DNA of 64,000 bases, taken from assembly GCF_023701485.1 (NCBI RefSeq), contig NZ_JAMQBK010000020.1:1-64000 (forward strand), in the 5' to 3' direction. The translations under genes and the position numbers were made by a program. This DNA is from Aporhodopirellula aestuarii (lineage in GTDB: Bacteria > Planctomycetota > Planctomycetia > Pirellulales > Pirellulaceae). The notes beneath the pieces were generated by a model, which saw only the letters and a list, made by a program, of their open reading frames with translations, was not told the origin of the DNA and ran no database searches. Position 1 is the first letter of the stretch. Each line of letters opens with the position of its first letter. Positions 1-64,000 of the stretch are shown here, in pieces.

Positions 1-279
1 GCCAGATGATTCCTGCATACTTGCTAGCAGGCGCATTGGATATTTGCCTCTCAAGAGCTGAGTTTCTCCGAGGCCGAAAAAGCGGGTAACGCACGCAATT
101 CGTCGGTCTTGTGGACACATCGATTCAATTACCGCAGGATTTCAAAAGTAGCGGAATCTCGCAAGCGGTTCGGTAACGCGGGACCGGACGGATTGCGTCG
201 TTCCGCTAATAAGTAGCACTCAACAATCAGTGTCTCTCGTGACTAACCGCTCGCGCCGTCCCATTCAAACGGGACGCAG
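1..279. other. Intergenic stretch with a dispersed repeat copy
   Basis: No gene is supported here; the HEAT-repeat gene ends at 280 on the minus strand. Positions 73-109 resemble 5768-5801: both carry a GCCGAAA-type start, then AAGCGGGTAACGC or its shortened form, then CGCAA and TCGGTCT. This suggests an intergenic repeat family rather than coding sequence. Confidence 0.5.
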
Positions 280-783
280 CTATTTCGCGGCCATGTCGAG
301 TTTCAACTCTTGCAAGGCACGATACGCGGCGATGGGTGCCGACAGTTTCGGCTCGACGCCCTCGAGTGCCTTCTTCACTTTATCGATCACCTCAACATGA
401 TTTCCGATTTTGCGAAACTCTTTCAATGAGTGATGTGCGACCTTGCAGTACTCAAGCGAATGGCAATCGCGGGTGATTCCGCTGAACACCGCCAGCAGGC
501 CGGGTTCACCCAAACTGGCAACGCCTTCCGCCGCCAACCACGCCACCTCATCGTCCTCATCCGTCATGGCGTGAACGAGTGGTAATGCTGCCACCGGACT
601 GCCGATGTCTGCGAGCGCTTTAGCCGCTTCCCAACGAACACGTTTGCGAGGGTCTACAAGTTCCGCAATCAATGCGTGCACAACTTCATGCCCTTGTGCG
701 GCAACGAGCGCTTTGCGTGCGCGGTCACGAACGACGCCATCATCGGAAGCAAGGTCGTTAATATTTCTTTCGATCGAGTTCAT
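280..783 (-). CDS. HEAT-repeat protein
   Basis: A 167-residue protein built of helical HEAT-like repeats, roughly residues 32-62 and 64-95, with the characteristic pattern VRWEAAKALADIGSP followed by DDEVAWLAAEGVASLG. Such repeats form a curved solenoid for protein contacts, and no catalytic motif is visible. No signal peptide or membrane segment is seen, so it is probably cytoplasmic. An open frame runs 19 codons further upstream, but the ATG at 783, giving MNSIERNI, fits a charged soluble start better. The gene stands alone and faces away from the SpoIIAA-like gene at 1122. The partner is unknown; bilin lyase-type and regulatory HEAT proteins look alike at this level. Confidence 0.75.
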   Translation of the reverse strand: MNSIERNINDLASDDGVVRDRARKALVAAQGHEVVHALIAELVDPRKRVRWEAAKALADIGSPVAALPLVHAMTDEDDEVAWLAAEGVASLGEPGLLAVFSGITRDCHSLEYCKVAHHSLKEFRKIGNHVEVIDKVKKALEGVEPKLSAPIAAYRALQELKLDMAAK

Positions 784-1121
784 TATCAGCCGCCGGAATT
801 GGGGGATGTGCGGGAGGGGAACAGGTGTCAGTAAACGCAACTATCGGGCCATCGCGTCCTTGACGCCCACAGGCGTCTTCACACGCCTCCTAAGTCGTTA
901 AAGGCGCTGTGATTCCGATTGACATCTTCAAAACGAGCAAGATTCGATGCGGCACATGTGCCACATCGTCACGTTAACCGCGGATAAAAGATGGCCGCCC
1001 GTGCACACCCATTCTAACACTCGTGCGCCCTGCGCTTACAAATACGCCCCCCGGTACATGAAATGCAATGTTTTCTGAATGTGACCCGGAAACCAATTCA
1101 CTAGCCTAAGGAGCACCAGAC
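784..1121. other. Divergent intergenic region
   Basis: This 338-base spacer lies between the divergent HEAT-repeat and SpoIIAA-like genes and should hold both promoters. A clear ribosome binding site, AAGGAG at 1108-1113, lies eight bases before the ATG at 1122. I see no convincing operator or RNA structure. Confidence 0.5.
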
Positions 1122-1502
1122 ATGTCCTTCAATCTCACCGAACATGCCGAAGGCAAAATCATCGAAGTCGAAATCTCGGGCAAACTTTCCAAAGAAGCCT
1201 ATGAGGCATTCGTGCCAATGACCGAAGCACGGATCAAGGAATTCGGCAAAGTCCGAATGCTCGTAATCTTGCATGACTTTCATGGATGGGACGCGGGGGC
1301 CTTGTGGGAAGACATCAAATTCGACTTCAAACACCACGCCCATATCGAACGTCTCGCCATCGTGGGCGAAACGAAATGGGAGAAAGGCATGGCAACTTTT
1401 TGCAAACCGTTCACTTCGGCAACGATCGAATACTTCGACATCACCGACGTCGCCAAAGCACGTCAATGGATTTTGGAAGACGCCGCGGTCGCCAAGCATT
1501 AA
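1122..1502 (+). CDS. SpoIIAA-like (STAS/SEC14-type) protein
   Basis: A 126-residue soluble protein matching the SpoIIAA-like family (PF11964). Alternating strands and helices include the segments KIIEVEISGKLSKEAYE and VRMLVILHDFHGW, followed by ALWEDIKFDFKHH and ERLAIVGETKWE, which are hallmarks of that family. The length equals the usual family size. The fold resembles SEC14 and STAS domains and may bind a small hydrophobic ligand or a partner; no enzyme activity is known to me. The start is well supported by AAGGAG at 1108-1113. It appears monocistronic, about 107 bases ahead of the DUF1003 gene on the same strand. Confidence 0.8.
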   Translation: MSFNLTEHAEGKIIEVEISGKLSKEAYEAFVPMTEARIKEFGKVRMLVILHDFHGWDAGALWEDIKFDFKHHAHIERLAIVGETKWEKGMATFCKPFTSATIEYFDITDVAKARQWILEDAAVAKH

Positions 1503-1609
1503 AAATCGCCCTGACGATTGATGAGTGCTTCCCCAACTACCTCCTCCCATGAGGCGATCCTTCCTCGATAGCCTCTCAGCGGACACCGGGAAGATAAGCA
1601 GTCTTCAAC

Positions 1610-2308
1610 ATGCATAACCATCAAAAAATCGTCTGCAGCGTCTGTCATAAATCGTTCTCGCTGTCGGAACTCATCCCGGCTCGCTTCGTCCGGCCGTTGA
1701 TAGCCGAACGCATCGCGTCGGAACACCCCGAATGGCGAGCCGATAGCTACATCTGCCAGAACGACCTGAACCGCTACCGCAGCCTCTACGTTCAAGACGT
1801 GCTCGAACAAGAACGTGGTGAACTCACCTCGCTCGAAAAAGAAGTTATCGACAGCCTTCGTGAGCACGATATTTTGACTCAAAACCTCAACGATGAGGTC
1901 GACGACCGAGCCACCGTCGGCCAGCGATTGGCGGACAAGGTCGCCAGCTTTGGGGGAAGTTGGACGTTCATCCTCTTTTTCGCGGGGGTGCTCGTTATTT
2001 GGATCACGATCAACTCGCTCGCGATGCTCGGCCGGCCGTTCGACCCGTTTCCGTTTATCTTGCTGAACTTGGTACTGTCCTGTTTGGCGGCCCTCCAGGC
2101 ACCCGTCATCATGATGAGCCAAAACCGACAGGAAACGAAAGATCGACTGCGAGCGGAAAACGACTATCGGATCAACCTCAAGGCAGAGCTCGAAATTCGA
2201 CACCTGCATTCCAAAATGGACCTATTACTGACTCATCAATGGCAACGGCTGCTAGAAATCCAACAGGTTCAGACCGATCTTCTCGAAGAGATGAGCAACA
2301 AGCGATAG
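1610..2308 (+). CDS. DUF1003 membrane protein with N-terminal CxxC
   Basis: A 232-residue protein with the DUF1003 arrangement. A cytoplasmic N-terminal part carries a CxxC pair (C9, C12) in a small knuckle-like motif, followed by a charged stretch (60-110). Two membrane helices lie at about 117-137 and 147-168, and the second ends in the family signature APVIMMSQNRQ. A charged helical tail (175-230) follows, with R/D/E-rich heptads that could form a coiled coil. DUF1003 proteins sit in the inner membrane and their role is unresolved. The CxxC could bind metal, but only one pair is obvious (C49 may contribute). The start is the ATG at 1610. Confidence 0.85.
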   Translation: MHNHQKIVCSVCHKSFSLSELIPARFVRPLIAERIASEHPEWRADSYICQNDLNRYRSLYVQDVLEQERGELTSLEKEVIDSLREHDILTQNLNDEVDDRATVGQRLADKVASFGGSWTFILFFAGVLVIWITINSLAMLGRPFDPFPFILLNLVLSCLAALQAPVIMMSQNRQETKDRLRAENDYRINLKAELEIRHLHSKMDLLLTHQWQRLLEIQQVQTDLLEEMSNKR

Positions 2309-2583
2309 CCTCGATGCGGAAAGGGGCATACACTGCGCGGTGAGGCACCACCGCGGTCGCCGACCATCCAAACTCGGCCCCTATGGCACCGAAATCGGTC
2401 ATTTTTACCGTATCCGGTGATCAAAATGCATTGTGGCGCGCCGTGTGCGTAAGGCGGTCGTCTCATCGGCAATACGCCATGTTAGAACGACGGTGATGGA
2501 AGGATCGGGGACGATCGGCGGCGGCTTTCTCACAGTGGTTTTAATCGTTTCCCAATGATTTCTTTCACTATTTGAGTTTACGC

Positions 2584-3312
2584 ATGACATTTTGTGTCGG
2601 TATCAAGGTCGCCGAAGGGATCGTTGCGCTCGCTGACACCCGCATCGTCAAAGGAAGCGAACAGGTCAACAAGCGAAAACTGGCCGAGTTCCAGCACGCC
2701 GGACAATCCCTCTTCACGATGACCAGCGGGCTGCGTTCCGTGCGAGACAAGACACTGACGTACGTTGACGAAACGCTGCGAAACGAAACAATCACACGTG
2801 ACCGCCTGTATCAATTCGTCAACTTATTTGGCGAGCAGCTCCGACGGGTCAAAACGGAAGACGGGCCCTCACTCGCTGCGAGCAATCATTCCTTCAATCT
2901 TCATGGGATCATCGGCGGACGACTGATAGCCGACGACAGTCCCCAAATGTTTTACGTATACCCGGAAGGCAACTGGGTTGAGACGTCCGTGGATTCGCCG
3001 TACTTCATGATCGGACGCACCTACTACGGTAAACCGATATTGGATCGGCTGTTGCGTTTTGATACCCCGATCGCCTCGGCGGTGGCTCTCGCGTTTCTGG
3101 CGTTCGACGCGACCCGCACGAGCGTAACCGACGTGGACTATCCCCTCGACCTCGCCGTACTCGCCAGTCACGAGACGAGTCCCCGCTTTCAACGTTTTAC
3201 CGAAGCGGAGCTTGCTCCTATTTCGGACCAGTGGACCCAAGCCTTGACCGAATCGCTCGCCAATCTGCCGATGCAGTGGGCGGCGCAGCTTATTCAACCT
3301 TCAAACTTTTAG
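2584..3312 (+). CDS. Proteasome-like peptidase, Anbu type
   Basis: A 242-residue N-terminal nucleophile hydrolase of the bacterial proteasome-like Anbu family, related to HslV and 20S beta subunits. The ATG at 2584 is followed directly by Thr, so removal of Met exposes Thr2 as nucleophile, giving TFCVGIKVAEGIVALADTR. D18 and the basic KRK cluster at 30-32 match the D and K of the family active site. An upstream in-frame TTG at 2572 would bury the Thr and is rejected. The next gene, eight bases downstream, is a transglutaminase-like protein, the usual Anbu neighbour. The alpha-E and ATP-grasp genes common in such operons are not adjacent. Confidence 0.88.
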   Translation: MTFCVGIKVAEGIVALADTRIVKGSEQVNKRKLAEFQHAGQSLFTMTSGLRSVRDKTLTYVDETLRNETITRDRLYQFVNLFGEQLRRVKTEDGPSLAASNHSFNLHGIIGGRLIADDSPQMFYVYPEGNWVETSVDSPYFMIGRTYYGKPILDRLLRFDTPIASAVALAFLAFDATRTSVTDVDYPLDLAVLASHETSPRFQRFTEAELAPISDQWTQALTESLANLPMQWAAQLIQPSNF

Positions 3313-3320
3313 ATCCAATC

Positions 3321-4151
3321 ATGACTGAAATACATATTGGCAGCACGCTGCAATACGACGTTCGCCAACGAACCGTTTTCTTGTTTCAAATCACCGCAGG
3401 ACTGACATCCCGACAACGCGTTGTCAACGAACAACTGAATTTTGATCCTTTTGTGGAAGTCGAAGATTGTCAGGTCGGTGTGGAGGGAAACCGCGTCCAC
3501 CGCGTCATCGTCGAACCGTGTCAGTTCTCGGTCAACTATCAAGCGACCGTCGACTTGAAGCAGGAGATCGACCCTCAGACCCAAATCGGCGAATCCAAGG
3601 TGGCTGAAATGCCCGCCGAAGTGCTCACGTACATGAACCCGAGCCGCTACTGCGAAAGCGATCTCCTCGGAAGATTTGCGTTTGAAGAGTTTGGGCAACT
3701 CGAGCGAGGATTCAGCCGAGTGCAGGCGATCTGTGATTGGGTTTACGATCACCTGGACTATACCCCTGGCAGCACGAATGCGACGACAACCGCCGCAGAT
3801 GTTTTGCTGCAACGTACCGGCGTTTGCCGAGATTATGCCCACTTGGCGATCGCGCTCTGTCGCGGCGTCGGGATTCCTGCCCGATACTTGTCTGGATACG
3901 CCGTCGATCTGCAGCCGCCAGATTACCACGGATTCATGGAAGCCTTTCTTGACGGCGAGTGGTACATGTTCGATCCGACCCGATTGGCATCCACGGTCGG
4001 TCTCGTTCGGATCGGCGTGGGTAGAGACGCCGCGGATGTCGCCTTCTCCACACTCACCGGTTCGGCATTGTTAATGCAGAAGAACGTGTGGGCAAACTTT
4101 GCTGAATCCAAGCCCAACCTGGACGAGCCGTCAGCCGTCTCGACGGCGTAG
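3321..4151 (+). CDS. Transglutaminase-like cysteine protease of the Anbu operon
   Basis: A 276-residue protein with an N-terminal beta-rich transglutaminase-associated domain (about 1-105) and a transglutaminase-like catalytic domain (about 125-225). The expected triad is visible: C169 in RTGVCRDYAH, H203 in PDYHGFMEAF and D218 in MFDPT. No signal peptide is seen, so a cytoplasmic role is likely. It starts eight bases after the Anbu-type peptidase stop, so the pair should be cotranscribed. Family members are thought to act as proteases or amide-processing enzymes rather than cross-linkers, and the substrate is unknown. A longer frame upstream overlaps the peptidase gene out of phase and was not used. 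Confidence 0.88.
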   Translation: MTEIHIGSTLQYDVRQRTVFLFQITAGLTSRQRVVNEQLNFDPFVEVEDCQVGVEGNRVHRVIVEPCQFSVNYQATVDLKQEIDPQTQIGESKVAEMPAEVLTYMNPSRYCESDLLGRFAFEEFGQLERGFSRVQAICDWVYDHLDYTPGSTNATTTAADVLLQRTGVCRDYAHLAIALCRGVGIPARYLSGYAVDLQPPDYHGFMEAFLDGEWYMFDPTRLASTVGLVRIGVGRDAADVAFSTLTGSALLMQKNVWANFAESKPNLDEPSAVSTA

Positions 4152-4393
4152 CCATTTCGCCGTCTTGACAGAGCGGAATAATCGAAGCGTGATACAGACA
4201 TCGCGTACGGTCCCTACTTAGAAACCGGTCTGTCCGTCTGCAAGCACGCCTCCACCTCAACGCCGCTGCGGTGAAGCAAACGCATCACCGCGTCGCGTGT
4301 CCTTTCCCAGGTCTGACGTCGCGATTTGAAACACCACGCGACACGCGGCGGATAGAACATCTTGCTTGTCCCCTTATTAAACTTGCGATTGAG

Positions 4394-5473
4394 ATGACCA
4401 AACTATTCCAACCGCTGACGATCAAAGACGTCACCATGCGAAACCGCATCGCGGTCTCACCGATGTGCCAATACTCGTCAAACGATGGAATGCCTAACGA
4501 CTGGCATCTCGTGCACCTGGGCTCACGTGCTGTAGGCGGTGCAGGATTGGTGGTTGTGGAAGCGACCGCGGTATCACCGGAAGGGCGAATCAGCCCCGCG
4601 GACAGCGGCATCTACACCGACGACCACGTGGAACCGTTTGCTAAAATCGCTCGCTTCCTGGAGGGGCACGGCGCCGTCGCGGGGATCCAACTCGCCCACG
4701 CCGGGAGGAAGGCGAGTGTGCGGAAACCTTGGGAAGGTGACAATTCGATCGACAGCGACCAGGGTGGTTGGGACACGATCGCACCGTCGGCAATCGCGTT
4801 CGGCGAGAATATTCCCAAAGTTCCGTGTGAAATGTCGGTCGACGATATCAAACGGGTTCAGTCTCACTTTGTCGACTCAGCCAAACGGGCCCTCGCAGCG
4901 GGTTTTCGATTCTTGGAAATCCATTTCGCTCACGGTTATCTCGCGCACGAGTTTTATTCGCCACTGTCCAACAAACGTGACGACGAATATGGAGGCAGCT
5001 TCGAGAACCGGATTCGATTCCTAACCGAAACCTTCGCCGCCGTACGAGAGGTCTGGCCCGCACACCTGCCGCTCGCGGCACGACTGTCGGTCACCGACTG
5101 GGTGGAGGGCGGCGTGACGATCGAAGAATCGATCGAGTTGACCAAACGATTAAAATCGGCGGGACTCGACATGCTCGACGTCAGCCACGGATTTGTGATT
5201 CCTGGCGTTGATGCGGTTCCATGGTCGCCCGGCATGATGTTACCGCATGCGGATCAAATCGGCCGCGAAGCCGAAATTCTGACGACGACGAGTTGGTTAA
5301 TCACGAAACCACAGCAGGCCGAGGACGCAATCGCGTCAGGACAGGTCGACATGGTAATGCTAGCCAGAGAAATATTGCGTGACCCCTATTGGCCGTACCA
5401 TGCGGCGAAAGAACTGGCCGTCCCGACGGCAAGTGAAATATTGCCGGTGCAGTACGCCCGCGCCGCAAAATAG
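4394..5473 (+). CDS. NADH:flavin oxidoreductase, old yellow enzyme (YqjM-like)
   Basis: A 359-residue FMN-dependent ene-reductase of the bacterial YqjM class. Diagnostic residues are the redox-tuning C25 and Y27 (SPMCQYS), the substrate-binding pair H177 and H180 with the downstream tyrosine (FAHGYLAHEFYSP), and the segment NKRDDEYGGSFENR that follows. The reaction is NAD(P)H-dependent reduction of activated C=C bonds such as enones and nitro-olefins, in the cytoplasm. An open frame runs 41 codons further upstream without homology-like content, so the ATG at 4394 (MTKLFQPLTI) is preferred. It appears to be a single-gene unit, and the physiological substrate cannot be read from context. Confidence 0.9.
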   Translation: MTKLFQPLTIKDVTMRNRIAVSPMCQYSSNDGMPNDWHLVHLGSRAVGGAGLVVVEATAVSPEGRISPADSGIYTDDHVEPFAKIARFLEGHGAVAGIQLAHAGRKASVRKPWEGDNSIDSDQGGWDTIAPSAIAFGENIPKVPCEMSVDDIKRVQSHFVDSAKRALAAGFRFLEIHFAHGYLAHEFYSPLSNKRDDEYGGSFENRIRFLTETFAAVREVWPAHLPLAARLSVTDWVEGGVTIEESIELTKRLKSAGLDMLDVSHGFVIPGVDAVPWSPGMMLPHADQIGREAEILTTTSWLITKPQQAEDAIASGQVDMVMLAREILRDPYWPYHAAKELAVPTASEILPVQYARAAK

Positions 5474-5927
5474 AACTGCCCATCGACAAGAGCGTCTTGC
5501 CGACGGCATTCGCCAAACGTAATCCAAGACACTCAGAAAACTGATGTGGCGTTGGGAACGCTTCCAACGACGAACCTGGAAGGGCGGATGCGACTAGCGA
5601 GCTGCGAGTCACACGCAAGCCGACAGCCCCCGTAGCCGGGTGCGTTTCCGCGGTCGACTCGCCCGTTAGTTTTGCACGTTCGTTCAGTCGACGGGTCGCG
5701 CAGCGCTCAATGGAGAGGGTTAGCTTTTGGCGGGGGTTTTGGAGTTTTCGCCCCTCACTCTCACGTAGCCGAAAGCGGGTAACGCTCGCAACTCTCGGTC
5801 TCGGAAAGACCGAGCTACGTGAAAAGTGACGTTACCCTGCTAATTCGCTATCAGAAATGCAATCGCCGACCCAGATACTGACGGAGACCACCGGCATGGA
5901 TCGGAGGATGCCAGAAACGGTAGCGTG
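5474..5927. other. Convergent intergenic region with hairpin repeat
   Basis: A 454-base gap between the ends of the oxidoreductase gene (plus) and the small lipoprotein gene (minus). No coding frame is convincing. It contains the structured repeat listed at 5762-5821, which could end transcription from both sides. Confidence 0.6.
5762..5821. repeat. Nested inverted repeat, dispersed intergenic element
   Basis: The outer arms CACGTAGC (5762-5769) and GCTACGTG (5814-5821) pair perfectly. The inner arms CTCGGTCT (5794-5801) and AGACCGAG (5807-5814) form a second stem with a five-base loop, sharing one base with the outer arm. The internal part, GCCGAAAGCGGGTAACGCTC from 5768, recurs with small changes at 73-109. 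The position between convergent genes suits a bidirectional terminator or a REP-like element. Confidence 0.6.
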
Positions 5928-6122
5928 CTAACCTTGCGGGTCCGCCTTGTAGGCATTTTCAGCCTCTTCGTAGCCGGCCGCCGCCGCTTGCTCCGACTCT
6001 TCGACCATCTGTCGATATTGCTCGATCTCCGACAGGCTCGCCCCGTCAGCAACATTCGATGGCTGAGCTTCACCACAACCGACAAACATCGCCAGGCCTA
6101 TGAGGATGACTAACTTTTTCAC
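5928..6122 (-). CDS. Small lipoprotein downstream of DUF1559 gene
   Basis: A 64-residue protein with a lipoprotein signal: MKKLVILIGLAMFVGC, with the lipobox FVGC placing the lipidated cysteine at residue 16. The mature part of about 49 residues is acidic and Ala/Glu-rich with a helical stretch (SLSEIEQYRQMVEESEQ). The start is GTG at 6122. It lies downstream of the DUF1559 gene at 6304-7563 on the same strand, separated by a hairpin (6241-6274). The same order, a DUF1559 gene, a hairpin and a tiny lipoprotein, recurs at 56180-57745, which supports it being a real gene. Function unknown. Confidence 0.75.
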   Translation of the reverse strand: MKKLVILIGLAMFVGCGEAQPSNVADGASLSEIEQYRQMVEESEQAAAAGYEEAENAYKADPQG

Positions 6123-6240
6123 TTTGATATTCCGTACGCAAAAAAAATTGATGGTTTAAAAATAGTTCTTCGGTATTGCCCCGCCAACGGCGAATGACTC
6201 GCTTGGCAACGCGTTGTCAGGAAGAAACTTCGCTAGCAAG

Positions 6241-6274
6241 GGACGTGGCCACTTAGATTCAAGCGACCACGTCC
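6241..6274 (-). terminator. Hairpin between DUF1559 gene and small lipoprotein
   Basis: The arms GGACGTGG (6241-6248) and CCACGTCC (6267-6274) pair perfectly around an 18-base loop, 29 bases after the DUF1559 stop codon. There is no strong T run, so it may act as a partial terminator or an mRNA stabiliser between the two genes. Confidence 0.5.
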
Positions 6275-6303
6275 TCGATGGATCCTAACAACCAAAATCT
6301 CGA

Positions 6304-7563
6304 CTACAGTTCGGCTTCGATGACTTCTTTGGCAGCACGTGTACCCAACGCACCCCAGAGTCCCATCTTGCTCTGTCCACCTGGATTGAGCCATTTGTTG
6401 ATCAGCCACTCCGGTCGCGTCGTTGCGGAGTTAGCATTTCCGGATTCAATCGAATCGGTGATAAACTTCACAGCACCGTCCGCCATGAGGACGTGAACGC
6501 CACCTTGGTGACGACTGGAGGCACTCCACCATCCGTCTCCACCGGCGTTGAATCCGGTGCACACGGCACTGTTGGGAGGATTCGCGGTGAAGAATCCGGA
6601 GAAGGCTTGGTTGTAGTGTGCCCAACGATAGCCGCGACCATCGGTCGGTCCCGCAGTTGCGTAGCTGTCGTTCCAGAACTGCGGCCGCGTCGAATCGATT
6701 TCGGGTTGGCAGCGATTGATCACTGGCGGAATGTCGCGAATCGACGACCAACCGCTTCCTTCGGACTGGTGGCTGAGAGCCATCGTTCGGTTGTCGCGAT
6801 CACCCAGATCGGTTGCGATTTCACCGGCGGCGATCGTGTTGGCGAGGCCGTCCAAGATGTCTCGGAAGCGGGTCTTGTTGACGCCCCGGAAGACGCCACG
6901 CTGCGAGGCACGGCATTCTTCGACAAGGTTCGCCTTGTGTTCCCAAACACCTCCCACTCGTTGCAGGTCGCCTTCGGCACGGTCGCAACAATCACCTAAG
7001 CACGCCGCGTAGTTGGTACGGCCCAGTGAAGGAAGTCCTTTGCCCGGATCGCTTGGACAACGCAGTGTTGGGATCTCAGTGGCCCATGGGAAATAAGCGA
7101 TGTCCTCGGGAGTCGGGCCCATCGCTGGAAAAGGCGCGCCTGCCGCACGTCGTGCTTGAACCGAACCGCTCGGGTTCGCTGCCGGAGGCGAGTTTCCGAG
7201 GGTGTCTTCGTTCATCGGATTGGAAATTTGTTCCCAGATCGCTTGCTGCTCCATAAACGGTGTTAAGCCAACGAGGAAGCTCAGTTTGCTCATATTCGAC
7301 ACTTCCGATGGACGCCACTGGTTCGCCGTCATGTTGTCGATCGTGCCGCCGCCATGAACGGGAAGCTGTCTGTACGCGGAGTGGTAGTTGTGGATGGCCA
7401 AACCAATCTGCTTGAAGTTGTTACTGCAACTCATCCGACGAGCCGCTTCACGAGCGGCCTGTACCGCTGGCAACAACAATCCGACCAAAACACCAATAAT
7501 TGCGATGACGACGAGCAGCTCCACCAACGTGAACGCGCGTCGCTTGAGTGAGATTCGATTCAT
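6304..7563 (-). CDS. DUF1559 prepilin-like protein with H-x9-DG motif
   Basis: A 419-residue protein of the planctomycete DUF1559 family. The N-terminus has a type IV prepilin-like motif, [20 protein letters not shown], followed by [12 protein letters not shown], implying processing by a prepilin peptidase and membrane or pseudopilus assembly. The C-terminal signature H352-x9-D362-G363 (HQGGVHVLMADG) is present, and the tail [19 protein letters not shown] closely matches the paralogue at 56180-57415. These proteins are strongly expanded in planctomycetes, and their role in surface structures or secretion is unproven. The ATG at 7563 precedes the basic pre-segment. A small lipoprotein gene follows. 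Confidence 0.92.
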   Translation of the reverse strand: MNRISLKRRAFTLVELLVVIAIIGVLVGLLLPAVQAAREAARRMSCSNNFKQIGLAIHNYHSAYRQLPVHGGGTIDNMTANQWRPSEVSNMSKLSFLVGLTPFMEQQAIWEQISNPMNEDTLGNSPPAANPSGSVQARRAAGAPFPAMGPTPEDIAYFPWATEIPTLRCPSDPGKGLPSLGRTNYAACLGDCCDRAEGDLQRVGGVWEHKANLVEECRASQRGVFRGVNKTRFRDILDGLANTIAAGEIATDLGDRDNRTMALSHQSEGSGWSSIRDIPPVINRCQPEIDSTRPQFWNDSYATAGPTDGRGYRWAHYNQAFSGFFTANPPNSAVCTGFNAGGDGWWSASSRHQGGVHVLMADGAVKFITDSIESGNANSATTRPEWLINKWLNPGGQSKMGLWGALGTRAAKEVIEAEL

Positions 7564-8378
7564 AATTTCATCCTTCTAAAACCAAGGCTTTAATGGGGCA
7601 CTATGCACCGCAATCAGCGGCACAAGGGGCTGTTAACAATCTGCATGCCCATGACCTTATCGGAGATCGAAGCCAGATGCGACACTTTCTGGCCAATTTG
7701 GATGATTTTTTGAACATTTTTTCGACGCGATTGTCTATACATTTCCGCGATTCTTTGATTCTTGCGGCATTCGCAACCAAAACCACTCAATTTTTGGCAC
7801 GTCCATTGCACCGCACACTGCCTCTGAGTGATGATCCGACCCTCAATCGGAGGACTGCGCTTGCGAGACCCCAAACACGGGCTTTCGTACTCCCTTCCAC
7901 CACCAATCAGAAGAGGGTGGTTGCTCGAAGATTTCCCGGTCCTCCGTAGCCACTTCAACATGAAACAGCGCCGCTCTTGGCGAAGGACGACCGAAGGTCT
8001 CCGAGTCGCGAGGCGAGCGAAACGAAACTTCGCCACCTCGTTTTGCGCCGTCGCTCTCGGTTGACCGCCCGAGCACGGAACCGGCGCTAATGTCTCCTCA
8101 ACGAGCTTGGCCAGAATCCAAGACATCACCGCACTCATCCGCTTGCGACGCTGGAGCGAAACGATTGGTGGACATCAAGACGCCCGCCAACTCGAACACC
8201 TTAGGCTGGTCCGTGCCACGCGGACGGGGTCCACACACGATTCCTGGCACTTTTTGATCAAACCAAACTCGCCAATAGTTCCCGGACACCTATGCGGTTA
8301 ATCTCAACGCGCAGCCCGACCGCTTCCCGACCAGGACCGTCGTCGTTGAGGTTGCCTGCGTTTGTGCCAAACGTATGT
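7564..8378. other. Long gene-poor spacer
   Basis: These 815 bases separate the DUF1559 gene from the end of the OsmC gene, both on the minus strand. Short frames exist on both strands. The one at 8098-8289 (minus, 63 codons, starting MSGNYWRVW) has a fairly coding-like composition but no recognisable domain and no ribosome binding site that I trust, so it is not called. The AT-rich part at 7695-7765 could hold the promoter of the DUF1559 gene. Confidence 0.5.
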
Positions 8379-8810
8379 TCAGCCTGCGTCTTGCAATCTC
8401 GCATCCATCGAGATCTCGGCGTTGAGCAATTTCGATACGGGGCACTCCGCCTTGGCTTTTCCGGCTGCATCGGCGAAGGCATCCGGGGTCGCTCCCGGGA
8501 CGATTGCCGTCACGTCCAAATGAACCTTGGTAATCGCAAAACCACCCTCTTTCTGCTCGAGTGTGACGGTCGCCTCCGTCGAGATCCGCTCGGCCACCAA
8601 GTCGGCTTGCCCGAGAATATTCGATAATGCCATCGAAAAGCATCCCGCGTGCGCCGCCCCGATCAACTCCTCGGGATTGGTTTCGCCGGCCCCCTCAAAT
8701 CGAGACTTGAAAGTGTAGGGAGTGTCTTGCAGCGCCGAGCTCTTCGTCGACAACCGCCCGGATCCTTCTTTGAGGCTACCTTCCCAGACGGCGGATGCTT
8801 TGTGTTTCAT
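8379..8810 (-). CDS. osmC: OsmC-family peroxiredoxin
   Basis: A 143-residue OsmC/Ohr-superfamily thiol peroxidase that reduces organic hydroperoxides. The two catalytic cysteines are C57 (AHAGCFSMALS) and C123 (KAECPVSKLL), and the N-terminal KHKASAVWEGSLKEGSG fits the OsmC rather than the Ohr branch. Length is normal. The ATG at 8810 has AAGGAG eight bases upstream, so the TTG two codons earlier is rejected. It lies 101 bases downstream of the zinc alcohol dehydrogenase gene on the same strand, suggesting a two-gene stress or detoxification unit. The enzyme should be cytoplasmic and rely on dithiol reductants such as lipoyl proteins. Confidence 0.9.
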   Translation of the reverse strand: MKHKASAVWEGSLKEGSGRLSTKSSALQDTPYTFKSRFEGAGETNPEELIGAAHAGCFSMALSNILGQADLVAERISTEATVTLEQKEGGFAITKVHLDVTAIVPGATPDAFADAAGKAKAECPVSKLLNAEISMDARLQDAG

Positions 8811-8911
8811 CGTCAAACTCCTTGAAATAGCTAATTGGTTTTCATTTCCCGATGACCGCGGGTACGTTCGTTAGCTTCAGCCAACGACACAGTGGCGAGC
8901 CTCTTCCGCGA

Positions 8912-9922
8912 CTAATGATCCCGCGTGAGCACGAGGCGGTAACGAGGCGAGCCGTTTCGCAGCTTCTCAAACGCGTCATTGATTTCAGACATCGGATAAA
9001 CTTCGATCTTCGGCCGGATGTCATGCCGAGCGACGAAGTCAAACATCGTTCGAGTTGCCGCGATGCTTCCGGTCGGTGAGGAGGACAACGATTTTTGCCC
9101 CACAATCATCGGGAACACGGAGGCTTCGATCTTGGGAGCGGCCCCCACGGTGTGCAGTTTACCGTTCGGAGCGAGCGCAGCGATGTAGGTATCCCAAGGC
9201 AGGTCGGCGTTTGTCGTGTTGAGGATCAAATCGAAATGTCCGGCCGCAGACTCGAGCGCCCCGTCCTCTCCCGTGGCCAAAAAATGATCGGCACCGAGTT
9301 GCCGGGCCTCTTCCTCCTTGTCTCGGCCCCGCGAAATTGCCGTCACCTCACATCCCCAAGCGTCACAGAATTGCAACGCCATGTGACCGAGCCCGCCGAT
9401 ACCGACGATGCCCACTCGTGAAGTCGGCGAGAGATTGTATTCCAACAACGGACTAAAAACGGTGAGCCCGCCACACAACAACGGCCCGGCTGACACCGCG
9501 TCCACGCCCTCAGGAACCTTAGTCGCCCATCCCCAATGACAGCGAACTCGGTCGGCAAATCCACCGTGTTGGTGAGTGATCGTTCCTTCGGAGGAAGCGC
9601 ACAGGTTGTGGTCGCCTGACATGCACTGGTTGCAGTGCATGCAACTACGGCTGGTCCAACCCAGTCCCACACGGTCACCCACTTCGAGATGAAGAACGGT
9701 GTCACCGACCGCAGATACGCGGCCAATCACCTCATGTCCGCCGACAAAGGGATACTGAGTCATCTTCCAATCGTTGTCCAACATCGACAGATCGCTATGA
9801 CAGATGCCACACGATTCGACTTCGATTTCCACGTCGCTGGTCTGCAGCTCTCCCGGATCATATTGATAGGTTTCGAACGGACCACCAGCCTTTTGAGCCG
9901 CGTAGGCTTGTATTTTTTCCAT
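8912..9922 (-). CDS. Zinc-dependent alcohol dehydrogenase / aldehyde reductase
   Basis: A 336-residue medium-chain dehydrogenase of the YahK/cinnamyl-alcohol-dehydrogenase-like branch. Catalytic zinc ligands are C38, H63 and C150, the structural zinc cysteines are C94, C97, C100 and C108, and the Rossmann motif GIGGLGH spans 174-180. Members typically reduce aldehydes with NADPH. The ATG at 9922 gives MEKIQAYAAQ, the normal family start; the frame upstream is longer but lacks similarity. It is followed by the OsmC gene and diverges from the exporter operon at 10369. A link to an aldehyde released by the PKS reductase domain is possible but unproven. Confidence 0.9.
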   Translation of the reverse strand: MEKIQAYAAQKAGGPFETYQYDPGELQTSDVEIEVESCGICHSDLSMLDNDWKMTQYPFVGGHEVIGRVSAVGDTVLHLEVGDRVGLGWTSRSCMHCNQCMSGDHNLCASSEGTITHQHGGFADRVRCHWGWATKVPEGVDAVSAGPLLCGGLTVFSPLLEYNLSPTSRVGIVGIGGLGHMALQFCDAWGCEVTAISRGRDKEEEARQLGADHFLATGEDGALESAAGHFDLILNTTNADLPWDTYIAALAPNGKLHTVGAAPKIEASVFPMIVGQKSLSSSPTGSIAATRTMFDFVARHDIRPKIEVYPMSEINDAFEKLRNGSPRYRLVLTRDH

Positions 9923-10368
9923 GTTTAACTGTGTCTTTGCAATGCATTGGGTGTTGGAACGTGAAGCGGCGCGCGGCATCGCTCGGTGGACCGACTACAA
10001 CATCGACGGTCCCAATGGGTCGCAAGAGCAAACCGGGTGCCGCTGGGGAAACCGCCTTCGCCAATGACATAGTCCATCCTCGGCAACCGGCGATGCTCGT
10101 TGGTAAAGGCGAACGCCCCGTCCAGGATTCGGACGAACATCTCGACGTCGACCACTTCATGACCTGTCCGCCAAGGTGTTTTCACGCCGCCCAAGCGGCC
10201 CCCTATCTCAATTTCTCGCCGCAAGAGGGGGCTCCTCGACTGCTCTTGGTCTGGGGCGTTCGAGTTTGTTACACCTCGACCCAGCCGAGCTACCGGCCCA
10301 ACGGCCTTAAAATCACGATTCACACCGAGAAAGACCACCAAAGTGAGTGCAACGAGGGATTAAACACT
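9923..10368. other. Divergent spacer, possible gene remnant
   Basis: This 446-base gap separates the alcohol dehydrogenase (minus) from the ABC exporter (plus). A plus-strand frame in phase with the exporter stays open for 146 codons but reads as low-quality protein. A minus-strand frame (9925-10341) has coding-like codon choice around 10030-10190 but no family I know, so it may be a decayed gene. Promoters of both flanking genes should lie here. Confidence 0.4.
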
Positions 10369-11991
10369 ATGAATCTCTTTTTCCTCATGTTGCGGTCATC
10401 GTGGAAGGCGAGCGTTGCCTCGATCGTACTCGGCGGCGCCAGCGGATTAGCGACATTGACGCTCATCACGCTGATTCACAAGTCGTTCAGCAATGAAGGT
10501 ATGCAATCAGCAGCTCTGCCGGCGTTATTCGTCGTTGCCTGTACCGCCGTATTGGTCCTTCAAATCCTCTCAAAATGCATCCTGACCCGATTGTCGCAAT
10601 CGACGGCAGCCCGATTGCAATTCGAACTGTGCAATCGAATCATGGCTGCACCGCTGCCTGAACTGGAGTCCGTCGGCCCTCACCGACTGCTTGCGACTCT
10701 CGGCGGCGATGTCGGCGCGATCACCGGCGCCCTGTCTAATTTCCCCTCCGTCTGTGCCAGTGCGATGGTCCTGATCAGCGGTGTGGGCTATCTCGCGAGC
10801 CTTTCGATTCCGCTCGCCGCTTGCACGGTCATCATGGCGTCCTTCGCCATCGCCAGCTATTTGGCGGGGGTCCATTGGGCCAACTTTCACTTGCGACAGG
10901 CTCGCGAAGACCGCGACGAAGTCAGCAAGCAACTACAAGCGATGGTTTTCGGCATCAAGGAACTCAAGGCAAATAACCGTCGCTGCATCGATTTCCTGTA
11001 CGACGTGTTGCTGCCCGCCGACACCAGGATGCGTGAACGACTGATCAAAGGATCCGATATCCTCGGCGGCGCCCACACGTGGGGGCGTCTATCCTTGTTC
11101 ATCGGCATCGGGTTACTGATCTTTGTGTGGCCGCGTATGTGGACGGTCACCCCCGAAACATTGATGGGCTACACCCTCACGATCATCTATCTTACCAGTC
11201 CCCTCGACAGCATCCTCGGATGGTTACCGTCGCTCAATCATGCCGCCATCTCGCTGAATAAGATCAATTCGCTCGGCCTGATGATCGATCCGGCCAAAGC
11301 CCCCGTCGTCAATTCCGCAAATACGGGATTTCGATCCATCGAATTGCGTAACGTTTCCTATTCGTACCGATCGCCAATTGAGGGCGAAAGCGGCTTTCAT
11401 TTAGGTCCAGTCGATTTGGAGGTACATCCCGGTGAGGTGCTATTCATCGTCGGAGGTAACGGCTGCGGCAAAACAACACTCGCCAAAATCTTAACCGGGC
11501 TCTACCCGCTGCAATCGGGAGAGATCTACGTCGATCGGTACTTGATCGACAACTCCTCGATGGGCGACTACCGACAATTGTTCTCGACAGTTTTCGTGGA
11601 GGGACACTTATTCGATCGATTGATCGGAATGGAGCCCAATCCGATGCTCCTGCGACACTGGGCCAAACGTCTCGGAATTGAAGACAAGGTCGACTTCGAG
11701 ACCGGCCACCTCAAAACGTACAAACTCTCTCGAGGACAACACAAACGACTCGCGATGTTGGTGGCATGTCTCGATGAACGCCCCGTTTTTGTGTTCGATG
11801 AATGGGCCGCGGAACAAGACCCGACTTTCAAAGAGATCTTCTATCGCGAAATCGTTCCAGAACTAAAAAAGAAAGGGCGAGCCGTCGTTGCCATTACACA
11901 CGATGATCGGTATTTCTTCGCAGCCGATCGCGTCGTCAAACTGGTCGACGGACAAGTCGAAACCGCCCAAAAGCAAGGATTCGCAGCATGA
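10369..11991 (+). CDS. SyrD/PvdE-like cyclic-peptide-type ABC exporter
   Basis: A 540-residue half-transporter with six membrane segments in the first 310 residues and a C-terminal nucleotide-binding domain. That domain has Walker A GGNGCGKTT (362-370), a signature LSRGQ (453-457) and Walker B VFVFDEWAA (D477, E478). Length and order match the SyrD/PvdE family, which moves peptides, siderophore precursors or lipopeptides from cytoplasm to periplasm. The ATG at 10369 is preceded by a purine-rich GAGGGA (10354-10359). The stop overlaps the start of the MacA-like gene by four bases, so they are translationally coupled. In pseudomonads PvdE similarly cooperates with a MacAB-like pump (PvdRT-OpmQ). 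Confidence 0.88.
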   Translation: MNLFFLMLRSSWKASVASIVLGGASGLATLTLITLIHKSFSNEGMQSAALPALFVVACTAVLVLQILSKCILTRLSQSTAARLQFELCNRIMAAPLPELESVGPHRLLATLGGDVGAITGALSNFPSVCASAMVLISGVGYLASLSIPLAACTVIMASFAIASYLAGVHWANFHLRQAREDRDEVSKQLQAMVFGIKELKANNRRCIDFLYDVLLPADTRMRERLIKGSDILGGAHTWGRLSLFIGIGLLIFVWPRMWTVTPETLMGYTLTIIYLTSPLDSILGWLPSLNHAAISLNKINSLGLMIDPAKAPVVNSANTGFRSIELRNVSYSYRSPIEGESGFHLGPVDLEVHPGEVLFIVGGNGCGKTTLAKILTGLYPLQSGEIYVDRYLIDNSSMGDYRQLFSTVFVEGHLFDRLIGMEPNPMLLRHWAKRLGIEDKVDFETGHLKTYKLSRGQHKRLAMLVACLDERPVFVFDEWAAEQDPTFKEIFYREIVPELKKKGRAVVAITHDDRYFFAADRVVKLVDGQVETAQKQGFAA

Positions 11992-13250
11992 GCGGACACG
12001 ACAAGAAACAAACCCTTTGGCTCCGACTCGCACTCACTTGCGTCGCAGTACTTTGCCTCGCAACGGCGTTCATCGCCTATCGGCTATTCGGGAGCCGCTC
12101 CGATTTTCCTGAATTGCGGACCGTCCAGGCCGAACAACGCGATCTCGTTATCACGGTGGGAACAACGGGAACGATCGAACCCGAGGAGGTCGTTCAGGTC
12201 GGTGCCGACGTCGCCGGCAAAATCACCGAGTTTGGAACAGAACTCAACAATTCCACCAAAACCATCGGCGTCGGGGATCGCGTCAAAAAAGGTACACTGC
12301 TTTTCAAGCTCGATCCCGAACAATACGAGATCGGACTGCAAAAAGCGGAGGCCGCCTACCGATTGGCTCAGGCTGATATCACGAGATTGCAAGCCGTCGT
12401 TCAACAGGCACGTCGCAATTTGGAACGCGCCGACCGCCTGCGTTCGACCAATGCGCAAAGCGATTACGACGAAATCGTAACTGCCAACGAGATGGCCGTT
12501 GCCCAACTCGCGGTCGGTCAAGCGAAACTCGACCAAGTCGCTGCGGAAGTCCATCACGCCCGCAGCAGTTTAGCGAAAACCGTCGTGCGTTCTCCTATCG
12601 ATGGGATTGTGATCGATCGACGAGCTAACCTCGGACAATACGTCAGCGTCGGACATCCAGGTCTTTTTCTACTGGCCAAAGACTTGGACCAGATGCGCAT
12701 TCGGGCGTCCGTTAGCGAGAGCGACATCGGTAAAGTACGACGCGGCCAACGTGCAACCTTCACCGTCGACGCATATCGCGATCAAGTCATGACCGGACGC
12801 GTCGAAGAAATTTTGCTCAATGCAAGAATGCACGGTAACTTCGTCACCTACGACGTCATCGTCGGAATCGACCAAACGGATGTCGAACTCCTGCCGCACA
12901 TGACAACCGATGTCGAATTCGAGATCATCCGACGCAACCAGGCTTGGTTGGTGCCGACCGGCGCCCTCACATGGTGGCCTGAAACGGAACAAATGGAGAG
13001 GCCAGTCGCAAAACACGCTGTAGCAATCAAGGAGAATGTGGAAGGTCCTCGCGAAGGTGACACTGCGTATGTTTGGGTACCGGGCAAGAACGGAAAAGTT
13101 CGGCCGATGCAAGTTCGCGTTGGAATCGACGACGGCGTTCAAACCGAGGTGCACGGCAACGGTTTCGCTGACGACATGCCCGTCGTCGTTGGCGTGATCA
13201 ATCGCACGACGCTCGCCCGCATCATCCCCACAGCCAAAACACTCCGGTAA
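11988..13250 (+). CDS. MacA-like periplasmic adaptor (HlyD family)
   Basis: A 420-residue membrane fusion protein with an N-terminal anchor (about residues 9-30) and then a barrel-sandwich lipoyl half (EPEEVVQVGADVAGKI). A long helical hairpin follows (about 110-190, rich in Ala/Gln/Arg/Leu), then the second lipoyl half with TVVRSPIDGIVIDRRANLGQ, and a beta-barrel domain. It should bridge the MacB-like pump in the inner membrane and a TolC-type outer-membrane channel; a TolC candidate lies at 25666-27627. It begins inside the stop codon of the ABC exporter (ATGA overlap), and the MacB-like gene follows 89 bases later. Confidence 0.9.
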   Translation: MSGHDKKQTLWLRLALTCVAVLCLATAFIAYRLFGSRSDFPELRTVQAEQRDLVITVGTTGTIEPEEVVQVGADVAGKITEFGTELNNSTKTIGVGDRVKKGTLLFKLDPEQYEIGLQKAEAAYRLAQADITRLQAVVQQARRNLERADRLRSTNAQSDYDEIVTANEMAVAQLAVGQAKLDQVAAEVHHARSSLAKTVVRSPIDGIVIDRRANLGQYVSVGHPGLFLLAKDLDQMRIRASVSESDIGKVRRGQRATFTVDAYRDQVMTGRVEEILLNARMHGNFVTYDVIVGIDQTDVELLPHMTTDVEFEIIRRNQAWLVPTGALTWWPETEQMERPVAKHAVAIKENVEGPREGDTAYVWVPGKNGKVRPMQVRVGIDDGVQTEVHGNGFADDMPVVVGVINRTTLARIIPTAKTLR

Positions 13251-13339
13251 CCCTTCGTGCCGCAACAGGCGTCCGTCGTGATCACGAAAAACTGGCCTCC
13301 GTTAACAAAGCAACGGCCCCCCTATCAGGAACTCCTCGC

Positions 13340-15412
13340 TTGATCGAGCTCGGCGATATTTGCAAGACGTACCAAGTCGGTGACATTCCGTTGCCGGTCC
13401 TAAAAGGCATCACGCTCGACATTGACGCCGGAGAGTATGTCGCACTGATGGGAACGTCCGGGTCGGGCAAGACGACCTTGATGAACCTCCTGGGCAGCTT
13501 GGACCGCACAACCGCTGGCGTGTACAAGTTCGCGGACATTGACGTTTCGAGTCTTTCGAGCGGCGAACTCGCTGTTTTTCGCAACCGCCACGTCGGCTTC
13601 GTCTTCCAAAACTTCAACCTGCTGCCCCGCACCTCCGCACTCGACAACGTGCTACTTCCCACGCTGTACGCGACAGACGATCGCAGCCAAGCCGAGAGAA
13701 TCGAATACGCCAAACACCTGCTCACCGTCGTTGGTCTCGGCGGGCGAATGGATCATGCCCCGAATCAATTATCCGGAGGTGAGCGCCAACGCGTCGCGAT
13801 CGCACGTGCACTGATCAATCGCCCGCGATTGTTGCTCGCCGACGAACCAACCGGCAACCTCGACTCAAACACAGAACTTGAAATTCTCGATCTGTTTCGG
13901 AAGCTCAACCTCGAACACCGGATCACGTTGGTCGTCGTCACTCATGATGCGCAAGTCGCACGGAGTGCCGATCGAGTCGTTCACATGAAGGACGGCATCA
14001 TCGCGGATGATCAACTCAATCCAAGTTCCCATCCACCATCCGCCCCCGTCCAACCGAACTCCTCGAGAACAGCTTCCGAAACCCCCGTTTCGCTCGACGC
14101 TCGCACATCGGGGCAAATGGTCGTCGCGATGATCAACGCGGTCATGGTTTCGCTCGCGGCGCTCCGCACAAACGCGTTGCGAACCGCGCTGACCATGCTC
14201 GGCGTTGTCATCGGTGTCGCATCGGTGGTCAACGTGATGGAACTCAGCAGCGGTTCGTCGCGTGCGATCAAAGACACCGTGGCCAGCATGGGGGCCAACA
14301 TGATCAACGTGTCATCCACCTACACGCCAAGCGCAGGACGACGCCGGCGTTACGTTCCGTTGACACCGGCGGACGTCGCGTTGCTCCGAGAACAATGCCC
14401 CGCGGTACGTTTGACCGCCCCGATTGTTTTCGGACAAGTTCAACTGGTCTATGGCAATCGACGTTGCCGACCGACCTTTGTGCTGGGCAGTTCTCCTGAC
14501 TACCTGATCGGCCGCAATTGGTCCGAAATGGACATGGGACAGCTCTTTGACGACGAAGCGGTCTACGACGCTCAACGCGTGTGCGTCATCGGCCAAACCG
14601 TCGCTAACGACCTCTTCGAAGATGAATACCCGATCGGCAAAGAAATCCGGGCCAACGGTATTTCGCTCCGCGTCGTTGGCGTGCTCACTCCCAAAGGCGG
14701 CGACGTCATTGGAAACGACCAAGACGATATCATGCTCGCGCCGTGGACCACGTTTAAGTATCGAATCAACAGTCAATCCAACACGATCAGCCGTGTCGCC
14801 GCGTTTGAAGACCAAATGCCGAAGATGCAGCTCGCGTCCGCCAAACGCTCGACCCGCAATGCCCACCTGAACCAGATCTATGTTCAAGCATTAACGCCCG
14901 AACATGTTCCCGAAGCACGCGAGCAAATCCGCCTCGCTCTCTCCCGCCGACATGACGTCGATCCGGACGTTTTTCAAATCCAAGACATCACGGAAGTGTC
15001 CAAGGTTACCGCTCAAGTGGTCGCGGGCCTCTCCGCCCTTGGGCTGATCATTGCTGGCGTTTCGCTACTAGTCGGGGGCGTAGGCATCATGAACATCATG
15101 CTGGTCTCGGTAACCGAACGCACACGTGAAATCGGGCTGCGGATGGCTGTCGGAGCGAACCGCAACGCGATCCTTCGGCAGTTCCTTATCGAAGCCACTG
15201 TGCTGTGCCTGATCGGAGGGATCTTCGGGATCGTGCTGGGCCACGCCAGCTCCACGACGATCGGGTGGTTGATGGGGTGGCCAAACGAAATGTCATTTTG
15301 GGCTCCCATTGTCGCCGTAGGTGTCGCCGCCTCGGTCGGAATCATCTTTGGCTATTATCCGGCTCGAAAAGCCTCGATGCTGGACCCGATCGATGCACTT
15401 CGATACGAATAG
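13340..15412 (+). CDS. MacB-like ABC transporter (ATPase fused to permease)
   Basis: A 690-residue fusion of ATPase and permease. The ATPase (1-225) has Walker A GTSGSGKTT (38-46), signature LSGGE (144-148), Walker B LLLADEP (164-170) and H-loop H202. After a variable linker, a MacB-type permease has one membrane helix near residue 285, a large periplasmic domain, and three C-terminal helices of the FtsX type ending in YYPARKASMLDPIDALRYE. Such pumps use ATP to drive periplasmic substrates through a TolC channel. The start is TTG at 13340, supported by AGGA at 13327-13330. With the preceding genes it forms an export operon. Confidence 0.92.
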   Translation: MIELGDICKTYQVGDIPLPVLKGITLDIDAGEYVALMGTSGSGKTTLMNLLGSLDRTTAGVYKFADIDVSSLSSGELAVFRNRHVGFVFQNFNLLPRTSALDNVLLPTLYATDDRSQAERIEYAKHLLTVVGLGGRMDHAPNQLSGGERQRVAIARALINRPRLLLADEPTGNLDSNTELEILDLFRKLNLEHRITLVVVTHDAQVARSADRVVHMKDGIIADDQLNPSSHPPSAPVQPNSSRTASETPVSLDARTSGQMVVAMINAVMVSLAALRTNALRTALTMLGVVIGVASVVNVMELSSGSSRAIKDTVASMGANMINVSSTYTPSAGRRRRYVPLTPADVALLREQCPAVRLTAPIVFGQVQLVYGNRRCRPTFVLGSSPDYLIGRNWSEMDMGQLFDDEAVYDAQRVCVIGQTVANDLFEDEYPIGKEIRANGISLRVVGVLTPKGGDVIGNDQDDIMLAPWTTFKYRINSQSNTISRVAAFEDQMPKMQLASAKRSTRNAHLNQIYVQALTPEHVPEAREQIRLALSRRHDVDPDVFQIQDITEVSKVTAQVVAGLSALGLIIAGVSLLVGGVGIMNIMLVSVTERTREIGLRMAVGANRNAILRQFLIEATVLCLIGGIFGIVLGHASSTTIGWLMGWPNEMSFWAPIVAVGVAASVGIIFGYYPARKASMLDPIDALRYE

Positions 15413-15427
15413 CCGTTTAACAACACC

Positions 15428-15443
15428 GAGTGTCGCAACACTC
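15428..15443 (+). terminator. Short hairpin after the MacB-like gene
   Basis: GAGTGT (15428-15433) and ACACTC (15438-15443) pair perfectly around a CGCA loop, 16 bases after the MacB-like stop. There is no following T run, so termination strength is uncertain. Confidence 0.4.
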
Positions 15444-15570
15444 TCTCTGGTGACCTGATAAGGCATGAGCCTGGGTTAGAAGTCCGACAACTCCGACGAA
15501 CGCAGCCTGCAACGTGCCAGCCGAATGCTCCGAATACAATCTCGACCGGAGATTGCGATGCTCCGTCCAG

Positions 15571-16491
15571 ATGAAGTGGGCACATCATCGCAGCGGCTGG
15601 CGTGACGTGCAGTCTGCCGTGCTCGAACGCCTAACACATCCACACGCATCCTGTGAGTTCTACGGCGAGCTTGAGGACGCGTTATTCCAAACGAAACCCT
15701 TTGAGAGCCCTTGGATTGGAGTCGCCCACCAAACATTTCACGCACCTGCCCATATTCCGACGATGTATGGCGGCCGCTCAGACCTCGATTTCCTACTGCA
15801 CCAGCATCCAAATCTCCGCTTAAGCCTTCCGCATTGCCGAGGTCTATTTACCAATTCCGAACACGTTGCCGCTCAACTACGCAAGCACGTCAGCGTTCCG
15901 GTCCAAACGCTGCAATTGCCAACCGCCCTGGATGTCGCTCAGTTTTCATTGGAACGATTCGCCGCAACGCGTCAAAAAACGATCGTTCAACTCGGCAATT
16001 GGCTGCGGCGTTTCTATCCGATCTACGATCTACCAGTAAAAGGTTATCGCCGAATTTGGTTGGCTGGAGGTGACTTCCGCCACAAGCACGCCCTCAAGTG
16101 TGAAGGGGTGCGTCGGCGGCGGTTTGCCTACGTCCGATGTCCCAAACACATCACGGATCAGGCCTACGACGATCTGCTAACCTGCAGCATCGCGGTAGTC
16201 GGATTATGGGAAGCGAACTGCAACAACTCGATCGTCGAATGCATTGCACGGGCAACGCCGGTGCTCACCAATCCGCTACCCGCCGTAAAGGAATACCTCG
16301 GCGAAGACTACCCGTTCTACTTCCAGACGTTGGACGAAGCGGCTCACAAACTGCAAGACGATCGGCTGATCCGAGAAACGACTGCGTATCTACAGGAACG
16401 TCGAAAACACCTTTGGAGCATCGACCGTTTCATCCACGAACTCACCGCGTCAGACATCTACACCAGCCTTCCAAGATGCGATCACGCCTAG
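15571..16491 (+). CDS. GT-B-type glycosyltransferase
   Basis: A 306-residue protein with the C-terminal half of a GT-B glycosyltransferase. The segment NNSIVECIARATPVLTNPLP, followed by AVKEYLGEDYPFYF, resembles the nucleotide-sugar-binding E-x7-E region of GT4/GT1-like enzymes. The N-terminal half has SPWIGVAHQTFHAP and LFTNSEHVAAQL, typical acceptor-domain features. An upstream in-frame ATG at 15514 exists, but MKWAHHRSGWRDVQ at 15571 is a more natural start. It follows the exporter genes on the plus strand and converges with the minus-strand sugar-transfer operon. Donor and acceptor cannot be read from the sequence. It should be cytoplasmic, as no signal is visible. Confidence 0.72.
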   Translation: MKWAHHRSGWRDVQSAVLERLTHPHASCEFYGELEDALFQTKPFESPWIGVAHQTFHAPAHIPTMYGGRSDLDFLLHQHPNLRLSLPHCRGLFTNSEHVAAQLRKHVSVPVQTLQLPTALDVAQFSLERFAATRQKTIVQLGNWLRRFYPIYDLPVKGYRRIWLAGGDFRHKHALKCEGVRRRRFAYVRCPKHITDQAYDDLLTCSIAVVGLWEANCNNSIVECIARATPVLTNPLPAVKEYLGEDYPFYFQTLDEAAHKLQDDRLIRETTAYLQERRKHLWSIDRFIHELTASDIYTSLPRCDHA

Positions 16492-16512
16492 CCGTTTGCA
16501 CGGTCAGCTCAC

Positions 16513-17829
16513 TCAGATCGACGTATTCGGCGGCGTGTCGGTGTTGTCGATCGCGTAAGGTTGGTACGCGACCATTTCCACACGTTGCTGAGGATACAAA
16601 CGGTAGGTGATATTTCGCCATGACGCCTGACGGGCAACGATCGCTTGGAATGTCCAGATCATATGGGCCACCTGGCAAACCGGAATCAGCGCAAACACGC
16701 GTGTCCCTCGTGACCATGTCATCGGCGTCATTTGTTCGCGTCCTCCGCAATGCGACACCGCATCGCGAACCGAACGCTCCGCACACACGAATCCGCCGAA
16801 CATGATCAGATTCGAAACCAATATCGACGCGGCCAAAAACATCGCCGCGACGCCTTCCTGAACCACGATCGCGGCAACCAACATGGCGATCGCCGCCACC
16901 AGCAATCCGACCACCGCCACCGCATGAATGACGGTATTGATAAACGTTTTTTCAAAGATCCGCGACCACGTGAGCATCCGAGTCACGTAACGTCCTGCAA
17001 ACTTGAGTGAGCATTGATCACGATTCACCATGGTCAACCTCGGCTCAAAATAGACTCGTAAACCGAGTCGATCAAAGGCCTCCTTAACCGGTCCATCGTC
17101 AACAACCGATGTTTTCCATTTTTCAATTAGCCCGGATCGCCGCAGTTCGACGCACCGCATCGCGCACGTCCCGGCCCACGGATTGCTATTGACCGCCGTT
17201 GCGACCATCGCCCCCGAATTCCAAACGCTTCGCAACAACGATCCGTAGCCCAAACCCTCTGGGGCGAACCACTGAATCCCCGTCACGACGCCAACCTGAG
17301 GATCGGTCAACGGACGTAAAACATCTCGCAACCAATTCGCATACGGAACCACATCCGCGTCGATCATCACCACGAACTCACTGTCGGCGGACATTTGCTC
17401 TGTCGCTTGGACCAGCGAACTGCATTTCAAACTACAAGTCTTCGCTGGGTTCTGTAGCTCAAAAATTCTTAAACGATCCTTCGTATCCGATCGCGACTTG
17501 ATCTCCTGCGCCACCCGCCATGCCGGATCCCGACAACTGTCGATTACCAATATGATTTCAAAGTTGTCGTAGGCTTGCTCGAGCAACCTCGCCAAGGTTT
17601 CCGAAAGGAAGGGGTCACAACCTCTCAGCGACATCAACACCGATACTTTGCCGTCCTCACCCACATCGCTCGCCGATTCGCTTCGCGCCAACCGGCGGCC
17701 CACGATGAATACACGAAAGAACCACGCGCCCCCAAAGTGCACCAGCGACGAGGCCAGAAGCACCGATCCGATGAGCAATGAAAGCTGACCGACAGAAAAG
17801 AAGGGTGCGTTCAGTAGGGAAGAAAACAT
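16513..17829 (-). CDS. Membrane GT2/GT21-like glycosyltransferase (paralogue 1)
   Basis: A 438-residue GT-A enzyme resembling ceramide glucosyltransferase-like proteins. It has an N-terminal membrane helix (about 12-42) and a catalytic domain with DSCRD (97-101), metal-binding DAD (157-159), VDDGP with D244/D245 as candidate base, and RMLTW (284-288) as the degenerate (Q/R)xxRW motif. C-terminal membrane helices follow. The segment TCSLKCSS also occurs in the paralogue at 27760-29007. The frame is open far upstream through the next gene, but the ATG at 17829, five bases after the stop of the preceding gene, is the clear start. It probably glycosylates a lipid at the cytoplasmic membrane face. 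Confidence 0.85.
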   Translation of the reverse strand: MFSSLLNAPFFSVGQLSLLIGSVLLASSLVHFGGAWFFRVFIVGRRLARSESASDVGEDGKVSVLMSLRGCDPFLSETLARLLEQAYDNFEIILVIDSCRDPAWRVAQEIKSRSDTKDRLRIFELQNPAKTCSLKCSSLVQATEQMSADSEFVVMIDADVVPYANWLRDVLRPLTDPQVGVVTGIQWFAPEGLGYGSLLRSVWNSGAMVATAVNSNPWAGTCAMRCVELRRSGLIEKWKTSVVDDGPVKEAFDRLGLRVYFEPRLTMVNRDQCSLKFAGRYVTRMLTWSRIFEKTFINTVIHAVAVVGLLVAAIAMLVAAIVVQEGVAAMFLAASILVSNLIMFGGFVCAERSVRDAVSHCGGREQMTPMTWSRGTRVFALIPVCQVAHMIWTFQAIVARQASWRNITYRLYPQQRVEMVAYQPYAIDNTDTPPNTSI

Positions 17830-17834
17830 AAGTC

Positions 17835-18734
17835 TCACGAAACCGGCAACCGAACCATACTCCGCAGCAGCGACGCAAACCGGAAGACATCTTTCCCAAT
17901 CCGGAACGTCGCAAACGGAAGCCGGTGGATACCGTTTGCGTCCATCTTCCAGTCGGCGGTACTGCCCGAGAGCAAGTTCCTGCCTCCGGCGAGCCGTTGA
18001 TTTTCTCTCGCTTCGGGACCACTCACATACGCCGAAAACCGGCCACCTGAGACATGGTTGTAGCCGTGTTTTTGATGGATCACTGGAGCGACCTCGCTGA
18101 TGTCCACGACGGGAATCTGGGACGCCTTGCTCTGCCAAACCATCCAACTGTCCCAGTTGCCTCTCCCGATTGCAAAAGCAGGGACATCTCGAAACAGATC
18201 CGCGGGAAAAATGAAATAGTCCTTGCACACGATCGAAGCGTGCGTGCCATCGCAATCCAGTCGGCGGAAACACTCGGCGATCCATTCGTCGGTCGTATGA
18301 TCGACGATCTCGGGCACATCCAATTCGGTTCGCTGGCCAATCGCAAGCCAAGACTTCAACCCAGACTCCAACAACTGCTCAGCAGCACGCACAAACCGTC
18401 CGTCGAGAATGATATCGGCGTTGACGAACGCTCGCATCGAACCGCGTCCTTGCTCCGCCGCCAACCGGAACACCCCATCGAGTAGAGGCGTGCCATATCG
18501 GTTCATCTTCGTGGCCCGATAGCAGTTGCACTCCGCACGAATGTCGGCGGGAATACTCGAATCGGAAATCAGGATCACCTCGACGTCCGGGGACAACGCT
18601 CTCCAACTCGCGATCGCGTTTCGTTGATGCACATCCGCTTCGCCTACGAATGGTTTGAGCACCGTAAACAGGGTCAACAGTGGGGCCCTCGTATCGACGA
18701 CATGGCGAGTCGGTTCGGCCAACAATCGACTCAT
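17835..18734 (-). CDS. Putative GT-A-like glycosyltransferase of unknown family
   Basis: A 299-residue soluble protein that I cannot place in a named family. It has GT-A-like features: an N-terminal strand (LLTLFTVLKPF), EVILISDSS, and a possible metal motif in AFVNADIILDG followed by a helix. Late motifs are GRGNWDSWMVW and HQKHGYNHVSGG. The ATG at 18734 overlaps the stop of the GT8 gene (ATGA), and the next gene starts five bases after its stop, so it belongs to the glycosyltransferase operon. Context suggests sugar transfer or sugar modification, but no catalytic assignment is safe. Confidence 0.65.
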   Translation of the reverse strand: MSRLLAEPTRHVVDTRAPLLTLFTVLKPFVGEADVHQRNAIASWRALSPDVEVILISDSSIPADIRAECNCYRATKMNRYGTPLLDGVFRLAAEQGRGSMRAFVNADIILDGRFVRAAEQLLESGLKSWLAIGQRTELDVPEIVDHTTDEWIAECFRRLDCDGTHASIVCKDYFIFPADLFRDVPAFAIGRGNWDSWMVWQSKASQIPVVDISEVAPVIHQKHGYNHVSGGRFSAYVSGPEARENQRLAGGRNLLSGSTADWKMDANGIHRLPFATFRIGKDVFRFASLLRSMVRLPVS

Positions 18735-19792
18735 GAGACCGCCCACGCCGAAGCGATTTTGCGAGACGTGATCGTGCTGCGTTTGATCAACTCGACCATC
18801 CGACGATTAAACCAATTTTGGAAGCTAGGCGGTGGCACTGGCGTCCGCCAATTCTTCCATGCCGTGTCGGTAAGCCCTTCAAAGAACACTTCGCTGCGTG
18901 GATGATTCGAGTGGGCTTGCCACGGCTTGAACTCGGTCGTGAAATGCACGATTGCCGGATTCGTCTTCATCTCGATCCACAATTCACGGTCGATCGGAGC
19001 ATGAGCGTCTGAAGGGTACTCAAACACATGAGCCCCCTGGTTCCAACGCGGCTCGAAACGTCCCCACTGGCCATGGAACAGCACGTTCAACGCATACTGG
19101 TCCCAACACCAAACGTACTTTCGATTGTCGCGAAGAACCTTCAGCAGACGTTCGGCGACGTTATCTTCCCGCCAACGCTGCACGTTCAACACCATCACGC
19201 CGCTATTGAAATATTCTCCCGCGCCATCCAAACCCAACTCGCGATAGTTGGGTATCGGTCGCCACGCCGCCATGTAGGGATTGGCCAATGGAAAATTAGT
19301 ACACCCTAATCTTGCATCAATGAAAGGACACGCAATGTCTGTGGTGGCGAGACAGTATTGTTGCTGGACCGGCAAATCCCACAACGCGGCCAGGTCGTCT
19401 TTGACGTACAAGTCCGAATCGAGGTAGATAACTTTGTCAACATCATCGGGGACCAACTCGGCCGTCAGAAGGCGAAAGTAAGCCGTGTGCGAGATGTGAT
19501 GAGAGATATTCAGATCGGAAACACGCCCTCGATCCGGCTTGATCAAGTGGATTTCAATCGCCTCACCCGCGAGAGTCCGTTCCAACTTCGACCAGTTCTC
19601 ATCCCCGATATCACCAGCGAGCAGAAACAATCGAATTCGTTTTCCGGCGGCGAGATGACGACAGGAACTCTTGAGCGTCACCGCCAACGGCATCACGTAG
19701 GCATCATCGGCGGCGCATACCACATCGATCCGATTCGATATTTTTGATCGGTGTGAACATTGTTCGGCGGGAAGAGTATCGGACGCTAACAT
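18731..19792 (-). CDS. GT8-family glycosyltransferase
   Basis: A 353-residue retaining glycosyltransferase of the GT8 family (LgtC/GspA/glycogenin-like). It shows the N-terminal strand IDVVCAADDAYVMPLAVTL, the metal-binding VIYLDSDLYV with DSD at 125-127, the nucleotide-sugar segment EYFNSGVMVLN, and WDQYALN with GRFEPRWNQ late in the domain. Typical donors are UDP-glucose or UDP-galactose. It lies six bases after the stop of the upstream gene (19799-21097) and overlaps the next gene by four bases, the middle of a tight operon. No membrane segment is seen. Confidence 0.88.
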   Translation of the reverse strand: MLASDTLPAEQCSHRSKISNRIDVVCAADDAYVMPLAVTLKSSCRHLAAGKRIRLFLLAGDIGDENWSKLERTLAGEAIEIHLIKPDRGRVSDLNISHHISHTAYFRLLTAELVPDDVDKVIYLDSDLYVKDDLAALWDLPVQQQYCLATTDIACPFIDARLGCTNFPLANPYMAAWRPIPNYRELGLDGAGEYFNSGVMVLNVQRWREDNVAERLLKVLRDNRKYVWCWDQYALNVLFHGQWGRFEPRWNQGAHVFEYPSDAHAPIDRELWIEMKTNPAIVHFTTEFKPWQAHSNHPRSEVFFEGLTDTAWKNWRTPVPPPSFQNWFNRRMVELIKRSTITSRKIASAWAVS

Positions 19793-19798
19793 GTTTTT

Positions 19799-21097
19799 CT
19801 ATTTCGAGTCGCTCCGCGCCGTGGTGGACTTACCAACCCATCCCAGTAGCCGCTCGCGCGTGCGGACGACCGGGCCCGCGATCGGGTGTTTGTGGATTGT
19901 CTCGAAGATCGCGTGTGCCTGGCCGAGTTCCTTGTTCAATTGATCGATCGTCGCGCGAAGCTGTTTGATCTCGCGTCGTGCGTCAGCGAGTTCGAGCGGC
20001 AGTGCATCGGCATCTTCGTGTTCACCAGTCCTTCGTTCCGCAAAGATCTCGCCAATGGGAAGCGGAGGAGCATCATTTGCGAGCCGAGGCAGCAGTCCAC
20101 GAGCGAACTCAATCGGCTGCCCTTGCTGAATGCTCGTCGTCGCAATTTCACGCATGGTCTCGATTAAGAGCAGCATGCGGTCGGTCGCACTCACTTCACG
20201 TTGCAACGCATCCGCCAAAACGCAATCTTGGAAATGCATTCGCTCGGGAGGTGGATCGCACAATTGAGGTACCGTGTCGGTGAATTGCCCTCGCGACGTC
20301 ACTCGCCATGCCGCGCCGACATACAGCGGGCTGTTGGTGTAATCCAAGATCGCGGTGGGCTTTCCCAGCAGCATCGATTCGAGCTGGGCCGTCGAAGGAG
20401 TCGTTATCGTCGCGTCAGCACGCCGTAGTGCCGTCGCGAGATCCTCTCCCGTTGTATCCTGTAGCTCGTTGTCAACGCCGACAACCTGTTCGAGCCCACC
20501 GGTCAATCGCCAAATCAGCTCAATCGGACGCTCGCCAATCTTCTTGGTCACGTGCACCCATTCGCGTAGCTCGATCAATGATTGCGTGATCTGCGATCGC
20601 TGCTGTGGCGTGAACCCTGGCCACTTCGCAGTCATCACGAGCAATCGAAACGGTTCGTCCGATCGGTCACCCAAAACCGCGGGACGACTGAGGTGATCGA
20701 ATCGCGGAATTCCAACGATTTCAACTTTGTCGGCGTTGCCCCACTCGCTCAGATTCCTTGCCTGCGAAGCCCCAATGCAAGCGACCTTATGACAAAGAAC
20801 CGGTCGCATCGTCCACGGGCATGCCGGTTCGTCGGCACGGTTTTCCCAGGCGTTTCGCCATTCCAGGATCCCGTCGATTGCGTACAACGTGGCAACGTTT
20901 CGCGTCTTGAGCTTGCCGATCGCGGTCCGAAATCGCTCAAAATGTTCAGAAAAGAAGATCGCCAAATCGCCCGGCTGAGCTTCGCTCGCAACCTCTTCGG
21001 GAGCTGCAATCCGGATCGGCATCCGCTGCATTAACGGACGGGCGTGATGCCCCACTTCCGCTTCGGTTCCAACATAAAAGATTGTACCCGTTGCCAC
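19799..21097 (-). CDS. GT-B-like protein with C-terminal coiled coil
   Basis: A 432-residue protein. The N-terminal strand GTIFYVGTEAEVGHHARPL and the later pattern DATITTPSTAQLESMLLGKP, followed by AILDYTN, resemble the two halves of a GT-B glycosyltransferase. Residues of about 370-410 are heptad-rich (ELADARREIKQLRATIDQL) and should form a coiled coil. The called start is GTG at 21097, but the frame remains open upstream and a second frame over 21098-21278 looks coding (see that entry), so the true N-terminus is uncertain. The GT8 gene follows after six bases. I read it as a likely sugar transferase without naming donor or acceptor. Confidence 0.65.
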   Translation of the reverse strand: MATGTIFYVGTEAEVGHHARPLMQRMPIRIAAPEEVASEAQPGDLAIFFSEHFERFRTAIGKLKTRNVATLYAIDGILEWRNAWENRADEPACPWTMRPVLCHKVACIGASQARNLSEWGNADKVEIVGIPRFDHLSRPAVLGDRSDEPFRLLVMTAKWPGFTPQQRSQITQSLIELREWVHVTKKIGERPIELIWRLTGGLEQVVGVDNELQDTTGEDLATALRRADATITTPSTAQLESMLLGKPTAILDYTNSPLYVGAAWRVTSRGQFTDTVPQLCDPPPERMHFQDCVLADALQREVSATDRMLLLIETMREIATTSIQQGQPIEFARGLLPRLANDAPPLPIGEIFAERRTGEHEDADALPLELADARREIKQLRATIDQLNKELGQAHAIFETIHKHPIAGPVVRTRERLLGWVGKSTTARSDSK

Positions 21098-21278
21098 CGA
21101 TGGGCCCGTCCATGAGATAGAGCGTCGAAGCGTAATAAATCCACAGTCGACCGGTTCGATTGATCTTGAAACTATCGCCTATCGTGGAAAATGGATCAAG
21201 AGGGACGCAAAACTCCTCACGTTCCAGGACGGAGTGATTCCGTGGGACGAGGCTATGTCCGAACGTCGTCGGTGCCAT
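21098..21278 (-). pseudogene. Coding-like segment out of frame with the next gene
   Basis: An ATG at 21278, overlapping the end of the upstream glycosyltransferase gene by 26 bases, opens a frame of about 60 codons. It begins MAPTTFGHSLVPRNHSVLER and continues through STIGDSFKINRTGRLWIYY, with codon choice like real genes here. Near 21100 the sense fades and the neighbouring frame, that of the gene at 19799-21097, takes over. This could be a truncated gene, a frameshifted N-terminus of the next protein, or chance. The IGDSFKIN piece faintly resembles hexapeptide acyltransferases. Confidence 0.35.
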
Positions 21279-22506
21279 CACTCGTCTGCAGCCATTGCAG
21301 CAATCCCGAGTAGACCGACTCCGACGAAAGTTCCGTTTCGCAAAACCGCTCACAACGATCCATCACCTCGTTCCTCCAAACGTCGTCGCGAACCAAACGC
21401 ACACACGCATTGGTGAACGTAGCTGACTCATCTGCAAGAATCATCGCGTCGACTGCACCCTCGGAGAGACCACGTGTGTTATGTGAATGGGTAACCAGCG
21501 GTTTTCCGAAACCGATCGCCTCGATCGACTTGATCTTAACCCCACTTCCAAAGTGGACTGGATTGATCGCGATGTCTATTTCGGCGTAGAAATCCTCCAA
21601 ACTCAAAACTTTTCCCAAACACCGCACACCTCGTCGATCGGCTGGCATCTCTCGCCGCAGCACATCCGCCACATCGCCGGCAATCACGAGTTCGGCCTGG
21701 GTCAATCGAAAAATTTCGTCCCAGCATTCGTTCAAAAACCACAAAATGCCATCGAAATTCGCGGCGTTGTCAGACGCGATGAAAGCGAATCGCCATGGTC
21801 GGTTCTTTTGCGGAGTGCCTCGATTCGTTCGCCGAATTCCGGCACCGTTTCCAGGCAGATACCCGACCACGATCACCTCACGTCTCGGAACCATCTCCCG
21901 AATTGATTCAGCCTCCTCCGCTTGAGTGGCCAAAATCAAATCGAAGTTCTGCAGTGCCGCCACCTCCTCGTCTTTGGATACCGAGATCCAGTGCCGATGT
22001 CCGCGGCGCGTAAACTCTTGCTGCCTTTGATGAAGCAAATCATGTGTGTCCACGATCGCACGAAAACATCGTTTTCGATCCGCAACCCCGTCGAGCAAAT
22101 GTGACCAAACCACGTAAACGCTGTATACAAAATCAGGACGCAACGACTCGACCAGCGAACGAAATTGCAACACCGCCAAGGGCCAGTGGTAGCTTTCGAG
22201 CGTTAACGCTGCGGTCTGACTCGCAGGTGATCCGCCGCGAAACCACAAGCGAACACCACGTATCAAACGACCAACGCCAAATACGATTCGGTCGCGTGTT
22301 CTGATTTCTCGTGGATCAAATAACACAATCCGCAGACCGTGTTTACCACAGGTCACCACGTCCGATGGAGTCATCGGCACCAAAAAGAAAACGGTCACTT
22401 CGAACCCGCTTGCCAACAGGAACTGAACGATCGACCAAGTCCGCTGTTGAGCCCCGTTCTCACGCCGCCAAAACGGTTGATCAGTCGTGATGAGGATCGT
22501 TTTCAT
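21253..22506 (-). CDS. GT4-family glycosyltransferase
   Basis: A 417-residue GT-B glycosyltransferase. The N-terminus MKTILITTDQPFWRRENGAQ gives the first beta strand and acceptor loop. The C-terminal domain shows AINPVHFGSGVKIKSIEAIG followed by FGKPLV, the nucleotide-sugar site in which the glutamate of KSIEAIG contacts the donor. Upstream in-frame ATGs exist (22596, 22533), but the ATG at 22506 is the natural start. It is the first gene of the minus-strand sugar-transfer operon running to 16513, and starts 119 bases from the oppositely oriented sulfotransferase gene, so the gap should hold divergent promoters. Confidence 0.86.
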   Translation of the reverse strand: MKTILITTDQPFWRRENGAQQRTWSIVQFLLASGFEVTVFFLVPMTPSDVVTCGKHGLRIVLFDPREIRTRDRIVFGVGRLIRGVRLWFRGGSPASQTAALTLESYHWPLAVLQFRSLVESLRPDFVYSVYVVWSHLLDGVADRKRCFRAIVDTHDLLHQRQQEFTRRGHRHWISVSKDEEVAALQNFDLILATQAEEAESIREMVPRREVIVVGYLPGNGAGIRRTNRGTPQKNRPWRFAFIASDNAANFDGILWFLNECWDEIFRLTQAELVIAGDVADVLRREMPADRRGVRCLGKVLSLEDFYAEIDIAINPVHFGSGVKIKSIEAIGFGKPLVTHSHNTRGLSEGAVDAMILADESATFTNACVRLVRDDVWRNEVMDRCERFCETELSSESVYSGLLQWLQTSDGTDDVRT

Positions 22507-22625
22507 CAGGCAGCATTCGATCGCAACGACCATGTCCGGTTGTCGCAATATTTGGATAGCGATAGGCTTTTTCAAACGATAAAGGTATCGAGCCACAGTG
22601 ATGTAGGGTAGGCGACAGCGATCAA

Positions 22626-23483
22626 ATGAGAAACCTCTTTCGATTCCGTCGTCCCGAAGCGTTCTTTATTCGCGGCTACGCCAAATCGGGCACCACGTGG
22701 CTGTCTAATCTGATGAATTTGCATCCTCAGATTTCCAGCATCAGCGAGTTTCATCTTGCTCCATTATTTGAGGGGGCGAAATCGATATCAGACCTGTCGT
22801 GGAGCGTCCTCAGGCATGAACCCAACTCAAGGCTCATGCATGACGCGTTGCATCGCACCGTCAAACAATTGATCATCGATATTTGCGGGGCTCGACCTCG
22901 CTGCGGTGACAAAACCCCCTATCCTCTCCGAACGACCTTCATCCCAGGAGTCAAGAATCTCTACATCACCAGAGACGGACGCGACGTAGTCGTGAGTTGG
23001 TTCTATCACACCATGAACCTAAAAATCGACACCCGTCCAGAGATGTTAGAGAAGATGCGTCAGTTCGACGAGAATCCTTATCACTTTGAAGAGAACAAAC
23101 AGCAACTGCTCTCGTGCGAAGTCCTTGTCCGCGACGTCGCCCAGGAATGGAATGCGACGATCCTAGATGATTTTCAAATGATGCATTCGGCAGACCAAGG
23201 TGAGATTGATCTTCCTTATCTGTGGCTCCGATACGAGGACCTGCAACTCGATACGCAAAAGCAACGCGACAAAGCGTATCGTTTCCTCGGCCTCTCACCT
23301 TCCAAAGCGGAGTGTTTGGATTCAAGGACGAAAGCCGGATTTGGCGATCCCAACACGAATCAACCGGACAAATTTTTCCGTCGCGGACGCGCGGGCACTT
23401 GGCGTGAATACTTCACCGACGAGCAACTCGGATGGTTCATGGACGAAGCCGAAGAGGCGATGGGGTTAATCGGCACGCTCTAA
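22626..23483 (+). CDS. PAPS-dependent sulfotransferase
   Basis: A 285-residue sulfotransferase (Sulfotransfer_1 type). The 5'-phosphosulfate loop is GYAKSGTTWL (17-26), and the 3'-phosphate-binding motif is ITRDGRDVVVSW (114-125) with R116 and S124. The C-terminal KAGFGDPNTN and FFRRGRAGTWREYF match the K-x-GxxG-W-like PAPS-binding end. It transfers sulfate from PAPS to a hydroxyl, most likely of a sugar or lipid here given the setting among glycosyltransferase genes and a PKS. It is the only plus-strand gene between two minus-strand sugar-gene blocks. Its stop overlaps the convergent GT2 gene by four bases. Confidence 0.9.
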   Translation: MRNLFRFRRPEAFFIRGYAKSGTTWLSNLMNLHPQISSISEFHLAPLFEGAKSISDLSWSVLRHEPNSRLMHDALHRTVKQLIIDICGARPRCGDKTPYPLRTTFIPGVKNLYITRDGRDVVVSWFYHTMNLKIDTRPEMLEKMRQFDENPYHFEENKQQLLSCEVLVRDVAQEWNATILDDFQMMHSADQGEIDLPYLWLRYEDLQLDTQKQRDKAYRFLGLSPSKAECLDSRTKAGFGDPNTNQPDKFFRRGRAGTWREYFTDEQLGWFMDEAEEAMGLIGTL

Positions 23484-24403
23484 ACCGATTCCCGCTTCCC
23501 ATTTCTCCTTCTCGCGGTCAACGCAAAATACTCGCCCCACGATAGCCCCGAGCAGATCAAGTGAGACACCCATTCATCAGGGTCAGTGCAATTACGTTTG
23601 ATCCGATAGAGCAGTGACTGCCAAACAGAATCCAGGAATGCGGCGACTCGTGTTTTACACGATTTATTCAACGCCACGTTTGCCATTCCCTGGCCGATGA
23701 AATACGAGCGAACGTACCTTTCCGTGGCGCGATCGGCAGGAACAATGTGTTGCACTTTTGCGTCGGGAACCCAACGCCCCTTACCGCACGATCGAGCAAT
23801 CTGCCTGAGCACTTGAGTCTCGTCTTCACCCATCATTGCTGAACTGACTCGTCCTAGCGACGGATCAAACAGATGCTTGCGTTGAATGTCGGAACGAATC
23901 GCAAAATTCGCACCATACGGCAAACGACTTTCGTTCAACTCGACCGGCATTGGGCCAAGATCACGGGCGGCATACACCGGTTTGCACTTTTCCCAGGTCG
24001 CTGCCAACCAATCGGGTCGCCCAGGCGGGTCAAACACCGGTTCGATCACGCCACCAAAGAACGCAAGATCCGGTTCTGCGGTGAACGCGTCGAAGTAGGC
24101 ACTGAGCCACCGCGTACATACCAATACATCGTTGTCCGTCCAAACGATATAGTCCCCTGTCGCCTCGGCGATTGCCCGATTGCGACTTCGCGAATGCCCC
24201 TGCTTGGACTCATGCACCGCCCGGATTGGCAGTGCATCAACGAATCGATCGATCACCTGCGCCGTATTGTCGGTCGAATTATTGTCGACCACAATCAGCT
24301 CCCACGTATAGCGAGCGTCAACCTCGAGATCACATAGCCGCTGCAATGTGCGTTGCAACAATTGCGAACGATTCCACGTGCAGATAGCGACGCTAATTTT
24401 CAT
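23480..24403 (-). CDS. GT2-family glycosyltransferase
   Basis: A 307-residue GT-A enzyme of family 2. MKISVAICTWNRSQLL and ELIVVDNNSTDNT form the nucleotide-binding strand and loop. The metal-binding motif is TDND (89-92), and the later MMGEDETQVLRQI carries the ED pair that usually supplies the catalytic base. No membrane helix is evident, so it is probably cytoplasmic. The ATG at 24403 is preferred over the one five codons earlier. It lies 33 bases downstream of the GT4 gene at 24437 on the same strand and converges with the sulfotransferase gene with a four-base overlap. Confidence 0.88.
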   Translation of the reverse strand: MKISVAICTWNRSQLLQRTLQRLCDLEVDARYTWELIVVDNNSTDNTAQVIDRFVDALPIRAVHESKQGHSRSRNRAIAEATGDYIVWTDNDVLVCTRWLSAYFDAFTAEPDLAFFGGVIEPVFDPPGRPDWLAATWEKCKPVYAARDLGPMPVELNESRLPYGANFAIRSDIQRKHLFDPSLGRVSSAMMGEDETQVLRQIARSCGKGRWVPDAKVQHIVPADRATERYVRSYFIGQGMANVALNKSCKTRVAAFLDSVWQSLLYRIKRNCTDPDEWVSHLICSGLSWGEYFALTARRRNGKRESV

Positions 24404-24436
24404 ATCGGACAACAGCACTGCTGAAGGAACATCGGC

Positions 24437-25594
24437 CTACCCATTCGTGCGGGCTAATTCAATGATCGCATTCTGAAACGCCGCGACCGGGTCTTCGCCG
24501 TATCGCTGACGAATCCGTTCACCGGCGAGTTTCCCCATTTCGTGCCACTGTTCCCTTTTTTGCCATGCCGCCTCGAGTGCCTGATCAAACAACTCCACCG
24601 TGGCCGCCGGCGCGATAAAGCCGGTTTCACCGTCATCGATTAACTCACGGTTTCGACCGACATCTGTTGTGATGCAAATCCGGTTGCACAATAACGCTTC
24701 CACAACCGCGAGCGCCGCACCTTCGAACCGCGACGGCAGAACCAACCCATGGTGGTTCGCCCAAACAGCTTCGACATTCTCGGCATACCCCGCGATCAGC
24801 AACGTCTCCTGAAGATGATACCGTTCGATCAGGTCTTGGGTCTGCCGCAGATTGCCTTGGGAGACTCCGAAAAGATGAACGCTCAAATTACGATCCCGCC
24901 ATTTGTCTTGTTTCAACAAATGGACTAAGACGTCCTGCCCCTTTGACGTGAAATGAATTCTAGCCACGCACGCCAGACGCCACTGAACATTGTTTGCCGG
25001 ACAATCCGGGTTTGCGGGCCAATCCGGGTTTGCGTCCCAAGAGACATTGAACGGGTTATCGATGACAACCGCGTTGTCGAGTTTCACCGCCAGATTGGTT
25101 TCGACCCGGTCGAGGTTTTCCTGTGAGACGAAGTACACCTTCCTCGCGTGAGTGTACGCTGTTCGAAACTCATCGAGGTACTGATCATCGAGCGTTTCGG
25201 TGCTGACACTCTGCACGTTGATGGCGTAGGGAATCCCTCGACGAATCAATTCGTCGGCGGGCAGGACCGGGTTGAGGTGGTACCCCAACGTGACCATGAC
25301 TCCATCTGGTTGTTCTCGCGCGATCCAACGCTGCAGATGTTTCGTTTCGTCCTCCAGATCAAACGGCGGCTTCCAACGATAAGGCCACGAACGCCATGTG
25401 GGATCTCGCCGTGGCCAAACCGTCGCGCCGGCAGCCCGGAGTTTTTGCAGCTCGGATGGTTCCTCTTCCCACCACCGGTAGTTCACCGTGACATCGGTTC
25501 CCTTTGCGAGTAATCGATGGGCGACCCGCGACCACAGTACTTCGCTGCCCCCCCACGGAACGCCGGTCATCGTTGAGTAGAAGCCGATTTTCAC
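24437..25594 (-). CDS. GT4-family glycosyltransferase
   Basis: A 385-residue GT-B glycosyltransferase of family 4. The N-terminal KIGFYSTMTGVPWGGSE with a Gly-rich loop binds the acceptor side. The C-terminal GLVLPSRFEGAALAVVEAL holds the two glutamates of the E-x7-E motif, and CITTDVGRNRELIDDGETG follows as in typical members. The start is GTG at 25594 (a TTG one codon earlier is also possible). It sits between the TolC-like gene (68 to 71 bases upstream) and the GT2 gene downstream, so this minus-strand block links export and sugar transfer. Confidence 0.87.
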   Translation of the reverse strand: MKIGFYSTMTGVPWGGSEVLWSRVAHRLLAKGTDVTVNYRWWEEEPSELQKLRAAGATVWPRRDPTWRSWPYRWKPPFDLEDETKHLQRWIAREQPDGVMVTLGYHLNPVLPADELIRRGIPYAINVQSVSTETLDDQYLDEFRTAYTHARKVYFVSQENLDRVETNLAVKLDNAVVIDNPFNVSWDANPDWPANPDCPANNVQWRLACVARIHFTSKGQDVLVHLLKQDKWRDRNLSVHLFGVSQGNLRQTQDLIERYHLQETLLIAGYAENVEAVWANHHGLVLPSRFEGAALAVVEALLCNRICITTDVGRNRELIDDGETGFIAPAATVELFDQALEAAWQKREQWHEMGKLAGERIRQRYGEDPVAAFQNAIIELARTNG

Positions 25595-25665
25595 CAATCA
25601 CAATCCGAAAGAACCCAAACCGCGGACGTCGACGCAGTCCAATGCTCGCACCCGTCCGCACGACC

Positions 25666-27627
25666 CTATCGTGGCGTGACGACTGTTGCAGGTGAAGGGG
25701 TGGTGGCCGTGCGGATCTCGCCTTCACCCGCATGCATCGGCTTCGACGGATTCCACTCAAGAGCACGGGAATACACCGATGGCGAATTCAGCGCAAATCG
25801 GCACTCGTCACTGGTCGACTGCCCAAACCCGACGCCCATCGCATGCAGCAACGTGCCACGCGCCTGATGCAATTTGATAAATGCGACGTTGTAGTCGACT
25901 AAACTGCGTTGGAATTCCGTCTCCGCTTTCATCGCTCGGATCTGAGCCTCCAACACATCCTCCACGTGCACATCGCCCGCGGCGTGGCGTTCAGATTGCG
26001 CGTTGAGCCGGACATTCGCGGCATCACGACTCTGAGCCATCGAATTCATCGAACCGTATGCGCGATCCAGTTCGATGAACGCGGAACGCAATTCCGATGA
26101 CACGTGACGGGCTTGCTCCTCCGCGATGGCTTGCTCGCGACAGAGTTGCAATTGAGCGTTATGCACCGCCGCGTTTTCGCGACGATTGAGGACCGGGCGA
26201 CTGTACTCAACCCCCAGCTGCCATCCCTGCAACGCTTCACTGAACAGATCCGATTCGGCGGCCGGATCGTCAGCCAATCGTCGATACGCTCCGATCAAAT
26301 CCACCTGCGGTTGTTGTAGATTGCGAGCGGCTTTGACTTCCAAAACACGTTTATTGATTTGAGCCTGCTGCTTACGAAGTTCAATCCGATTGATTCGAGC
26401 GTACGCGTCGCTCTCGTTCCAATCGAACCGAATCGGTGCCGCCAACGGAGGCCCCACCGGGCAGATCAAACAATCGCTGCTCATTGGTAATGCCAACAGC
26501 GTTCGCAACTTCAACTCGACGTCGTAGACCCCCGTTCGCCCAGGAGCCGTGCCGCAGATGGCATTGCGAACGCCCGCTTCGGCCGAATAGTACTGCTGCC
26601 GAGCGAGAGCCTCGAGGTCAGCCGGACTCACGCTTTGAGCGACTCGCTGTTGTTCGCGTTCCCAGACCTGCCGAGCACTTTCAAGTGCCGCGCGTTTGGC
26701 TTCCAGATTCTGATACGCGAAGAACAATTCCCAATAGACGATCGCAACATCGCGCACCAGTTCCGAAACCGATTGTTCGACTTCGAACCGCGCCTGTCGA
26801 TGTTCGATCTGCGAGATCAACACACCGCGGTACATTCCGGGTTTCGCCAAAGGACCGGCGATCTGGTTGAACTGCTTGCCCGCACCACGCATCAGCGGAT
26901 GACGTGCTTGAGCACCATACGCCGCATAAAGTCCGCCCGCGAGTTCTTCGTCATAGCCGCCCACTCCACCGACCGAGACCTTCGTCCCCGAACTCAGCAC
27001 CTTCCCAAAGCCGACCTTCGCGAGCGTTTCCGGCTGAGCAAACACACCAAATTGACCGCCCGAGAAAGCGGAATTGACCGTATTGCCGCCACCGTTGTAC
27101 ACGAATCCCGTTTCAAACTGCGTGTCAAACGCAGCGAGACTGGCATCAATCCCAAGGTTGGGGTCACTTCGCAAAACGGCCGGGTCCAGCGTCGTCCGCA
27201 CCGCATCGGGATACGCCAACACCTTCCCACCGTGGTCGCGAATCACGGGACTGTTGTCGAGCGCCAACCGAACCACTTCGTCGAGCGTTAGATACCACGG
27301 CGTCAAACGATCGAAATCATCGGCGGTCGGTGGTGAAAACGTAACCGCTTCACCCGAACGTGCATCCCACGGTCCTTGCGTCACCGACGAATCCGGGTCG
27401 GTCGGTTGAGAATACGAGACCTTCTGCAACAACGATTCCGTCGTCACGGGCTCTGGCACCGTTTGCGTCTTGCTCGCGTCTTCGTCATTGCCCTTGAAGG
27501 ACAATTTTGCGGACGTCCATTTTGCGGCGCCGGTCAGTCGACAGCCCGAACTGCATACCACCGTCGAGGCAATCAGCAGACCTGCCATTGCGTAGCGAGC
27601 GAGATTGGCTAGCAAGGGGACTGGCAT
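25666..27627 (-). CDS. TolC-family outer-membrane efflux protein
   Basis: A 653-residue TolC-like protein. A signal region with a lipobox-like ASTVVCSSGC (residues of about 21-30) suggests export and lipidation. The body contains two outer-membrane-efflux repeats rich in long amphipathic helices, for example YWELFFAYQNLEAKRAALES, and later VDYNVAFIKLHQARGTLLHA, the typical closing motif NVAFIKLHQARG. It is longer than usual, about 450-500 residues, because of an N-terminal extension and a beta-rich segment. It is the natural outer-membrane partner for the MacA/MacB-like pair at 11988-15412, which has no channel of its own nearby. It lies 132 bases downstream of the glycosyltransferase gene at 27760. 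Confidence 0.88.
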   Translation of the reverse strand: MPVPLLANLARYAMAGLLIASTVVCSSGCRLTGAAKWTSAKLSFKGNDEDASKTQTVPEPVTTESLLQKVSYSQPTDPDSSVTQGPWDARSGEAVTFSPPTADDFDRLTPWYLTLDEVVRLALDNSPVIRDHGGKVLAYPDAVRTTLDPAVLRSDPNLGIDASLAAFDTQFETGFVYNGGGNTVNSAFSGGQFGVFAQPETLAKVGFGKVLSSGTKVSVGGVGGYDEELAGGLYAAYGAQARHPLMRGAGKQFNQIAGPLAKPGMYRGVLISQIEHRQARFEVEQSVSELVRDVAIVYWELFFAYQNLEAKRAALESARQVWEREQQRVAQSVSPADLEALARQQYYSAEAGVRNAICGTAPGRTGVYDVELKLRTLLALPMSSDCLICPVGPPLAAPIRFDWNESDAYARINRIELRKQQAQINKRVLEVKAARNLQQPQVDLIGAYRRLADDPAAESDLFSEALQGWQLGVEYSRPVLNRRENAAVHNAQLQLCREQAIAEEQARHVSSELRSAFIELDRAYGSMNSMAQSRDAANVRLNAQSERHAAGDVHVEDVLEAQIRAMKAETEFQRSLVDYNVAFIKLHQARGTLLHAMGVGFGQSTSDECRFALNSPSVYSRALEWNPSKPMHAGEGEIRTATTPSPATVVTPR

Positions 27628-27759
27628 TGGCTGCGAATCAGGCGGTGAGTGGGTCGCACGGGGTAGTCAAACTTTTAGGTTTATCGGAATCGTACGGGGC
27701 TCGTATCAGCATCATCCTTGCCACCCCACGGGCCGACCTAACCCGCACAAACTCACATT

Positions 27760-29007
27760 TCAGAGTGAACGCACGTCCCCTGCCGTCTCACAAAGCGGCG
27801 TATACGTTTCGCGCCGAATTTCACGCCCTCGAATCCGATAGCGAATCCCTCGCCACGATATTTCTTTTGCCGTGAAACATTTCAGGAAACTATGCGGTCC
27901 GGTCATCTGAGCGATCACGATCCATAACGGCAGCCCCAACCAAAACATCAACTCCGATCGCCCCCCTCGGGTTTCCTGATTGCGAAACTGACGACGCGCA
28001 CTCAACTCGCATAGCGTGACCAACACAACATTCGAAAACTCAAATCCGACAAACAGCGTCAGTGCCATCCACATCGAATGCGGATCCGATCGAACCCAAC
28101 CGACGACAGCCAACACCACTGAAAGCAGCGGAACGATGAAAGAGATGACGCCGTATCCGAACGTCAACGGCCAAAGCGGATGATACAGTTTCGCCGTCAA
28201 CATCTGGCGTGGGATCCACTGCATCAAATCATGGAGCGTGCATGATTCGCGATTCACCATCAGCACACTCGGGACAAAAACCTGTCGGTATCCGTGCCTT
28301 CGCAGGACTTGGTACAGCATCGTGTCCTCACACAATGCGTGTGACCATTTTTCAAGTAATCCAGATTCGTCGATCGCCTGACGGCGAATCGCGAGACTGC
28401 CTCCCCAACCGATCCGCAACAAAATCATGTTGAGCGCCGCCGGTATGTTCCAAACGTACCGAACCATCGCACCGCCCCAAAACTCCGGCGGGCGGTACCA
28501 GCGGTTTCCCGTCGTCGCGCCCACGCGCTCATCCGCGAACGGTGCGACCAGTTCGGCGAGCCAGGTTTCGTGAGGAACGCAATCCGCATCGCACAACGCG
28601 ACGATTTCGACGGAGGATTCCAGCGCCAGCACCGCCTGCACAATACTGCTGCATTTCAAACTGCAGGTTTCCAATGGATTTTCTAGAACACTGACCTTCA
28701 ATCGAACGTCAGACCGAAACTCCTCGAGAATTTCGATGGATGGATCCTGATCATGATCCACGACGACGTGCAGTTCATAGTGAGGATAATCCTGGCCGAG
28801 CAAACACATCACACATTGCCGCAGAAACGGATCCGATCCACGCAGACACAGCACAACAACCGCCTTAGGACAAAAGACATTTATCGTAGGCGGCCTACGG
28901 CCGATCATGATTGCCGAAAATGCGACTGCAAAGCTGCTCTGGATCGCCACAATGACAACGACGGTCCAAAACAGCATCTCCGCAAGCGTCACTAAATAGA
29001 CTCCCAA
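27760..29007 (-). CDS. Membrane GT2/GT21-like glycosyltransferase (paralogue 2)
   Basis: A 415-residue enzyme with the same plan as the gene at 16513-17829. It has an N-terminal membrane helix (about 12-34) and a GT-A domain with VVDHDQDPS, metal-binding DAD (140-142) and a CEDT pair (E227/D228). The lipid-glycosyltransferase-like RQMLTAKLYHP comes next, followed by several C-terminal membrane helices. The shared ETCSLKCSS segment supports duplication. The start is uncertain: TTG at 29007 is the longest, while GTG at 28992 or ATG at 28977 remain possible. It diverges from the acyltransferase gene at 29114 and precedes the TolC-like gene. A lipid acceptor is likely. Confidence 0.83.
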   Translation of the reverse strand: MGVYLVTLAEMLFWTVVVIVAIQSSFAVAFSAIMIGRRPPTINVFCPKAVVVLCLRGSDPFLRQCVMCLLGQDYPHYELHVVVDHDQDPSIEILEEFRSDVRLKVSVLENPLETCSLKCSSIVQAVLALESSVEIVALCDADCVPHETWLAELVAPFADERVGATTGNRWYRPPEFWGGAMVRYVWNIPAALNMILLRIGWGGSLAIRRQAIDESGLLEKWSHALCEDTMLYQVLRRHGYRQVFVPSVLMVNRESCTLHDLMQWIPRQMLTAKLYHPLWPLTFGYGVISFIVPLLSVVLAVVGWVRSDPHSMWMALTLFVGFEFSNVVLVTLCELSARRQFRNQETRGGRSELMFWLGLPLWIVIAQMTGPHSFLKCFTAKEISWRGIRYRIRGREIRRETYTPLCETAGDVRSL

Positions 29008-29113
29008 AACAGTTCAGCGACGCTGGGCAAAACTCATGACACGGACCATCGTCGGCAACGTCACCGATGAGTATACTGCCCGCTTTTGCTGACGTGCAGG
29101 TCACCACCAACCG

Positions 29114-30457
29114 ATGTCCAAGACGCTGCGTTTAACCCCGTTCGAACGATGCATGATGTTTGAACATTGCGCGGCCTATCCGTGCTACTGTTTCATCCGT
29201 CTGCACTTCGACGGCAGACTTGATCGGTCATCACTGACCATCGCAATGCATGCCGCGCTGCAGCATCATCCCTTGCTCAGAGCGATCATCAAAACAGGAT
29301 GGGGCAAACGATGGTCGTTCCCCGACGACACGGAACCATCCATTATCTGGCGTGAAGGAACAACGGGAGGCCCGCTGCCACCCGCCGCCGACATCGATCT
29401 GTTTCGTGAGCCTGGACTGAAAACCTTTGTCGTGCGAGACAACACGAAAACAGAACTGACGCTTCAGTTTCATCATGCGTGTTGTGACGGAAACGGAATA
29501 GCGAGGTTCATCGAAGACGTGATGGTCAATTACGCCCGCGTGTGTGAGAACGGCCCTGGATGCGATCACCCGCCGACCGTTGATGTCAGTAGCTTGGCCA
29601 CTCGTGGGGCCTATGGACTTCGATTTTGGTCAACACTCAAAATTCTGCCGGGCCAATTGGTCGGCCTGCTCGGTGCCATCCAATTTTGGGGACGAAAACC
29701 CAAATCGGTGATCGCCCATCAAGCTCGGAGCCGCGATCAGAGCTCTCCGTCACCCTACCCATCGCTGGCGGCATTTCGGTTCGATAAAGCGAATACGCTG
29801 GCATTGCGAAAGGCCGCGATTGAGCAAAACGTTTCTCTGAATGAATTACTCATCCGCGACTTTTTCCTCGCCCTTTGGAAATGGCAACAGGATCACGATC
29901 AGTACAACGACCAGCATTGGATCCGGTTAATGATTCCAATCGACATGCGCAACAAGTCGTATCGATCACTGCCCGCGATGAATCAGGTCAGTTCCATCTT
30001 CCTTGATCGCCGTGGAAGCGACCGGACTGATCGCGATCAGTTGCTTCGCAGTATCCGAGATGAAATGGCGGTCATTAGAAAATTTCAACTACGTTACACG
30101 TTTTTGTTCTTCATTAATGCGTTGCACCGAATCCCAACGGCATTGAGAAAGTCCGTCCAGCGTGACGAGTGCAAGACATCTGCGATCTTCTCTTGCGTTA
30201 GAAAAGCGTTGTGGCGTGATTCTCTGCCTCGCCAAGACGGTTTCGTCCGAGTCGGTGATACGACGATTGTCGATATCGATGGACTTGCACCGATCCGTCC
30301 CCACAACTGCCTCACCATGCTCACCGTGAAATACGCCCACCGACTCAAACTCAATTTGCATTACGACGCCGACTTTGTGACGCCTGCGCAAGCCGATGAA
30401 CTAATGCACCTCTTCGTTTCGAACCTGAACGAGACCGCCCACCCGTCGGATCCGTGA
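29114..30457 (+). CDS. Condensation-domain acyltransferase (PapA/WES-like)
   Basis: A 447-residue CoA-dependent acyltransferase-fold protein related to NRPS condensation domains, polyketide-associated Pap proteins and alcohol acetyltransferases. The catalytic motif HHACCDG (120-126) has H121 as likely base. The N-terminal RLTPFERCMMFEH and DGRLDRSSLTIAMHAALQHH agree with the family. It probably esterifies a hydroxyl of a glycolipid or polyketide alcohol with an acyl chain. The 3' end overlaps the 3' end of the convergent PKS gene by 57 coding bases (30401-30457). It shares a 106-base divergent promoter region with the glycosyltransferase gene at 27760-29007. Confidence 0.85.
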   Translation: MSKTLRLTPFERCMMFEHCAAYPCYCFIRLHFDGRLDRSSLTIAMHAALQHHPLLRAIIKTGWGKRWSFPDDTEPSIIWREGTTGGPLPPAADIDLFREPGLKTFVVRDNTKTELTLQFHHACCDGNGIARFIEDVMVNYARVCENGPGCDHPPTVDVSSLATRGAYGLRFWSTLKILPGQLVGLLGAIQFWGRKPKSVIAHQARSRDQSSPSPYPSLAAFRFDKANTLALRKAAIEQNVSLNELLIRDFFLALWKWQQDHDQYNDQHWIRLMIPIDMRNKSYRSLPAMNQVSSIFLDRRGSDRTDRDQLLRSIRDEMAVIRKFQLRYTFLFFINALHRIPTALRKSVQRDECKTSAIFSCVRKALWRDSLPRQDGFVRVGDTTIVDIDGLAPIRPHNCLTMLTVKYAHRLKLNLHYDADFVTPAQADELMHLFVSNLNETAHPSDP

Positions 30458-33400
30458 TGGCGACGCGGATGAAACGTCGACGCGTCGAAGCAATCCAGAC
30501 CGTTTCAGATATCCATAACACGTTGAGATCAATCTCGCATCAGCGGGTGCACAGCTGATCCCGCTGGGCAACAAAGCCTGCGACGTCTGTTGGCAATCGA
30601 ATTTGCCGTGAATGCCCCGCTCGTTACCTGCCGTCAAACGTGGCATCAATACTTCGGAGAGCAGCTTGTATCCCTCTTCCGCTTCGCCGGCATGTTCTGA
30701 AAACGCCAGCAACCTCGCTTGCCAGTCTTCAAAGCTGATCAACTCAAGGTTCGCCCCGCCCTCGCTCATCCACTCAGTCAATGCTGTCGTCTGCATCGGA
30801 TGTGGATTCGTCAATTGAAAGTCTTTGCCCTTTGATTCCGGTTGCTGCGAGAGGAAAACGATTGCGCGTGCCACATAGTCGACAGGCGTCAGATCGAGGG
30901 CCAGATCACGGAAAGGCACCGCGCCGACCAATAAACACGCCCTCACGATGCTGTGCAGCAAATCATTCACATTCGCGACGCCCGTCTCGCTATGCCCGGT
31001 CACGTGCCCGGGACGATAGATCGTCACTGACAGCCCACTCTGCCGAGCCTCCTCGATCATCTTCTCACAGACCCACTTGCTTTGCGAATACCCATAGAGC
31101 AAGTCCTCGCAGCGTGGCAGTGGATCAGATTCCAGGATCACGCGTCCACGATTCTCGTCAGTTGCATACACTGTGAAGGTAGAGACGTGGTGCAGCGGTT
31201 TGAGACCGCGATGAAACGCCAAACGCAACATCTCCTGCGTTCCAACCACATTATCTGGCTTCAACGCGTGATAAGGCAACGCCAGATTGACGCTGGCGCC
31301 GTTGTGATAGATCACGTCGACCGAATCCGCCAACTGATCAAAGCTCTCATCCGACAGCCCCATCCGCGGATGCGAGAAATCGCCGACGACGATCTGAATC
31401 CGATCCTCGGACCCCCAATGTTGCAAGTCGTACTTCGCGAGGTTGTCAAGAATTCGACGTCGACCGGCCGATTCATCGTCCGCACGCACTAAACAAACCA
31501 CATCGGATGATGTCGTCTTTAACAACTCGCTCAACAATTGAGCGCCAATAAATCCGGTTGCCCCTGTTAGCAATACGCGAGGTGACTCAACGGGTTCCCG
31601 CACGACATCTGTTGTGACGATCGCCGGATCGAGCCGAGCTTCCTTTTCAAAATCGATTGCATCGATCGACGCTCCCGATCCGGTCGCGGTACCATCCGAC
31701 TCCACCGAATCAAGCCGCGACATCAGATCCATAATCGTCCGGCTCAGCTCGAGCACGCTCGGTCCGCTGAGGATGCGATTCATCGGGATCTTTGTTCCGG
31801 TCGCGGTTTCGAGCCGGTTGATCAGTTCGACGGCCATCAACGAGTCGATTCCCACTTGGGTTAGCGACGCCACGCGATCGACTTTGTCCGCTTCGATACC
31901 AAACACTCCCGCCACTTGCTGTGCCACGAGATCAGCCAATATCCCCAACCGCTCTTTCGGCGATGCATCTTGCAGTTCGGACTGCAACCCTGAATTAGAT
32001 CGGTTGGAGGACGCATTTTGTGTAACGAGCGAGTACATCGGCAGCTTTCCAACCGCCGCGCTCAATCGTCCCAATTGTTTCCAATCCACGTCAGCAGCAC
32101 CGATCAGGGCGGTGTCACGCAGGATCATCTCCGCAAACACATCGAGTGCCTCGCTCATTCCAAACGCTTGCAACCCGATACCCTCGAGATACTCTGCCGT
32201 CTTTTGGTTTCTCGCCACGAAACCAGCCCCAAGCACGGCCCCCCAATTCACAGTAAGCGAGGGCAATCCGCGGGCCTGACGATGCTGAGCCAGCGAGTCG
32301 AGAAAACTATTTCCGGCGTTGTAGTTCGCTTGACGGGCTGCCCCCACCACATTCGAGAACGATGAGAAACAGATGAAATGATCGAGCGAGAGATTTTGCG
32401 TCGATTGGTGAAGGTTCCACGCACCGAGCATTTTGGGATACAGAACCTTGCTGAAACTCCCCTCGTCCAGATCGGCGATGAACATGTCATCGAGTACCAT
32501 CGCCGCATGAACCACGCCCTTGAGCACTGACCCATCGGCCTCAATTTCACCGATCACTCGTTCGACGTCGTCTCGGTTTGTTACGTCGCCTCGCGCGTCG
32601 GTAATCGTGATTCCTTCTGCTCGAAGGGTCTCAATTTCAATCGCAGTCTCTTCACGCGGACCGCTGCGACTCATCAACACCAGGCGCCGCGCACCTTGCC
32701 GGATCATCCACTTCGCGATCTCAAACCCGAATCCACCCGCACCACCCGTAATCAGATAGCTCGCATCCCCACGCAGTAATTTCCCGTCTTCGGTACACGG
32801 CCCGATAGACAGTGTCTCCGCAGAGGACGAACCCCCATCAAAAGACAGAACATTCTTACCCGTGTGGCGTCCCTGTGCCATGAACCGGAACGCGTCGACG
32901 ACATTGCCGATGGGAAAAACATGATGCGGCAAGGGGCGATAAGTTCCCGATTCAAGACGCAATGATACGTCAGCCAAGATCGCTGCGATTCGGCTCGGTC
33001 TGTCCGCAATGATCTGAGCCAGATCGATCATGTGGTAAGAGATATTGTTTTTAAACGCTGCGAGGCCGACCTTGGAGTTCTCATAAACGTCGATTTTACC
33101 AATCTCCAGGAACCTGCCAAAAGGCGCCAACACCGACAGACTCTTCGGTATGAATTCACCGGCCAATGAATTGAGGACGGCGTCGACACCTTCGCCCCCG
33201 GTGAGCTCCATGATCTGATCGGCAAACTCGACAGTCCGTGAGTTCATCACATGAGCCACGCCCATCGATTTCAATAATTCGCGTTTCTCGGGTGTTCCAG
33301 CGGTGGCGAAGATTTCCAGCCCGAGGCTTTGGGCCACTTGCACAGCCGCTTGACCGATACCACCGGCAGCGGCATGAATCAAAATCTTCTCGCCCGCTTG

Positions 33401-36400
33401 CATTCTTGCAACGTGATGAATTGCAAAATGAGTCGTCAAGAAAACGGTGGGCAACGTCGCCGCTTGCTCAAACGAGATGTTCGCTGGTTGACGGAGTACC
33501 AACCGGTGATCGACTGTGACATGACTGCGAAAGGCATAAGGTGCAATTCCGGCAACGTGGTCACCGACGTCGATGTCAGTGACATTGGCACCTCGTGCGA
33601 CGACAACACCCGAAAAATCATCGCCAAACCAAAGCAAATCTTCGGTCGTGCCCGGATACATCCCGAGTGCCTTCATCACGTCTCGGAAATTGATTCCTCC
33701 AGCCATGACGCGGACTTCGATTTCATCCGGTCCAGGCTGATTACGTGTCGTCTCGTTAAGCGACAGATGCTCAAGTACACCTGCCTTCTTCATCTGCAAT
33801 CGAAACGGCACCACGTCGCGATTGGAAATCAACGCGTCCCGGCTTCGTTGCTCGAGATCGTCATGCGAGACACTTTGCAAGCGATTTACAAAACGCCGGC
33901 CATCGCGATACGCAACCTCGCGTTCGTCGCTCTCATGCGTGACTTCGTTAAAGACATCATCCGCGTCGAAATTACTCGGGATCGGATCGAGATCAATGAG
34001 CGTCCATCGGTACTGACTCGCTTCATTGTTCGCCACGCGAAGAAAACCGACTAGTGGCGAGGCAGACAAACCGTTGACCGGGTCGGTTTCCTCAACCTGC
34101 TGCACCGAACGGGTAACGAAATAAACCCGGTGGATCGTTGTCATATCAAACGTGTCCAGGGCGTGACAAAGCCCCAACGCACTGAACACGCCTGAACCTT
34201 GTTCCTCCATCAAACGCTGGGAAGTGACTTCGTCCCAATCATTATCAAGCGTCCAGCAATGGATGATCCTTGCCAAATCAGCGTGGTGGAGGCCAAGGTC
34301 ATCGACCACTCGTTGAATTTCGCAGGCACTCCCGCTGTTAAGGAGAAATTCAGACTCACTGATTCTCTCAAACTCCGATCCACGACGGAGCAAAATGGGG
34401 CGGTGATGATCCCGTTCGAACTTTGCGGCGATCGCATCTCCCGTCCCACCGTGATCCGCAAAGATCAGCACCGTCGATGGCTCGCGCGACAGGGTCGCGG
34501 TCGATAATTCAACCGTCTTCACGCACGGTCCGCGTGTGACAAAGGCAGCCTGCTCCGTTTCCTCATCGTTCGATGAACACGTAAATGATTGCACTGCGTC
34601 GAAGCCGCAATCCGCGAGCAGCGTCTGCCACTGCGATCGATCCAGCAACGGCGAATTTTCACGCAGGTCGACATCGGCATATCGCCACCAACCATCGAGC
34701 AATCCGAACACGTTGTCCCAAATCGGACGCGAACGAACGACTTCCAAAAACGCAAACATTCCCTCCGAGGCCAAACACGATTTCACGTGAGCCAGCGTTT
34801 CACGCAGATCCGACGTGGCGTGCAACACATTGGTTGCGACGATCAAATCATAAGCATGCGGATCGATCCCCTGGCCGGCTGGATCGCGTTCGATATCAAG
34901 CGACCTAAAAACCACAGCCGGATGATGAGAGAAATTGCGTTTCGCATCCGCAATGAATCTGCTGCCGATATCAGTGAACGTGTATTCGATTTGTTCGGGT
35001 GGCAGCACATCGAGCAAACTCCGCGTAAGAGACCCCGTCCCCGCACCAATTTCCAAAACACGCAGCACACGGCGTTCGGGAATCTGCTCAGCGCATTTGG
35101 CGATCGCGACTTGCAACAACCGGTTGAACGTCGAAAACTCGCCCGCCTCGCAGTAGAACGTATCGAGCATGCTGCTCGAACCGCCCGGGAACAACAACTC
35201 CAATGGGTCCACGTCCCCACACCAAACATCTGCCAGACGCGGACCGGTCGCCTTGATCAACGCGACTTCTGATGCAAATCGTGGGAATTGGTTTTCCAGT
35301 TCAGTCAACGAATCGGTCACCTCGACCCGCACCGGTTCACGAACCACCTGCCAACCGGACTCATGCGTTCGAAGGAGGCCGGCCTGCGTCAGCCAACCCA
35401 ACTCGGCTCGTAGCAGCCGGCGATGCGTTTCATCGCCCCCGAGGGAAGCGAAAACTTGATCGAATTCAAAACGCTCACCCACCGAGAATGACCACCCTGA
35501 ATCAACGACCCCATTCTCGATCAGTTGCAGAACGATCCGCTGCATCCGCGGAACGAACTCGTTGTAGTATTCCGAAAGCCCTGCCTCGGCATAGAAGTTG
35601 GGAATCGATTCTGAAACGGCGGCAACGACGTCTTGGGTTGATGGCAGATTGGCCGAACCAACGTTTCCCACCCCGTATAGCCGCTGCGGCTGCCATTTGA
35701 ATTGGTAGAGGCGGCCACTGCTATCGGCGGCCGCATCGGCTTGCTCGACCCGAGCCACGCGAAAACGGGATATCGTCGCAAGCGGTTTGCCGTGTTCGTC
35801 AAAAACGCCAACCGAGTATTCGACCGACGTGCCGACCGAACCGGTTTGGATCGCATGGGCCCAAAACTCATTTGGGATTGCTCGCGTGTGAAGCTGCACG
35901 CGTCCGATCAATTCAGGCAAATAGAGACAATTGCTTTTTTCGCTGTGGCCGGAAACGTAGCGGGTTCCGTGCGTCGCTTGAAAACACGCATCGAGCACCG
36001 CCGGATGCATGCAATACTGCGCCGCATCGCCGGCAACGCGGTCCGAAACAGCGATACGCGAAAGTGACTCGGGATTCGAAAGCTTCGCACCGCGCGCATC
36101 ATTCCAAGACGTTTGGATCAACGAAAAGTCGGTCCCGAATCCGTAACCAAGTTCGCGTAAATCACGGTACATGTCCTCATGCATGATCGCTGCCGGAAAT
36201 TGATTGCGTAGTTCGTCAAGATCGATCGAATGCGACTCAGGCAACGCGGGACGCGATACCAACCGACCTTTGGCATGCACCTCCCAATTCACATCGCCAC
36301 GCGACGCGTTTGACCGCGCATCGGATCCCGACGAACTATAAACAGTGAAGGATTTCGTCTCCGCCTCAAAGACAACTTGCACGATCGGAACAGCGGTCTC

Positions 36401-39325
36401 CGATACAAACAATGCTTTTTCGCATTCGAGATCTTCGACCGCATACGAATCGCCCGGATACAATTCCGCCGCGATCGCCAAGCCGATCTCCGCATAACCT
36501 GCCGCAGGGAAAACAATTCCATCCCAAATTTGATGATCGTTCAAATAGGGGAACAGATGCGGATCGACGTGAAATTGCCACGTCGGCTTGGCAACGTTCA
36601 ACCGTTCGCCGAGTAACGGATGCAGTGGTGGGTCAACTCGTGTGGCCGTGTCACCTTGATCCAACCAGTATTCCTGGTAATTCCACGGATACGACGGTTG
36701 CGGAACGAACGTTCCAGAGCCTTGATTCAGTGACTGCCACTCGACCTTCGCCCCGTCAACGTGCAACTTGGCAAGATTAGTGGCGAGTTCCACCGCATCG
36801 TCCGTCGTGCGGGAAATCGAATGAAGAATTGTGGCGACCGCATTCTGATTCGAAACGCACGCGTCGATCGAACTCCGCATCGACGGGTGCGGTCCGATTT
36901 CGAGGAATCGCTGCGCACCACCCGCCACCAACGTTGCCATCGCGGATTCAAAACGGACCGGCTCACGGACGTTTGCCCACCAATACGACGCGTCCATTTG
37001 TTCGCCACATTGCTCGCGTCCCGACACCGTTGAGATCAACGGCACACGCGACGGGCGTGGCGACAAATGGGCCAGCGATGTGAGCAACTCATCCTTGATG
37101 GGCTCCATTTGATGAGTATGAAAGGCATAGTCGAGCCCCAACCAACGAACGAATCGGCCGCTCGCTTCGAGCTTCTCGGCAATCAATTCGAGTGGCTCGA
37201 TGTCGCCTCCGATCGTGACCAACGAGGGACTGTTTTCGGCGGTGATTTGAACCCGACCGCCATGCGACCCGATGAACTTCCTCGCCTCCTGGGGGGACAC
37301 TCCCGCAGCCAACATCCGCCCCGCCCCGCCGGTCTCGTTTTGCAATCGGCTGCGATGATAGATCAGGCTTACCGCATCGCTGAGCGAATAGATGCCTGCA
37401 CACCACGCCGCCGCGACTTCGCCGACGCTATGGCCGACAACGGACGTCGGATGAATCCCCCAGGACGCCCACAATCGAGCCAAAGCGACCTGCAAAGCAA
37501 AGATCGCCGGTTGCGCCACGCGTGTTTGCTGAATGTTCGATTCACCCTCGGGAAGAAACATCTCGTGCAACAACGACCAACCGCTCTGGGCTTGAAACAG
37601 CTCGTCGATCTCCTCGACTGTTTCACGCGCAATCGGTTCACGCTGAATCAGGCGCTGCCCCATCCCACACCACTGGGAACCCTGTCCAGTAAACACGAAC
37701 ACGCTCTGGTCGGCCCGGTCGCTCGGACGTCCACAGACAATCCCGTCGCTCGCCTCTCCCTGGCGAAGCCATTTCGTAAGCCCTCGCGTGAGCTCACGAG
37801 TGTTACGACCAACGACCGTCAGCCGCTGTTCGTGGTGTTCTTTGCGGGCCCCCGCCGAAGAGCAGAAATCCGCGAGTTCACCGTCAAACGTCTTGAGCCG
37901 TTTTCGATATTGATTGACGTACTCACGCAGTGACGATTCGTCTCTCGCCGAGATCGGCAAAACGAACGGTCGGTCGGCGATGGCGTGATCACGCTGTGGC
38001 GACGTAGGCTTTGGCGCCGCCTGCAACACCACGTGCGCATTCGTACCGCCAAAACCAAACGAGTTCACCGAGGCAAGCGGCTGGACCGGTCCGTCCGACG
38101 GCAGCGATCGAAGCTCGGTGGGCACGTTGAGGTGGTAACGATCCAGGGGAATGGATGGATTGGGAATTTCAAAATTGCGGTTGGCCGGAATCTGTTTCCG
38201 ATCGAGCACCAAGGCAACTTTGATCAAACCGGCAATCCCCGACGCCGATTCGAGATGTCCGATATTGGTTTTGATCGACCCCATCCAACAAACATCATCG
38301 ACACCGCGCCCTTCCGAGAGCACCCGTCCAAGGGCTTCGGCTTCAACGGGGTCACCCACTGGAGTACCAGTTCCATGAGCTTCCACGTAGGCAACGTCTC
38401 GCGGAGCAATCCCTGCGTTGCGGTACGCAGTCCTCAGCATCTCACTTTGACCGGCGACACTCGGGACCGTCATCGAGGAAGTTTGTCCGTCCTGATTCAC
38501 TACGGCCGAACGCAAAACCGCATACACTCGATCGTGGTCCGCAATCGCCCGAGAAAGCGGTTTGAGGAGGACGATCCCCGCTCCTTCACCCCGCACGTAA
38601 CCGTCGGCCCGCGAATCGAACGCAAAGCACTCACCCGTCGGCGACAACATCGACGCTTTGCTAAAACCGATACTGGTGTTGGGCGTGATCAACGCATTGA
38701 CGCCGCCGGCGAGCGCCGTGTCACATTCACCCGACCAAATCGAGCGGCATGCCAGGGCGACGGCGACCAACGCTGACGAACATGCCGTGTCTACCGCGAT
38801 GCTCGGTCCCTTCAAATCCAACATGTAAGAGATGCGATTGGCCGCGATACTGAGCGTGCCGCCCGTGTTGGTGTGAACGTCGAGGTTTGCTAAATCGTTG
38901 AGTTGCAAACTGGCGTAGTCGTGCCCCGACGCGCCGATAAATACGCCGACGTTCGTCCCTCGCATTTTACTCGGTGGGGTCCCTGCGTCCTCGCACGCCT
39001 CCCAAGCGGTCTCGAGCAACCACCGCTGCTGCGGATCCATCCGCATCGCCTCGCGGGGGGAGATACCCCAAAACGCAGCATCGAAATACTTGATCCGGTC
39101 GACGAAACCGCCACGTCGCGTAACCATCCGCCCTTTCGACTCAGCGTCGCTGTGGTGGTATCGATCGACATGCCAACGGTCGGGGGGAACCTCTCCGATC
39201 GCACTGGCACCGCTAACCAAGAGTTGCCACAACGAATCAACGTTATTCGCACCGCCTGGGAATCGGCAGCCTACGCCCACCAAGGCCAATGGTTCACGTG
39301 AGGGAAGTTGATTCCGTTCTGTCAT
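30401..39325 (-). CDS. Highly reducing type I polyketide synthase with terminal thioester reductase
   Basis: A 2974-residue single-module PKS with every domain needed for full reduction. KS (about 8-435): C182 in DTACSSAL, H317, H357. AT (540-860): S633 in GHSVGE, with YAFH at 733-736. DH (900-1190): H931 and D1112. C-methyltransferase (1385-1545): VLEIGAGTG at 1423-1431. ER (1840-2160): NFRDVMKALG and AAAGGIG. KR (2185-2415): S2322, Y2335, N2339, with an LDD motif at 2278-2280 suggesting B-type. ACP (2455-2535): S2495 in GIDSL. Reductase (2583-2900): GATGFIGA and Y2746/K2750. A structural pseudo-KR (about 1605-1835) precedes ER. It likely works iteratively and releases an aldehyde or alcohol by NAD(P)H reduction. 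No PPTase gene is nearby. Confidence 0.93.
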   Translation of the reverse strand: MTERNQLPSREPLALVGVGCRFPGGANNVDSLWQLLVSGASAIGEVPPDRWHVDRYHHSDAESKGRMVTRRGGFVDRIKYFDAAFWGISPREAMRMDPQQRWLLETAWEACEDAGTPPSKMRGTNVGVFIGASGHDYASLQLNDLANLDVHTNTGGTLSIAANRISYMLDLKGPSIAVDTACSSALVAVALACRSIWSGECDTALAGGVNALITPNTSIGFSKASMLSPTGECFAFDSRADGYVRGEGAGIVLLKPLSRAIADHDRVYAVLRSAVVNQDGQTSSMTVPSVAGQSEMLRTAYRNAGIAPRDVAYVEAHGTGTPVGDPVEAEALGRVLSEGRGVDDVCWMGSIKTNIGHLESASGIAGLIKVALVLDRKQIPANRNFEIPNPSIPLDRYHLNVPTELRSLPSDGPVQPLASVNSFGFGGTNAHVVLQAAPKPTSPQRDHAIADRPFVLPISARDESSLREYVNQYRKRLKTFDGELADFCSSAGARKEHHEQRLTVVGRNTRELTRGLTKWLRQGEASDGIVCGRPSDRADQSVFVFTGQGSQWCGMGQRLIQREPIARETVEEIDELFQAQSGWSLLHEMFLPEGESNIQQTRVAQPAIFALQVALARLWASWGIHPTSVVGHSVGEVAAAWCAGIYSLSDAVSLIYHRSRLQNETGGAGRMLAAGVSPQEARKFIGSHGGRVQITAENSPSLVTIGGDIEPLELIAEKLEASGRFVRWLGLDYAFHTHQMEPIKDELLTSLAHLSPRPSRVPLISTVSGREQCGEQMDASYWWANVREPVRFESAMATLVAGGAQRFLEIGPHPSMRSSIDACVSNQNAVATILHSISRTTDDAVELATNLAKLHVDGAKVEWQSLNQGSGTFVPQPSYPWNYQEYWLDQGDTATRVDPPLHPLLGERLNVAKPTWQFHVDPHLFPYLNDHQIWDGIVFPAAGYAEIGLAIAAELYPGDSYAVEDLECEKALFVSETAVPIVQVVFEAETKSFTVYSSSGSDARSNASRGDVNWEVHAKGRLVSRPALPESHSIDLDELRNQFPAAIMHEDMYRDLRELGYGFGTDFSLIQTSWNDARGAKLSNPESLSRIAVSDRVAGDAAQYCMHPAVLDACFQATHGTRYVSGHSEKSNCLYLPELIGRVQLHTRAIPNEFWAHAIQTGSVGTSVEYSVGVFDEHGKPLATISRFRVARVEQADAAADSSGRLYQFKWQPQRLYGVGNVGSANLPSTQDVVAAVSESIPNFYAEAGLSEYYNEFVPRMQRIVLQLIENGVVDSGWSFSVGERFEFDQVFASLGGDETHRRLLRAELGWLTQAGLLRTHESGWQVVREPVRVEVTDSLTELENQFPRFASEVALIKATGPRLADVWCGDVDPLELLFPGGSSSMLDTFYCEAGEFSTFNRLLQVAIAKCAEQIPERRVLRVLEIGAGTGSLTRSLLDVLPPEQIEYTFTDIGSRFIADAKRNFSHHPAVVFRSLDIERDPAGQGIDPHAYDLIVATNVLHATSDLRETLAHVKSCLASEGMFAFLEVVRSRPIWDNVFGLLDGWWRYADVDLRENSPLLDRSQWQTLLADCGFDAVQSFTCSSNDEETEQAAFVTRGPCVKTVELSTATLSREPSTVLIFADHGGTGDAIAAKFERDHHRPILLRRGSEFERISESEFLLNSGSACEIQRVVDDLGLHHADLARIIHCWTLDNDWDEVTSQRLMEEQGSGVFSALGLCHALDTFDMTTIHRVYFVTRSVQQVEETDPVNGLSASPLVGFLRVANNEASQYRWTLIDLDPIPSNFDADDVFNEVTHESDEREVAYRDGRRFVNRLQSVSHDDLEQRSRDALISNRDVVPFRLQMKKAGVLEHLSLNETTRNQPGPDEIEVRVMAGGINFRDVMKALGMYPGTTEDLLWFGDDFSGVVVARGANVTDIDVGDHVAGIAPYAFRSHVTVDHRLVLRQPANISFEQAATLPTVFLTTHFAIHHVARMQAGEKILIHAAAGGIGQAAVQVAQSLGLEIFATAGTPEKRELLKSMGVAHVMNSRTVEFADQIMELTGGEGVDAVLNSLAGEFIPKSLSVLAPFGRFLEIGKIDVYENSKVGLAAFKNNISYHMIDLAQIIADRPSRIAAILADVSLRLESGTYRPLPHHVFPIGNVVDAFRFMAQGRHTGKNVLSFDGGSSSAETLSIGPCTEDGKLLRGDASYLITGGAGGFGFEIAKWMIRQGARRLVLMSRSGPREETAIEIETLRAEGITITDARGDVTNRDDVERVIGEIEADGSVLKGVVHAAMVLDDMFIADLDEGSFSKVLYPKMLGAWNLHQSTQNLSLDHFICFSSFSNVVGAARQANYNAGNSFLDSLAQHRQARGLPSLTVNWGAVLGAGFVARNQKTAEYLEGIGLQAFGMSEALDVFAEMILRDTALIGAADVDWKQLGRLSAAVGKLPMYSLVTQNASSNRSNSGLQSELQDASPKERLGILADLVAQQVAGVFGIEADKVDRVASLTQVGIDSLMAVELINRLETATGTKIPMNRILSGPSVLELSRTIMDLMSRLDSVESDGTATGSGASIDAIDFEKEARLDPAIVTTDVVREPVESPRVLLTGATGFIGAQLLSELLKTTSSDVVCLVRADDESAGRRRILDNLAKYDLQHWGSEDRIQIVVGDFSHPRMGLSDESFDQLADSVDVIYHNGASVNLALPYHALKPDNVVGTQEMLRLAFHRGLKPLHHVSTFTVYATDENRGRVILESDPLPRCEDLLYGYSQSKWVCEKMIEEARQSGLSVTIYRPGHVTGHSETGVANVNDLLHSIVRACLLVGAVPFRDLALDLTPVDYVARAIVFLSQQPESKGKDFQLTNPHPMQTTALTEWMSEGGANLELISFEDWQARLLAFSEHAGEAEEGYKLLSEVLMPRLTAGNERGIHGKFDCQQTSQALLPSGISCAPADARLISTCYGYLKRSGLLRRVDVSSASPSRIRRVGGLVQVRNEEVH

Positions 39326-39996
39326 CGACCAATGTCCAAGCGTACTGATTCATCCAATATCCAAGTTGCCCCCGCGCCAATCACCGGAACCATCACACGA
39401 CGCCCCCGCTGGCCTCGCAAAAGACGAGAGTAAGTGCAGCCGCAAAGAAGTCGCGTTTCTCCACCGACTCCCATTTGATGGATTTGGCGGCTCACGGTAG
39501 ATGTGGACTATAGCAGGCCAGATCAGATCAGATAACGTGGCTATCTCGTCGCCAATTCTCCGTCATGAAGGGTCGCCTATCCGTTGCGGAACTTGTCCAG
39601 GGTTTGGGCTAGCGACCAACCCGCCGAAAGCCTTGACATCTTCTGGTACGACAAATCCGCAGCCCCCATCTCAATCGAACACTGACCGCCATCCCAAGGC
39701 CCAACGCAAGACTGGCTCAGGCCGTGAACGTGAGTCCACGACCAACGTCAAAATCCAAACCATGCCGGCATCGAAGACAGGGCCTAATTGGTCCCTGCGG
39801 GATTTGAACGCGGATTGCGTCATTCTTTCCCCTGGCTGGACGAGGTCATTGTTTGCGCATCGGTGCAAAAAGATGAGCTGCGCGGGCCACTCCCATGGCG
39901 GATTCGCCCCACCCGCATCGTCAACCGCGGCTGGCTACCGATTGCTTGGACCGTGCAAACGTAGGAGTCGGTCACTTCCATACCAATGCGTCGGTT
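39326..39996. other. Long spacer upstream of the PKS gene
   Basis: These 671 bases lie between the PKS start and the end of the antiporter gene, both on the minus strand, and should hold the PKS promoter. No gene is convincing. Positions 39790-39813 read, on the minus strand, like the 3' end of a tRNA (TTCAAAT loop followed by CCCGC and AGGGACCA), but the stem and the rest of a cloverleaf are missing. Confidence 0.5.
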
Positions 39997-40965
39997 CTAA
40001 ACGATTAAGTACGCCGTGTAGGCAACAAAACCTGCGAGGAACAGTGCACCCTCCCACCGAGAGATCCGACCACCCGTGAAGAAAATCGGCAAGCACGCGA
40101 CCGCGACTACCACCATGACGGGAAAGTCAAACCCGATCGCCTGCTCGCTGACCAACACACCTTGAGGCGAGATGATGCTCGATAACCCCAGCACGCAGGC
40201 GAGATTAAACAGATTGCTACCCACAACATTTCCAACCGCAATATCACGTTCGCCACGGACACTCGCCACGACCGACGTGACCACTTCCGGCAGCGACGTT
40301 CCCGCCGCAACGATCGTCAGTCCGATCACCAACTCGCTCACACCGAACCACGTCGCAACGGCCACCGCGCCGGAAACCAGCCACTTGGACCCGAACCCCA
40401 ACAGTACTAATCCCACCACGGCCAATAAGCCCGGCCACCACAGATTCGTTTGCGGCTGCGAGTCCGCCCCAAACTCGACGGCGAACTCCTGTTTGACCTC
40501 TTCCGGTTCCCGTTTGGCCATCCGAATGCAGATCACGATGTAACCGAGCAAAACAGCAAACAATACGATTCCGTCGATTCGTCCCACGACGCCATCGCTG
40601 GCCAATAACCATCCCAACAGCGACACGCCAACCATCAATGGAACATCGAACCGGATCAACCGACTCGACACCACCAATGGCGTGATCAGCGACGACAATC
40701 CGAGGATGAACAACACGTTAAAGATATTGCTTCCGACCACGTTCCCAACGGCCACGTCGGCGGCTCCCGACATCGCCGCTTGCAGGCTGACACCGAGCTC
40801 GGGAGCACTCGTTCCAAATGCGACCACGGTTAGACCAATCACCAGTGGTGGAATTCGCAAGATCGCAGCGATCGTCGATGCGCCGCGGACCAACATCTCC
40901 CCACCCGCAACCAGCAAAACCAAGCCGATCGATATCAAACCCCACGCTTCTATATGCTCGTTCAT
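39997..40965 (-). CDS. Calcium/sodium antiporter (CaCA family, YrbG-like)
   Basis: A 322-residue inner-membrane protein with ten hydrophobic segments and the two inverted alpha repeats of the CaCA family. Repeat 1 has GTSAPE (51-56) and GNVVGSN (74-80); repeat 2 has GTSLPE (222-227) and GNVVGSN (245-251). These acidic residues form the cation site exchanging Ca2+ for Na+ or H+. A cytoplasmic loop around 148-178 is charged (KREPEEVKQEF). Length matches YrbG-type bacterial members. The ATG at 40965 is the natural start. It has no operon partner; the nearest gene on the same strand ends 353 bases upstream. Confidence 0.93.
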   Translation of the reverse strand: MNEHIEAWGLISIGLVLLVAGGEMLVRGASTIAAILRIPPLVIGLTVVAFGTSAPELGVSLQAAMSGAADVAVGNVVGSNIFNVLFILGLSSLITPLVVSSRLIRFDVPLMVGVSLLGWLLASDGVVGRIDGIVLFAVLLGYIVICIRMAKREPEEVKQEFAVEFGADSQPQTNLWWPGLLAVVGLVLLGFGSKWLVSGAVAVATWFGVSELVIGLTIVAAGTSLPEVVTSVVASVRGERDIAVGNVVGSNLFNLACVLGLSSIISPQGVLVSEQAIGFDFPVMVVVAVACLPIFFTGGRISRWEGALFLAGFVAYTAYLIV

Positions 40966-41317
40966 GTTAACTCAGTGAAAAGATTGTTCGCTTCGATTCC
41001 GCGAACGCGGGAGCGAGCGATTTGATTCACCCGCAAGCAAGCCACGAACAGGACCTGCAATCAACTAAAAAATATCCTCGCATTCGCGGCTAAGCTTGCC
41101 AATGTCCTCGGCAACCTCCCGTAGCGGAACTCACCAATCCAAAATTCAGAACAAAATCCGCGGTCCCAAACACCAATGTGACGACACCTGTCGTTCCTCC
41201 AGAACTTGATCGCGGATAATGCTCCCGGAGTCCCGGACTCGCGTCCGGGGACAATCGCGTTGCACGGCATCGCGGCTAGCCGAATTTCAACGTCCGACAG
41301 CACGCCGACCGTGAACA
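40966..41317. other. Spacer with one strong hairpin
   Basis: A 352-base gap between two minus-strand genes. No coding frame is supported. A stable hairpin at 41232-41249 lies 69 bases after the stop of the gene at 41318; the rest should contain the antiporter promoter. Confidence 0.5.
41232..41249 (-). terminator. GC-rich hairpin, candidate terminator
   Basis: CCCGGAC (41232-41238) and GTCCGGG (41243-41249) pair perfectly around TCGC. It lies downstream of the gene ending at 41318 on the minus strand. There is no T run, so it may be a factor-dependent site or an intergenic repeat. Confidence 0.4.
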
Positions 41318-41926
41318 TCATGCACTCAATTGAACCGGTTCGCTATGCGGCAGTGACGGGGCGGACAGTGGGAGCGACGATTCTGTCACGTGTGGAACGA
41401 CAAACGGGAACACACCCGGCTCAAAATCAATCGGAACGGGACTGTTCGGCGGGTCGATGCCGTTTAGCTTCCAATCCAGACGACGCCAGAACGACAAGCC
41501 GGCCGCCCACGTCTTGATCGCCGCTCGAATCTTCTCCGCCGATGGCTGACTCTTGTCTTGGAGTTCATTTAGAATTTCAAGCGCACCACTTGGCAATCCT
41601 GCCAACATCAACGCCGTCGCGTAATTTATCTTCACGGCATCATCAATATCCGATCGCAGCACCGTCGTGCCTGGACTGACGGCCATGCTACGGAACAAGT
41701 TCACCGCGTCGGCCGCTTTGCCAAACCGCATCGCGCACACCCCCATCGCCTGCAAGGTGACCGGCGATCGCGGCAACGCCCGGATGACGTCGTACGCGGC
41801 AACATAGTTTTCTTGCGAGATCAAGCTGATCACGCGTTTGGGAATGACGGAATTTTCGTGGGTACCGTTGGCTGACGTGGATGCGACGGCGCGCCCGGAT
41901 CGTTTATCTTTTTGTGTTTTGGACAT
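41318..41926 (-). CDS. TPR-like helical protein of unknown function
   Basis: A 202-residue protein with a basic, flexible N-terminus (MSKTQKDKRSGRA) and a helical middle (about 25-135). Its pattern (ENYVAAYDVIRALPRSPVTL and FGKAADAVNLFRSMAVSPGT, then INYATALMLAGLPSGALEIL) resembles degenerate tetratricopeptide repeats. The C-terminal part carries KTWAAGLSFWRRLDWKLNG and a proline-rich tail. No signal or membrane segment is seen. The ATG at 41926 is chosen over ATGs four and 25 codons upstream because it begins the charged segment. A scaffold-like role is plausible from the repeats only. It is the last of three genes in a row on this strand. Confidence 0.7.
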   Translation of the reverse strand: MSKTQKDKRSGRAVASTSANGTHENSVIPKRVISLISQENYVAAYDVIRALPRSPVTLQAMGVCAMRFGKAADAVNLFRSMAVSPGTTVLRSDIDDAVKINYATALMLAGLPSGALEILNELQDKSQPSAEKIRAAIKTWAAGLSFWRRLDWKLNGIDPPNSPVPIDFEPGVFPFVVPHVTESSLPLSAPSLPHSEPVQLSA

Positions 41927-42019
41927 CTGATATCTCATGACAGACCGGTTCGGTATCGGAGATACCGACCGAAAGGGAAGTTGCAAGTAAAAAAAGGTCA
42001 ATCGCGATCCAACGTTGAC

Positions 42020-42376
42020 CTAAATTTGCAACCGTATCCCGAGCATCACGAGAGTCGTTACCGTGTGACTTCCCGCCCAAGTGTTCGCTAGCGTCAAGCG
42101 AGCTGAAACGGCTTCCGCAACGTCATCAATGCAGCTCGGCCCGCACGCCAGTTTTGGCTGAAGCAGATCCGACGAATCGGACTGCCATCGGTGCATCGAC
42201 CTAGCATGCAGCGCCGGTGACCCATGCACATCCGAAACGAGACAGCTCTGTCCATCACTGCGGGTCGCCGAAGCCTCAACCGGTGCGGTGAACAGATTGA
42301 CCGCAAACCCAACGACAACACCCCAGAGCAAAAGCTCTCGCAGAAAGAAGCCAACTTGGCGTCGGCGGTGTTGCAT
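42020..42376 (-). CDS. Small exported or membrane-anchored hypothetical protein
   Basis: A 118-residue protein of no recognised family. A basic start (MQHRRRQVGFF) is followed by a hydrophobic helix, LLLWGVVVGFAVNLF, and a possible cleavage site after APVEA, so it should be exported or anchored. The mature part has four cysteines or so (SCLV, ACGPSC) and no known domain. Codon choice is like that of neighbouring genes, which is why I call it although short. It lies 121 bases downstream of the DUF2721 gene and 94 bases before the TPR-like gene on the same strand. Confidence 0.5.
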   Translation of the reverse strand: MQHRRRQVGFFLRELLLWGVVVGFAVNLFTAPVEASATRSDGQSCLVSDVHGSPALHARSMHRWQSDSSDLLQPKLACGPSCIDDVAEAVSARLTLANTWAGSHTVTTLVMLGIRLQI

Positions 42377-42497
42377 GCGTGTCAGGGTCCGGGAGTAGAA
42401 GATTCCGATAGCGAGTATTCGATCGCGGTGAGATTTTGTCAAGAGATTTTGTTTGCAGAATTAAGGCCGACCATCAACGCTCGCCCGCCATCGTCTC

Positions 42498-42941
42498 TTA
42501 CGAACCTTGGGACTCCTCATCCGACATCGGGCGCGGCCGAAGTCCCGTTCGAAGTTTTTCCAAGTCTCCCAACTGCAAATTCAACGCCCCAACCGACATC
42601 CGAATTTCCCACAATGAGATCGCTAGCGATCCCACCATCAAAATCAAACTGAACCCAAAAACGATCTTGCCTAAACCGATCTGCCCGGCGAACAACAATC
42701 CCATGCAAATCGTGCATGACAACAGACTCGCCACTCCCAGCGTCTGCATGTCGCGTATCAGGTTCACCCGTTTACGTAAATTCAAAATCTGTGCCGCAGC
42801 GATCGGATTGGGCGTCTGCTGGTACTCTCGATGCAGCGACCGGATCACCGTCGCCAACGCCAAAAATCGATTCGTGTACGCCAACAATAGCAACGAGATC
42901 GTTGAAAACAACAACGCCGGCGTGGTCAGTTCAATGGACAT
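42498..42941 (-). CDS. DUF2721 membrane protein
   Basis: A 147-residue inner-membrane protein with the DUF2721 signature at its N-terminus: ALLFSTISLLLLAYTNRFLA and ATVIRSL. A charged cytoplasmic loop (about 35-65, with RKRVNLIRDMQ) follows, then two further helices (about 65-85 and 90-112), and a C-terminal amphipathic helix. The family is widespread and uncharacterised. The ATG at 42941 is preferred over an upstream ATG at 42986 because the hydrophobic signature starts right after it. Neighbours on the same strand are hypothetical genes, and no function can be inferred from them. Confidence 0.82.
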   Translation of the reverse strand: MSIELTTPALLFSTISLLLLAYTNRFLALATVIRSLHREYQQTPNPIAAAQILNLRKRVNLIRDMQTLGVASLLSCTICMGLLFAGQIGLGKIVFGFSLILMVGSLAISLWEIRMSVGALNLQLGDLEKLRTGLRPRPMSDEESQGS

Positions 42942-43100
42942 GCGATGCAACCGTGAACAGGTAAACTGGGTGAGCGACAGAAACAATCGAATGCTTCCAC
43001 AATTAACGAAGCGTCACCCTGTCCCATTAAAACGGCGCCGCCCCGATTTGGTAACCACGCTAACCATGTGCAAGGGCAGCCTTGACGAGCGATGTTTTCG

Positions 43101-44051
43101 TCACTCCGTTAGCGCGTCCAGATCCTCGTTCGGATGAGCCTGAGTTCGTTTGAACGTGGGAATCCACAACCAAACATCTCGTTGATATTGGCGATACCAA
43201 TCCCCGAACCGTTCCTGCAAATCGCCTTCTTCGACCGGCCGCACAAAAAACTGCCAAACGACGGCGCCGCCGAACGCATATCCGATCACGACGTAACTGC
43301 CCAAATACCAACCAACCGCGAGCCCCTGCATAATCCCCGCCAGTGCCATCGGGTTACGAACATAGCGATACGGACCACCCACAACCAACCGGGGTGCCGT
43401 CGCAGTCGGTAAAGGCGTGCCCAACCCAAGAGTCGCCATTCGGATGCCACTCCACAATCCGAGCCCGGATGCGACCACCAACAAAAACATCGCCAGCGGT
43501 GTTTGCCCCGGATGCCGGAAACCTTCGATCCCCAACCGCTCTTCCGCCTCGACGATTCCCATAGGCAAGATCCACAAAAACACGCTCCAAAAAACGAATG
43601 TTTGTGCGAACGTCCATGCCACCGCCACCGTCCTGTTCATCGGCGTCACGCGGATCGTGGACGGTGCTTGGTCACCATTGCCATGAATGGTTGCCATCGC
43701 GAGCGTCAGCCCCGCCATGCTGGCCATCATCGCCGACGCAATCCAACCTTCATCGGTGAGGACGCTCACTCCGATGCAGTACAACGTCGGATACAGAATC
43801 GCCATCGCCAGTGACCAAACCGCCGTCGTCGCCCAACGTGTCTGTTTCCAAACGGCATTTGCAGTCACAAACGATCCGCCGACCAGCAACACCACGTCAC
43901 CCAACCAAAACCCGAGCAAAGACTCCGGCGGCCAACCCTCCGGCTGAAACCACTCGACGCTGCTCGGCACCAACACGAGCACTCCCCACCAGACCGCCAC
44001 GCTGGCGGCTTGGGCGATCAGGTAACCCGATACAATCGTTTTTGCGTTCAT
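43101..44051 (-). CDS. Membrane methyltransferase-like protein (ICMT/NnrU type)
   Basis: A 316-residue polytopic membrane protein with about eight hydrophobic segments. The C-terminal third has GGPYRYVRNPMALAGIM, then FFVRPVEEGDLQERFGDWYR and YQRDVWLWIP, the signature of isoprenylcysteine O-methyltransferase-like and phospholipid methyltransferase-like proteins: the RYVRNPM segment and the E-x2-L-x2-RFG-x2-Y motif line the SAM site. The N-terminal extension of four helices is longer than in ICMT. It could methylate a small lipid or protein thiol; substrate unknown. The ATG at 44051 is chosen (a longer frame to 44129 lacks hydrophobic character). Transcribed divergently from the nucleotidyltransferase pair. 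Confidence 0.78.
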   Translation of the reverse strand: MNAKTIVSGYLIAQAASVAVWWGVLVLVPSSVEWFQPEGWPPESLLGFWLGDVVLLVGGSFVTANAVWKQTRWATTAVWSLAMAILYPTLYCIGVSVLTDEGWIASAMMASMAGLTLAMATIHGNGDQAPSTIRVTPMNRTVAVAWTFAQTFVFWSVFLWILPMGIVEAEERLGIEGFRHPGQTPLAMFLLVVASGLGLWSGIRMATLGLGTPLPTATAPRLVVGGPYRYVRNPMALAGIMQGLAVGWYLGSYVVIGYAFGGAVVWQFFVRPVEEGDLQERFGDWYRQYQRDVWLWIPTFKRTQAHPNEDLDALTE

Positions 44052-44104
44052 AGCGTCTATCGTAACCGTATTACGGTATCCCAAATCATTCGAGAATTCA
44101 AAAA

Positions 44105-45049
44105 TTGTCCGCCGACCCAAACCGTCCACTGATCTTTTCCGTCGGCACCCAAGTCGTTGCGCAGAAAGACGTCATGGCGGCGAATGACCGCATCGCTCAT
44201 CCCGCCGGCGCGGTCGGTGTGATCGTGCGTTCGCCAGTGGATCGCAACCATGCCTACCGAATCCGATTCAACGACGGCTTCGAAGCCCCGATTCACCACG
44301 AGCAACTCGTCCGATTGGCTGAGTTTAAGAGCATGCAAATGCGTCTGGACGATTCACCACTGATGAGTGCCGGTTTATATGAACGGGTGATCTATCGGTG
44401 TGTGATCGGCTCACGCGCATACGGGCTCGATCATGAAGAGTCCGACACGGATCGTCGCGGCGTCTACCTACCGCCGGCCGAACTGCACTGGTCGCTCTAC
44501 GGTGTCCCCGAACAACTCGAAAACGACGAGACTCAAGAGGTTTATTGGGAACTGCAGAAGTTCATGGTGCTCGCATTAAAAGCGAACCCCAACGTCCTCG
44601 AATGCCTCTATTCTCCGATCGTCGACTCAGTCACTCCGCTCGGCGAAGAACTTTTGAGCATCCGAGACGCATTTCTGTCGAAGCTCGTTTTTCAAACCTA
44701 TTCAGGTTACGTCGCTTCGCAGTTCAAAAAAATGCAAACCGACATTCGCAACCAAGGACGCGTGAAGTGGAAACACGTCATGCACCTCGTCCGGTTGCTG
44801 ATCTCGGGAACACACGTGTTGACCGCAGGCACGCTAAACGTCGATGCGGGCGACTACCGCGACCAACTGCTAACGATCGGTCGTGGTGAGATGCCGTTCC
44901 ACGCCGCCGAACAATGGCGGAAAGAACTACAAATCCAATTCGAAACCGCATTCCGCAACACCAAACTTCCCGATCGTCCCGACTACGAACGCGTCAATGC
45001 GTTTCTCATCGACGCCCGCCGTCGGGCGATGGAGAACCACTTACCATGA
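44105..45049 (+). CDS. PF10127-type nucleotidyltransferase 1, with N-terminal KOW-like region
   Basis: A 314-residue protein of the DNA polymerase beta-like nucleotidyltransferase group PF10127/COG3541. Residues 102-119 show the family motif GSRAYG followed by SDTDRRG, with D114 and D116 as metal ligands, and a helical C-terminal domain follows (KWKHVMHLVRLLISG). The N-terminal 15-70 (VGTQVVAQKDV and HPAGAVGVIVRSP, then RIRFNDGFEA) looks like a small beta barrel. Because that domain begins before any ATG, the start is probably TTG at 44105. The stop overlaps the ATG of a second, related enzyme. Family members are often tied to RNA repair loci; the substrate here is unknown. Confidence 0.82.
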   Translation: MSADPNRPLIFSVGTQVVAQKDVMAANDRIAHPAGAVGVIVRSPVDRNHAYRIRFNDGFEAPIHHEQLVRLAEFKSMQMRLDDSPLMSAGLYERVIYRCVIGSRAYGLDHEESDTDRRGVYLPPAELHWSLYGVPEQLENDETQEVYWELQKFMVLALKANPNVLECLYSPIVDSVTPLGEELLSIRDAFLSKLVFQTYSGYVASQFKKMQTDIRNQGRVKWKHVMHLVRLLISGTHVLTAGTLNVDAGDYRDQLLTIGRGEMPFHAAEQWRKELQIQFETAFRNTKLPDRPDYERVNAFLIDARRRAMENHLP

Positions 45050-45825
45050 TCGACCACTCTTCCACGATCGACCACGACAAGATGATGCAACATGTGCGGA
45101 CGCATCCGTTTCCGCTCGTGTTTGCAACGATTAGCGGTGCGCACCTCTACGGTTTCCCCTCTCCCGACTCCGACTTTGATCTTCGTGGCGTGCACCTGCT
45201 GCCGCTCGAAACCGTTGTCGGACTCAGCCCCGGTCGGGAAACGGTTGAGAAAGAAGGCATCTACGACGGGCTCGAAATCGATCTGGTGACCCACGACGCG
45301 CAGAAGTTTTTCACATTGATGGGGCGACGCAATGGATACGTCCTCGAACAAGTGTTCTCGCCCTTGGTCGTGTTTACAACACCCGAACACGACGAACTGA
45401 AGACGATCGCTGTCGGTTGCATCACCCGACATCATGCCCATCACTACCTCGGTTTCGCCGCAACGCAGTGGAAACTGTTCCGCAAGGAATCCCCGCCTCG
45501 GGTGAAACCGCTGCTGTACGTGTACCGCGTGTTGTTGACGGGCATCCACCTGATGCAAACGGGCGTCGTCGAAGCAAATCTGGTGCTGCTGAACGAAGAC
45601 GCGAAACTTCCCTACCTCAACGACCTGATTGCGATGAAGCTCGAAGGTCCGGAGCAAGGAACTCTCGCGGAGGCCGACCTCGCGTTTCATGAGTCGGAAT
45701 ACGCGAGATTGACCGCAAAACTCGAGTCGGCCTACGCCGCATCCACGCTACCGGAAATGCCATCGAGTCGCGGCGCACTCAATGACCTCCTGATCCGACT
45801 GCGATTGGGTGAACGAACCGCGTGA
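45046..45825 (+). CDS. PF10127-type nucleotidyltransferase 2
   Basis: A 259-residue relative of the preceding protein without its N-terminal barrel. GAHLYG (31-36) and SDFDLRG with D43 and D45 form the nucleotidyltransferase active site, and LEIDLVTHDAQKFF probably supplies the third acidic residue. VYRVLLTGIHLMQTG matches the helical region of its neighbour. The ATG at 45046 overlaps the previous stop (ATGA), so the two are translationally coupled and may form a heteromer. Its stop codon sits inside a perfect inverted repeat shared with the convergent gene at 45841. Confidence 0.82.
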   Translation: MIDHSSTIDHDKMMQHVRTHPFPLVFATISGAHLYGFPSPDSDFDLRGVHLLPLETVVGLSPGRETVEKEGIYDGLEIDLVTHDAQKFFTLMGRRNGYVLEQVFSPLVVFTTPEHDELKTIAVGCITRHHAHHYLGFAATQWKLFRKESPPRVKPLLYVYRVLLTGIHLMQTGVVEANLVLLNEDAKLPYLNDLIAMKLEGPEQGTLAEADLAFHESEYARLTAKLESAYAASTLPEMPSSRGALNDLLIRLRLGERTA

Positions 45826-45844
45826 GCGCGACGATCGCGCTCAC
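45822..45844. terminator. Perfect inverted repeat spanning two stop codons
   Basis: GTGAGCGCGA (45822-45831) and TCGCGCTCAC (45835-45844) form a ten-pair stem with a three-base loop, CGA. The TGA of the plus-strand gene (45823-45825) and the TGA of the minus-strand gene (45841-45843) lie symmetrically in the two arms. It is well placed as a bidirectional terminator, though without flanking T runs. Confidence 0.65.
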
Positions 45845-46674
45845 GCGCCTTCGGGCAAACGCGATTGAAAGTCCGTCCAAAACGCCCGCTCACTTTCATA
45901 TCGCCGCGTGTCCATCGTCACTTGAAAATAGTCCAGGTATTCGATCCAGCTCTGCGCGGCGTCCGAATACGAATAACCTTCTTCGAGCATCGGATTCCTA
46001 AATTCGGGATCGCCCGGCTCAACCTGGTGCGAAAACGTGCCGTCAGCGTTGAGATGAATGTTGGCCAGCAGCACTGGCATTTTCATGTGAAGCACATGGA
46101 GCGACGTTTCCATTTCGGACAACCCGGCGGTCGCATCCTCAAACGCCACAGCGACCTCTTTCGGCGTCGTGCTGTCCGGGAATCGGATGCCGTACGCTAG
46201 CCCCGATTGCGTCAATCCATCACGATTCAAATCGACCTGAGCGGCGGGCGGAATCAACAGGTTCAACGCACCTTCTTCGGACAATGAATTCACGTCGATT
46301 GATTCGGCGAGCCAATGAACGTTCTGCACCGTCTTCAGTTCATCCTTGGACAACGTGTTCAAAAAACGCTTGGGATCCGCGTAGCCACCTTCGCGATACG
46401 CGCGGTCGATCACCGCCGCGAATTCTCCGCCCAGTTCCGCGGGAGCCTCCGCGTGGCGATACCGGCCGATCCGTTCGAGCTGGTACCAACCGTCCCACGC
46501 ATCCTGGATCTGTTCTTCCAACGGAACGGCAGACTCGGTCGGTGCCGCTGATTCGTAACCTTCTCTTCCGACCGACTCGAGAACGGCGCTGAACACGCTC
46601 TGCACTTCTTGCTTCTCTTCGAATCGCCGCTGTTGTAGCGGACTGCGGGTTTGCGAAAGGTCACTAATCTGCAT
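45841..46674 (-). CDS. Hypothetical protein
   Basis: A 277-residue protein that I do not recognise. It starts MQISDLSQTRSPLQQRRFEE, with no signal peptide, followed by a Gln/Glu-rich helix (to about 35) and a globular region with FLNTLSKDELKTVQNVHWLA and LNLLIPPAAQVDLNRDGLTQ. The DLNRDG piece resembles a lone calcium-loop, but the flanking residues do not make a full EF-hand. A C-terminal acidic and aromatic part (DYFQVTMDTRRYESERAFW) closes it. The ATG at 46674 is preceded by a purine-rich GGGCGG. It is convergent with the nucleotidyltransferase pair and divergent from PhzF. Confidence 0.6.
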   Translation of the reverse strand: MQISDLSQTRSPLQQRRFEEKQEVQSVFSAVLESVGREGYESAAPTESAVPLEEQIQDAWDGWYQLERIGRYRHAEAPAELGGEFAAVIDRAYREGGYADPKRFLNTLSKDELKTVQNVHWLAESIDVNSLSEEGALNLLIPPAAQVDLNRDGLTQSGLAYGIRFPDSTTPKEVAVAFEDATAGLSEMETSLHVLHMKMPVLLANIHLNADGTFSHQVEPGDPEFRNPMLEEGYSYSDAAQSWIEYLDYFQVTMDTRRYESERAFWTDFQSRLPEGA

Positions 46675-46859
46675 CTGTTCACCGCCCCGTGGATAACAAC
46701 CCGCCCTCGTTATAATCCGAATACCTGTTATCCCTTTTCGGCAATGTCCCCCCATTTGATTAAGAAAACACGGCAAAGCGAATACGCGAACCTAGCGGAT
46801 GCCCCAATCCTCACTGAAGTCTTGAGGAGTCCCTACTTCCGTAGCTTTGATGCAAAACC

Positions 46860-47675
46860 ATGAGCATTCCAATCTGGCAAGTCGATGCGTTTGCAAACGC
46901 TCCATTCACCGGAAATCCCGCCGCCGTCTGCCTACTCGACAAGTACCCCGGCGACGCGTGGATGCAGAGCGTTGCGGCTGAGATGAATCTCGCCGAAACC
47001 TCCTTTGTCGTCCCTCTGCAACGGCAAGGCGAGTTCCACTTGCGTTGGTTCACGCCCGCCGTCGAAGTCGACCTTTGCGGACACGCAACGCTCGCGGCCG
47101 CTCATACCTTGATCGAACAGCGACGTGTTGCACCGGGAGAAGCCATCCGTTTCCAAACCCGCAGCGGAATGCTCGTCTGCCAACAGAACGACCACGTGAT
47201 TACGCTCGATTTCCCATCAACGCCGATCATCGAAACGGTCGCCGTCCCGCTCGCCAACGAAGTCCGCCAGTCACTCGGCGTCGACCGCGCGACCGTCCTG
47301 CGATCGAAGTTTGACCTTGTTGCCGTTGTTGACAATGCATCGACGGTCCGCAGCGTCACCCCCGACTTCAATCGCCTGGGCAAGATTGATACGCGTGCCG
47401 TCATGATCACGGCACGCTCGGACACCCCCGACGTCGATTTCATCTCTCGCGTCTTCGCACCACGGGTCGGTATTAACGAAGATCCCGTCACCGGTTCGGC
47501 CTACTGTTGCCTAGCACCCTACTGGGGCGAACTGCTCGATAAAACGTCCCTGGTTGCCTACCAAGCCTCCAAGCGTGGCGGCACGGTCTCATGCCAAATC
47601 GCGGGCGACCGTGTCGAGATCTCAGGCACAGCGGTCACCGTCATGAAAGCAACCTTGTTAGTGTATCCAGAATGA
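46860..47675 (+). CDS. PhzF-family isomerase/epimerase
   Basis: A 271-residue protein of the PhzF family with the diaminopimelate-epimerase fold. WQVDAFANAPFTGNPAAVC carries the N-terminal signature, E46 in LAETSFV is the expected catalytic acid/base, DLCGHATLAAAH is the conserved Gly-His motif, and NEDPVTGSAYC marks the second-domain phosphate-loop-like region. Most such proteins catalyse isomerisation of unknown metabolites in the cytoplasm. The ATG at 46860 fits the family start. The stop overlaps the start of the GNAT gene by four bases, so the two are coupled. Confidence 0.92.
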   Translation: MSIPIWQVDAFANAPFTGNPAAVCLLDKYPGDAWMQSVAAEMNLAETSFVVPLQRQGEFHLRWFTPAVEVDLCGHATLAAAHTLIEQRRVAPGEAIRFQTRSGMLVCQQNDHVITLDFPSTPIIETVAVPLANEVRQSLGVDRATVLRSKFDLVAVVDNASTVRSVTPDFNRLGKIDTRAVMITARSDTPDVDFISRVFAPRVGINEDPVTGSAYCCLAPYWGELLDKTSLVAYQASKRGGTVSCQIAGDRVEISGTAVTVMKATLLVYPE

Positions 47676-48205
47676 CCTCCAACCCTGCAACATCGGAAAC
47701 AAGTACGGGCGATCCTGCCATCTCGATTCGAAGATTCGTGCCCGCCGACGCTGAGCCCTGTTTGGCACTGTTTCGCGACACGATCCGACGTGTCAACATC
47801 CGAGATTACACGCCTGCACAAATCAATGCCTGGGCGCCATCTGAAATGGATTCCACCGCTTGGGCAAATCGTTTCCGTGGGCGATTCGCCTACGTGGCGG
47901 TTGTGTCCGACCGCATCGCTGGCTTCACCGACATGACGAACACCGGCTACCTCGACCGTCTTTTTGTTTCCGCCGATCATCAACGATGCGGGATCGCAAG
48001 TCGTTTGATTGCCCCCTTATTCAACGACGCAATTAGCCACAACCTTGAACAGATCACCGCTGACGTCAGCATCACGGCAAAACCGTTTTTTGAGCGAATG
48101 GGGTTTGTCATCGTGCAGCAGAAGTTGGCGGAGCGTCACGGCGAGACGCTCACCAATTTCAAAATGCGGCTCACGCTCGGCCGCGCACAGAACGCCCAGG
48201 CATAA
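47672..48205 (+). CDS. GNAT-family N-acetyltransferase
   Basis: A 177-residue GNAT acetyltransferase. ISIRRFVPADAEPCLALF starts the fold after a short Thr/Ser-rich leader. The acetyl-CoA loop is YLDRLFVSADHQRCGIASRL (the R/Q-x-x-G-x-G/A pattern), and FFERMGFVIVQQ forms the C-terminal strand. It resembles small-molecule acetyltransferases of the YafP/ElaA-like kind rather than ribosomal RimI. The ATG at 47672 lies within the end of the PhzF gene (ATGA). The acceptor substrate cannot be read. A 42-base gap separates it from the next possible start. Confidence 0.88.
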   Translation: MTSNPATSETSTGDPAISIRRFVPADAEPCLALFRDTIRRVNIRDYTPAQINAWAPSEMDSTAWANRFRGRFAYVAVVSDRIAGFTDMTNTGYLDRLFVSADHQRCGIASRLIAPLFNDAISHNLEQITADVSITAKPFFERMGFVIVQQKLAERHGETLTNFKMRLTLGRAQNAQA

Positions 48206-48292
48206 ACGGCCTCAAACGCGACACGAAACCTCCGCGAGCAACTCGGGTTGGATACACTTAGACGAGTCCTCTCCCTCAACCGGTACCGCCTG

Positions 48293-49501
48293 ATGAAACG
48301 ACTTTCCGCACTTGCCGCCCCGCTCGCTGTTTCCCTTACCATCGCGGCGCTGACCACATCACCATGTGTCGCCCAACTCCCGGGCGGGTTGGGATTGCGG
48401 GCTCGCGCCAATGCTCGCCAGCTCGAAGGCGTCACCGCCCACCGCGACGTGGCCTATGTCAAATCGGGACACGAGCGTCAGAAACTCGACATCTACGTTC
48501 CCGAATCCTCTGAGCCCCTCCCGGTCCTCATTTGGGTCCACGGTGGCGGATGGCAAGGCGGCAGCAAAGACGGTTGTCCACCACTTCGTTCCGGATACAC
48601 ACAAAAAGGCTATGCCGTCGCCAGCATCGGGTATCGGCTCAGCGGCGACGCCAAATTCCCGGCCCAAATCGAAGACTGCAAATCGGCAATCCGTTGGCTC
48701 CGCGCTCACGCCGAAGAATTCAACCTCGACCCTGAACGTTTCGGCGTCTGGGGAAGCTCCGCCGGCGGGCACCTCGTCGCCCTTCTCGGAACGAGCGGAG
48801 ATGTGAAAGAATTCGAAGTGGGTGAATCACTCGATCAATCCAGCCGGGTGCAAGCTGTCTGCGATTTCTACGGTCCCACCGATCTGAACGTCTTCGTCTC
48901 GACGCCCGGCTACGAAAGTCACGCGTCGATGAATTCCCCCGAATCCAAACTGATCGGAGGCTTGGTTGCCGATCACCCCGAGGTCGCCCGAAAGATCAAC
49001 CCGATCACTTTCGTCAGCGACGACGATCCGCCGTTCCTGATCGTTCATGGTGACAAAGACGGCACCGTACCGATCAACCAAAGCAAACTGCTTTTCGACG
49101 CCTTCAAGAAAACCGGGGTCGCCGTTCACTTCCACACCATTCATGGCGCCGGCCATGGCGGGCCGGGATTCAACGAACCGACAGTCGAAGACATGGTCTC
49201 GGAGTTTTTTGAAACCAAACTCAAAGCGAATGCCGAGAATCCAGCCACTCCCAAAGCCACTCAGTCAGAAAGTACCGCGAGCGTTACGGCGCAACGTCCT
49301 GGCATGGGAACTCAGCGTGGCGGCGGTTTGACCTGGGCCAACGTCACCTCGCGAATGGACACCGATCGGGACGGCAAAATCAGTCGCGACGAATTCCGCG
49401 GTGGCGATCCACTTTGGAAACGCCTCGACAAGGACGACGACGGTTACATCACGCAAGACGAACACGAATCTGCATTCGAATCACGTATGAAAAGAGAGTG
49501 A
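48293..49501 (+). CDS. Exported alpha/beta-hydrolase with C-terminal EF-hands
   Basis: A 402-residue secreted esterase-like enzyme. The signal peptide (about 1-28, ending CVAQ) precedes an alpha/beta-hydrolase domain: oxyanion HGGG (83-86), nucleophile S156 in GSSAG, the aspartate in VHGDKDGTVP and the histidine in HGAGHGGPGF. A linker leads to a C-terminal pair of EF-hand loops from about residue 355, DTDRDGKISRDEF and DKDDDGYITQDEH, which should bind calcium. The hydrolase part looks like the BD-FAE/carboxylesterase group acting on esters of plant or algal polysaccharides. The ATG at 48293 begins the signal peptide; a longer frame from 48248 does not. Confidence 0.9.
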   Translation: MKRLSALAAPLAVSLTIAALTTSPCVAQLPGGLGLRARANARQLEGVTAHRDVAYVKSGHERQKLDIYVPESSEPLPVLIWVHGGGWQGGSKDGCPPLRSGYTQKGYAVASIGYRLSGDAKFPAQIEDCKSAIRWLRAHAEEFNLDPERFGVWGSSAGGHLVALLGTSGDVKEFEVGESLDQSSRVQAVCDFYGPTDLNVFVSTPGYESHASMNSPESKLIGGLVADHPEVARKINPITFVSDDDPPFLIVHGDKDGTVPINQSKLLFDAFKKTGVAVHFHTIHGAGHGGPGFNEPTVEDMVSEFFETKLKANAENPATPKATQSESTASVTAQRPGMGTQRGGGLTWANVTSRMDTDRDGKISRDEFRGGDPLWKRLDKDDDGYITQDEHESAFESRMKRE

Positions 49502-49529
49502 CCGCGGCGTCAATCGAATCCTCGGTCAC
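49498..49529. terminator. Inverted repeat between convergent genes
   Basis: GTGACCG (49498-49504) and CGGTCAC (49523-49529) can pair around an 18-base loop. It overlaps the stop of the hydrolase gene and lies just beyond the end of the biotin-carrier gene on the other strand. A weak bidirectional terminator is plausible. Confidence 0.35.
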
Positions 49530-49543
49530 TGCGCCTAGTCGGT

Positions 49544-49930
49544 TCACTCGAACTCGATCAGAACTTGTCCGGCTTTGACGGGGTCGCCCGCGGCGCGGTT
49601 GATTTTCGCGATCTTGCCTGCGACAGGAGCCGTGATCACGGTTTCCATTTTCATCGCTTCGAGAACCATCAACGTCTCATCGGCTTCGATCGTTTGTCCG
49701 ACTTCCGCATCGACGCGGATCACCAGACCTGAAATCGGGCTGCGGCAGACTTTACTTTCGTCGTCAACCTTCTCGTCGACCGCGCCCGACGCCGGGCGTG
49801 CGGGAGCCGCTGCCGCTGGCGGTTGATAACCGCCGCTGGGCGGAACGAATCCGGGTTGTGGTTGCTCAGGTGCTGATACGTCGACTTCGACCTCGTACGT
49901 CTCGCCGTCGACCTTAATATTGAATTTCAT
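49544..49930 (-). CDS. Biotin carboxyl carrier protein (transcarboxylase 1.3S-like)
   Basis: A 128-residue biotin carrier. A short N-terminal beta domain (MKFNIKVDGETYEVEV) is followed by a Pro/Ala-rich linker (about 21-50) and a C-terminal biotinyl domain with the modified K94 in the canonical VLEAMKMETVI. It carries carboxyl groups between the two carboxyltransferase subunits encoded upstream. It is the last gene of the minus-strand operon starting at 53496; the small protein gene ends 13 bases before it. No biotin carboxylase gene is in the operon, which favours transcarboxylation or decarboxylation over ATP-dependent carboxylation. Confidence 0.92.
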   Translation of the reverse strand: MKFNIKVDGETYEVEVDVSAPEQPQPGFVPPSGGYQPPAAAAPARPASGAVDEKVDDESKVCRSPISGLVIRVDAEVGQTIEADETLMVLEAMKMETVITAPVAGKIAKINRAAGDPVKAGQVLIEFE

Positions 49931-49942
49931 CGATGAGGTGCC

Positions 49943-50209
49943 TTAACGTTTCAGGGCGTGAGAGGCTTGGATAGTCGCGCGGCCTTGGTGAGCCCACGAT
50001 TCAGAACTGATCAATCGGATTTGTCGAATCCGAGGTTTGACGCCGAGGTACGCAGCGATAGCGCTCGACAAGATGCAGATCACCTCTTCGCTAATGACGC
50101 GTTTTGGTTGATTCGCTTCGAGTGTTTCGACCCGCTTGCGAAGACCTTGCACTTCATCACGCAGCGACCGCAGCAACTGTAACATTTCGTCTTGTTTGTT
50201 TTCGTCCAT
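49943..50209 (-). CDS. Small subunit-like protein of the transcarboxylase operon
   Basis: An 88-residue protein with an N-terminal coiled-coil segment (LLRSLRDEVQGLRKRVETLE, about 11-30). A conserved-looking body follows, SEEVICILSSAIAAYLGVKP and RIRQIRLI, ending SWAHQGRATIQASHALKR. The second half resembles the OadG/MmdD-like and acetyl-CoA carboxylase-associated small proteins, whose role is to stabilise the complex. It sits six bases after the stop of the 12S-like subunit gene and just before the biotin carrier, where a small gene is also found in related operons. No membrane helix is present, unlike OadG. Confidence 0.75.
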   Translation of the reverse strand: MDENKQDEMLQLLRSLRDEVQGLRKRVETLEANQPKRVISEEVICILSSAIAAYLGVKPRIRQIRLISSESWAHQGRATIQASHALKR

Positions 50210-50215
50210 GGTGTC

Positions 50216-51805
50216 CTACAGCGGAATGAGGCCGTGTTTCTTAGGTGGCCGTTGGTCACGTTTATTCTTCAGATACTCAAGGGCGCGGGCCAAGTGCTTG
50301 CGAGTGTCGGCCGGCTCAATAATATCGTCGACCAATCGACGACCGGCCGCCACATACGGCGAGGCAAACGCGTCCCGGTACTCTTGGATCAATTCGGCAC
50401 GGCGTGCGACTTTGTCTTCCGCTTCTTGCATCTCTTTTCGGAACACAATCTCAACGGCGCCCTCAGCACCCATCACCGCGATCTCAGCCGTCGGCCACGC
50501 AAACACGCAGTCGGCCGCAATGTCTCGCGAACACATCGCCACGTGAGCACCACCATACGACTTCCGCAGGATCAGTTGGATCATCGGGACCGTCGCGGCG
50601 GAGTATGCAAACAGCAACTTCGCACCGTTACGAATGATCCCGTTGTACTCTTGTTCGACCCCCGGCAGGTAACCGGGAACGTCAACCATCGTCACCATCG
50701 GCAAATTAAACGCATTGCAAAAACGAATGAACCGGGCCGCTTTGTTGGCCGCCTGATTGTTAATTGCTCCCGCCAACACGGCGGGTTGGTTGGCGATGAT
50801 GCCGATCGTATTTCCTAAAATTCGTGCAAACCCGATCACCATGTTTGGAGCATGCCCGGCCTGCACTTCGAGGAAGTCACCGCGATCGACAACTCCCGCA
50901 ATCACCTGCCGAACGTCATAGCCGACCTTTGGATCGACCGGCACGATTTTGTTGAGTTCAGGGTTCGGATCAACGTTTTCGTCTCCCGGAACAAACGGTG
51001 CCGCTTCCAAATTGTTGGACGGTAAGAAACTTAGCAAACGCCGGCAAATGTGCAGTGCTTCTTCATCGTCTTCGGCGACAAAGTGCACGACACCGGAGTG
51101 AGCCATGTGAGAATCGGCTCCACCGAGTTCCTCGGCAGTGATGTCTTCACCCGTGACTTGCTTGATCACCTGCGGACCGGTGATAAACATCTGCGCCTTG
51201 CGGGTTTGGATGATGAAGTCGGTCAACGCGGGCGAATACGCGGCCCCACCGGCACATGGACCACAAATCAGCGAAATTTGTGGCACCGCCCCTGACAACA
51301 AAACGTTGCTGTGAAAGACCTGTCCGTAGCCTGACAGAGAATCAATTCCCTCTTGGACGCGTGCGCCGCCGGAGTCATTGATAAACACAAACGGACTGCC
51401 CGTTTTCAAAGAACGATGCATCGCGTCGGCCACCTTCAGTGAGTGCACCTCACCGGCCGAACCACCGAGCACCGAGAAATCTTGACTGGCCAAGTGAATC
51501 AATCGACCATCGATCGATGCCGCCCCGGTCACCACGCCGTCCGACGGAGCTGCTTTGGTGAGCATCCCGAACTTCGTTTGCCGGTGTCGAGCAAACAGCC
51601 CGAACTCTTCGAAACTGTCCTTATCGCACAAATTGTCCACACGCTCGCGGGCGGTCATCTTTCCCTGAGCACGCTGCTTTTCATGCCGCGTCTCACCGCC
51701 ACCCTGTTTCGTTTCGGCGCGGCGGGTATGCAATTCCGCAATGAGATCGTCCATCGATTTCTTCGCGGGTGCGTTTTTTGTACTGTCGTTACTTGTGGTG
51801 GCCAT
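50216..51805 (-). CDS. Carboxyltransferase, methylmalonyl-CoA type (12S-like)
   Basis: A 529-residue acyl-CoA carboxyltransferase with two crotonase-like halves. Features are GKMTARERVDNLCDKDSFEE near the start, and PFVFINDSGGARVQEGIDSL with LICGPCAGGAAYSPALTDF, which form the N-terminal oxyanion and CoA sites. MVTMVDVPGYLPGVEQEYNG and YGGAHVAMCSRDIAADCVFA mark the C-terminal half. It transfers carboxyl between biotin and propionyl/methylmalonyl- or acetyl/malonyl-CoA. The ATG at 51805 gives MATTSND; a longer frame to 51898 is non-homologous-looking. It lies 188 bases after the 5S-like gene and six bases before the small-subunit gene. Confidence 0.93.
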   Translation of the reverse strand: MATTSNDSTKNAPAKKSMDDLIAELHTRRAETKQGGGETRHEKQRAQGKMTARERVDNLCDKDSFEEFGLFARHRQTKFGMLTKAAPSDGVVTGAASIDGRLIHLASQDFSVLGGSAGEVHSLKVADAMHRSLKTGSPFVFINDSGGARVQEGIDSLSGYGQVFHSNVLLSGAVPQISLICGPCAGGAAYSPALTDFIIQTRKAQMFITGPQVIKQVTGEDITAEELGGADSHMAHSGVVHFVAEDDEEALHICRRLLSFLPSNNLEAAPFVPGDENVDPNPELNKIVPVDPKVGYDVRQVIAGVVDRGDFLEVQAGHAPNMVIGFARILGNTIGIIANQPAVLAGAINNQAANKAARFIRFCNAFNLPMVTMVDVPGYLPGVEQEYNGIIRNGAKLLFAYSAATVPMIQLILRKSYGGAHVAMCSRDIAADCVFAWPTAEIAVMGAEGAVEIVFRKEMQEAEDKVARRAELIQEYRDAFASPYVAAGRRLVDDIIEPADTRKHLARALEYLKNKRDQRPPKKHGLIPL

Positions 51806-51993
51806 CTGACTGACTAGCTCGAACTGTGCATTGAAAAGGTAAATTGTTCGCGGCACAGCCGGGCGAGCCCCGGCGGCTGTGAACATGTCGTGGATCACGC
51901 GAGCGATCCACCTTCAAACTCATACCAAATTAAGTTGAAAATCCTCCATCGACCTCAACCGTTCATCGATTCCTGATTGTGTGAGGACGCGTC

Positions 51994-53496
51994 TCACACC
52001 TCGGTCGGCTCAATCGAAACCTTGTGCACTCGGTTGTTCAACTTAACGTCGTACTTAACCGGTCCCGTGATACCGTTGCGTTTCGCGGCCGCTTTCGCAG
52101 CTGCCGCGGCGACCTGCTCTGGCGTTTGGCTAAGGTTTTTCGGTCCGTCATCACGCGTCTTGAAAAACCCAGGTGCAACTTGTGGGAACATCGCATAGGT
52201 CAACACGTCTTCGTCACTGCCGTTGAACCCACCCAGCTTTTCGGCTTGGCTTCGTAGGTCTTCCCATTCAGGGTTGAGCAGGTCGGCCGGACGGCAGGTG
52301 ATCGGTTCTTTCTTGGCATGTTTCGCCGACGCTTCAATGATCTTAGGGTCGCGTTCGGCGATCGTTTCACCGTAGTAGCCCAACATCAAATCGGCAAACT
52401 CGCCCGTCAAAACCTTGAACGGCCCCATCAACACGTTGAACACCGCTTGCGTGCCCACGATTTGACTCGACGGAGTCACCAACGGCGGATAACCGGCAAC
52501 CTTCCGCACACGTGGCACTTCTTCAAGCACTTCGTTGATACGGTCCGCGGCACCCTGTTGGCCGAGTTGACTTTCCATGTTCGAAATCATCCCGCCTGGG
52601 ATCTGACTTTCGAAGATATCGGTTTCCACCCCGATGAATTTCGATTCGAATTCAGCGTAGCGTGGTCGAATCTTTGCAAAGTGTTCTTTGATCTTCTTCA
52701 ATCGCGACTTGTCCAACCGCGTGTGATACTCAGTTCCCTCGAGCATTGCGACAAGCGCCTCTGTCGGATTGTGTCCCGGACCGAGACTCAGCGAAGAAAT
52801 ACTCGTATCGACGATATCCGCTCCCGCTTCAATCGCCTTCATCAAACTGACCAACGTCACACCCGTCGTTGAGTGAGCGTGGACATGAACGAGCATTTCA
52901 TCGCCGCACGCTTCTTTAATTCCTTTGACAATCTCGTAGGCGGGTTGTGGCTTCAGCAACGCAGCCATGTCTTTGATGCAAATCGAATCGCATCCCATGT
53001 CCTGCAACCGTTTTGCCATTTCGACGAACTTATCGTTGGTATGCAACGGACTCGTCGTGTAGCAAATCGTGCCCTGGGCATGTTTGCCCGTTCGCTGCAC
53101 CGCCTTCATCGCCCGCTCGAGATTGCGGATGTCGTTAAGGGCATCAAAGACGCGAAACACATCCATCCCGTTTTCTGCCGACTTGTCGACAAACCGGTCC
53201 ACCACTTCATCCTCATAGTGGCGATAGCCGAGCAGGTTCTGCGCCCGAAGCAACATTTGCAGCTTCGAATTCGGCAGCAACTTGCGGAACGTTCGCAAAC
53301 GTTCCCATGGATCTTCGTTCAGAAATCGGATGCAGGAGTCGTAAGTCGCTCCCCCCCAACACTCAACGCTCCAATATCCGGCTTGATCAATTTCTTCACA
53401 GATGGGGACCATGTCCTCCATCGCCATCCTGGTTGCCAGGATGCTTTGATGCCCGTCTCGTAATACTAACTCAGTAACTTCGACGCCGCGTGTCAT
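51994..53496 (-). CDS. Pyruvate/oxaloacetate carboxyltransferase (5S-like, PycB/OadA)
   Basis: A 500-residue TIM-barrel carboxyltransferase. TELVLRDGHQSILATRM begins the HMGL-like barrel with metal-binding D13; DSICIKDMAALLKP carries the lysine that is carbamylated in the family; and HVHAHSTTGV supplies metal-binding histidines. A PYC_OADA domain follows, but there is no C-terminal biotinyl domain, as in the 5S subunit of transcarboxylase. It moves carboxyl between oxaloacetate/pyruvate and biotin. The start ATG at 53496 has AAGGAG at suitable distance. It is the first gene of the operon with the 12S-like, small and biotin-carrier subunits. Confidence 0.92.
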   Translation of the reverse strand: MTRGVEVTELVLRDGHQSILATRMAMEDMVPICEEIDQAGYWSVECWGGATYDSCIRFLNEDPWERLRTFRKLLPNSKLQMLLRAQNLLGYRHYEDEVVDRFVDKSAENGMDVFRVFDALNDIRNLERAMKAVQRTGKHAQGTICYTTSPLHTNDKFVEMAKRLQDMGCDSICIKDMAALLKPQPAYEIVKGIKEACGDEMLVHVHAHSTTGVTLVSLMKAIEAGADIVDTSISSLSLGPGHNPTEALVAMLEGTEYHTRLDKSRLKKIKEHFAKIRPRYAEFESKFIGVETDIFESQIPGGMISNMESQLGQQGAADRINEVLEEVPRVRKVAGYPPLVTPSSQIVGTQAVFNVLMGPFKVLTGEFADLMLGYYGETIAERDPKIIEASAKHAKKEPITCRPADLLNPEWEDLRSQAEKLGGFNGSDEDVLTYAMFPQVAPGFFKTRDDGPKNLSQTPEQVAAAAAKAAAKRNGITGPVKYDVKLNNRVHKVSIEPTEV

Positions 53497-54471
53497 GAAC
53501 GGTTCTCCTTCATGGATCGATGCTTGCTCGTCAGACAATGATGATGGCGAACAGATGTGATTTAAACAACTGATACATGGACCAAAATGTGTGGATTTCA
53601 CCTAGGCATTATGACGCATGACAGCATCGAGCGAGCGGCGCGTTCATTTTTCAACATGTTTGTGTCGCAAATCGGACTACGTGCACCCTCAAATTGAACA
53701 TGAAATCGAGCGTGTCACGATGACGCAGTAATGACTGGCCCGAATCTTACGCGCGGTTTTGCAGCTCACCCGATCTACACGTTGCATCGTCATTCACAAC
53801 GACTCGCTTGAGTGAGTCGAGACGCGTAAACCTCCAAGCATCGATCTTGGCTATCCAACACGTCCAACAAACCACGAACGCCCACCGCCCTTCAACGCTT
53901 TCCGTTTAGATCACACCCCGACGCGACCATGTTGAAGTTGCGCGTTTGGAAAAAGAGACTGTGTTTGATACGGGAACTCCAGAAGAAAGACATCTGGGGC
54001 AACATTCACTTTTACTTTGGGAGAACAGGGCCTAAATCCCAGAGGGAGCCTTCTCCGGTCGTTACCGATTTCGAACCTCCCGCAAGCAGAAGGGTGAAGC
54101 CAAAGAGGGCAGTTTTAATACGTGACAGCGAGGAATCACGCTTCATCGCCTACTCCTGCCTTGGGTTAACAAAGCAACACTTCTGACGTCTCTGGGTACC
54201 AACCTTTCTCGCCAGCGCCTCGCAAATCGCCGTCCCACCCGGGGTTCCCAGTCCACAAATCATTCGATGGCCCACCGCAGCCAAATCACCAGATCCGCTG
54301 ACATCCTCCCGCCACCTTGCCTACATTGATGCGGACCAGCGATCGGCGAGTGCGACGCCAAACCGCACGTCGCGTCGATTTGTCGCGGATTCCCCAACCT
54401 GATTCCAATGTCTAGACTGCCTCGTGTGAGGAGCGAGCCGCCGACCGGCCCGTTTAGCTGTTTTACAAACA
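53497..54471. other. Gene-free stretch between divergent units
   Basis: About 975 bases between the transcarboxylase operon (minus) and the Cys-rich protein gene (plus). A plus-strand frame at 53929-54186 (85 codons) uses codons unlike its neighbours (many AGA, AGG and TTG) and has no domain, so it is not called. No transposon ends or RNA genes are recognised. Confidence 0.5.
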
Positions 54472-55137
54472 TTGTCTTTTCCCCTGCGATTATTCCGAGC
54501 AAGTTCGCGATCGTTTCGACGATCGATCTCTGCTGCGCTCTTGATCGTGATCACGGTCGGAATCGTCGGTCTACCGCTGTCGGCGCCCCCGATCGAAAAA
54601 ACGGGGCGATTCCCCTGCGAAGATTGCCCCTGCGGCTGCGCAACGGCCGAATTCTGTTGGGACAAGTGCTGCTGTCACTCGGACATCGAAAAACTCACCT
54701 GGGCGACCGAAAACAACGTCACACCCCCAACATTTTTGATCGACCGCGTCAACGCAGACTCCCGCGAAAACCTCATCGCAGCCAATAAACCGAAACCGGC
54801 TGCGAACTCCTGTTGCTGCTGCTCCGGGACAACCTGCGCACCCAAGCCTGCATGCGCAACCGAATCCGCGTCCACGGCGTCCCAGGCTGCGGCCGGATCC
54901 GATCGCGAACACCAAACGACAGACGCCGACACGAAAACCCGCCTGCGATTCGTTCGAATTGAAGACGCCGCCCGGTGTCACGGCATCGACATGATCTGGT
55001 CACTCTTCGCCGAAGCGACCATCGAAACGCGTCCAGTTGAAGTTGCGACCATCGAGCCGCGTTTTCTCTACTCTCTCGCGATCGCAAACGATCGCGCCGT
55101 CTCACGGGCACTCTGTCCCGATCCGCCGGTACCGTAG
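54472..55137 (+). CDS. Cys-rich exported or membrane protein, planctomycete type
   Basis: A 221-residue protein with a basic N-terminus and one hydrophobic helix (about 20-40, SISAALLIVITVGIVGLPL), so it is exported or anchored. A cysteine cluster follows, FPCEDCPCGCATAEFCWDKC, with two more cysteines at once. It matches a motif I know from uncharacterised planctomycete proteins, followed by a second NSCCCCSGTTCAPKPAC run. The dense cysteines suggest metal binding (copper or zinc) or disulfides. The start is uncertain: TTG at 54472 is the first in-frame option. It stands alone. No enzymatic motif is seen. Confidence 0.7.
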   Translation: MSFPLRLFRASSRSFRRSISAALLIVITVGIVGLPLSAPPIEKTGRFPCEDCPCGCATAEFCWDKCCCHSDIEKLTWATENNVTPPTFLIDRVNADSRENLIAANKPKPAANSCCCCSGTTCAPKPACATESASTASQAAAGSDREHQTTDADTKTRLRFVRIEDAARCHGIDMIWSLFAEATIETRPVEVATIEPRFLYSLAIANDRAVSRALCPDPPVP

Positions 55138-56179
55138 TCGGACCGAGCCTCTTCCCAATCGACTCGTGCACAAGGCGTTTCCATATGTCAACGCACAGTC
55201 GTCACTTCCATCGTTCAGTGCACCACGGTTCGTTGCTGCGCGAGACTTGTACCCATCGATTGTCGCTTGGTTCCTACCAAGCGCAGTGAATCTTTGACGA
55301 GATCACTGCGCGGGACCAGCACCACGATGGAGTACCAGTCGTTGCACAGAAAATCACCGCTGCCGCGTGGGTGTCTCGGGGTCTTGCTCCTCACACCAGC
55401 GTGGTCACCGCCACCGACGCGGTAGCGTCCTTTCGATTCGTTTGCACCGAACCAACTCAACACACACCGAGTCCACCACCGGGACACCGGTCGATCGATG
55501 CACGCGCCAACTCGATCGCTCCTTCACCCTATTCCAACTGCGTATCACGCCCCACTGATCAACCACTCGAACAACACAACATCCATACGCCACCCGATCC
55601 GACCCGCAATCACGTCCGCCCCAAAGCGGAATCCCAGACATGCAAACCTGCGACTGGGGCGCATTCGGATCACGCGGTAATCACCCCGGCGGAATCCGAG
55701 GTGGCAAACAGCAGCGACGTTGATGAGTTTGACCGCAACGCACACGACTTGGCGTGGATCCGCTCCGAGTACCTCCGCGCTCCGCTCGCAAAGCTGCGAG
55801 ACAACCAGCGGCAATTCTGCACGCATACTTTCCCGACCGTTGGTTGCGATCTCACCCTACGGCGACGCTCATCGGGCTCGGCAAACAGAAAGAGCGTTTC
55901 GCTGAGGCATTCCTCTTTCACGCGAGTCAGATTCATTCAGAAACTTGGCTAACAAGAGCCGCCGTACCGGGAAAGTAATCCTAAACCCGCAAATTGTGCG
56001 CGAAAGAACCAATGTGTGGCACGATGAACACAGAACAAAAGAGCAGCGATGGTAAATTCAATCTTACGTTAATGAAATTGCGAACACTGCAGCCACGTGC
56101 TCGTTCAATGCCTAAGCGGCAGGTGTCGTGATTGCGTTTGTTTCGTTTCAGTTTGGCTTTTTGATTTGGGAATATCGTA
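55138..56179. other. Gene-free stretch with tandem hairpins
   Basis: About 1040 bases without a convincing gene. A 193-codon plus-strand frame at 55371-55952 is Pro/Thr/Ser/His-rich with no domain, and other frames overlap it, so it is left out. The tandem hairpins at 55264-55310 are the clearest structure. The part after 56000 is AT-richer and should hold the DUF1559 promoter. Confidence 0.5.
55264..55310. other. Two adjacent hairpins
   Basis: CGCTTGG (55264-55270) pairs with CCAAGCG (55277-55283) around TTCCTA. Immediately after, CGCAGTGA (55282-55289) pairs with TCACTGCG (55303-55310) around 13 bases; the two stems share two bases. They lie 127 bases after the Cys-rich gene. They may be a terminator pair, a small structured RNA or an intergenic repeat. 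Confidence 0.5.
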
Positions 56180-57415
56180 ATGCGCAGACAATTTGGACGC
56201 AGTGGATTCACACTCGTTGAACTCCTCGTGGTCATCGCGATCATTGGAGTATTGGTGGGACTGCTTTTACCGGCCGTTCAAGCGGCTCGCGAAGCGGCTC
56301 GCCGGATGAGTTGCAGCAACAACTTCAAGCAAATCGGCTTGGCAATGCACAACTACCATTCGGCCTACAACCAGTTGCCCGTTCAATGCGGCGGGACCTA
56401 CACGGTTTCGAGGCGAGAATACGCTCCTGGACAGAATTCTCTGGAACTTTCTGCATTGGTCGGCCTCACGCCGTTCATCGAGCAGCAGGCAATCTGGGAG
56501 CAACTTTCTAATCCTTACCAAGTTCCTGCCGGCCAACCTGGTGCAGGGAACATTTACTCACCCATGGGCCCGTATCCAGGCCGAACTTTCGACAAGCTTC
56601 TTAATAGTCAAGCGGGCCCTTACAAGCCGTTTGAATCAGACCTCCCAACTTTTCGATGCCCTAGCGATCCTGGCATCGGGCTTCCCGCCATGGGACGCAC
56701 GAATTATGGCGTGTGCATGGGGGACTCCATCGCCCAGACAAACGCGGCGGCTGTGATGAATCACAAAGGCGTACCGCACGCTTCGTCCACCATCGCGTCA
56801 GCTAACGCCAGCAATCGTGGTTTTTTCAAATGCCAAATGAAATCTGCCTTTCGAGATGTGCTTGATGGTTTGTCAAACACAATTGCGATGGGTGAGTTTA
56901 TCACCGACCTTGGTGACGACGACAAACGCACAAGACACTTAAACGGTTCGTCCACGCGGAATCTGAAGTCACCAGGCGGTGCGTTAGCATGCGAGCCTTT
57001 CGTTGATTCGGAACGACCTCAATTCTGGGATTCGAGCGCTCCCTTTGCCAGCAATCCTCAAGTTGACAATCGACGCGGCTATCGCTGGGCTTGGGGCATC
57101 CCCATCCACTCAGGCGTCTACGCGATCTTGCCTCCTAACCGAGAGCTATGCTTTACCCAAAGCTGGTATCAGTCCGAGGGAATTTGCCCCCCCAGCAGCC
57201 GACACCAAGGTGGCGCTCATATTTTGATGGGTGACGGTGCTGTCAAATTCATTACGGACTCTATTGACGCGGGGAATCTATCTAGTCGAGCGATGGTTTC
57301 CACAGCCAGCGTGAACACTGACCCGTTATCGGTTGCCGGTGCAGAAAGCCCCTTCGGATTGTGGGGGGCACTTGGCACTCGCGCATCGAGAGAAGTGATC
57401 GACGCAGAGTTTTAA
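56180..57415 (+). CDS. DUF1559 prepilin-like protein with H-x9-DG motif (paralogue)
   Basis: A 411-residue paralogue of the protein at 6304-7563. The prepilin-like segment [20 protein letters not shown] and [19 protein letters not shown] are nearly identical. The C-terminal H342-x9-DG ([12 protein letters not shown]) and the tail [19 protein letters not shown] agree as well, while the middle diverges. It should be processed at the Gly-Phe junction and anchored by its N-terminal helix. The ATG at 56180 starts [11 protein letters not shown] strong hairpin (57438-57466) and then a small lipoprotein gene follow, exactly as in the other copy, implying a duplicated two-gene module. Confidence 0.93.
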
Positions 57416-57437
57416 TTTCGTAAGACCATCGCAGCAG

Positions 57438-57466
57438 CCATCGCGTCCGTTGGTCGGACGCGATGG
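57438..57466 (+). terminator. Strong hairpin between DUF1559 gene and small lipoprotein
   Basis: CCATCGCGTCCG (57438-57449) and CGGACGCGATGG (57455-57466) form a perfect 12-pair stem with a five-base loop, 23 bases after the DUF1559 stop. It resembles in position the hairpin at 6241-6274 after the paralogue. It could end most transcripts while allowing some read-through. Confidence 0.7.
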
Positions 57467-57577
57467 TGAGCTGGCGACCGTTTCTCCTGTATTGCTCACT
57501 TTTAAAGTATCAACGCAAAGCGTGTTGCTCTTGGGGCATGTTGTCTTCTTTCTTTCATATAAGAGTCTGAGTTTGCC

Positions 57578-57745
57578 ATGAAATTTTTAGTCCATTTATG
57601 TGCTTTGTTGTTGGTCGTTAGCTCCGTGGGGTGCGCGGAAGAGGAAGCAGAAAGAGCATATGAAATGTCGGATGTCGAGCAGCTATTGATTGAACATCCG
57701 GAGCTGGCTGAACCACCGCCTGCGGAATACCAAGTTGAAGACTGA
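57578..57745 (+). CDS. Small lipoprotein downstream of DUF1559 gene
   Basis: A 55-residue lipoprotein. MKFLVHLCALLLVVSSVGC is a signal peptide with lipobox SVGC and lipidated cysteine at residue 19. The mature 37 residues are very acidic (CAEEEAERAYEMSDVEQLL) and end in a Pro/Glu-rich stretch (ELAEPPPAEYQVED). It is short, but its setting mirrors the 64-residue lipoprotein at 5928-6122: both follow a DUF1559 gene and an intervening hairpin. A distant resemblance (short acidic helix after the lipidated Cys) suggests shared function, possibly attaching the DUF1559 protein to a membrane. The role is otherwise unknown. Confidence 0.72.
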   Translation: MKFLVHLCALLLVVSSVGCAEEEAERAYEMSDVEQLLIEHPELAEPPPAEYQVED

Positions 57746-58124
57746 GCTTCGATTGAGCCAAACGAGCGCAGCGGGGAAACGAGTCTTGCACTCTCTTGTT
57801 GTGCTCGAGCGATTCGCGAGCAGTCACCGATTCCGGTAAGTCGTCGCTTCTGCGGGTAGAACCAGGACTGAAAAGCATCGTTTCATTCCAGGTTGTGGCG
57901 GTTTAGAGATTTCGTTTCGGGCCATGGTGTTTCATGACTTGGTGGTCTTCTGCCTGAGACTGAGTTCGCCTGGTTCGTGACACATCGGTCACTTGCCACG
58001 TAACATCGCTCTGATCGTTGTGTCGACCAGTCAAGACGATGCTCAACAACCGATCTCGTGCGACTGGTTGCGTAGTAAATCTCGCGACGAAAATCAAAAC
58101 AGATGAATGAGTAGCGGAGGGCCG
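57746..58124. other. Spacer upstream of regulator gene
   Basis: This 379-base spacer separates the small lipoprotein and regulator genes. Frames on the minus strand have no recognisable domain. A good ribosome binding site, GGAGGG at 58116-58121, precedes the regulator ATG at 58125. No operator-like repeat is obvious. Confidence 0.5.
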
Positions 58125-59288
58125 ATGAGCAAGAAGCGACGCATAGCCATCTTGATCGAAGTCGAGACCCCGCTTCGTCGACATCTCGATGTGTTGGCCG
58201 GTATTCAACAAGTGGCGACCACTGCCGACTGGGATACAACGCTAATCCCGGTGACGGATTTTGATTTGTCAGATAATCGCAACCAGGCTTTCGACGGCTT
58301 CGTCGGACGCATCGGGCGATCACTGGCGATCAAAGCGAAAGAGCACAATATTCCGGCAGTGAATGTTTGGTTGAATACGGATGCGGAGAACCTGCCGGGA
58401 GTCTTTCCAGATTGGCGCCAGGCCGGAAAAATCGCGACGCAGCATCTCTTGTCGCTGGGATTTAGGAAGCTTGCCTATGTAGGATTTACTGAACAACGCG
58501 GCGTGCAATTACAGATCGCTGGCTACAACGCATCGGCAAGTGATATCGCGTTCCAGCACACCGTTGACTTGTTCGACCACTCCTATGCTCTATCTGCGGC
58601 GGCCTGGCAATCATTCTCAGATCAGCTTGATGCGTTAGTTGCCACGTGGGAACCACGGACTGGCGTCTGCGTGTCGAATGATTCTCTCGGTCGATTCATC
58701 ATTGAACGATGCGAACGGCATGGACTGCGAGTGCCGCGAGAGATCGCCATCGTTTCAATGGAAAACGAGCCCCTAGTCTGTGAGTACACCAACCCTCAGC
58801 TTTCGAGCGTAGATGTGGGCTACCAACAAGTCGGGGTGCGAGCCGCATCGTTGCTTGAGCAACTAATATCAGGCTGCAAATCACCTGAGAGTCCGACCTG
58901 GATGCCGCCTCGCGGGATCGTCAAACGACGTTCTTCGGACGCATATGGCGTGGCGGATCCAGAGATCGCCAAGTGTCTCCACTTTATCGCGACCCATGCC
59001 CACGGGCACATCACCGTAGACGATGTGGCAACGCATGTTTGCTTGTCGAGAAGAACGCTCGAACGGCGGTTCAAGCAGGAAGTGCTGTGCACGGTGGGGG
59101 AAGAAATCACTCGCGCACGGTTGGAGATGGCGAAAACACAACTCTTCGAGCCTGGACTTTCGATCAAGATGATTGCCCGCCGAAGTGGATTCCGTGACTC
59201 AAGCCAGCTATGCGCCGTTTTTCAACGTGAACTAGGACTCAGCCCGGGACAATTCAGAAAAACGCACGTGATCTCATCAACGGCTTAA
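58125..59288 (+). CDS. XylR-like AraC-family transcriptional regulator
   Basis: A 387-residue regulator of the XylR type. The N-terminal part (about 1-275) is a periplasmic-binding-protein-like sensor: KKRRIAILIEVETPLRRHL starts the first strand, AGKIATQHLLSLGFRKLAYV is a typical LacI/XylR-type segment, and GVCVSNDSLGRFIIERCER with IAIVSMENEPLVCEY follows. The C-terminal 100 residues form an AraC DNA-binding domain with two helix-turn-helix units (VDDVATHVCLSRRTLERRF and IKMIARRSGFRDSSQLCAVF). It likely senses a sugar. The ATG at 58125 has a strong GGAGGG site; an ATG six codons earlier is less likely. No sugar catabolic genes adjoin it. Confidence 0.9.
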   Translation: MSKKRRIAILIEVETPLRRHLDVLAGIQQVATTADWDTTLIPVTDFDLSDNRNQAFDGFVGRIGRSLAIKAKEHNIPAVNVWLNTDAENLPGVFPDWRQAGKIATQHLLSLGFRKLAYVGFTEQRGVQLQIAGYNASASDIAFQHTVDLFDHSYALSAAAWQSFSDQLDALVATWEPRTGVCVSNDSLGRFIIERCERHGLRVPREIAIVSMENEPLVCEYTNPQLSSVDVGYQQVGVRAASLLEQLISGCKSPESPTWMPPRGIVKRRSSDAYGVADPEIAKCLHFIATHAHGHITVDDVATHVCLSRRTLERRFKQEVLCTVGEEITRARLEMAKTQLFEPGLSIKMIARRSGFRDSSQLCAVFQRELGLSPGQFRKTHVISSTA

Positions 59289-59302
59289 TGACAATATTGT
59301 CA
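59289..59302. terminator. Perfect palindrome between convergent genes
   Basis: TGACAATATTGTCA is a perfect 14-base palindrome located directly between the regulator stop (59288) and the end of the DUF885 gene (59308). It may be a weak bidirectional terminator or a protein-binding site. It lies downstream of both genes, so an operator role is less likely. Confidence 0.4.
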
Positions 59303-59307
59303 GACGG

Positions 59308-61071
59308 TCACTCAATGGGTTTGTCGAGAACAAGTGCACGAACAAACTGTGGTGGCGGCGAACCAAACGACAGAACTTTGTCGTGATAGGCCTTGAGACT
59401 AAACCGGTCGCCCCACATCTGCTCGGCCTCGCGACGCAGCGCCACGTGTTCCAGATACCCAACAAAATAGGTAGGTAGTTGAGCGGAAGTGATTTGGGCC
59501 CGGGTCCATTTCCCTGCCGCTTCACGCTCCTCCTGAAAAGCATCCTCTACCAACATTCGCATGCCTTGGCTGCGAGAGCCTCCGTCCACATGGACCGCAA
59601 GATCAAGTAACGCGTTGGTCACATCGCGCAGATACCATTTCAGTGTGATCAGTTTCAAAAGCGGGTCATGGTCGCGAAACCCTTCTTCGCACATCATCCA
59701 TTCGGAGTAGACGGCCCAACCTTCGACGAAGACGCCGGACTGAAACAGATGACGCAGCTTGCCTTGGTAGCGGTTGGCGTGTGCGATTTGCAGAAAGTGT
59801 CCGGGCATCGCTTCGTGGATCGTCAGCACGTCGATCGATCGGTTGTTGTATTCTCGCAAATGCGAAAGCACTTGTTTGGCGGTCCAGTCTGCAGGCGGTG
59901 GCGAGACGGCATAAAATGTGGGCTGATCGGTTTCCAATGCCCCGGGCGAGTCGCAGTAGGCCAGCGAGACACCTCGACGAAACTCGGGCATCACGATGAT
60001 CTCAAGTGGATCGGGGAAGAGCGTGATCACATCGTTTTGGCGAATAAACTCGGTCGCCGCGGCAACCGACTGTCGCGCCGTTTTGACGATCTCGTCTGCC
60101 CGCGGCGCATTGTCATATGCTTTTTCCAGTCCAAACCGAATCACGGCACGTCGAAATGGATCGGATGGTTTTTCAGGGAACTGCGTCAGCGTGTATTGAT
60201 CCCGGTACATCGGCTTTGCGATGGCGTACATCCTGTCATGGAGCTCCTCGATCCGCCGCTCGCCAAGATCACGAATCTCCTGAGGCCGCAAGGGAGAGTG
60301 CAATGAAAATGCGAGCTTTTGCTGATAGAGCTCGATCCCAAGCCGGTAGTCACCTTTCGCCCCCGGAAGCAGCACGGATTCCAGCCATTGTTGCTGCTCT
60401 TGAACCGCCGTTTCGGCGGTTTGGATGGCACTCGCAACTCTTTCGCGATCCTGTTTTGGCATCTCATCGAGGAACGGCCGAACATAGTTATCGATTGACT
60501 TCAAGATGCCTAAATTCTGAGCCACCGCGGTTTTTGCGTGCACTTGCGGCACTCGCGGAACATCCAAGATCGCTCGGACCTGGTCAAAAAAACGCGGGAA
60601 CTGCTCGAGACGGCTGGCGACGTTCAATAGACGGTCACGACGCGGCGCGAACTCTCGGGCCATCAAACTGTAGACGGAATCTCCACTGATCCCGGTATAG
60701 ATCAGTGGATTCCATTTCCACTCTTGCAGTTGCGTGGCCTGCCATTGTTGGTACTCAATCGAGTGTTTCAATAGCGCGAGGTCGACTTGATTGGCGCGGG
60801 AAAGACATTTCGAATCGATGCCATCAAGCCGTTTGGCGAGGCCAGCAAGCCATACGAGCTTACGAGTTCGGGCCGCCTGACTTACATCGTCTAGCTTCCC
60901 ATCAAACCGATGGTCGCCTAAGGAAGTCGCCTGCACGGGCGAGAATTCTGCGAACTGGTCGATGTATTGCTCGCCGAGTCGTTCAAACTCAGCATCGACC
61001 TGTGAGTCGTCCGCCACGAGTGCGGAGGCCATCAGTAGTGATACGAGTAGCACAGAGCCAATTTTCGTCAT
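59308..61071 (-). CDS. DUF885 exported peptidase-like protein
   Basis: A 587-residue exported protein of the DUF885 family. A signal peptide (MTKIGSVLLVSLLMASALVA) is followed by an all-helical body with the family motif LTIHEAMPGHFLQIAHA, an HExxxGH-type zinc site resembling gluzincin-related peptidases. GWAVYSEWMMCEEGFRDHDP carries the downstream acidic ligand, as in M32/M3-like folds. Length fits the family (about 550-600). Members act, or are thought to act, as metallopeptidases, and the substrate is unknown. The ATG at 61071 begins the signal peptide. It converges with the regulator gene and diverges from the dehydrogenase gene. Confidence 0.9.
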   Translation of the reverse strand: MTKIGSVLLVSLLMASALVADDSQVDAEFERLGEQYIDQFAEFSPVQATSLGDHRFDGKLDDVSQAARTRKLVWLAGLAKRLDGIDSKCLSRANQVDLALLKHSIEYQQWQATQLQEWKWNPLIYTGISGDSVYSLMAREFAPRRDRLLNVASRLEQFPRFFDQVRAILDVPRVPQVHAKTAVAQNLGILKSIDNYVRPFLDEMPKQDRERVASAIQTAETAVQEQQQWLESVLLPGAKGDYRLGIELYQQKLAFSLHSPLRPQEIRDLGERRIEELHDRMYAIAKPMYRDQYTLTQFPEKPSDPFRRAVIRFGLEKAYDNAPRADEIVKTARQSVAAATEFIRQNDVITLFPDPLEIIVMPEFRRGVSLAYCDSPGALETDQPTFYAVSPPPADWTAKQVLSHLREYNNRSIDVLTIHEAMPGHFLQIAHANRYQGKLRHLFQSGVFVEGWAVYSEWMMCEEGFRDHDPLLKLITLKWYLRDVTNALLDLAVHVDGGSRSQGMRMLVEDAFQEEREAAGKWTRAQITSAQLPTYFVGYLEHVALRREAEQMWGDRFSLKAYHDKVLSFGSPPPQFVRALVLDKPIE

Positions 61072-61431
61072 GTCGATTTCACTTCGTCGTTCATACTGAC
61101 GCCCATTTCAATGGACGTAACTTTGGGATAGGGGCATCATACGCATCGCTCGTTGGTGATTTGCGACAATCCGTTCGGCAAATGCGCAAGACTCTTGCAT
61201 GAAGGAACGTTGAGGACACAATTGGACGCTTCTACGGATCGCCATCCGTCATGAGATGGAGATAGTAATTCGTCCCGAACCTAATTCGGATCGGTTACAT
61301 CCATTCTTCGCTCATACAGTACTCACGTGATCATTTAAGTGCCCCGTCGCGCTTAAGGGCGAGTTCACGGCGGGATCTTCGACATAGAGACGTTTACAGA
61401 CCAAAACCTACCGCGCGAACTGCCAATCGTC
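61072..61431. other. Divergent intergenic region
   Basis: A 360-base region between the DUF885 gene (minus) and the amino-acid dehydrogenase gene (plus). It should contain both promoters. I see no clear operator, riboswitch or repeat. Confidence 0.5.
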
Positions 61432-62601
61432 ATGCAAGTCTCCACAACAGTAAAAGCCGATACCGAGATGAAGGCAGGGGATTCCTCTGCGGACACCTCC
61501 AGCGGCATCGAGTTTGACTACCAACTCGAAACACTTGATTGCCACGACATCCCCGGATTCGCTGGCCATGAGCTTGTGATTGCTTGCAACGACGCTAAGA
61601 CAGGCCTGCGCGCCTTCATCGCGATTCACAACACGTCGCTTGGGCAAGCATTGGGCGGCTGCCGGATGTGGCGGTACGCAAGCGACGAGGAAGCGTTGAC
61701 GGACGCGCTGCGATTGAGTCAAGGGATGAGCTACAAACACGCAGTGGCGGATACCCAGCAAGGTGGGGGCAAAGCGGTCATCGTTGGTGATCCGCGCCGC
61801 GACAAATCCGACGCCCTATTCCAAGCCTTTGGACGTTTCGTCGATTCGTTGGGCGGTCAATACGTTACCGCCGAGGATGTTGGGGTGTCGGTCGATGATA
61901 TGGTCTCCGTGCGTCAGCAAACCAAGCACGTCGCTGGTTTACCGACCTCCATGGGCAGCAGTGGTGATCCGTCACCCGTCACTGCATACGGCGTCTACTG
62001 TGGAATCCAGGCTGCCGTCGCATTGAAGCAGCGCCGACCCCACGACGTACATGCACGACTCGACAATGTCACGGTGGCCGTTCAAGGCGTAGGAAACGTT
62101 GGCTATGCGTTATGTCGCCATTTGCACAACGCTGGTGCCAAACTTGTCGTGACCGATGTTCATCAATCGAATGTCACGCGAGCATGCATCGAGTTTTCTG
62201 CGACTTCGGTTGATCCGGAAGCAATCTACGATGTTTCGGCTGACGTATTTGCCCCATGCGCGCTTGGTGGCACTGTCAATTCCCAAGCTGTCCTACGATT
62301 GAAATCAGCGATCGTCGCGGGCGCTGCGAACAATCAACTCGCCGAGCCTGCGGTGGCCAAGACGTTGACGGATCGCAATATCCTTTACGCCCCTGACTAC
62401 GTGATTAACGCGGGTGGAATCATCAATATCTCCTATGAGAAACAAGGTTACAATTTGGATAAAGCAATGCGTCACACCGAGCGGATTGGCGAAACATTGA
62501 CGGAAATCTTCCAGCGTGCAAACACGGAAGGAATTTCAACCGCCGAAGTGGCTGACCACATTGCACAAGAACGGCTCGGCGCATCCACTTCTCGGCCGTG
62601 A
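61432..62601 (+). CDS. Leucine/phenylalanine/valine-type amino-acid dehydrogenase
   Basis: A 389-residue NAD(P)+-dependent dehydrogenase of the Glu/Leu/Phe/Val family. A short extra N-terminal leader is followed by the catalytic domain, with GGCRMW (75-80), K102 in GMSYKHAVAD and K114 in GGGKAVI as substrate and catalytic lysines, and YVTAEDVGVSVDDM. The Rossmann domain shows VAVQGVGNVGYALCRHL and a late APDYVINAGGIINISYE. These features fit leucine dehydrogenase better than GDH, since it is shorter and has the TAEDVG form. It catalyses reversible oxidative deamination of branched-chain or aromatic amino acids. Probably monocistronic; ATG at 61432. Confidence 0.9.
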   Translation: MQVSTTVKADTEMKAGDSSADTSSGIEFDYQLETLDCHDIPGFAGHELVIACNDAKTGLRAFIAIHNTSLGQALGGCRMWRYASDEEALTDALRLSQGMSYKHAVADTQQGGGKAVIVGDPRRDKSDALFQAFGRFVDSLGGQYVTAEDVGVSVDDMVSVRQQTKHVAGLPTSMGSSGDPSPVTAYGVYCGIQAAVALKQRRPHDVHARLDNVTVAVQGVGNVGYALCRHLHNAGAKLVVTDVHQSNVTRACIEFSATSVDPEAIYDVSADVFAPCALGGTVNSQAVLRLKSAIVAGAANNQLAEPAVAKTLTDRNILYAPDYVINAGGIINISYEKQGYNLDKAMRHTERIGETLTEIFQRANTEGISTAEVADHIAQERLGASTSRP

Positions 62602-62635
62602 GTTTCTGATTCAGCAGTTAATACATAAGGCGGTT

Positions 62636-62657
62636 GGCCATTCAGTATTGAATAGCC
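62636..62657 (+). terminator. Hairpin after the dehydrogenase gene
   Basis: GGCCATTCA (62636-62644) and TGAATAGCC (62649-62657) pair with one mismatch around GTAT, 34 bases after the dehydrogenase stop. No T run follows, so the assignment is tentative. Confidence 0.35.
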
Positions 62658-62715
62658 GGCTAAACCAGCGTTCCGTTAAGCGTCAGGACACTTGAACGGC
62701 TTGTTATCCTGAACC

Positions 62716-62768
62716 GGGATAGACTTCCAGCCTGTCGACACGGGAATGCCAGGCTGGAAACCTATCCC
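62716..62768. repeat. Long imperfect inverted repeat
   Basis: GGGATAGACTTCCAGCCTG (62716-62734) and CAGGCTGGAAACCTATCCC (62750-62768) pair over 17 of 19 positions around a 15-base loop. It lies 64 bases upstream of the sulfatase start. The form, a long GC-rich near-perfect stem, is that of a dispersed intergenic repeat rather than a terminator; only one copy is in this window. Confidence 0.65.
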
Positions 62769-62832
62769 ACTGATTTTCCGATCGTCGCTTAACAGACCCA
62801 TCCCACCATCTCAGCCAAGGCACCAAGTCAAC

Positions 62833-64000
62833 ATGACGAATCGCATGAATAGTCTCCTTCGCCTGCTCCCGCTTCTTTTCCTGGTTGCAACCGCGACAAC
62901 GGCCAACTCCAAACCGCCGAACATCGTTTTGATCCTCTCCGATGACCAGGGTTACACCGACTATGGTTTCATGGGACACGAGGAAATCGAAACACCGAAC
63001 CTTGACCAGCTCGCCAAGGAGAGCACGGTGTTCCGGCGCGGCTATGTGCCAACCGCGCTTTGTCGCCCAGCTCTATCGACGCTCATTACGGGACTCTATT
63101 CGCATCAGAACAAGACGACCGGAAACGACCCCGCCCGCACACCCGCAAATGAAGCTCACGCCGAAAAGGCGGGGAAAGACGCTCGCGAGCTGCTGATCTC
63201 ACACATTGACCGCACCGGTGCCTTGCCGCAGTGGCTGGCCCAAAAGGGGTACGTCAATTTCCAGAGCGGAAAATGGTGGGAAGGATCTTTTGAGCGTGGT
63301 GGTTTCACCGAAGGAATGACCAAGGGGTATCCACATCCGGGCGGACGACATGGTGATGCGGGGTTGGCGATCGGACGCGAAACCATGACGCCTGTCACGG
63401 AATTTATCGATCGCAGCGTCGAAGCGGAACAGCCATTCTTTCTTTGGTACGCACCGGTGATGCCGCACACACCACACAATCCGCCCGCTCGGCTTCTTGA
63501 CAAGTACCTGAAAAAGGGAGTGAAGGAACGAATCGCTCAGTACTACGCGATGTGCGAGTGGTTCGACGAAACCTGCGGTACGCTGTTGGACCACATCGAC
63601 GAGGCAGGAATTGCCGACGACACGCTCGTCATCTACGTCACGGACAACGGCTGGATTCAGAAGGAAGTCGGTGGCTACGGACCGCGATCCAAACGGAGTC
63701 CCTACGAACTCGGAACACGCACGCCGATCATGTTCCGCTGGCCAGGAAAAATTCCGCCCGCGGATCGCCCCGAACTTTGTTCGTCGATTGATTTTGTGCC
63801 GACCGTTTTAGGGGCCGCCGAAGCAGAGGGACCGCACGACTTCCCCGGACTGAATCTGCTGCCGCAATTGAAGTCAGGCGAGGCCATCGAACGAGATACG
63901 ATTTTCGGCGAATCATTTGCCCACGACATCGCCGATATCGAAACCCCCCAAGCATCGCTGCTGTATCGCTGGGTGATCCAGGGCCATGACAAGCTGTTGC
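62833..64000 (+). CDS. Type I sulfatase, partial (runs off the window)
   Basis: The first 389 residues of an exported formylglycine sulfatase; the gene continues past 64000. A signal peptide (about 1-26, ending TANS) precedes NIVLILSDDQGYTDYGF with metal ligands D37 and D38. C77 in TALCRPALSTLITG is the residue converted to formylglycine. The consensus CxPSR is altered to CRPAL, a variant I regard as compatible with planctomycete sulfatases. VYVTDNGW-like IYVTDNGW carries the second metal pair, and SGKWW replaces the usual GKWH. It should hydrolyse sulfate esters of polysaccharides outside the cytoplasm. The ATG at 62833 begins the signal. Not linked to the sulfotransferase at 22626. Confidence 0.9.
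   Translation, partial: MTNRMNSLLRLLPLLFLVATATTANSKPPNIVLILSDDQGYTDYGFMGHEEIETPNLDQLAKESTVFRRGYVPTALCRPALSTLITGLYSHQNKTTGNDPARTPANEAHAEKAGKDARELLISHIDRTGALPQWLAQKGYVNFQSGKWWEGSFERGGFTEGMTKGYPHPGGRHGDAGLAIGRETMTPVTEFIDRSVEAEQPFFLWYAPVMPHTPHNPPARLLDKYLKKGVKERIAQYYAMCEWFDETCGTLLDHIDEAGIADDTLVIYVTDNGWIQKEVGGYGPRSKRSPYELGTRTPIMFRWPGKIPPADRPELCSSIDFVPTVLGAAEAEGPHDFPGLNLLPQLKSGEAIERDTIFGESFAHDIADIETPQASLLYRWVIQGHDKLL

Follow-up and report, generated by a model that had tools for sequence, protein, structure and literature searches.

The stretch of DNA that was analysed, referred to below as the window (64,000 nucleotides), carries at 10369-39325 a run of 16 genes that spans 29 kb and was assigned from a list of open reading frames together with family profiles (Table 1). 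An earlier note on this DNA had described a polyketide synthase (PKS), an acyltransferase, glycosyltransferases, a sulfotransferase and export components lying here with almost no unrelated genes, and this description is borne out, as each named component was found at the position it had been given and none of the 16 genes is clearly unrelated to the others.

Table 1. Genes of the cluster, their predicted products and the matches on which each assignment is based
Position	Strand	Predicted product	Evidence
10369-11991	+	SyrD/PvdE-type ABC transporter, 540 aa	TIGR01194 415.6 bits, cut-off 286.2
11988-13250	+	MacA-like periplasmic adaptor	TIGR01730 137 bits, cut-off 94.9; MacA model 102.4, below cut-off 342
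13340-15412	+	MacB-type ABC transporter	ABC_tran, MacB_PCD and FtsX over cut-offs
15514-16491	+	Probable GT-B glycosyltransferase, weak	PF13692 E 0.14
16513-17829	-	Membrane GT2/GT21-type glycosyltransferase	Pfam over cut-off on overlong ORF
17835-18746	-	GT-A fold glycosyltransferase	Model pLDDT 74.7; Foldseek PDB best E 8e-8
18731-19792	-	GT8 glycosyltransferase	PF01501 140.5 bits, cut-off 24.3
19799-21097	-	Putative GT-B glycosyltransferase, DUF6716-like, weak	PF20471 19.3 bits, cut-off 27
21253-22596	-	GT4-type glycosyltransferase	PF13692 56.2 bits, cut-off 27
22626-23483	+	PAPS-dependent sulfotransferase	PF00685 86.4 bits, cut-off 22; best PDB match SULT1A1
23480-24418	-	GT2 glycosyltransferase	PF00535 88.2 bits, cut-off 23.3
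24437-25597	-	GT4-type glycosyltransferase	PF13692 72.1 bits, cut-off 27
25666-27627	-	TolC-type outer-membrane protein	PF02321 63.8 bits, cut-off 22
27760-29007	-	HpnI-like membrane GT2	PF13641 59 bits, cut-off 27; HpnI model 95.3, below cut-off 310
29114-30457	+	PapA5-like condensation-fold acyltransferase, HHACCDG	Condensation 32.4 bits, cut-off 30.6; PDB 1q9j E 5.7e-6
30401-39325	-	Iterative highly reducing PKS, 2974 aa	Pfam; TIGR01746 336.6 bits, cut-off 213.35; motifs

The starts of some genes and the borders of the cluster were assessed by comparison with relatives. The longest open reading frame of the SyrD-like gene begins at 9931, and alignments of its protein start at residue 147, which corresponds to base 10369, in G003 and in the relatives in G001, G002, G004 and G009, and extend to residue 120 in G025 and residue 132 in G160; the start at 10369 that had been proposed earlier is on this comparison the better one. 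The starts of relatives' alignments likewise show that the 612-aa frame at 16513-18351 is overlong and that the gene occupies 16513-17829, and the gene at 21253-22596 may have an internal start, with relatives aligning from residue 31. To the left of the cluster lies an alcohol-dehydrogenase-like gene and to the right a Na/Ca exchanger gene (Pfam); since both also flank the cluster in G003 and neither is matched in the G025 stretch, which continues for about 1.6 kb past the SyrD-like gene and 6 kb past the PKS gene, the borders given in the earlier note are plausible. A comparison of G+C content in 4-kb steps (53.7-57.7% in the cluster, 53.3-56.7% in the flanks) gives no sign either way of a compositional island. 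Further to the left, a DUF1559 protein with an N_methyl start, as would fit a planctomycete, is encoded at 6304-7563.

The domain order of the PKS according to Pfam is KS-AT-DH-cMT-ER-KR-ACP-TR, TR being a thioester reductase domain, and the motifs found are C/H/H in the KS, GHSVGE with YAFH in the AT, EIGAGTG in the cMT, YNAGN in the KR, DSL in the ACP, YSQSK in the TR and the second DH motif, DACFQ. Three sites gave no match in the pattern search of the PKS, namely the first site of the DH, that of the ER and the cofactor site of the KR, and the segments DHQIWDGIVFP, HAAAGGIG and ITGGAGGFG, picked out by eye, are taken as these three. At the first of them, at about residues 930-940, the window has DHQIWDG and five PKS-TR relatives (G121 excluded) have DHQ[IV]W[DN]G, so that the Gly stands one place later than in the usual pattern, HxxxG. 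The AT motif YAFH is associated with a preference for malonyl-CoA, which suggests that this AT takes malonyl-CoA, and any methyl branches would therefore stem from the cMT domain. The top NCBIfam match is Pks2 of the mycobacterial sulfolipid pathway (NF041183), at 1265.5 bits and below the cut-off of 2400, and the top PDB match is mycocerosic acid synthase (MAS), at 1038.1 bits; a PfaA-type PKS was considered and rejected, as the PfaA model reaches 331.5 bits against a cut-off of 1010.1. No starter-activating ligase was found among the Pfam matches of the cluster. Three other large ketosynthase genes are present in the window's genome (G000:C78, G000:C123 and G000:C131, with frames of 2545, 3306 and 3039 aa).

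For the acyltransferase, PapA5 is the only PDB match at E <= 0.01, and the PapA5 model scores 41.9 bits against a cut-off of 396. The HHxxxD motif is present in 25 of 26 relatives, the exception being QHSACDG in G039, a count that sets aside a 27th relative, a fragment at the end of the G121 region. The genome of the window contains two matches to APS kinase, and a route to PAPS is therefore likely to be present.

The nine glycosyltransferases counted in the earlier note can be retained if they are graded, six being over Pfam cut-offs, one assigned by fold and two weak. The first of the weak ones, at 15514-16491, has a fold model of low quality (pLDDT 37.6), a match to a SenB-type glycosyltransferase in a PDB profile search (E 0.012), and three scanned relatives of which one, in L043, matches PF13524 at E 0.003. 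The protein assigned by fold, at 17835-18746, has no Pfam match, and its model aligns to PDB entries with modest TM-scores (<= 0.48 by query length); the 50 PDB matches listed for it are, by title or as known proteins, glycosyltransferases, except 3ckq, which is called a 'mycobacterial protein'. Its relative in G025 is interrupted by an in-frame stop (26195-27157 of the joined L042+L043). The HpnI-like GT2 is a candidate for the enzyme that places the first sugar on a lipid alcohol.

Among the export proteins, the MacB-type transporter has the domain layout of MacB and scores 460.9 with the MacB equivalog model (cut-off 966), and the SyrD-like protein is likely to flip the predicted glycolipid across the inner membrane. 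In our reading, the SyrD-like protein and the MacA-like/MacB/TolC set would divide inner-membrane and onward export between them as in the pyoverdine system, for which the relevant passages of the literature describe PvdE as the likeliest carrier of the precursor across the inner membrane, with in vitro proof pending (PMC6206403), and the MacB homologue PvdT as picking up pyoverdine in the periplasm (PMC5985334). Passages of the second source add that SyrD-type proteins could deliver toxins to the periplasm, and that heterocyst glycolipids are exported by DevBCA together with a TolC homologue. PKS genes adjoin SyrD, MFP and MacB homologues in three further genomes (G019, G109 and G152; L140-L145), in which the SyrD relatives are at 41-44% and, in G152, the adjoining gene encodes condensation, AMP-binding and thioesterase domains (NRPS); this is a second, separate use of the pump type.

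The gene set is kept in related genomes: 14-16 of the 16 genes occur together in five other genomes, which with the window represent four genera. All 16 are present in G003 and in G025 (there with the split relative of 17835), 15 in G151 and in G121, both of which are without a relative of 15514, and 14 in G160, which is without both that gene and the sulfotransferase. The PKS, the glycosyltransferase block and the exporter are rearranged in G151 and G121, and the cluster of G160 is interrupted in its middle by hydrolase and sulfatase genes. On the strength of this conservation beyond the genus, a chance neighbourhood is rejected. A sixth genome, G001, has at most seven of the 16 genes; it lacks a PapA-like gene, and its related glycosyltransferases number only two, which are 32-38% alike. 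The genes inside the G160 cluster (L077, L098) include sulfatase, GH32-like, esterase-like and beta-helix genes; elsewhere, a sulfatase and a sialate-esterase-like gene adjoin the HpnI-like glycosyltransferase in G004 (L048), and a relative of that sulfatase lies at the same position in G002 (L051).

Searches of 241 genomes of the family with the PKS and with the SyrD-like protein place this conservation in a wider frame. The PKS matches 18 genomes at E <= 1e-300, which can be classed, leaving out second PKS matches in G151 and G121, as follows: in seven the TR directly follows the ACP (the window, G003, G025, G160, G151, G001 and G121, with TR identities to the window of 48-64% in the other six); in four a condensation domain stands between ACP and TR (G167 by Pfam; G020, G018 and G185 by BLAST); in five no TR is visible in the domain content of the fetched regions (G172, G415, G396, G421 and G162); G184 has a distant PKS with a TR at 37% and no SyrD/MacB-type exporter in its region; and the match in G114 ends at a contig end. 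Outside the family, when a sample of 294 genomes of the phylum was searched with the PKS, only the window matched at E <= 1e-300, and in a scan of genome contigs the sole contig with PKS-related pieces was L009, from a gammaproteobacterial MAG, where the best segment is at 39% and the pieces are divided between two ORFs, of which the second extends into the TR part. The SyrD-like protein matches 16 of the 241 genomes at E <= 1e-90, of which 13 at >= 59%, namely the seven PKS-TR genomes, five with a stand-alone reductase (G002, G004, G009, G132 and G444), and G167, in which an MMPL-type PKS locus is accompanied by a 59% SyrD relative on a separate 4.5-kb contig. In all seven genomes with this PKS-TR type the exporter lies no more than about 21 kb away, and the hypergeometric probability of the PKS-TR/SyrD overlap, which ignores relatedness and serves as a guide only, is 2e-10 when genomes are counted and 4e-5 when genera are. 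Of the 13 genomes of the window's genus, three are of the PKS type, three are of the reductase type and seven have no SyrD relative at E <= 1e-90. The DUF6716-like gene occurs at E <= 1e-30 in 9 of 296 genomes sampled from the order, the window included.

The same comparisons reveal that the components are exchanged between clusters. The evidence comes from 47 regions including the window, scored by matches > 55 bits and obtained with the acyltransferase (54 of the 98 genomes with a match), PKS, DUF6716-like and SyrD-like queries; they were picked from the best matches and hence are no census. PKS-TR is combined with SyrD/MacB/TolC in seven regions. In five others a reductase of about 500 aa, adjoining MacB in every case, is combined with SyrD/MacB/TolC, a PapA5-like enzyme and an HpnI-like glycosyltransferase; PKS-TR is absent from these clusters, and their reductase is 25-27% like the TR and in the one scanned (G004) matches PF07993. 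A reductase is found with MMPL and a PapA5-like enzyme in four regions (G057, G038, G080 and G036, the last with no HpnI-like glycosyltransferase match > 55 bits), and the PKS with a condensation domain (PKS-C-TR) is found with MMPL in three (G167, G018 and G185), with no MMPL seen in the G020 region, whose contig is 19.9 kb long. These assignments were confirmed by Pfam for PF07993 in G057, G038 and G004 and for MMPL in G057, G038, G167 and G018, and the rest are by BLAST. None of the 47 regions has both MMPL and SyrD matches, though in the genome of G167 the two do occur, on separate contigs. The sulfotransferase is present in five of the seven PKS-TR clusters, and the acyltransferase and the cMT domain in six each. 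The sulfation and acylation proposed in the earlier note are not constant for the cluster type.

Modules also occur apart. The fetched regions of G148, G058 and G043, and partially that of G029, contain the glycosyltransferase block in the absence of PKS or exporter, the block DUF6716-GT8-GT-A-GT2-GT4 standing alone in G148 and G058 and lacking GT4 in G043, and the exporter without the PKS is found in the fetched regions of G002, G004, G009, G132 and G444. Acyltransferase relatives have only an HpnI-like glycosyltransferase nearby in G028 and G052, only generic ABC and desaturase matches in G093, and no reductase, MMPL or pump of this kind nearby in G093, G039, G071, G021, G074, G012, G005 and G010 or at the second copies in G000 and G003, which speaks against a tight system; the enzyme family extends beyond it. 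The earlier note had named independent occurrence of the PKS, sugar genes and exporters in related genomes as an outcome that would count against it, and this outcome is found in part, since modules are met apart but nearly the whole set is also kept together in the five genomes described above; the notion of one system stands in so far as the genes form one conserved cluster, and is weakened as a fixed set by the modules that occur apart. Our reading of the sequence comparisons is that the locus would be a modular system and not a chance neighbourhood.

The history of the pump was read from sequence identities and gene trees. RpoB segment identity to the window is 93-99% in nine genomes of the same genus and 83-91% in six others, yet MacB identity is 88% in G003, 88% in G025 and 85% in G160, the last two belonging to other genera, and only 64-65% in G001, G002, G004 and G009 of the same genus, with no MacB match at E <= 1e-100 in G005, G006, G010 and G012, also of the same genus. 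The MacB and SyrD-like trees unite six of the seven PKS-type clusters, from four genera (100/99, 100/100), and separate them from same-genus reductase-type clusters, against the order of RpoB identity, while the reductase-type clusters, which come from three genera, are united in a group of their own (100/99 in the MacB tree, 87/100 in the SyrD-like tree). The MacB of G001 joins the reductase-type side at 96/94, and G001 is unplaced in the SyrD-like tree. In the tree of the HpnI-like glycosyltransferase the reductase type is again one group (98/99), and in the MFP and TolC trees, which are not decisive, the types are poorly separated. The MacB and SyrD-like trees follow cluster type, so the pump has moved largely together with its biosynthetic partner, perhaps between genera.

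Taken as a whole, the locus is by these comparisons real and coherent, and its product is a prediction. We regard it as fairly probable that one cluster here both makes and exports a polyketide glycolipid of the cell surface, the genes, domains, most catalytic motifs and co-conservation being observed and the steps of biosynthesis and export predicted from them. Against this reading count the modules met apart, the sulfotransferase, acyltransferase or cMT missing from some PKS-TR clusters, the reduced cluster of G001 and the position of its MacB, the poor separation of types in the MFP and TolC trees, the findings in G184 and G167, the occurrence of SyrD relatives in only six of 13 genomes of the genus, the lack of a starter-activating ligase in the cluster and the two weak glycosyltransferase assignments. 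The product would most likely be a methyl-branched polyketide alcohol that is glycosylated, acylated and sulfated. In the proposed pathway the PKS would extend a starter by malonyl units, methylate the chain with its cMT domain and reduce it fully, and the TR would release it as a fatty aldehyde or alcohol; on the inner side of the cytoplasmic membrane the HpnI-like GT2 would attach an initial sugar, which the remaining glycosyltransferases would extend to an oligosaccharide; acylation would fall to the PapA5-like enzyme and sulfation to the sulfotransferase; the SyrD-like ABC protein would then flip the glycolipid to the periplasm, and MacA-like/MacB/TolC would carry it onward to the outer surface. 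That a fatty-acyl-reductase-like protein replaces PKS-TR in otherwise similar clusters fits a glycolipid built on a lipid alcohol.

The pump itself raises the question of whether the cargo is instead a diffusible glycosylated polyketide, such as an antibiotic, surfactant or metal-binding compound, that is secreted to the medium and is not an envelope lipid. SyrD-like and MacB-type pumps are described in passages of two sources as carrying lipopeptides and pyoverdine (PMC5985334, PMC6206403), the more distant SyrD relatives of G019, G109 and G152 adjoin PKS genes, one of them with NRPS domains, and a patchy distribution is usual for secondary metabolites; but nine glycosyltransferases, an HpnI-like lipid glycosyltransferase and the interchange with reductase-like and MMPL modules fit a lipid better, and we hold a diffusible product to be unlikely. 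A different emphasis would make the sugar part the important one, with the PKS providing a lipid anchor for a surface oligo- or polysaccharide and the exporter moving an LPS-like molecule. The glycosyltransferase block that stands by itself in G148 and G058, and without GT4 in G043, probably serves to make a glycan even where this PKS is absent, which is in keeping with that idea, yet no polymerase, Wzx, Wzy or Wzm/Wzt-like family is among the Pfam matches listed for the 16 genes and the exporter is of the MacB type, so that a surface glycan of this kind seems decidedly improbable.

The occurrence of each module apart in other genomes would also be expected if two or three independent loci, for a PKS-TR lipid, for a glycan and for an efflux pump unrelated to either, happened to be neighbours; this is very hard to reconcile with the retention of the set in five other genomes, in three of which the order is changed or genes are inserted, and with MacB and SyrD-like trees that follow cluster type, and we give it very little credence. 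The preferred reading, a single cluster for a surface glycolipid, can be extended to the modules themselves. It is conceivable, with a chance that we place a little short of even, that the clusters form a two-by-two family of exchangeable glycolipid factories, in which either a PKS-reductase or a stand-alone fatty-acyl reductase is combined with either SyrD/MacB/TolC or MMPL around a core that would consist of the HpnI-like lipid glycosyltransferase and a PapA5-like or built-in condensation-domain acyltransferase. If this is true, these bacteria have a surface-lipid class of their own, with a logic parallel to that of mycobacterial outer-membrane lipids, in which head, lipid and pump behave as cassettes.

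Type I PKS clusters are listed in planctomycete genome papers, and passages of four of these papers name no isolated product of such a PKS and offer at most similarity-based pathway guesses (PMC13190842, PMC9692418, PMC4982196, PMC12910023). The locus offers a concrete product class, and the natural swaps of lipid source and pump hint at the roles of the genes. The glycolipid reading, if correct, would mean that two ABC proteins of a kind familiar from lipopeptide and siderophore export serve here for a polyketide glycolipid, and that a mycobacteria-like PKS and acyltransferase occur in unrelated bacteria.

Among the papers listed by searches of open-licence literature no close match to a described cluster was seen. 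Heterocyst glycolipids and mycobacterial sulfolipids, the two separate parallels of the earlier note, and pyoverdine export each have some features in common with the window, and each differs from it in a defining feature that was tested. The heterocyst hgl island with DevBCA-TolC (excerpts of PMC8064123 and PMC11804610) resembles the window in its PKS-made lipid, TR release, which in the window is indicated by the TIGR01746 score, glycosyltransferase and MacB-type export via TolC. The window differs in having one MAS/Pks2-like PKS with cMT and its own TR, which falls below the cut-off of the PfaA model, used here for the PfaA/HglE type of PKS; in the scores of its exporter with DevA (201.2, cut-off 295.8) and DevB (63.4, cut-off 129); and in the addition of many glycosyltransferases, a PapA5-like enzyme, a sulfotransferase and a SyrD-like pump. 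The mycobacterial sulfolipid-1/dimycocerosate system (Pks2/MAS, PapA, Stf0, MmpL8; for sulfolipid-1, excerpts of PMC9989471) resembles the window in that the best NCBIfam and PDB matches of the PKS are Pks2 and MAS, that the one PDB match of the acyltransferase is PapA5 and that a sulfotransferase is present; the PKS of the window, however, has cMT and TR, PKS and acyltransferase remain below the Pks2 and PapA5 cut-offs, the sulfotransferase belongs to PF00685 with SULT1A1 as best PDB match, and two MMPL queries from relatives give no match > 55 bits in the window. The PKS-C-TR/MMPL loci of G167, G018 and G185 have a related PKS and TR and, in two of the three regions, an HpnI-like glycosyltransferase, with the differences that the condensation domain lies within the PKS and MMPL replaces SyrD/MacB/TolC. 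Pyoverdine export by PvdE and PvdRT-OpmQ likewise joins a SyrD/PvdE-type ABC protein to MacA-like, MacB and OEP-type proteins, and the window exceeds the cut-off of the cyclic-peptide exporter model TIGR01194 and falls short of the MacA and MacB equivalog cut-offs; its cargo would come from a PKS and glycosyltransferases, and the listed Pfam matches include no adenylation domain of the NRPS kind. By the tests made, the locus is a member of none of these systems; in its way of working it would combine the heterocyst glycolipid and mycobacterial lipid systems with a pump laid out as for pyoverdine.
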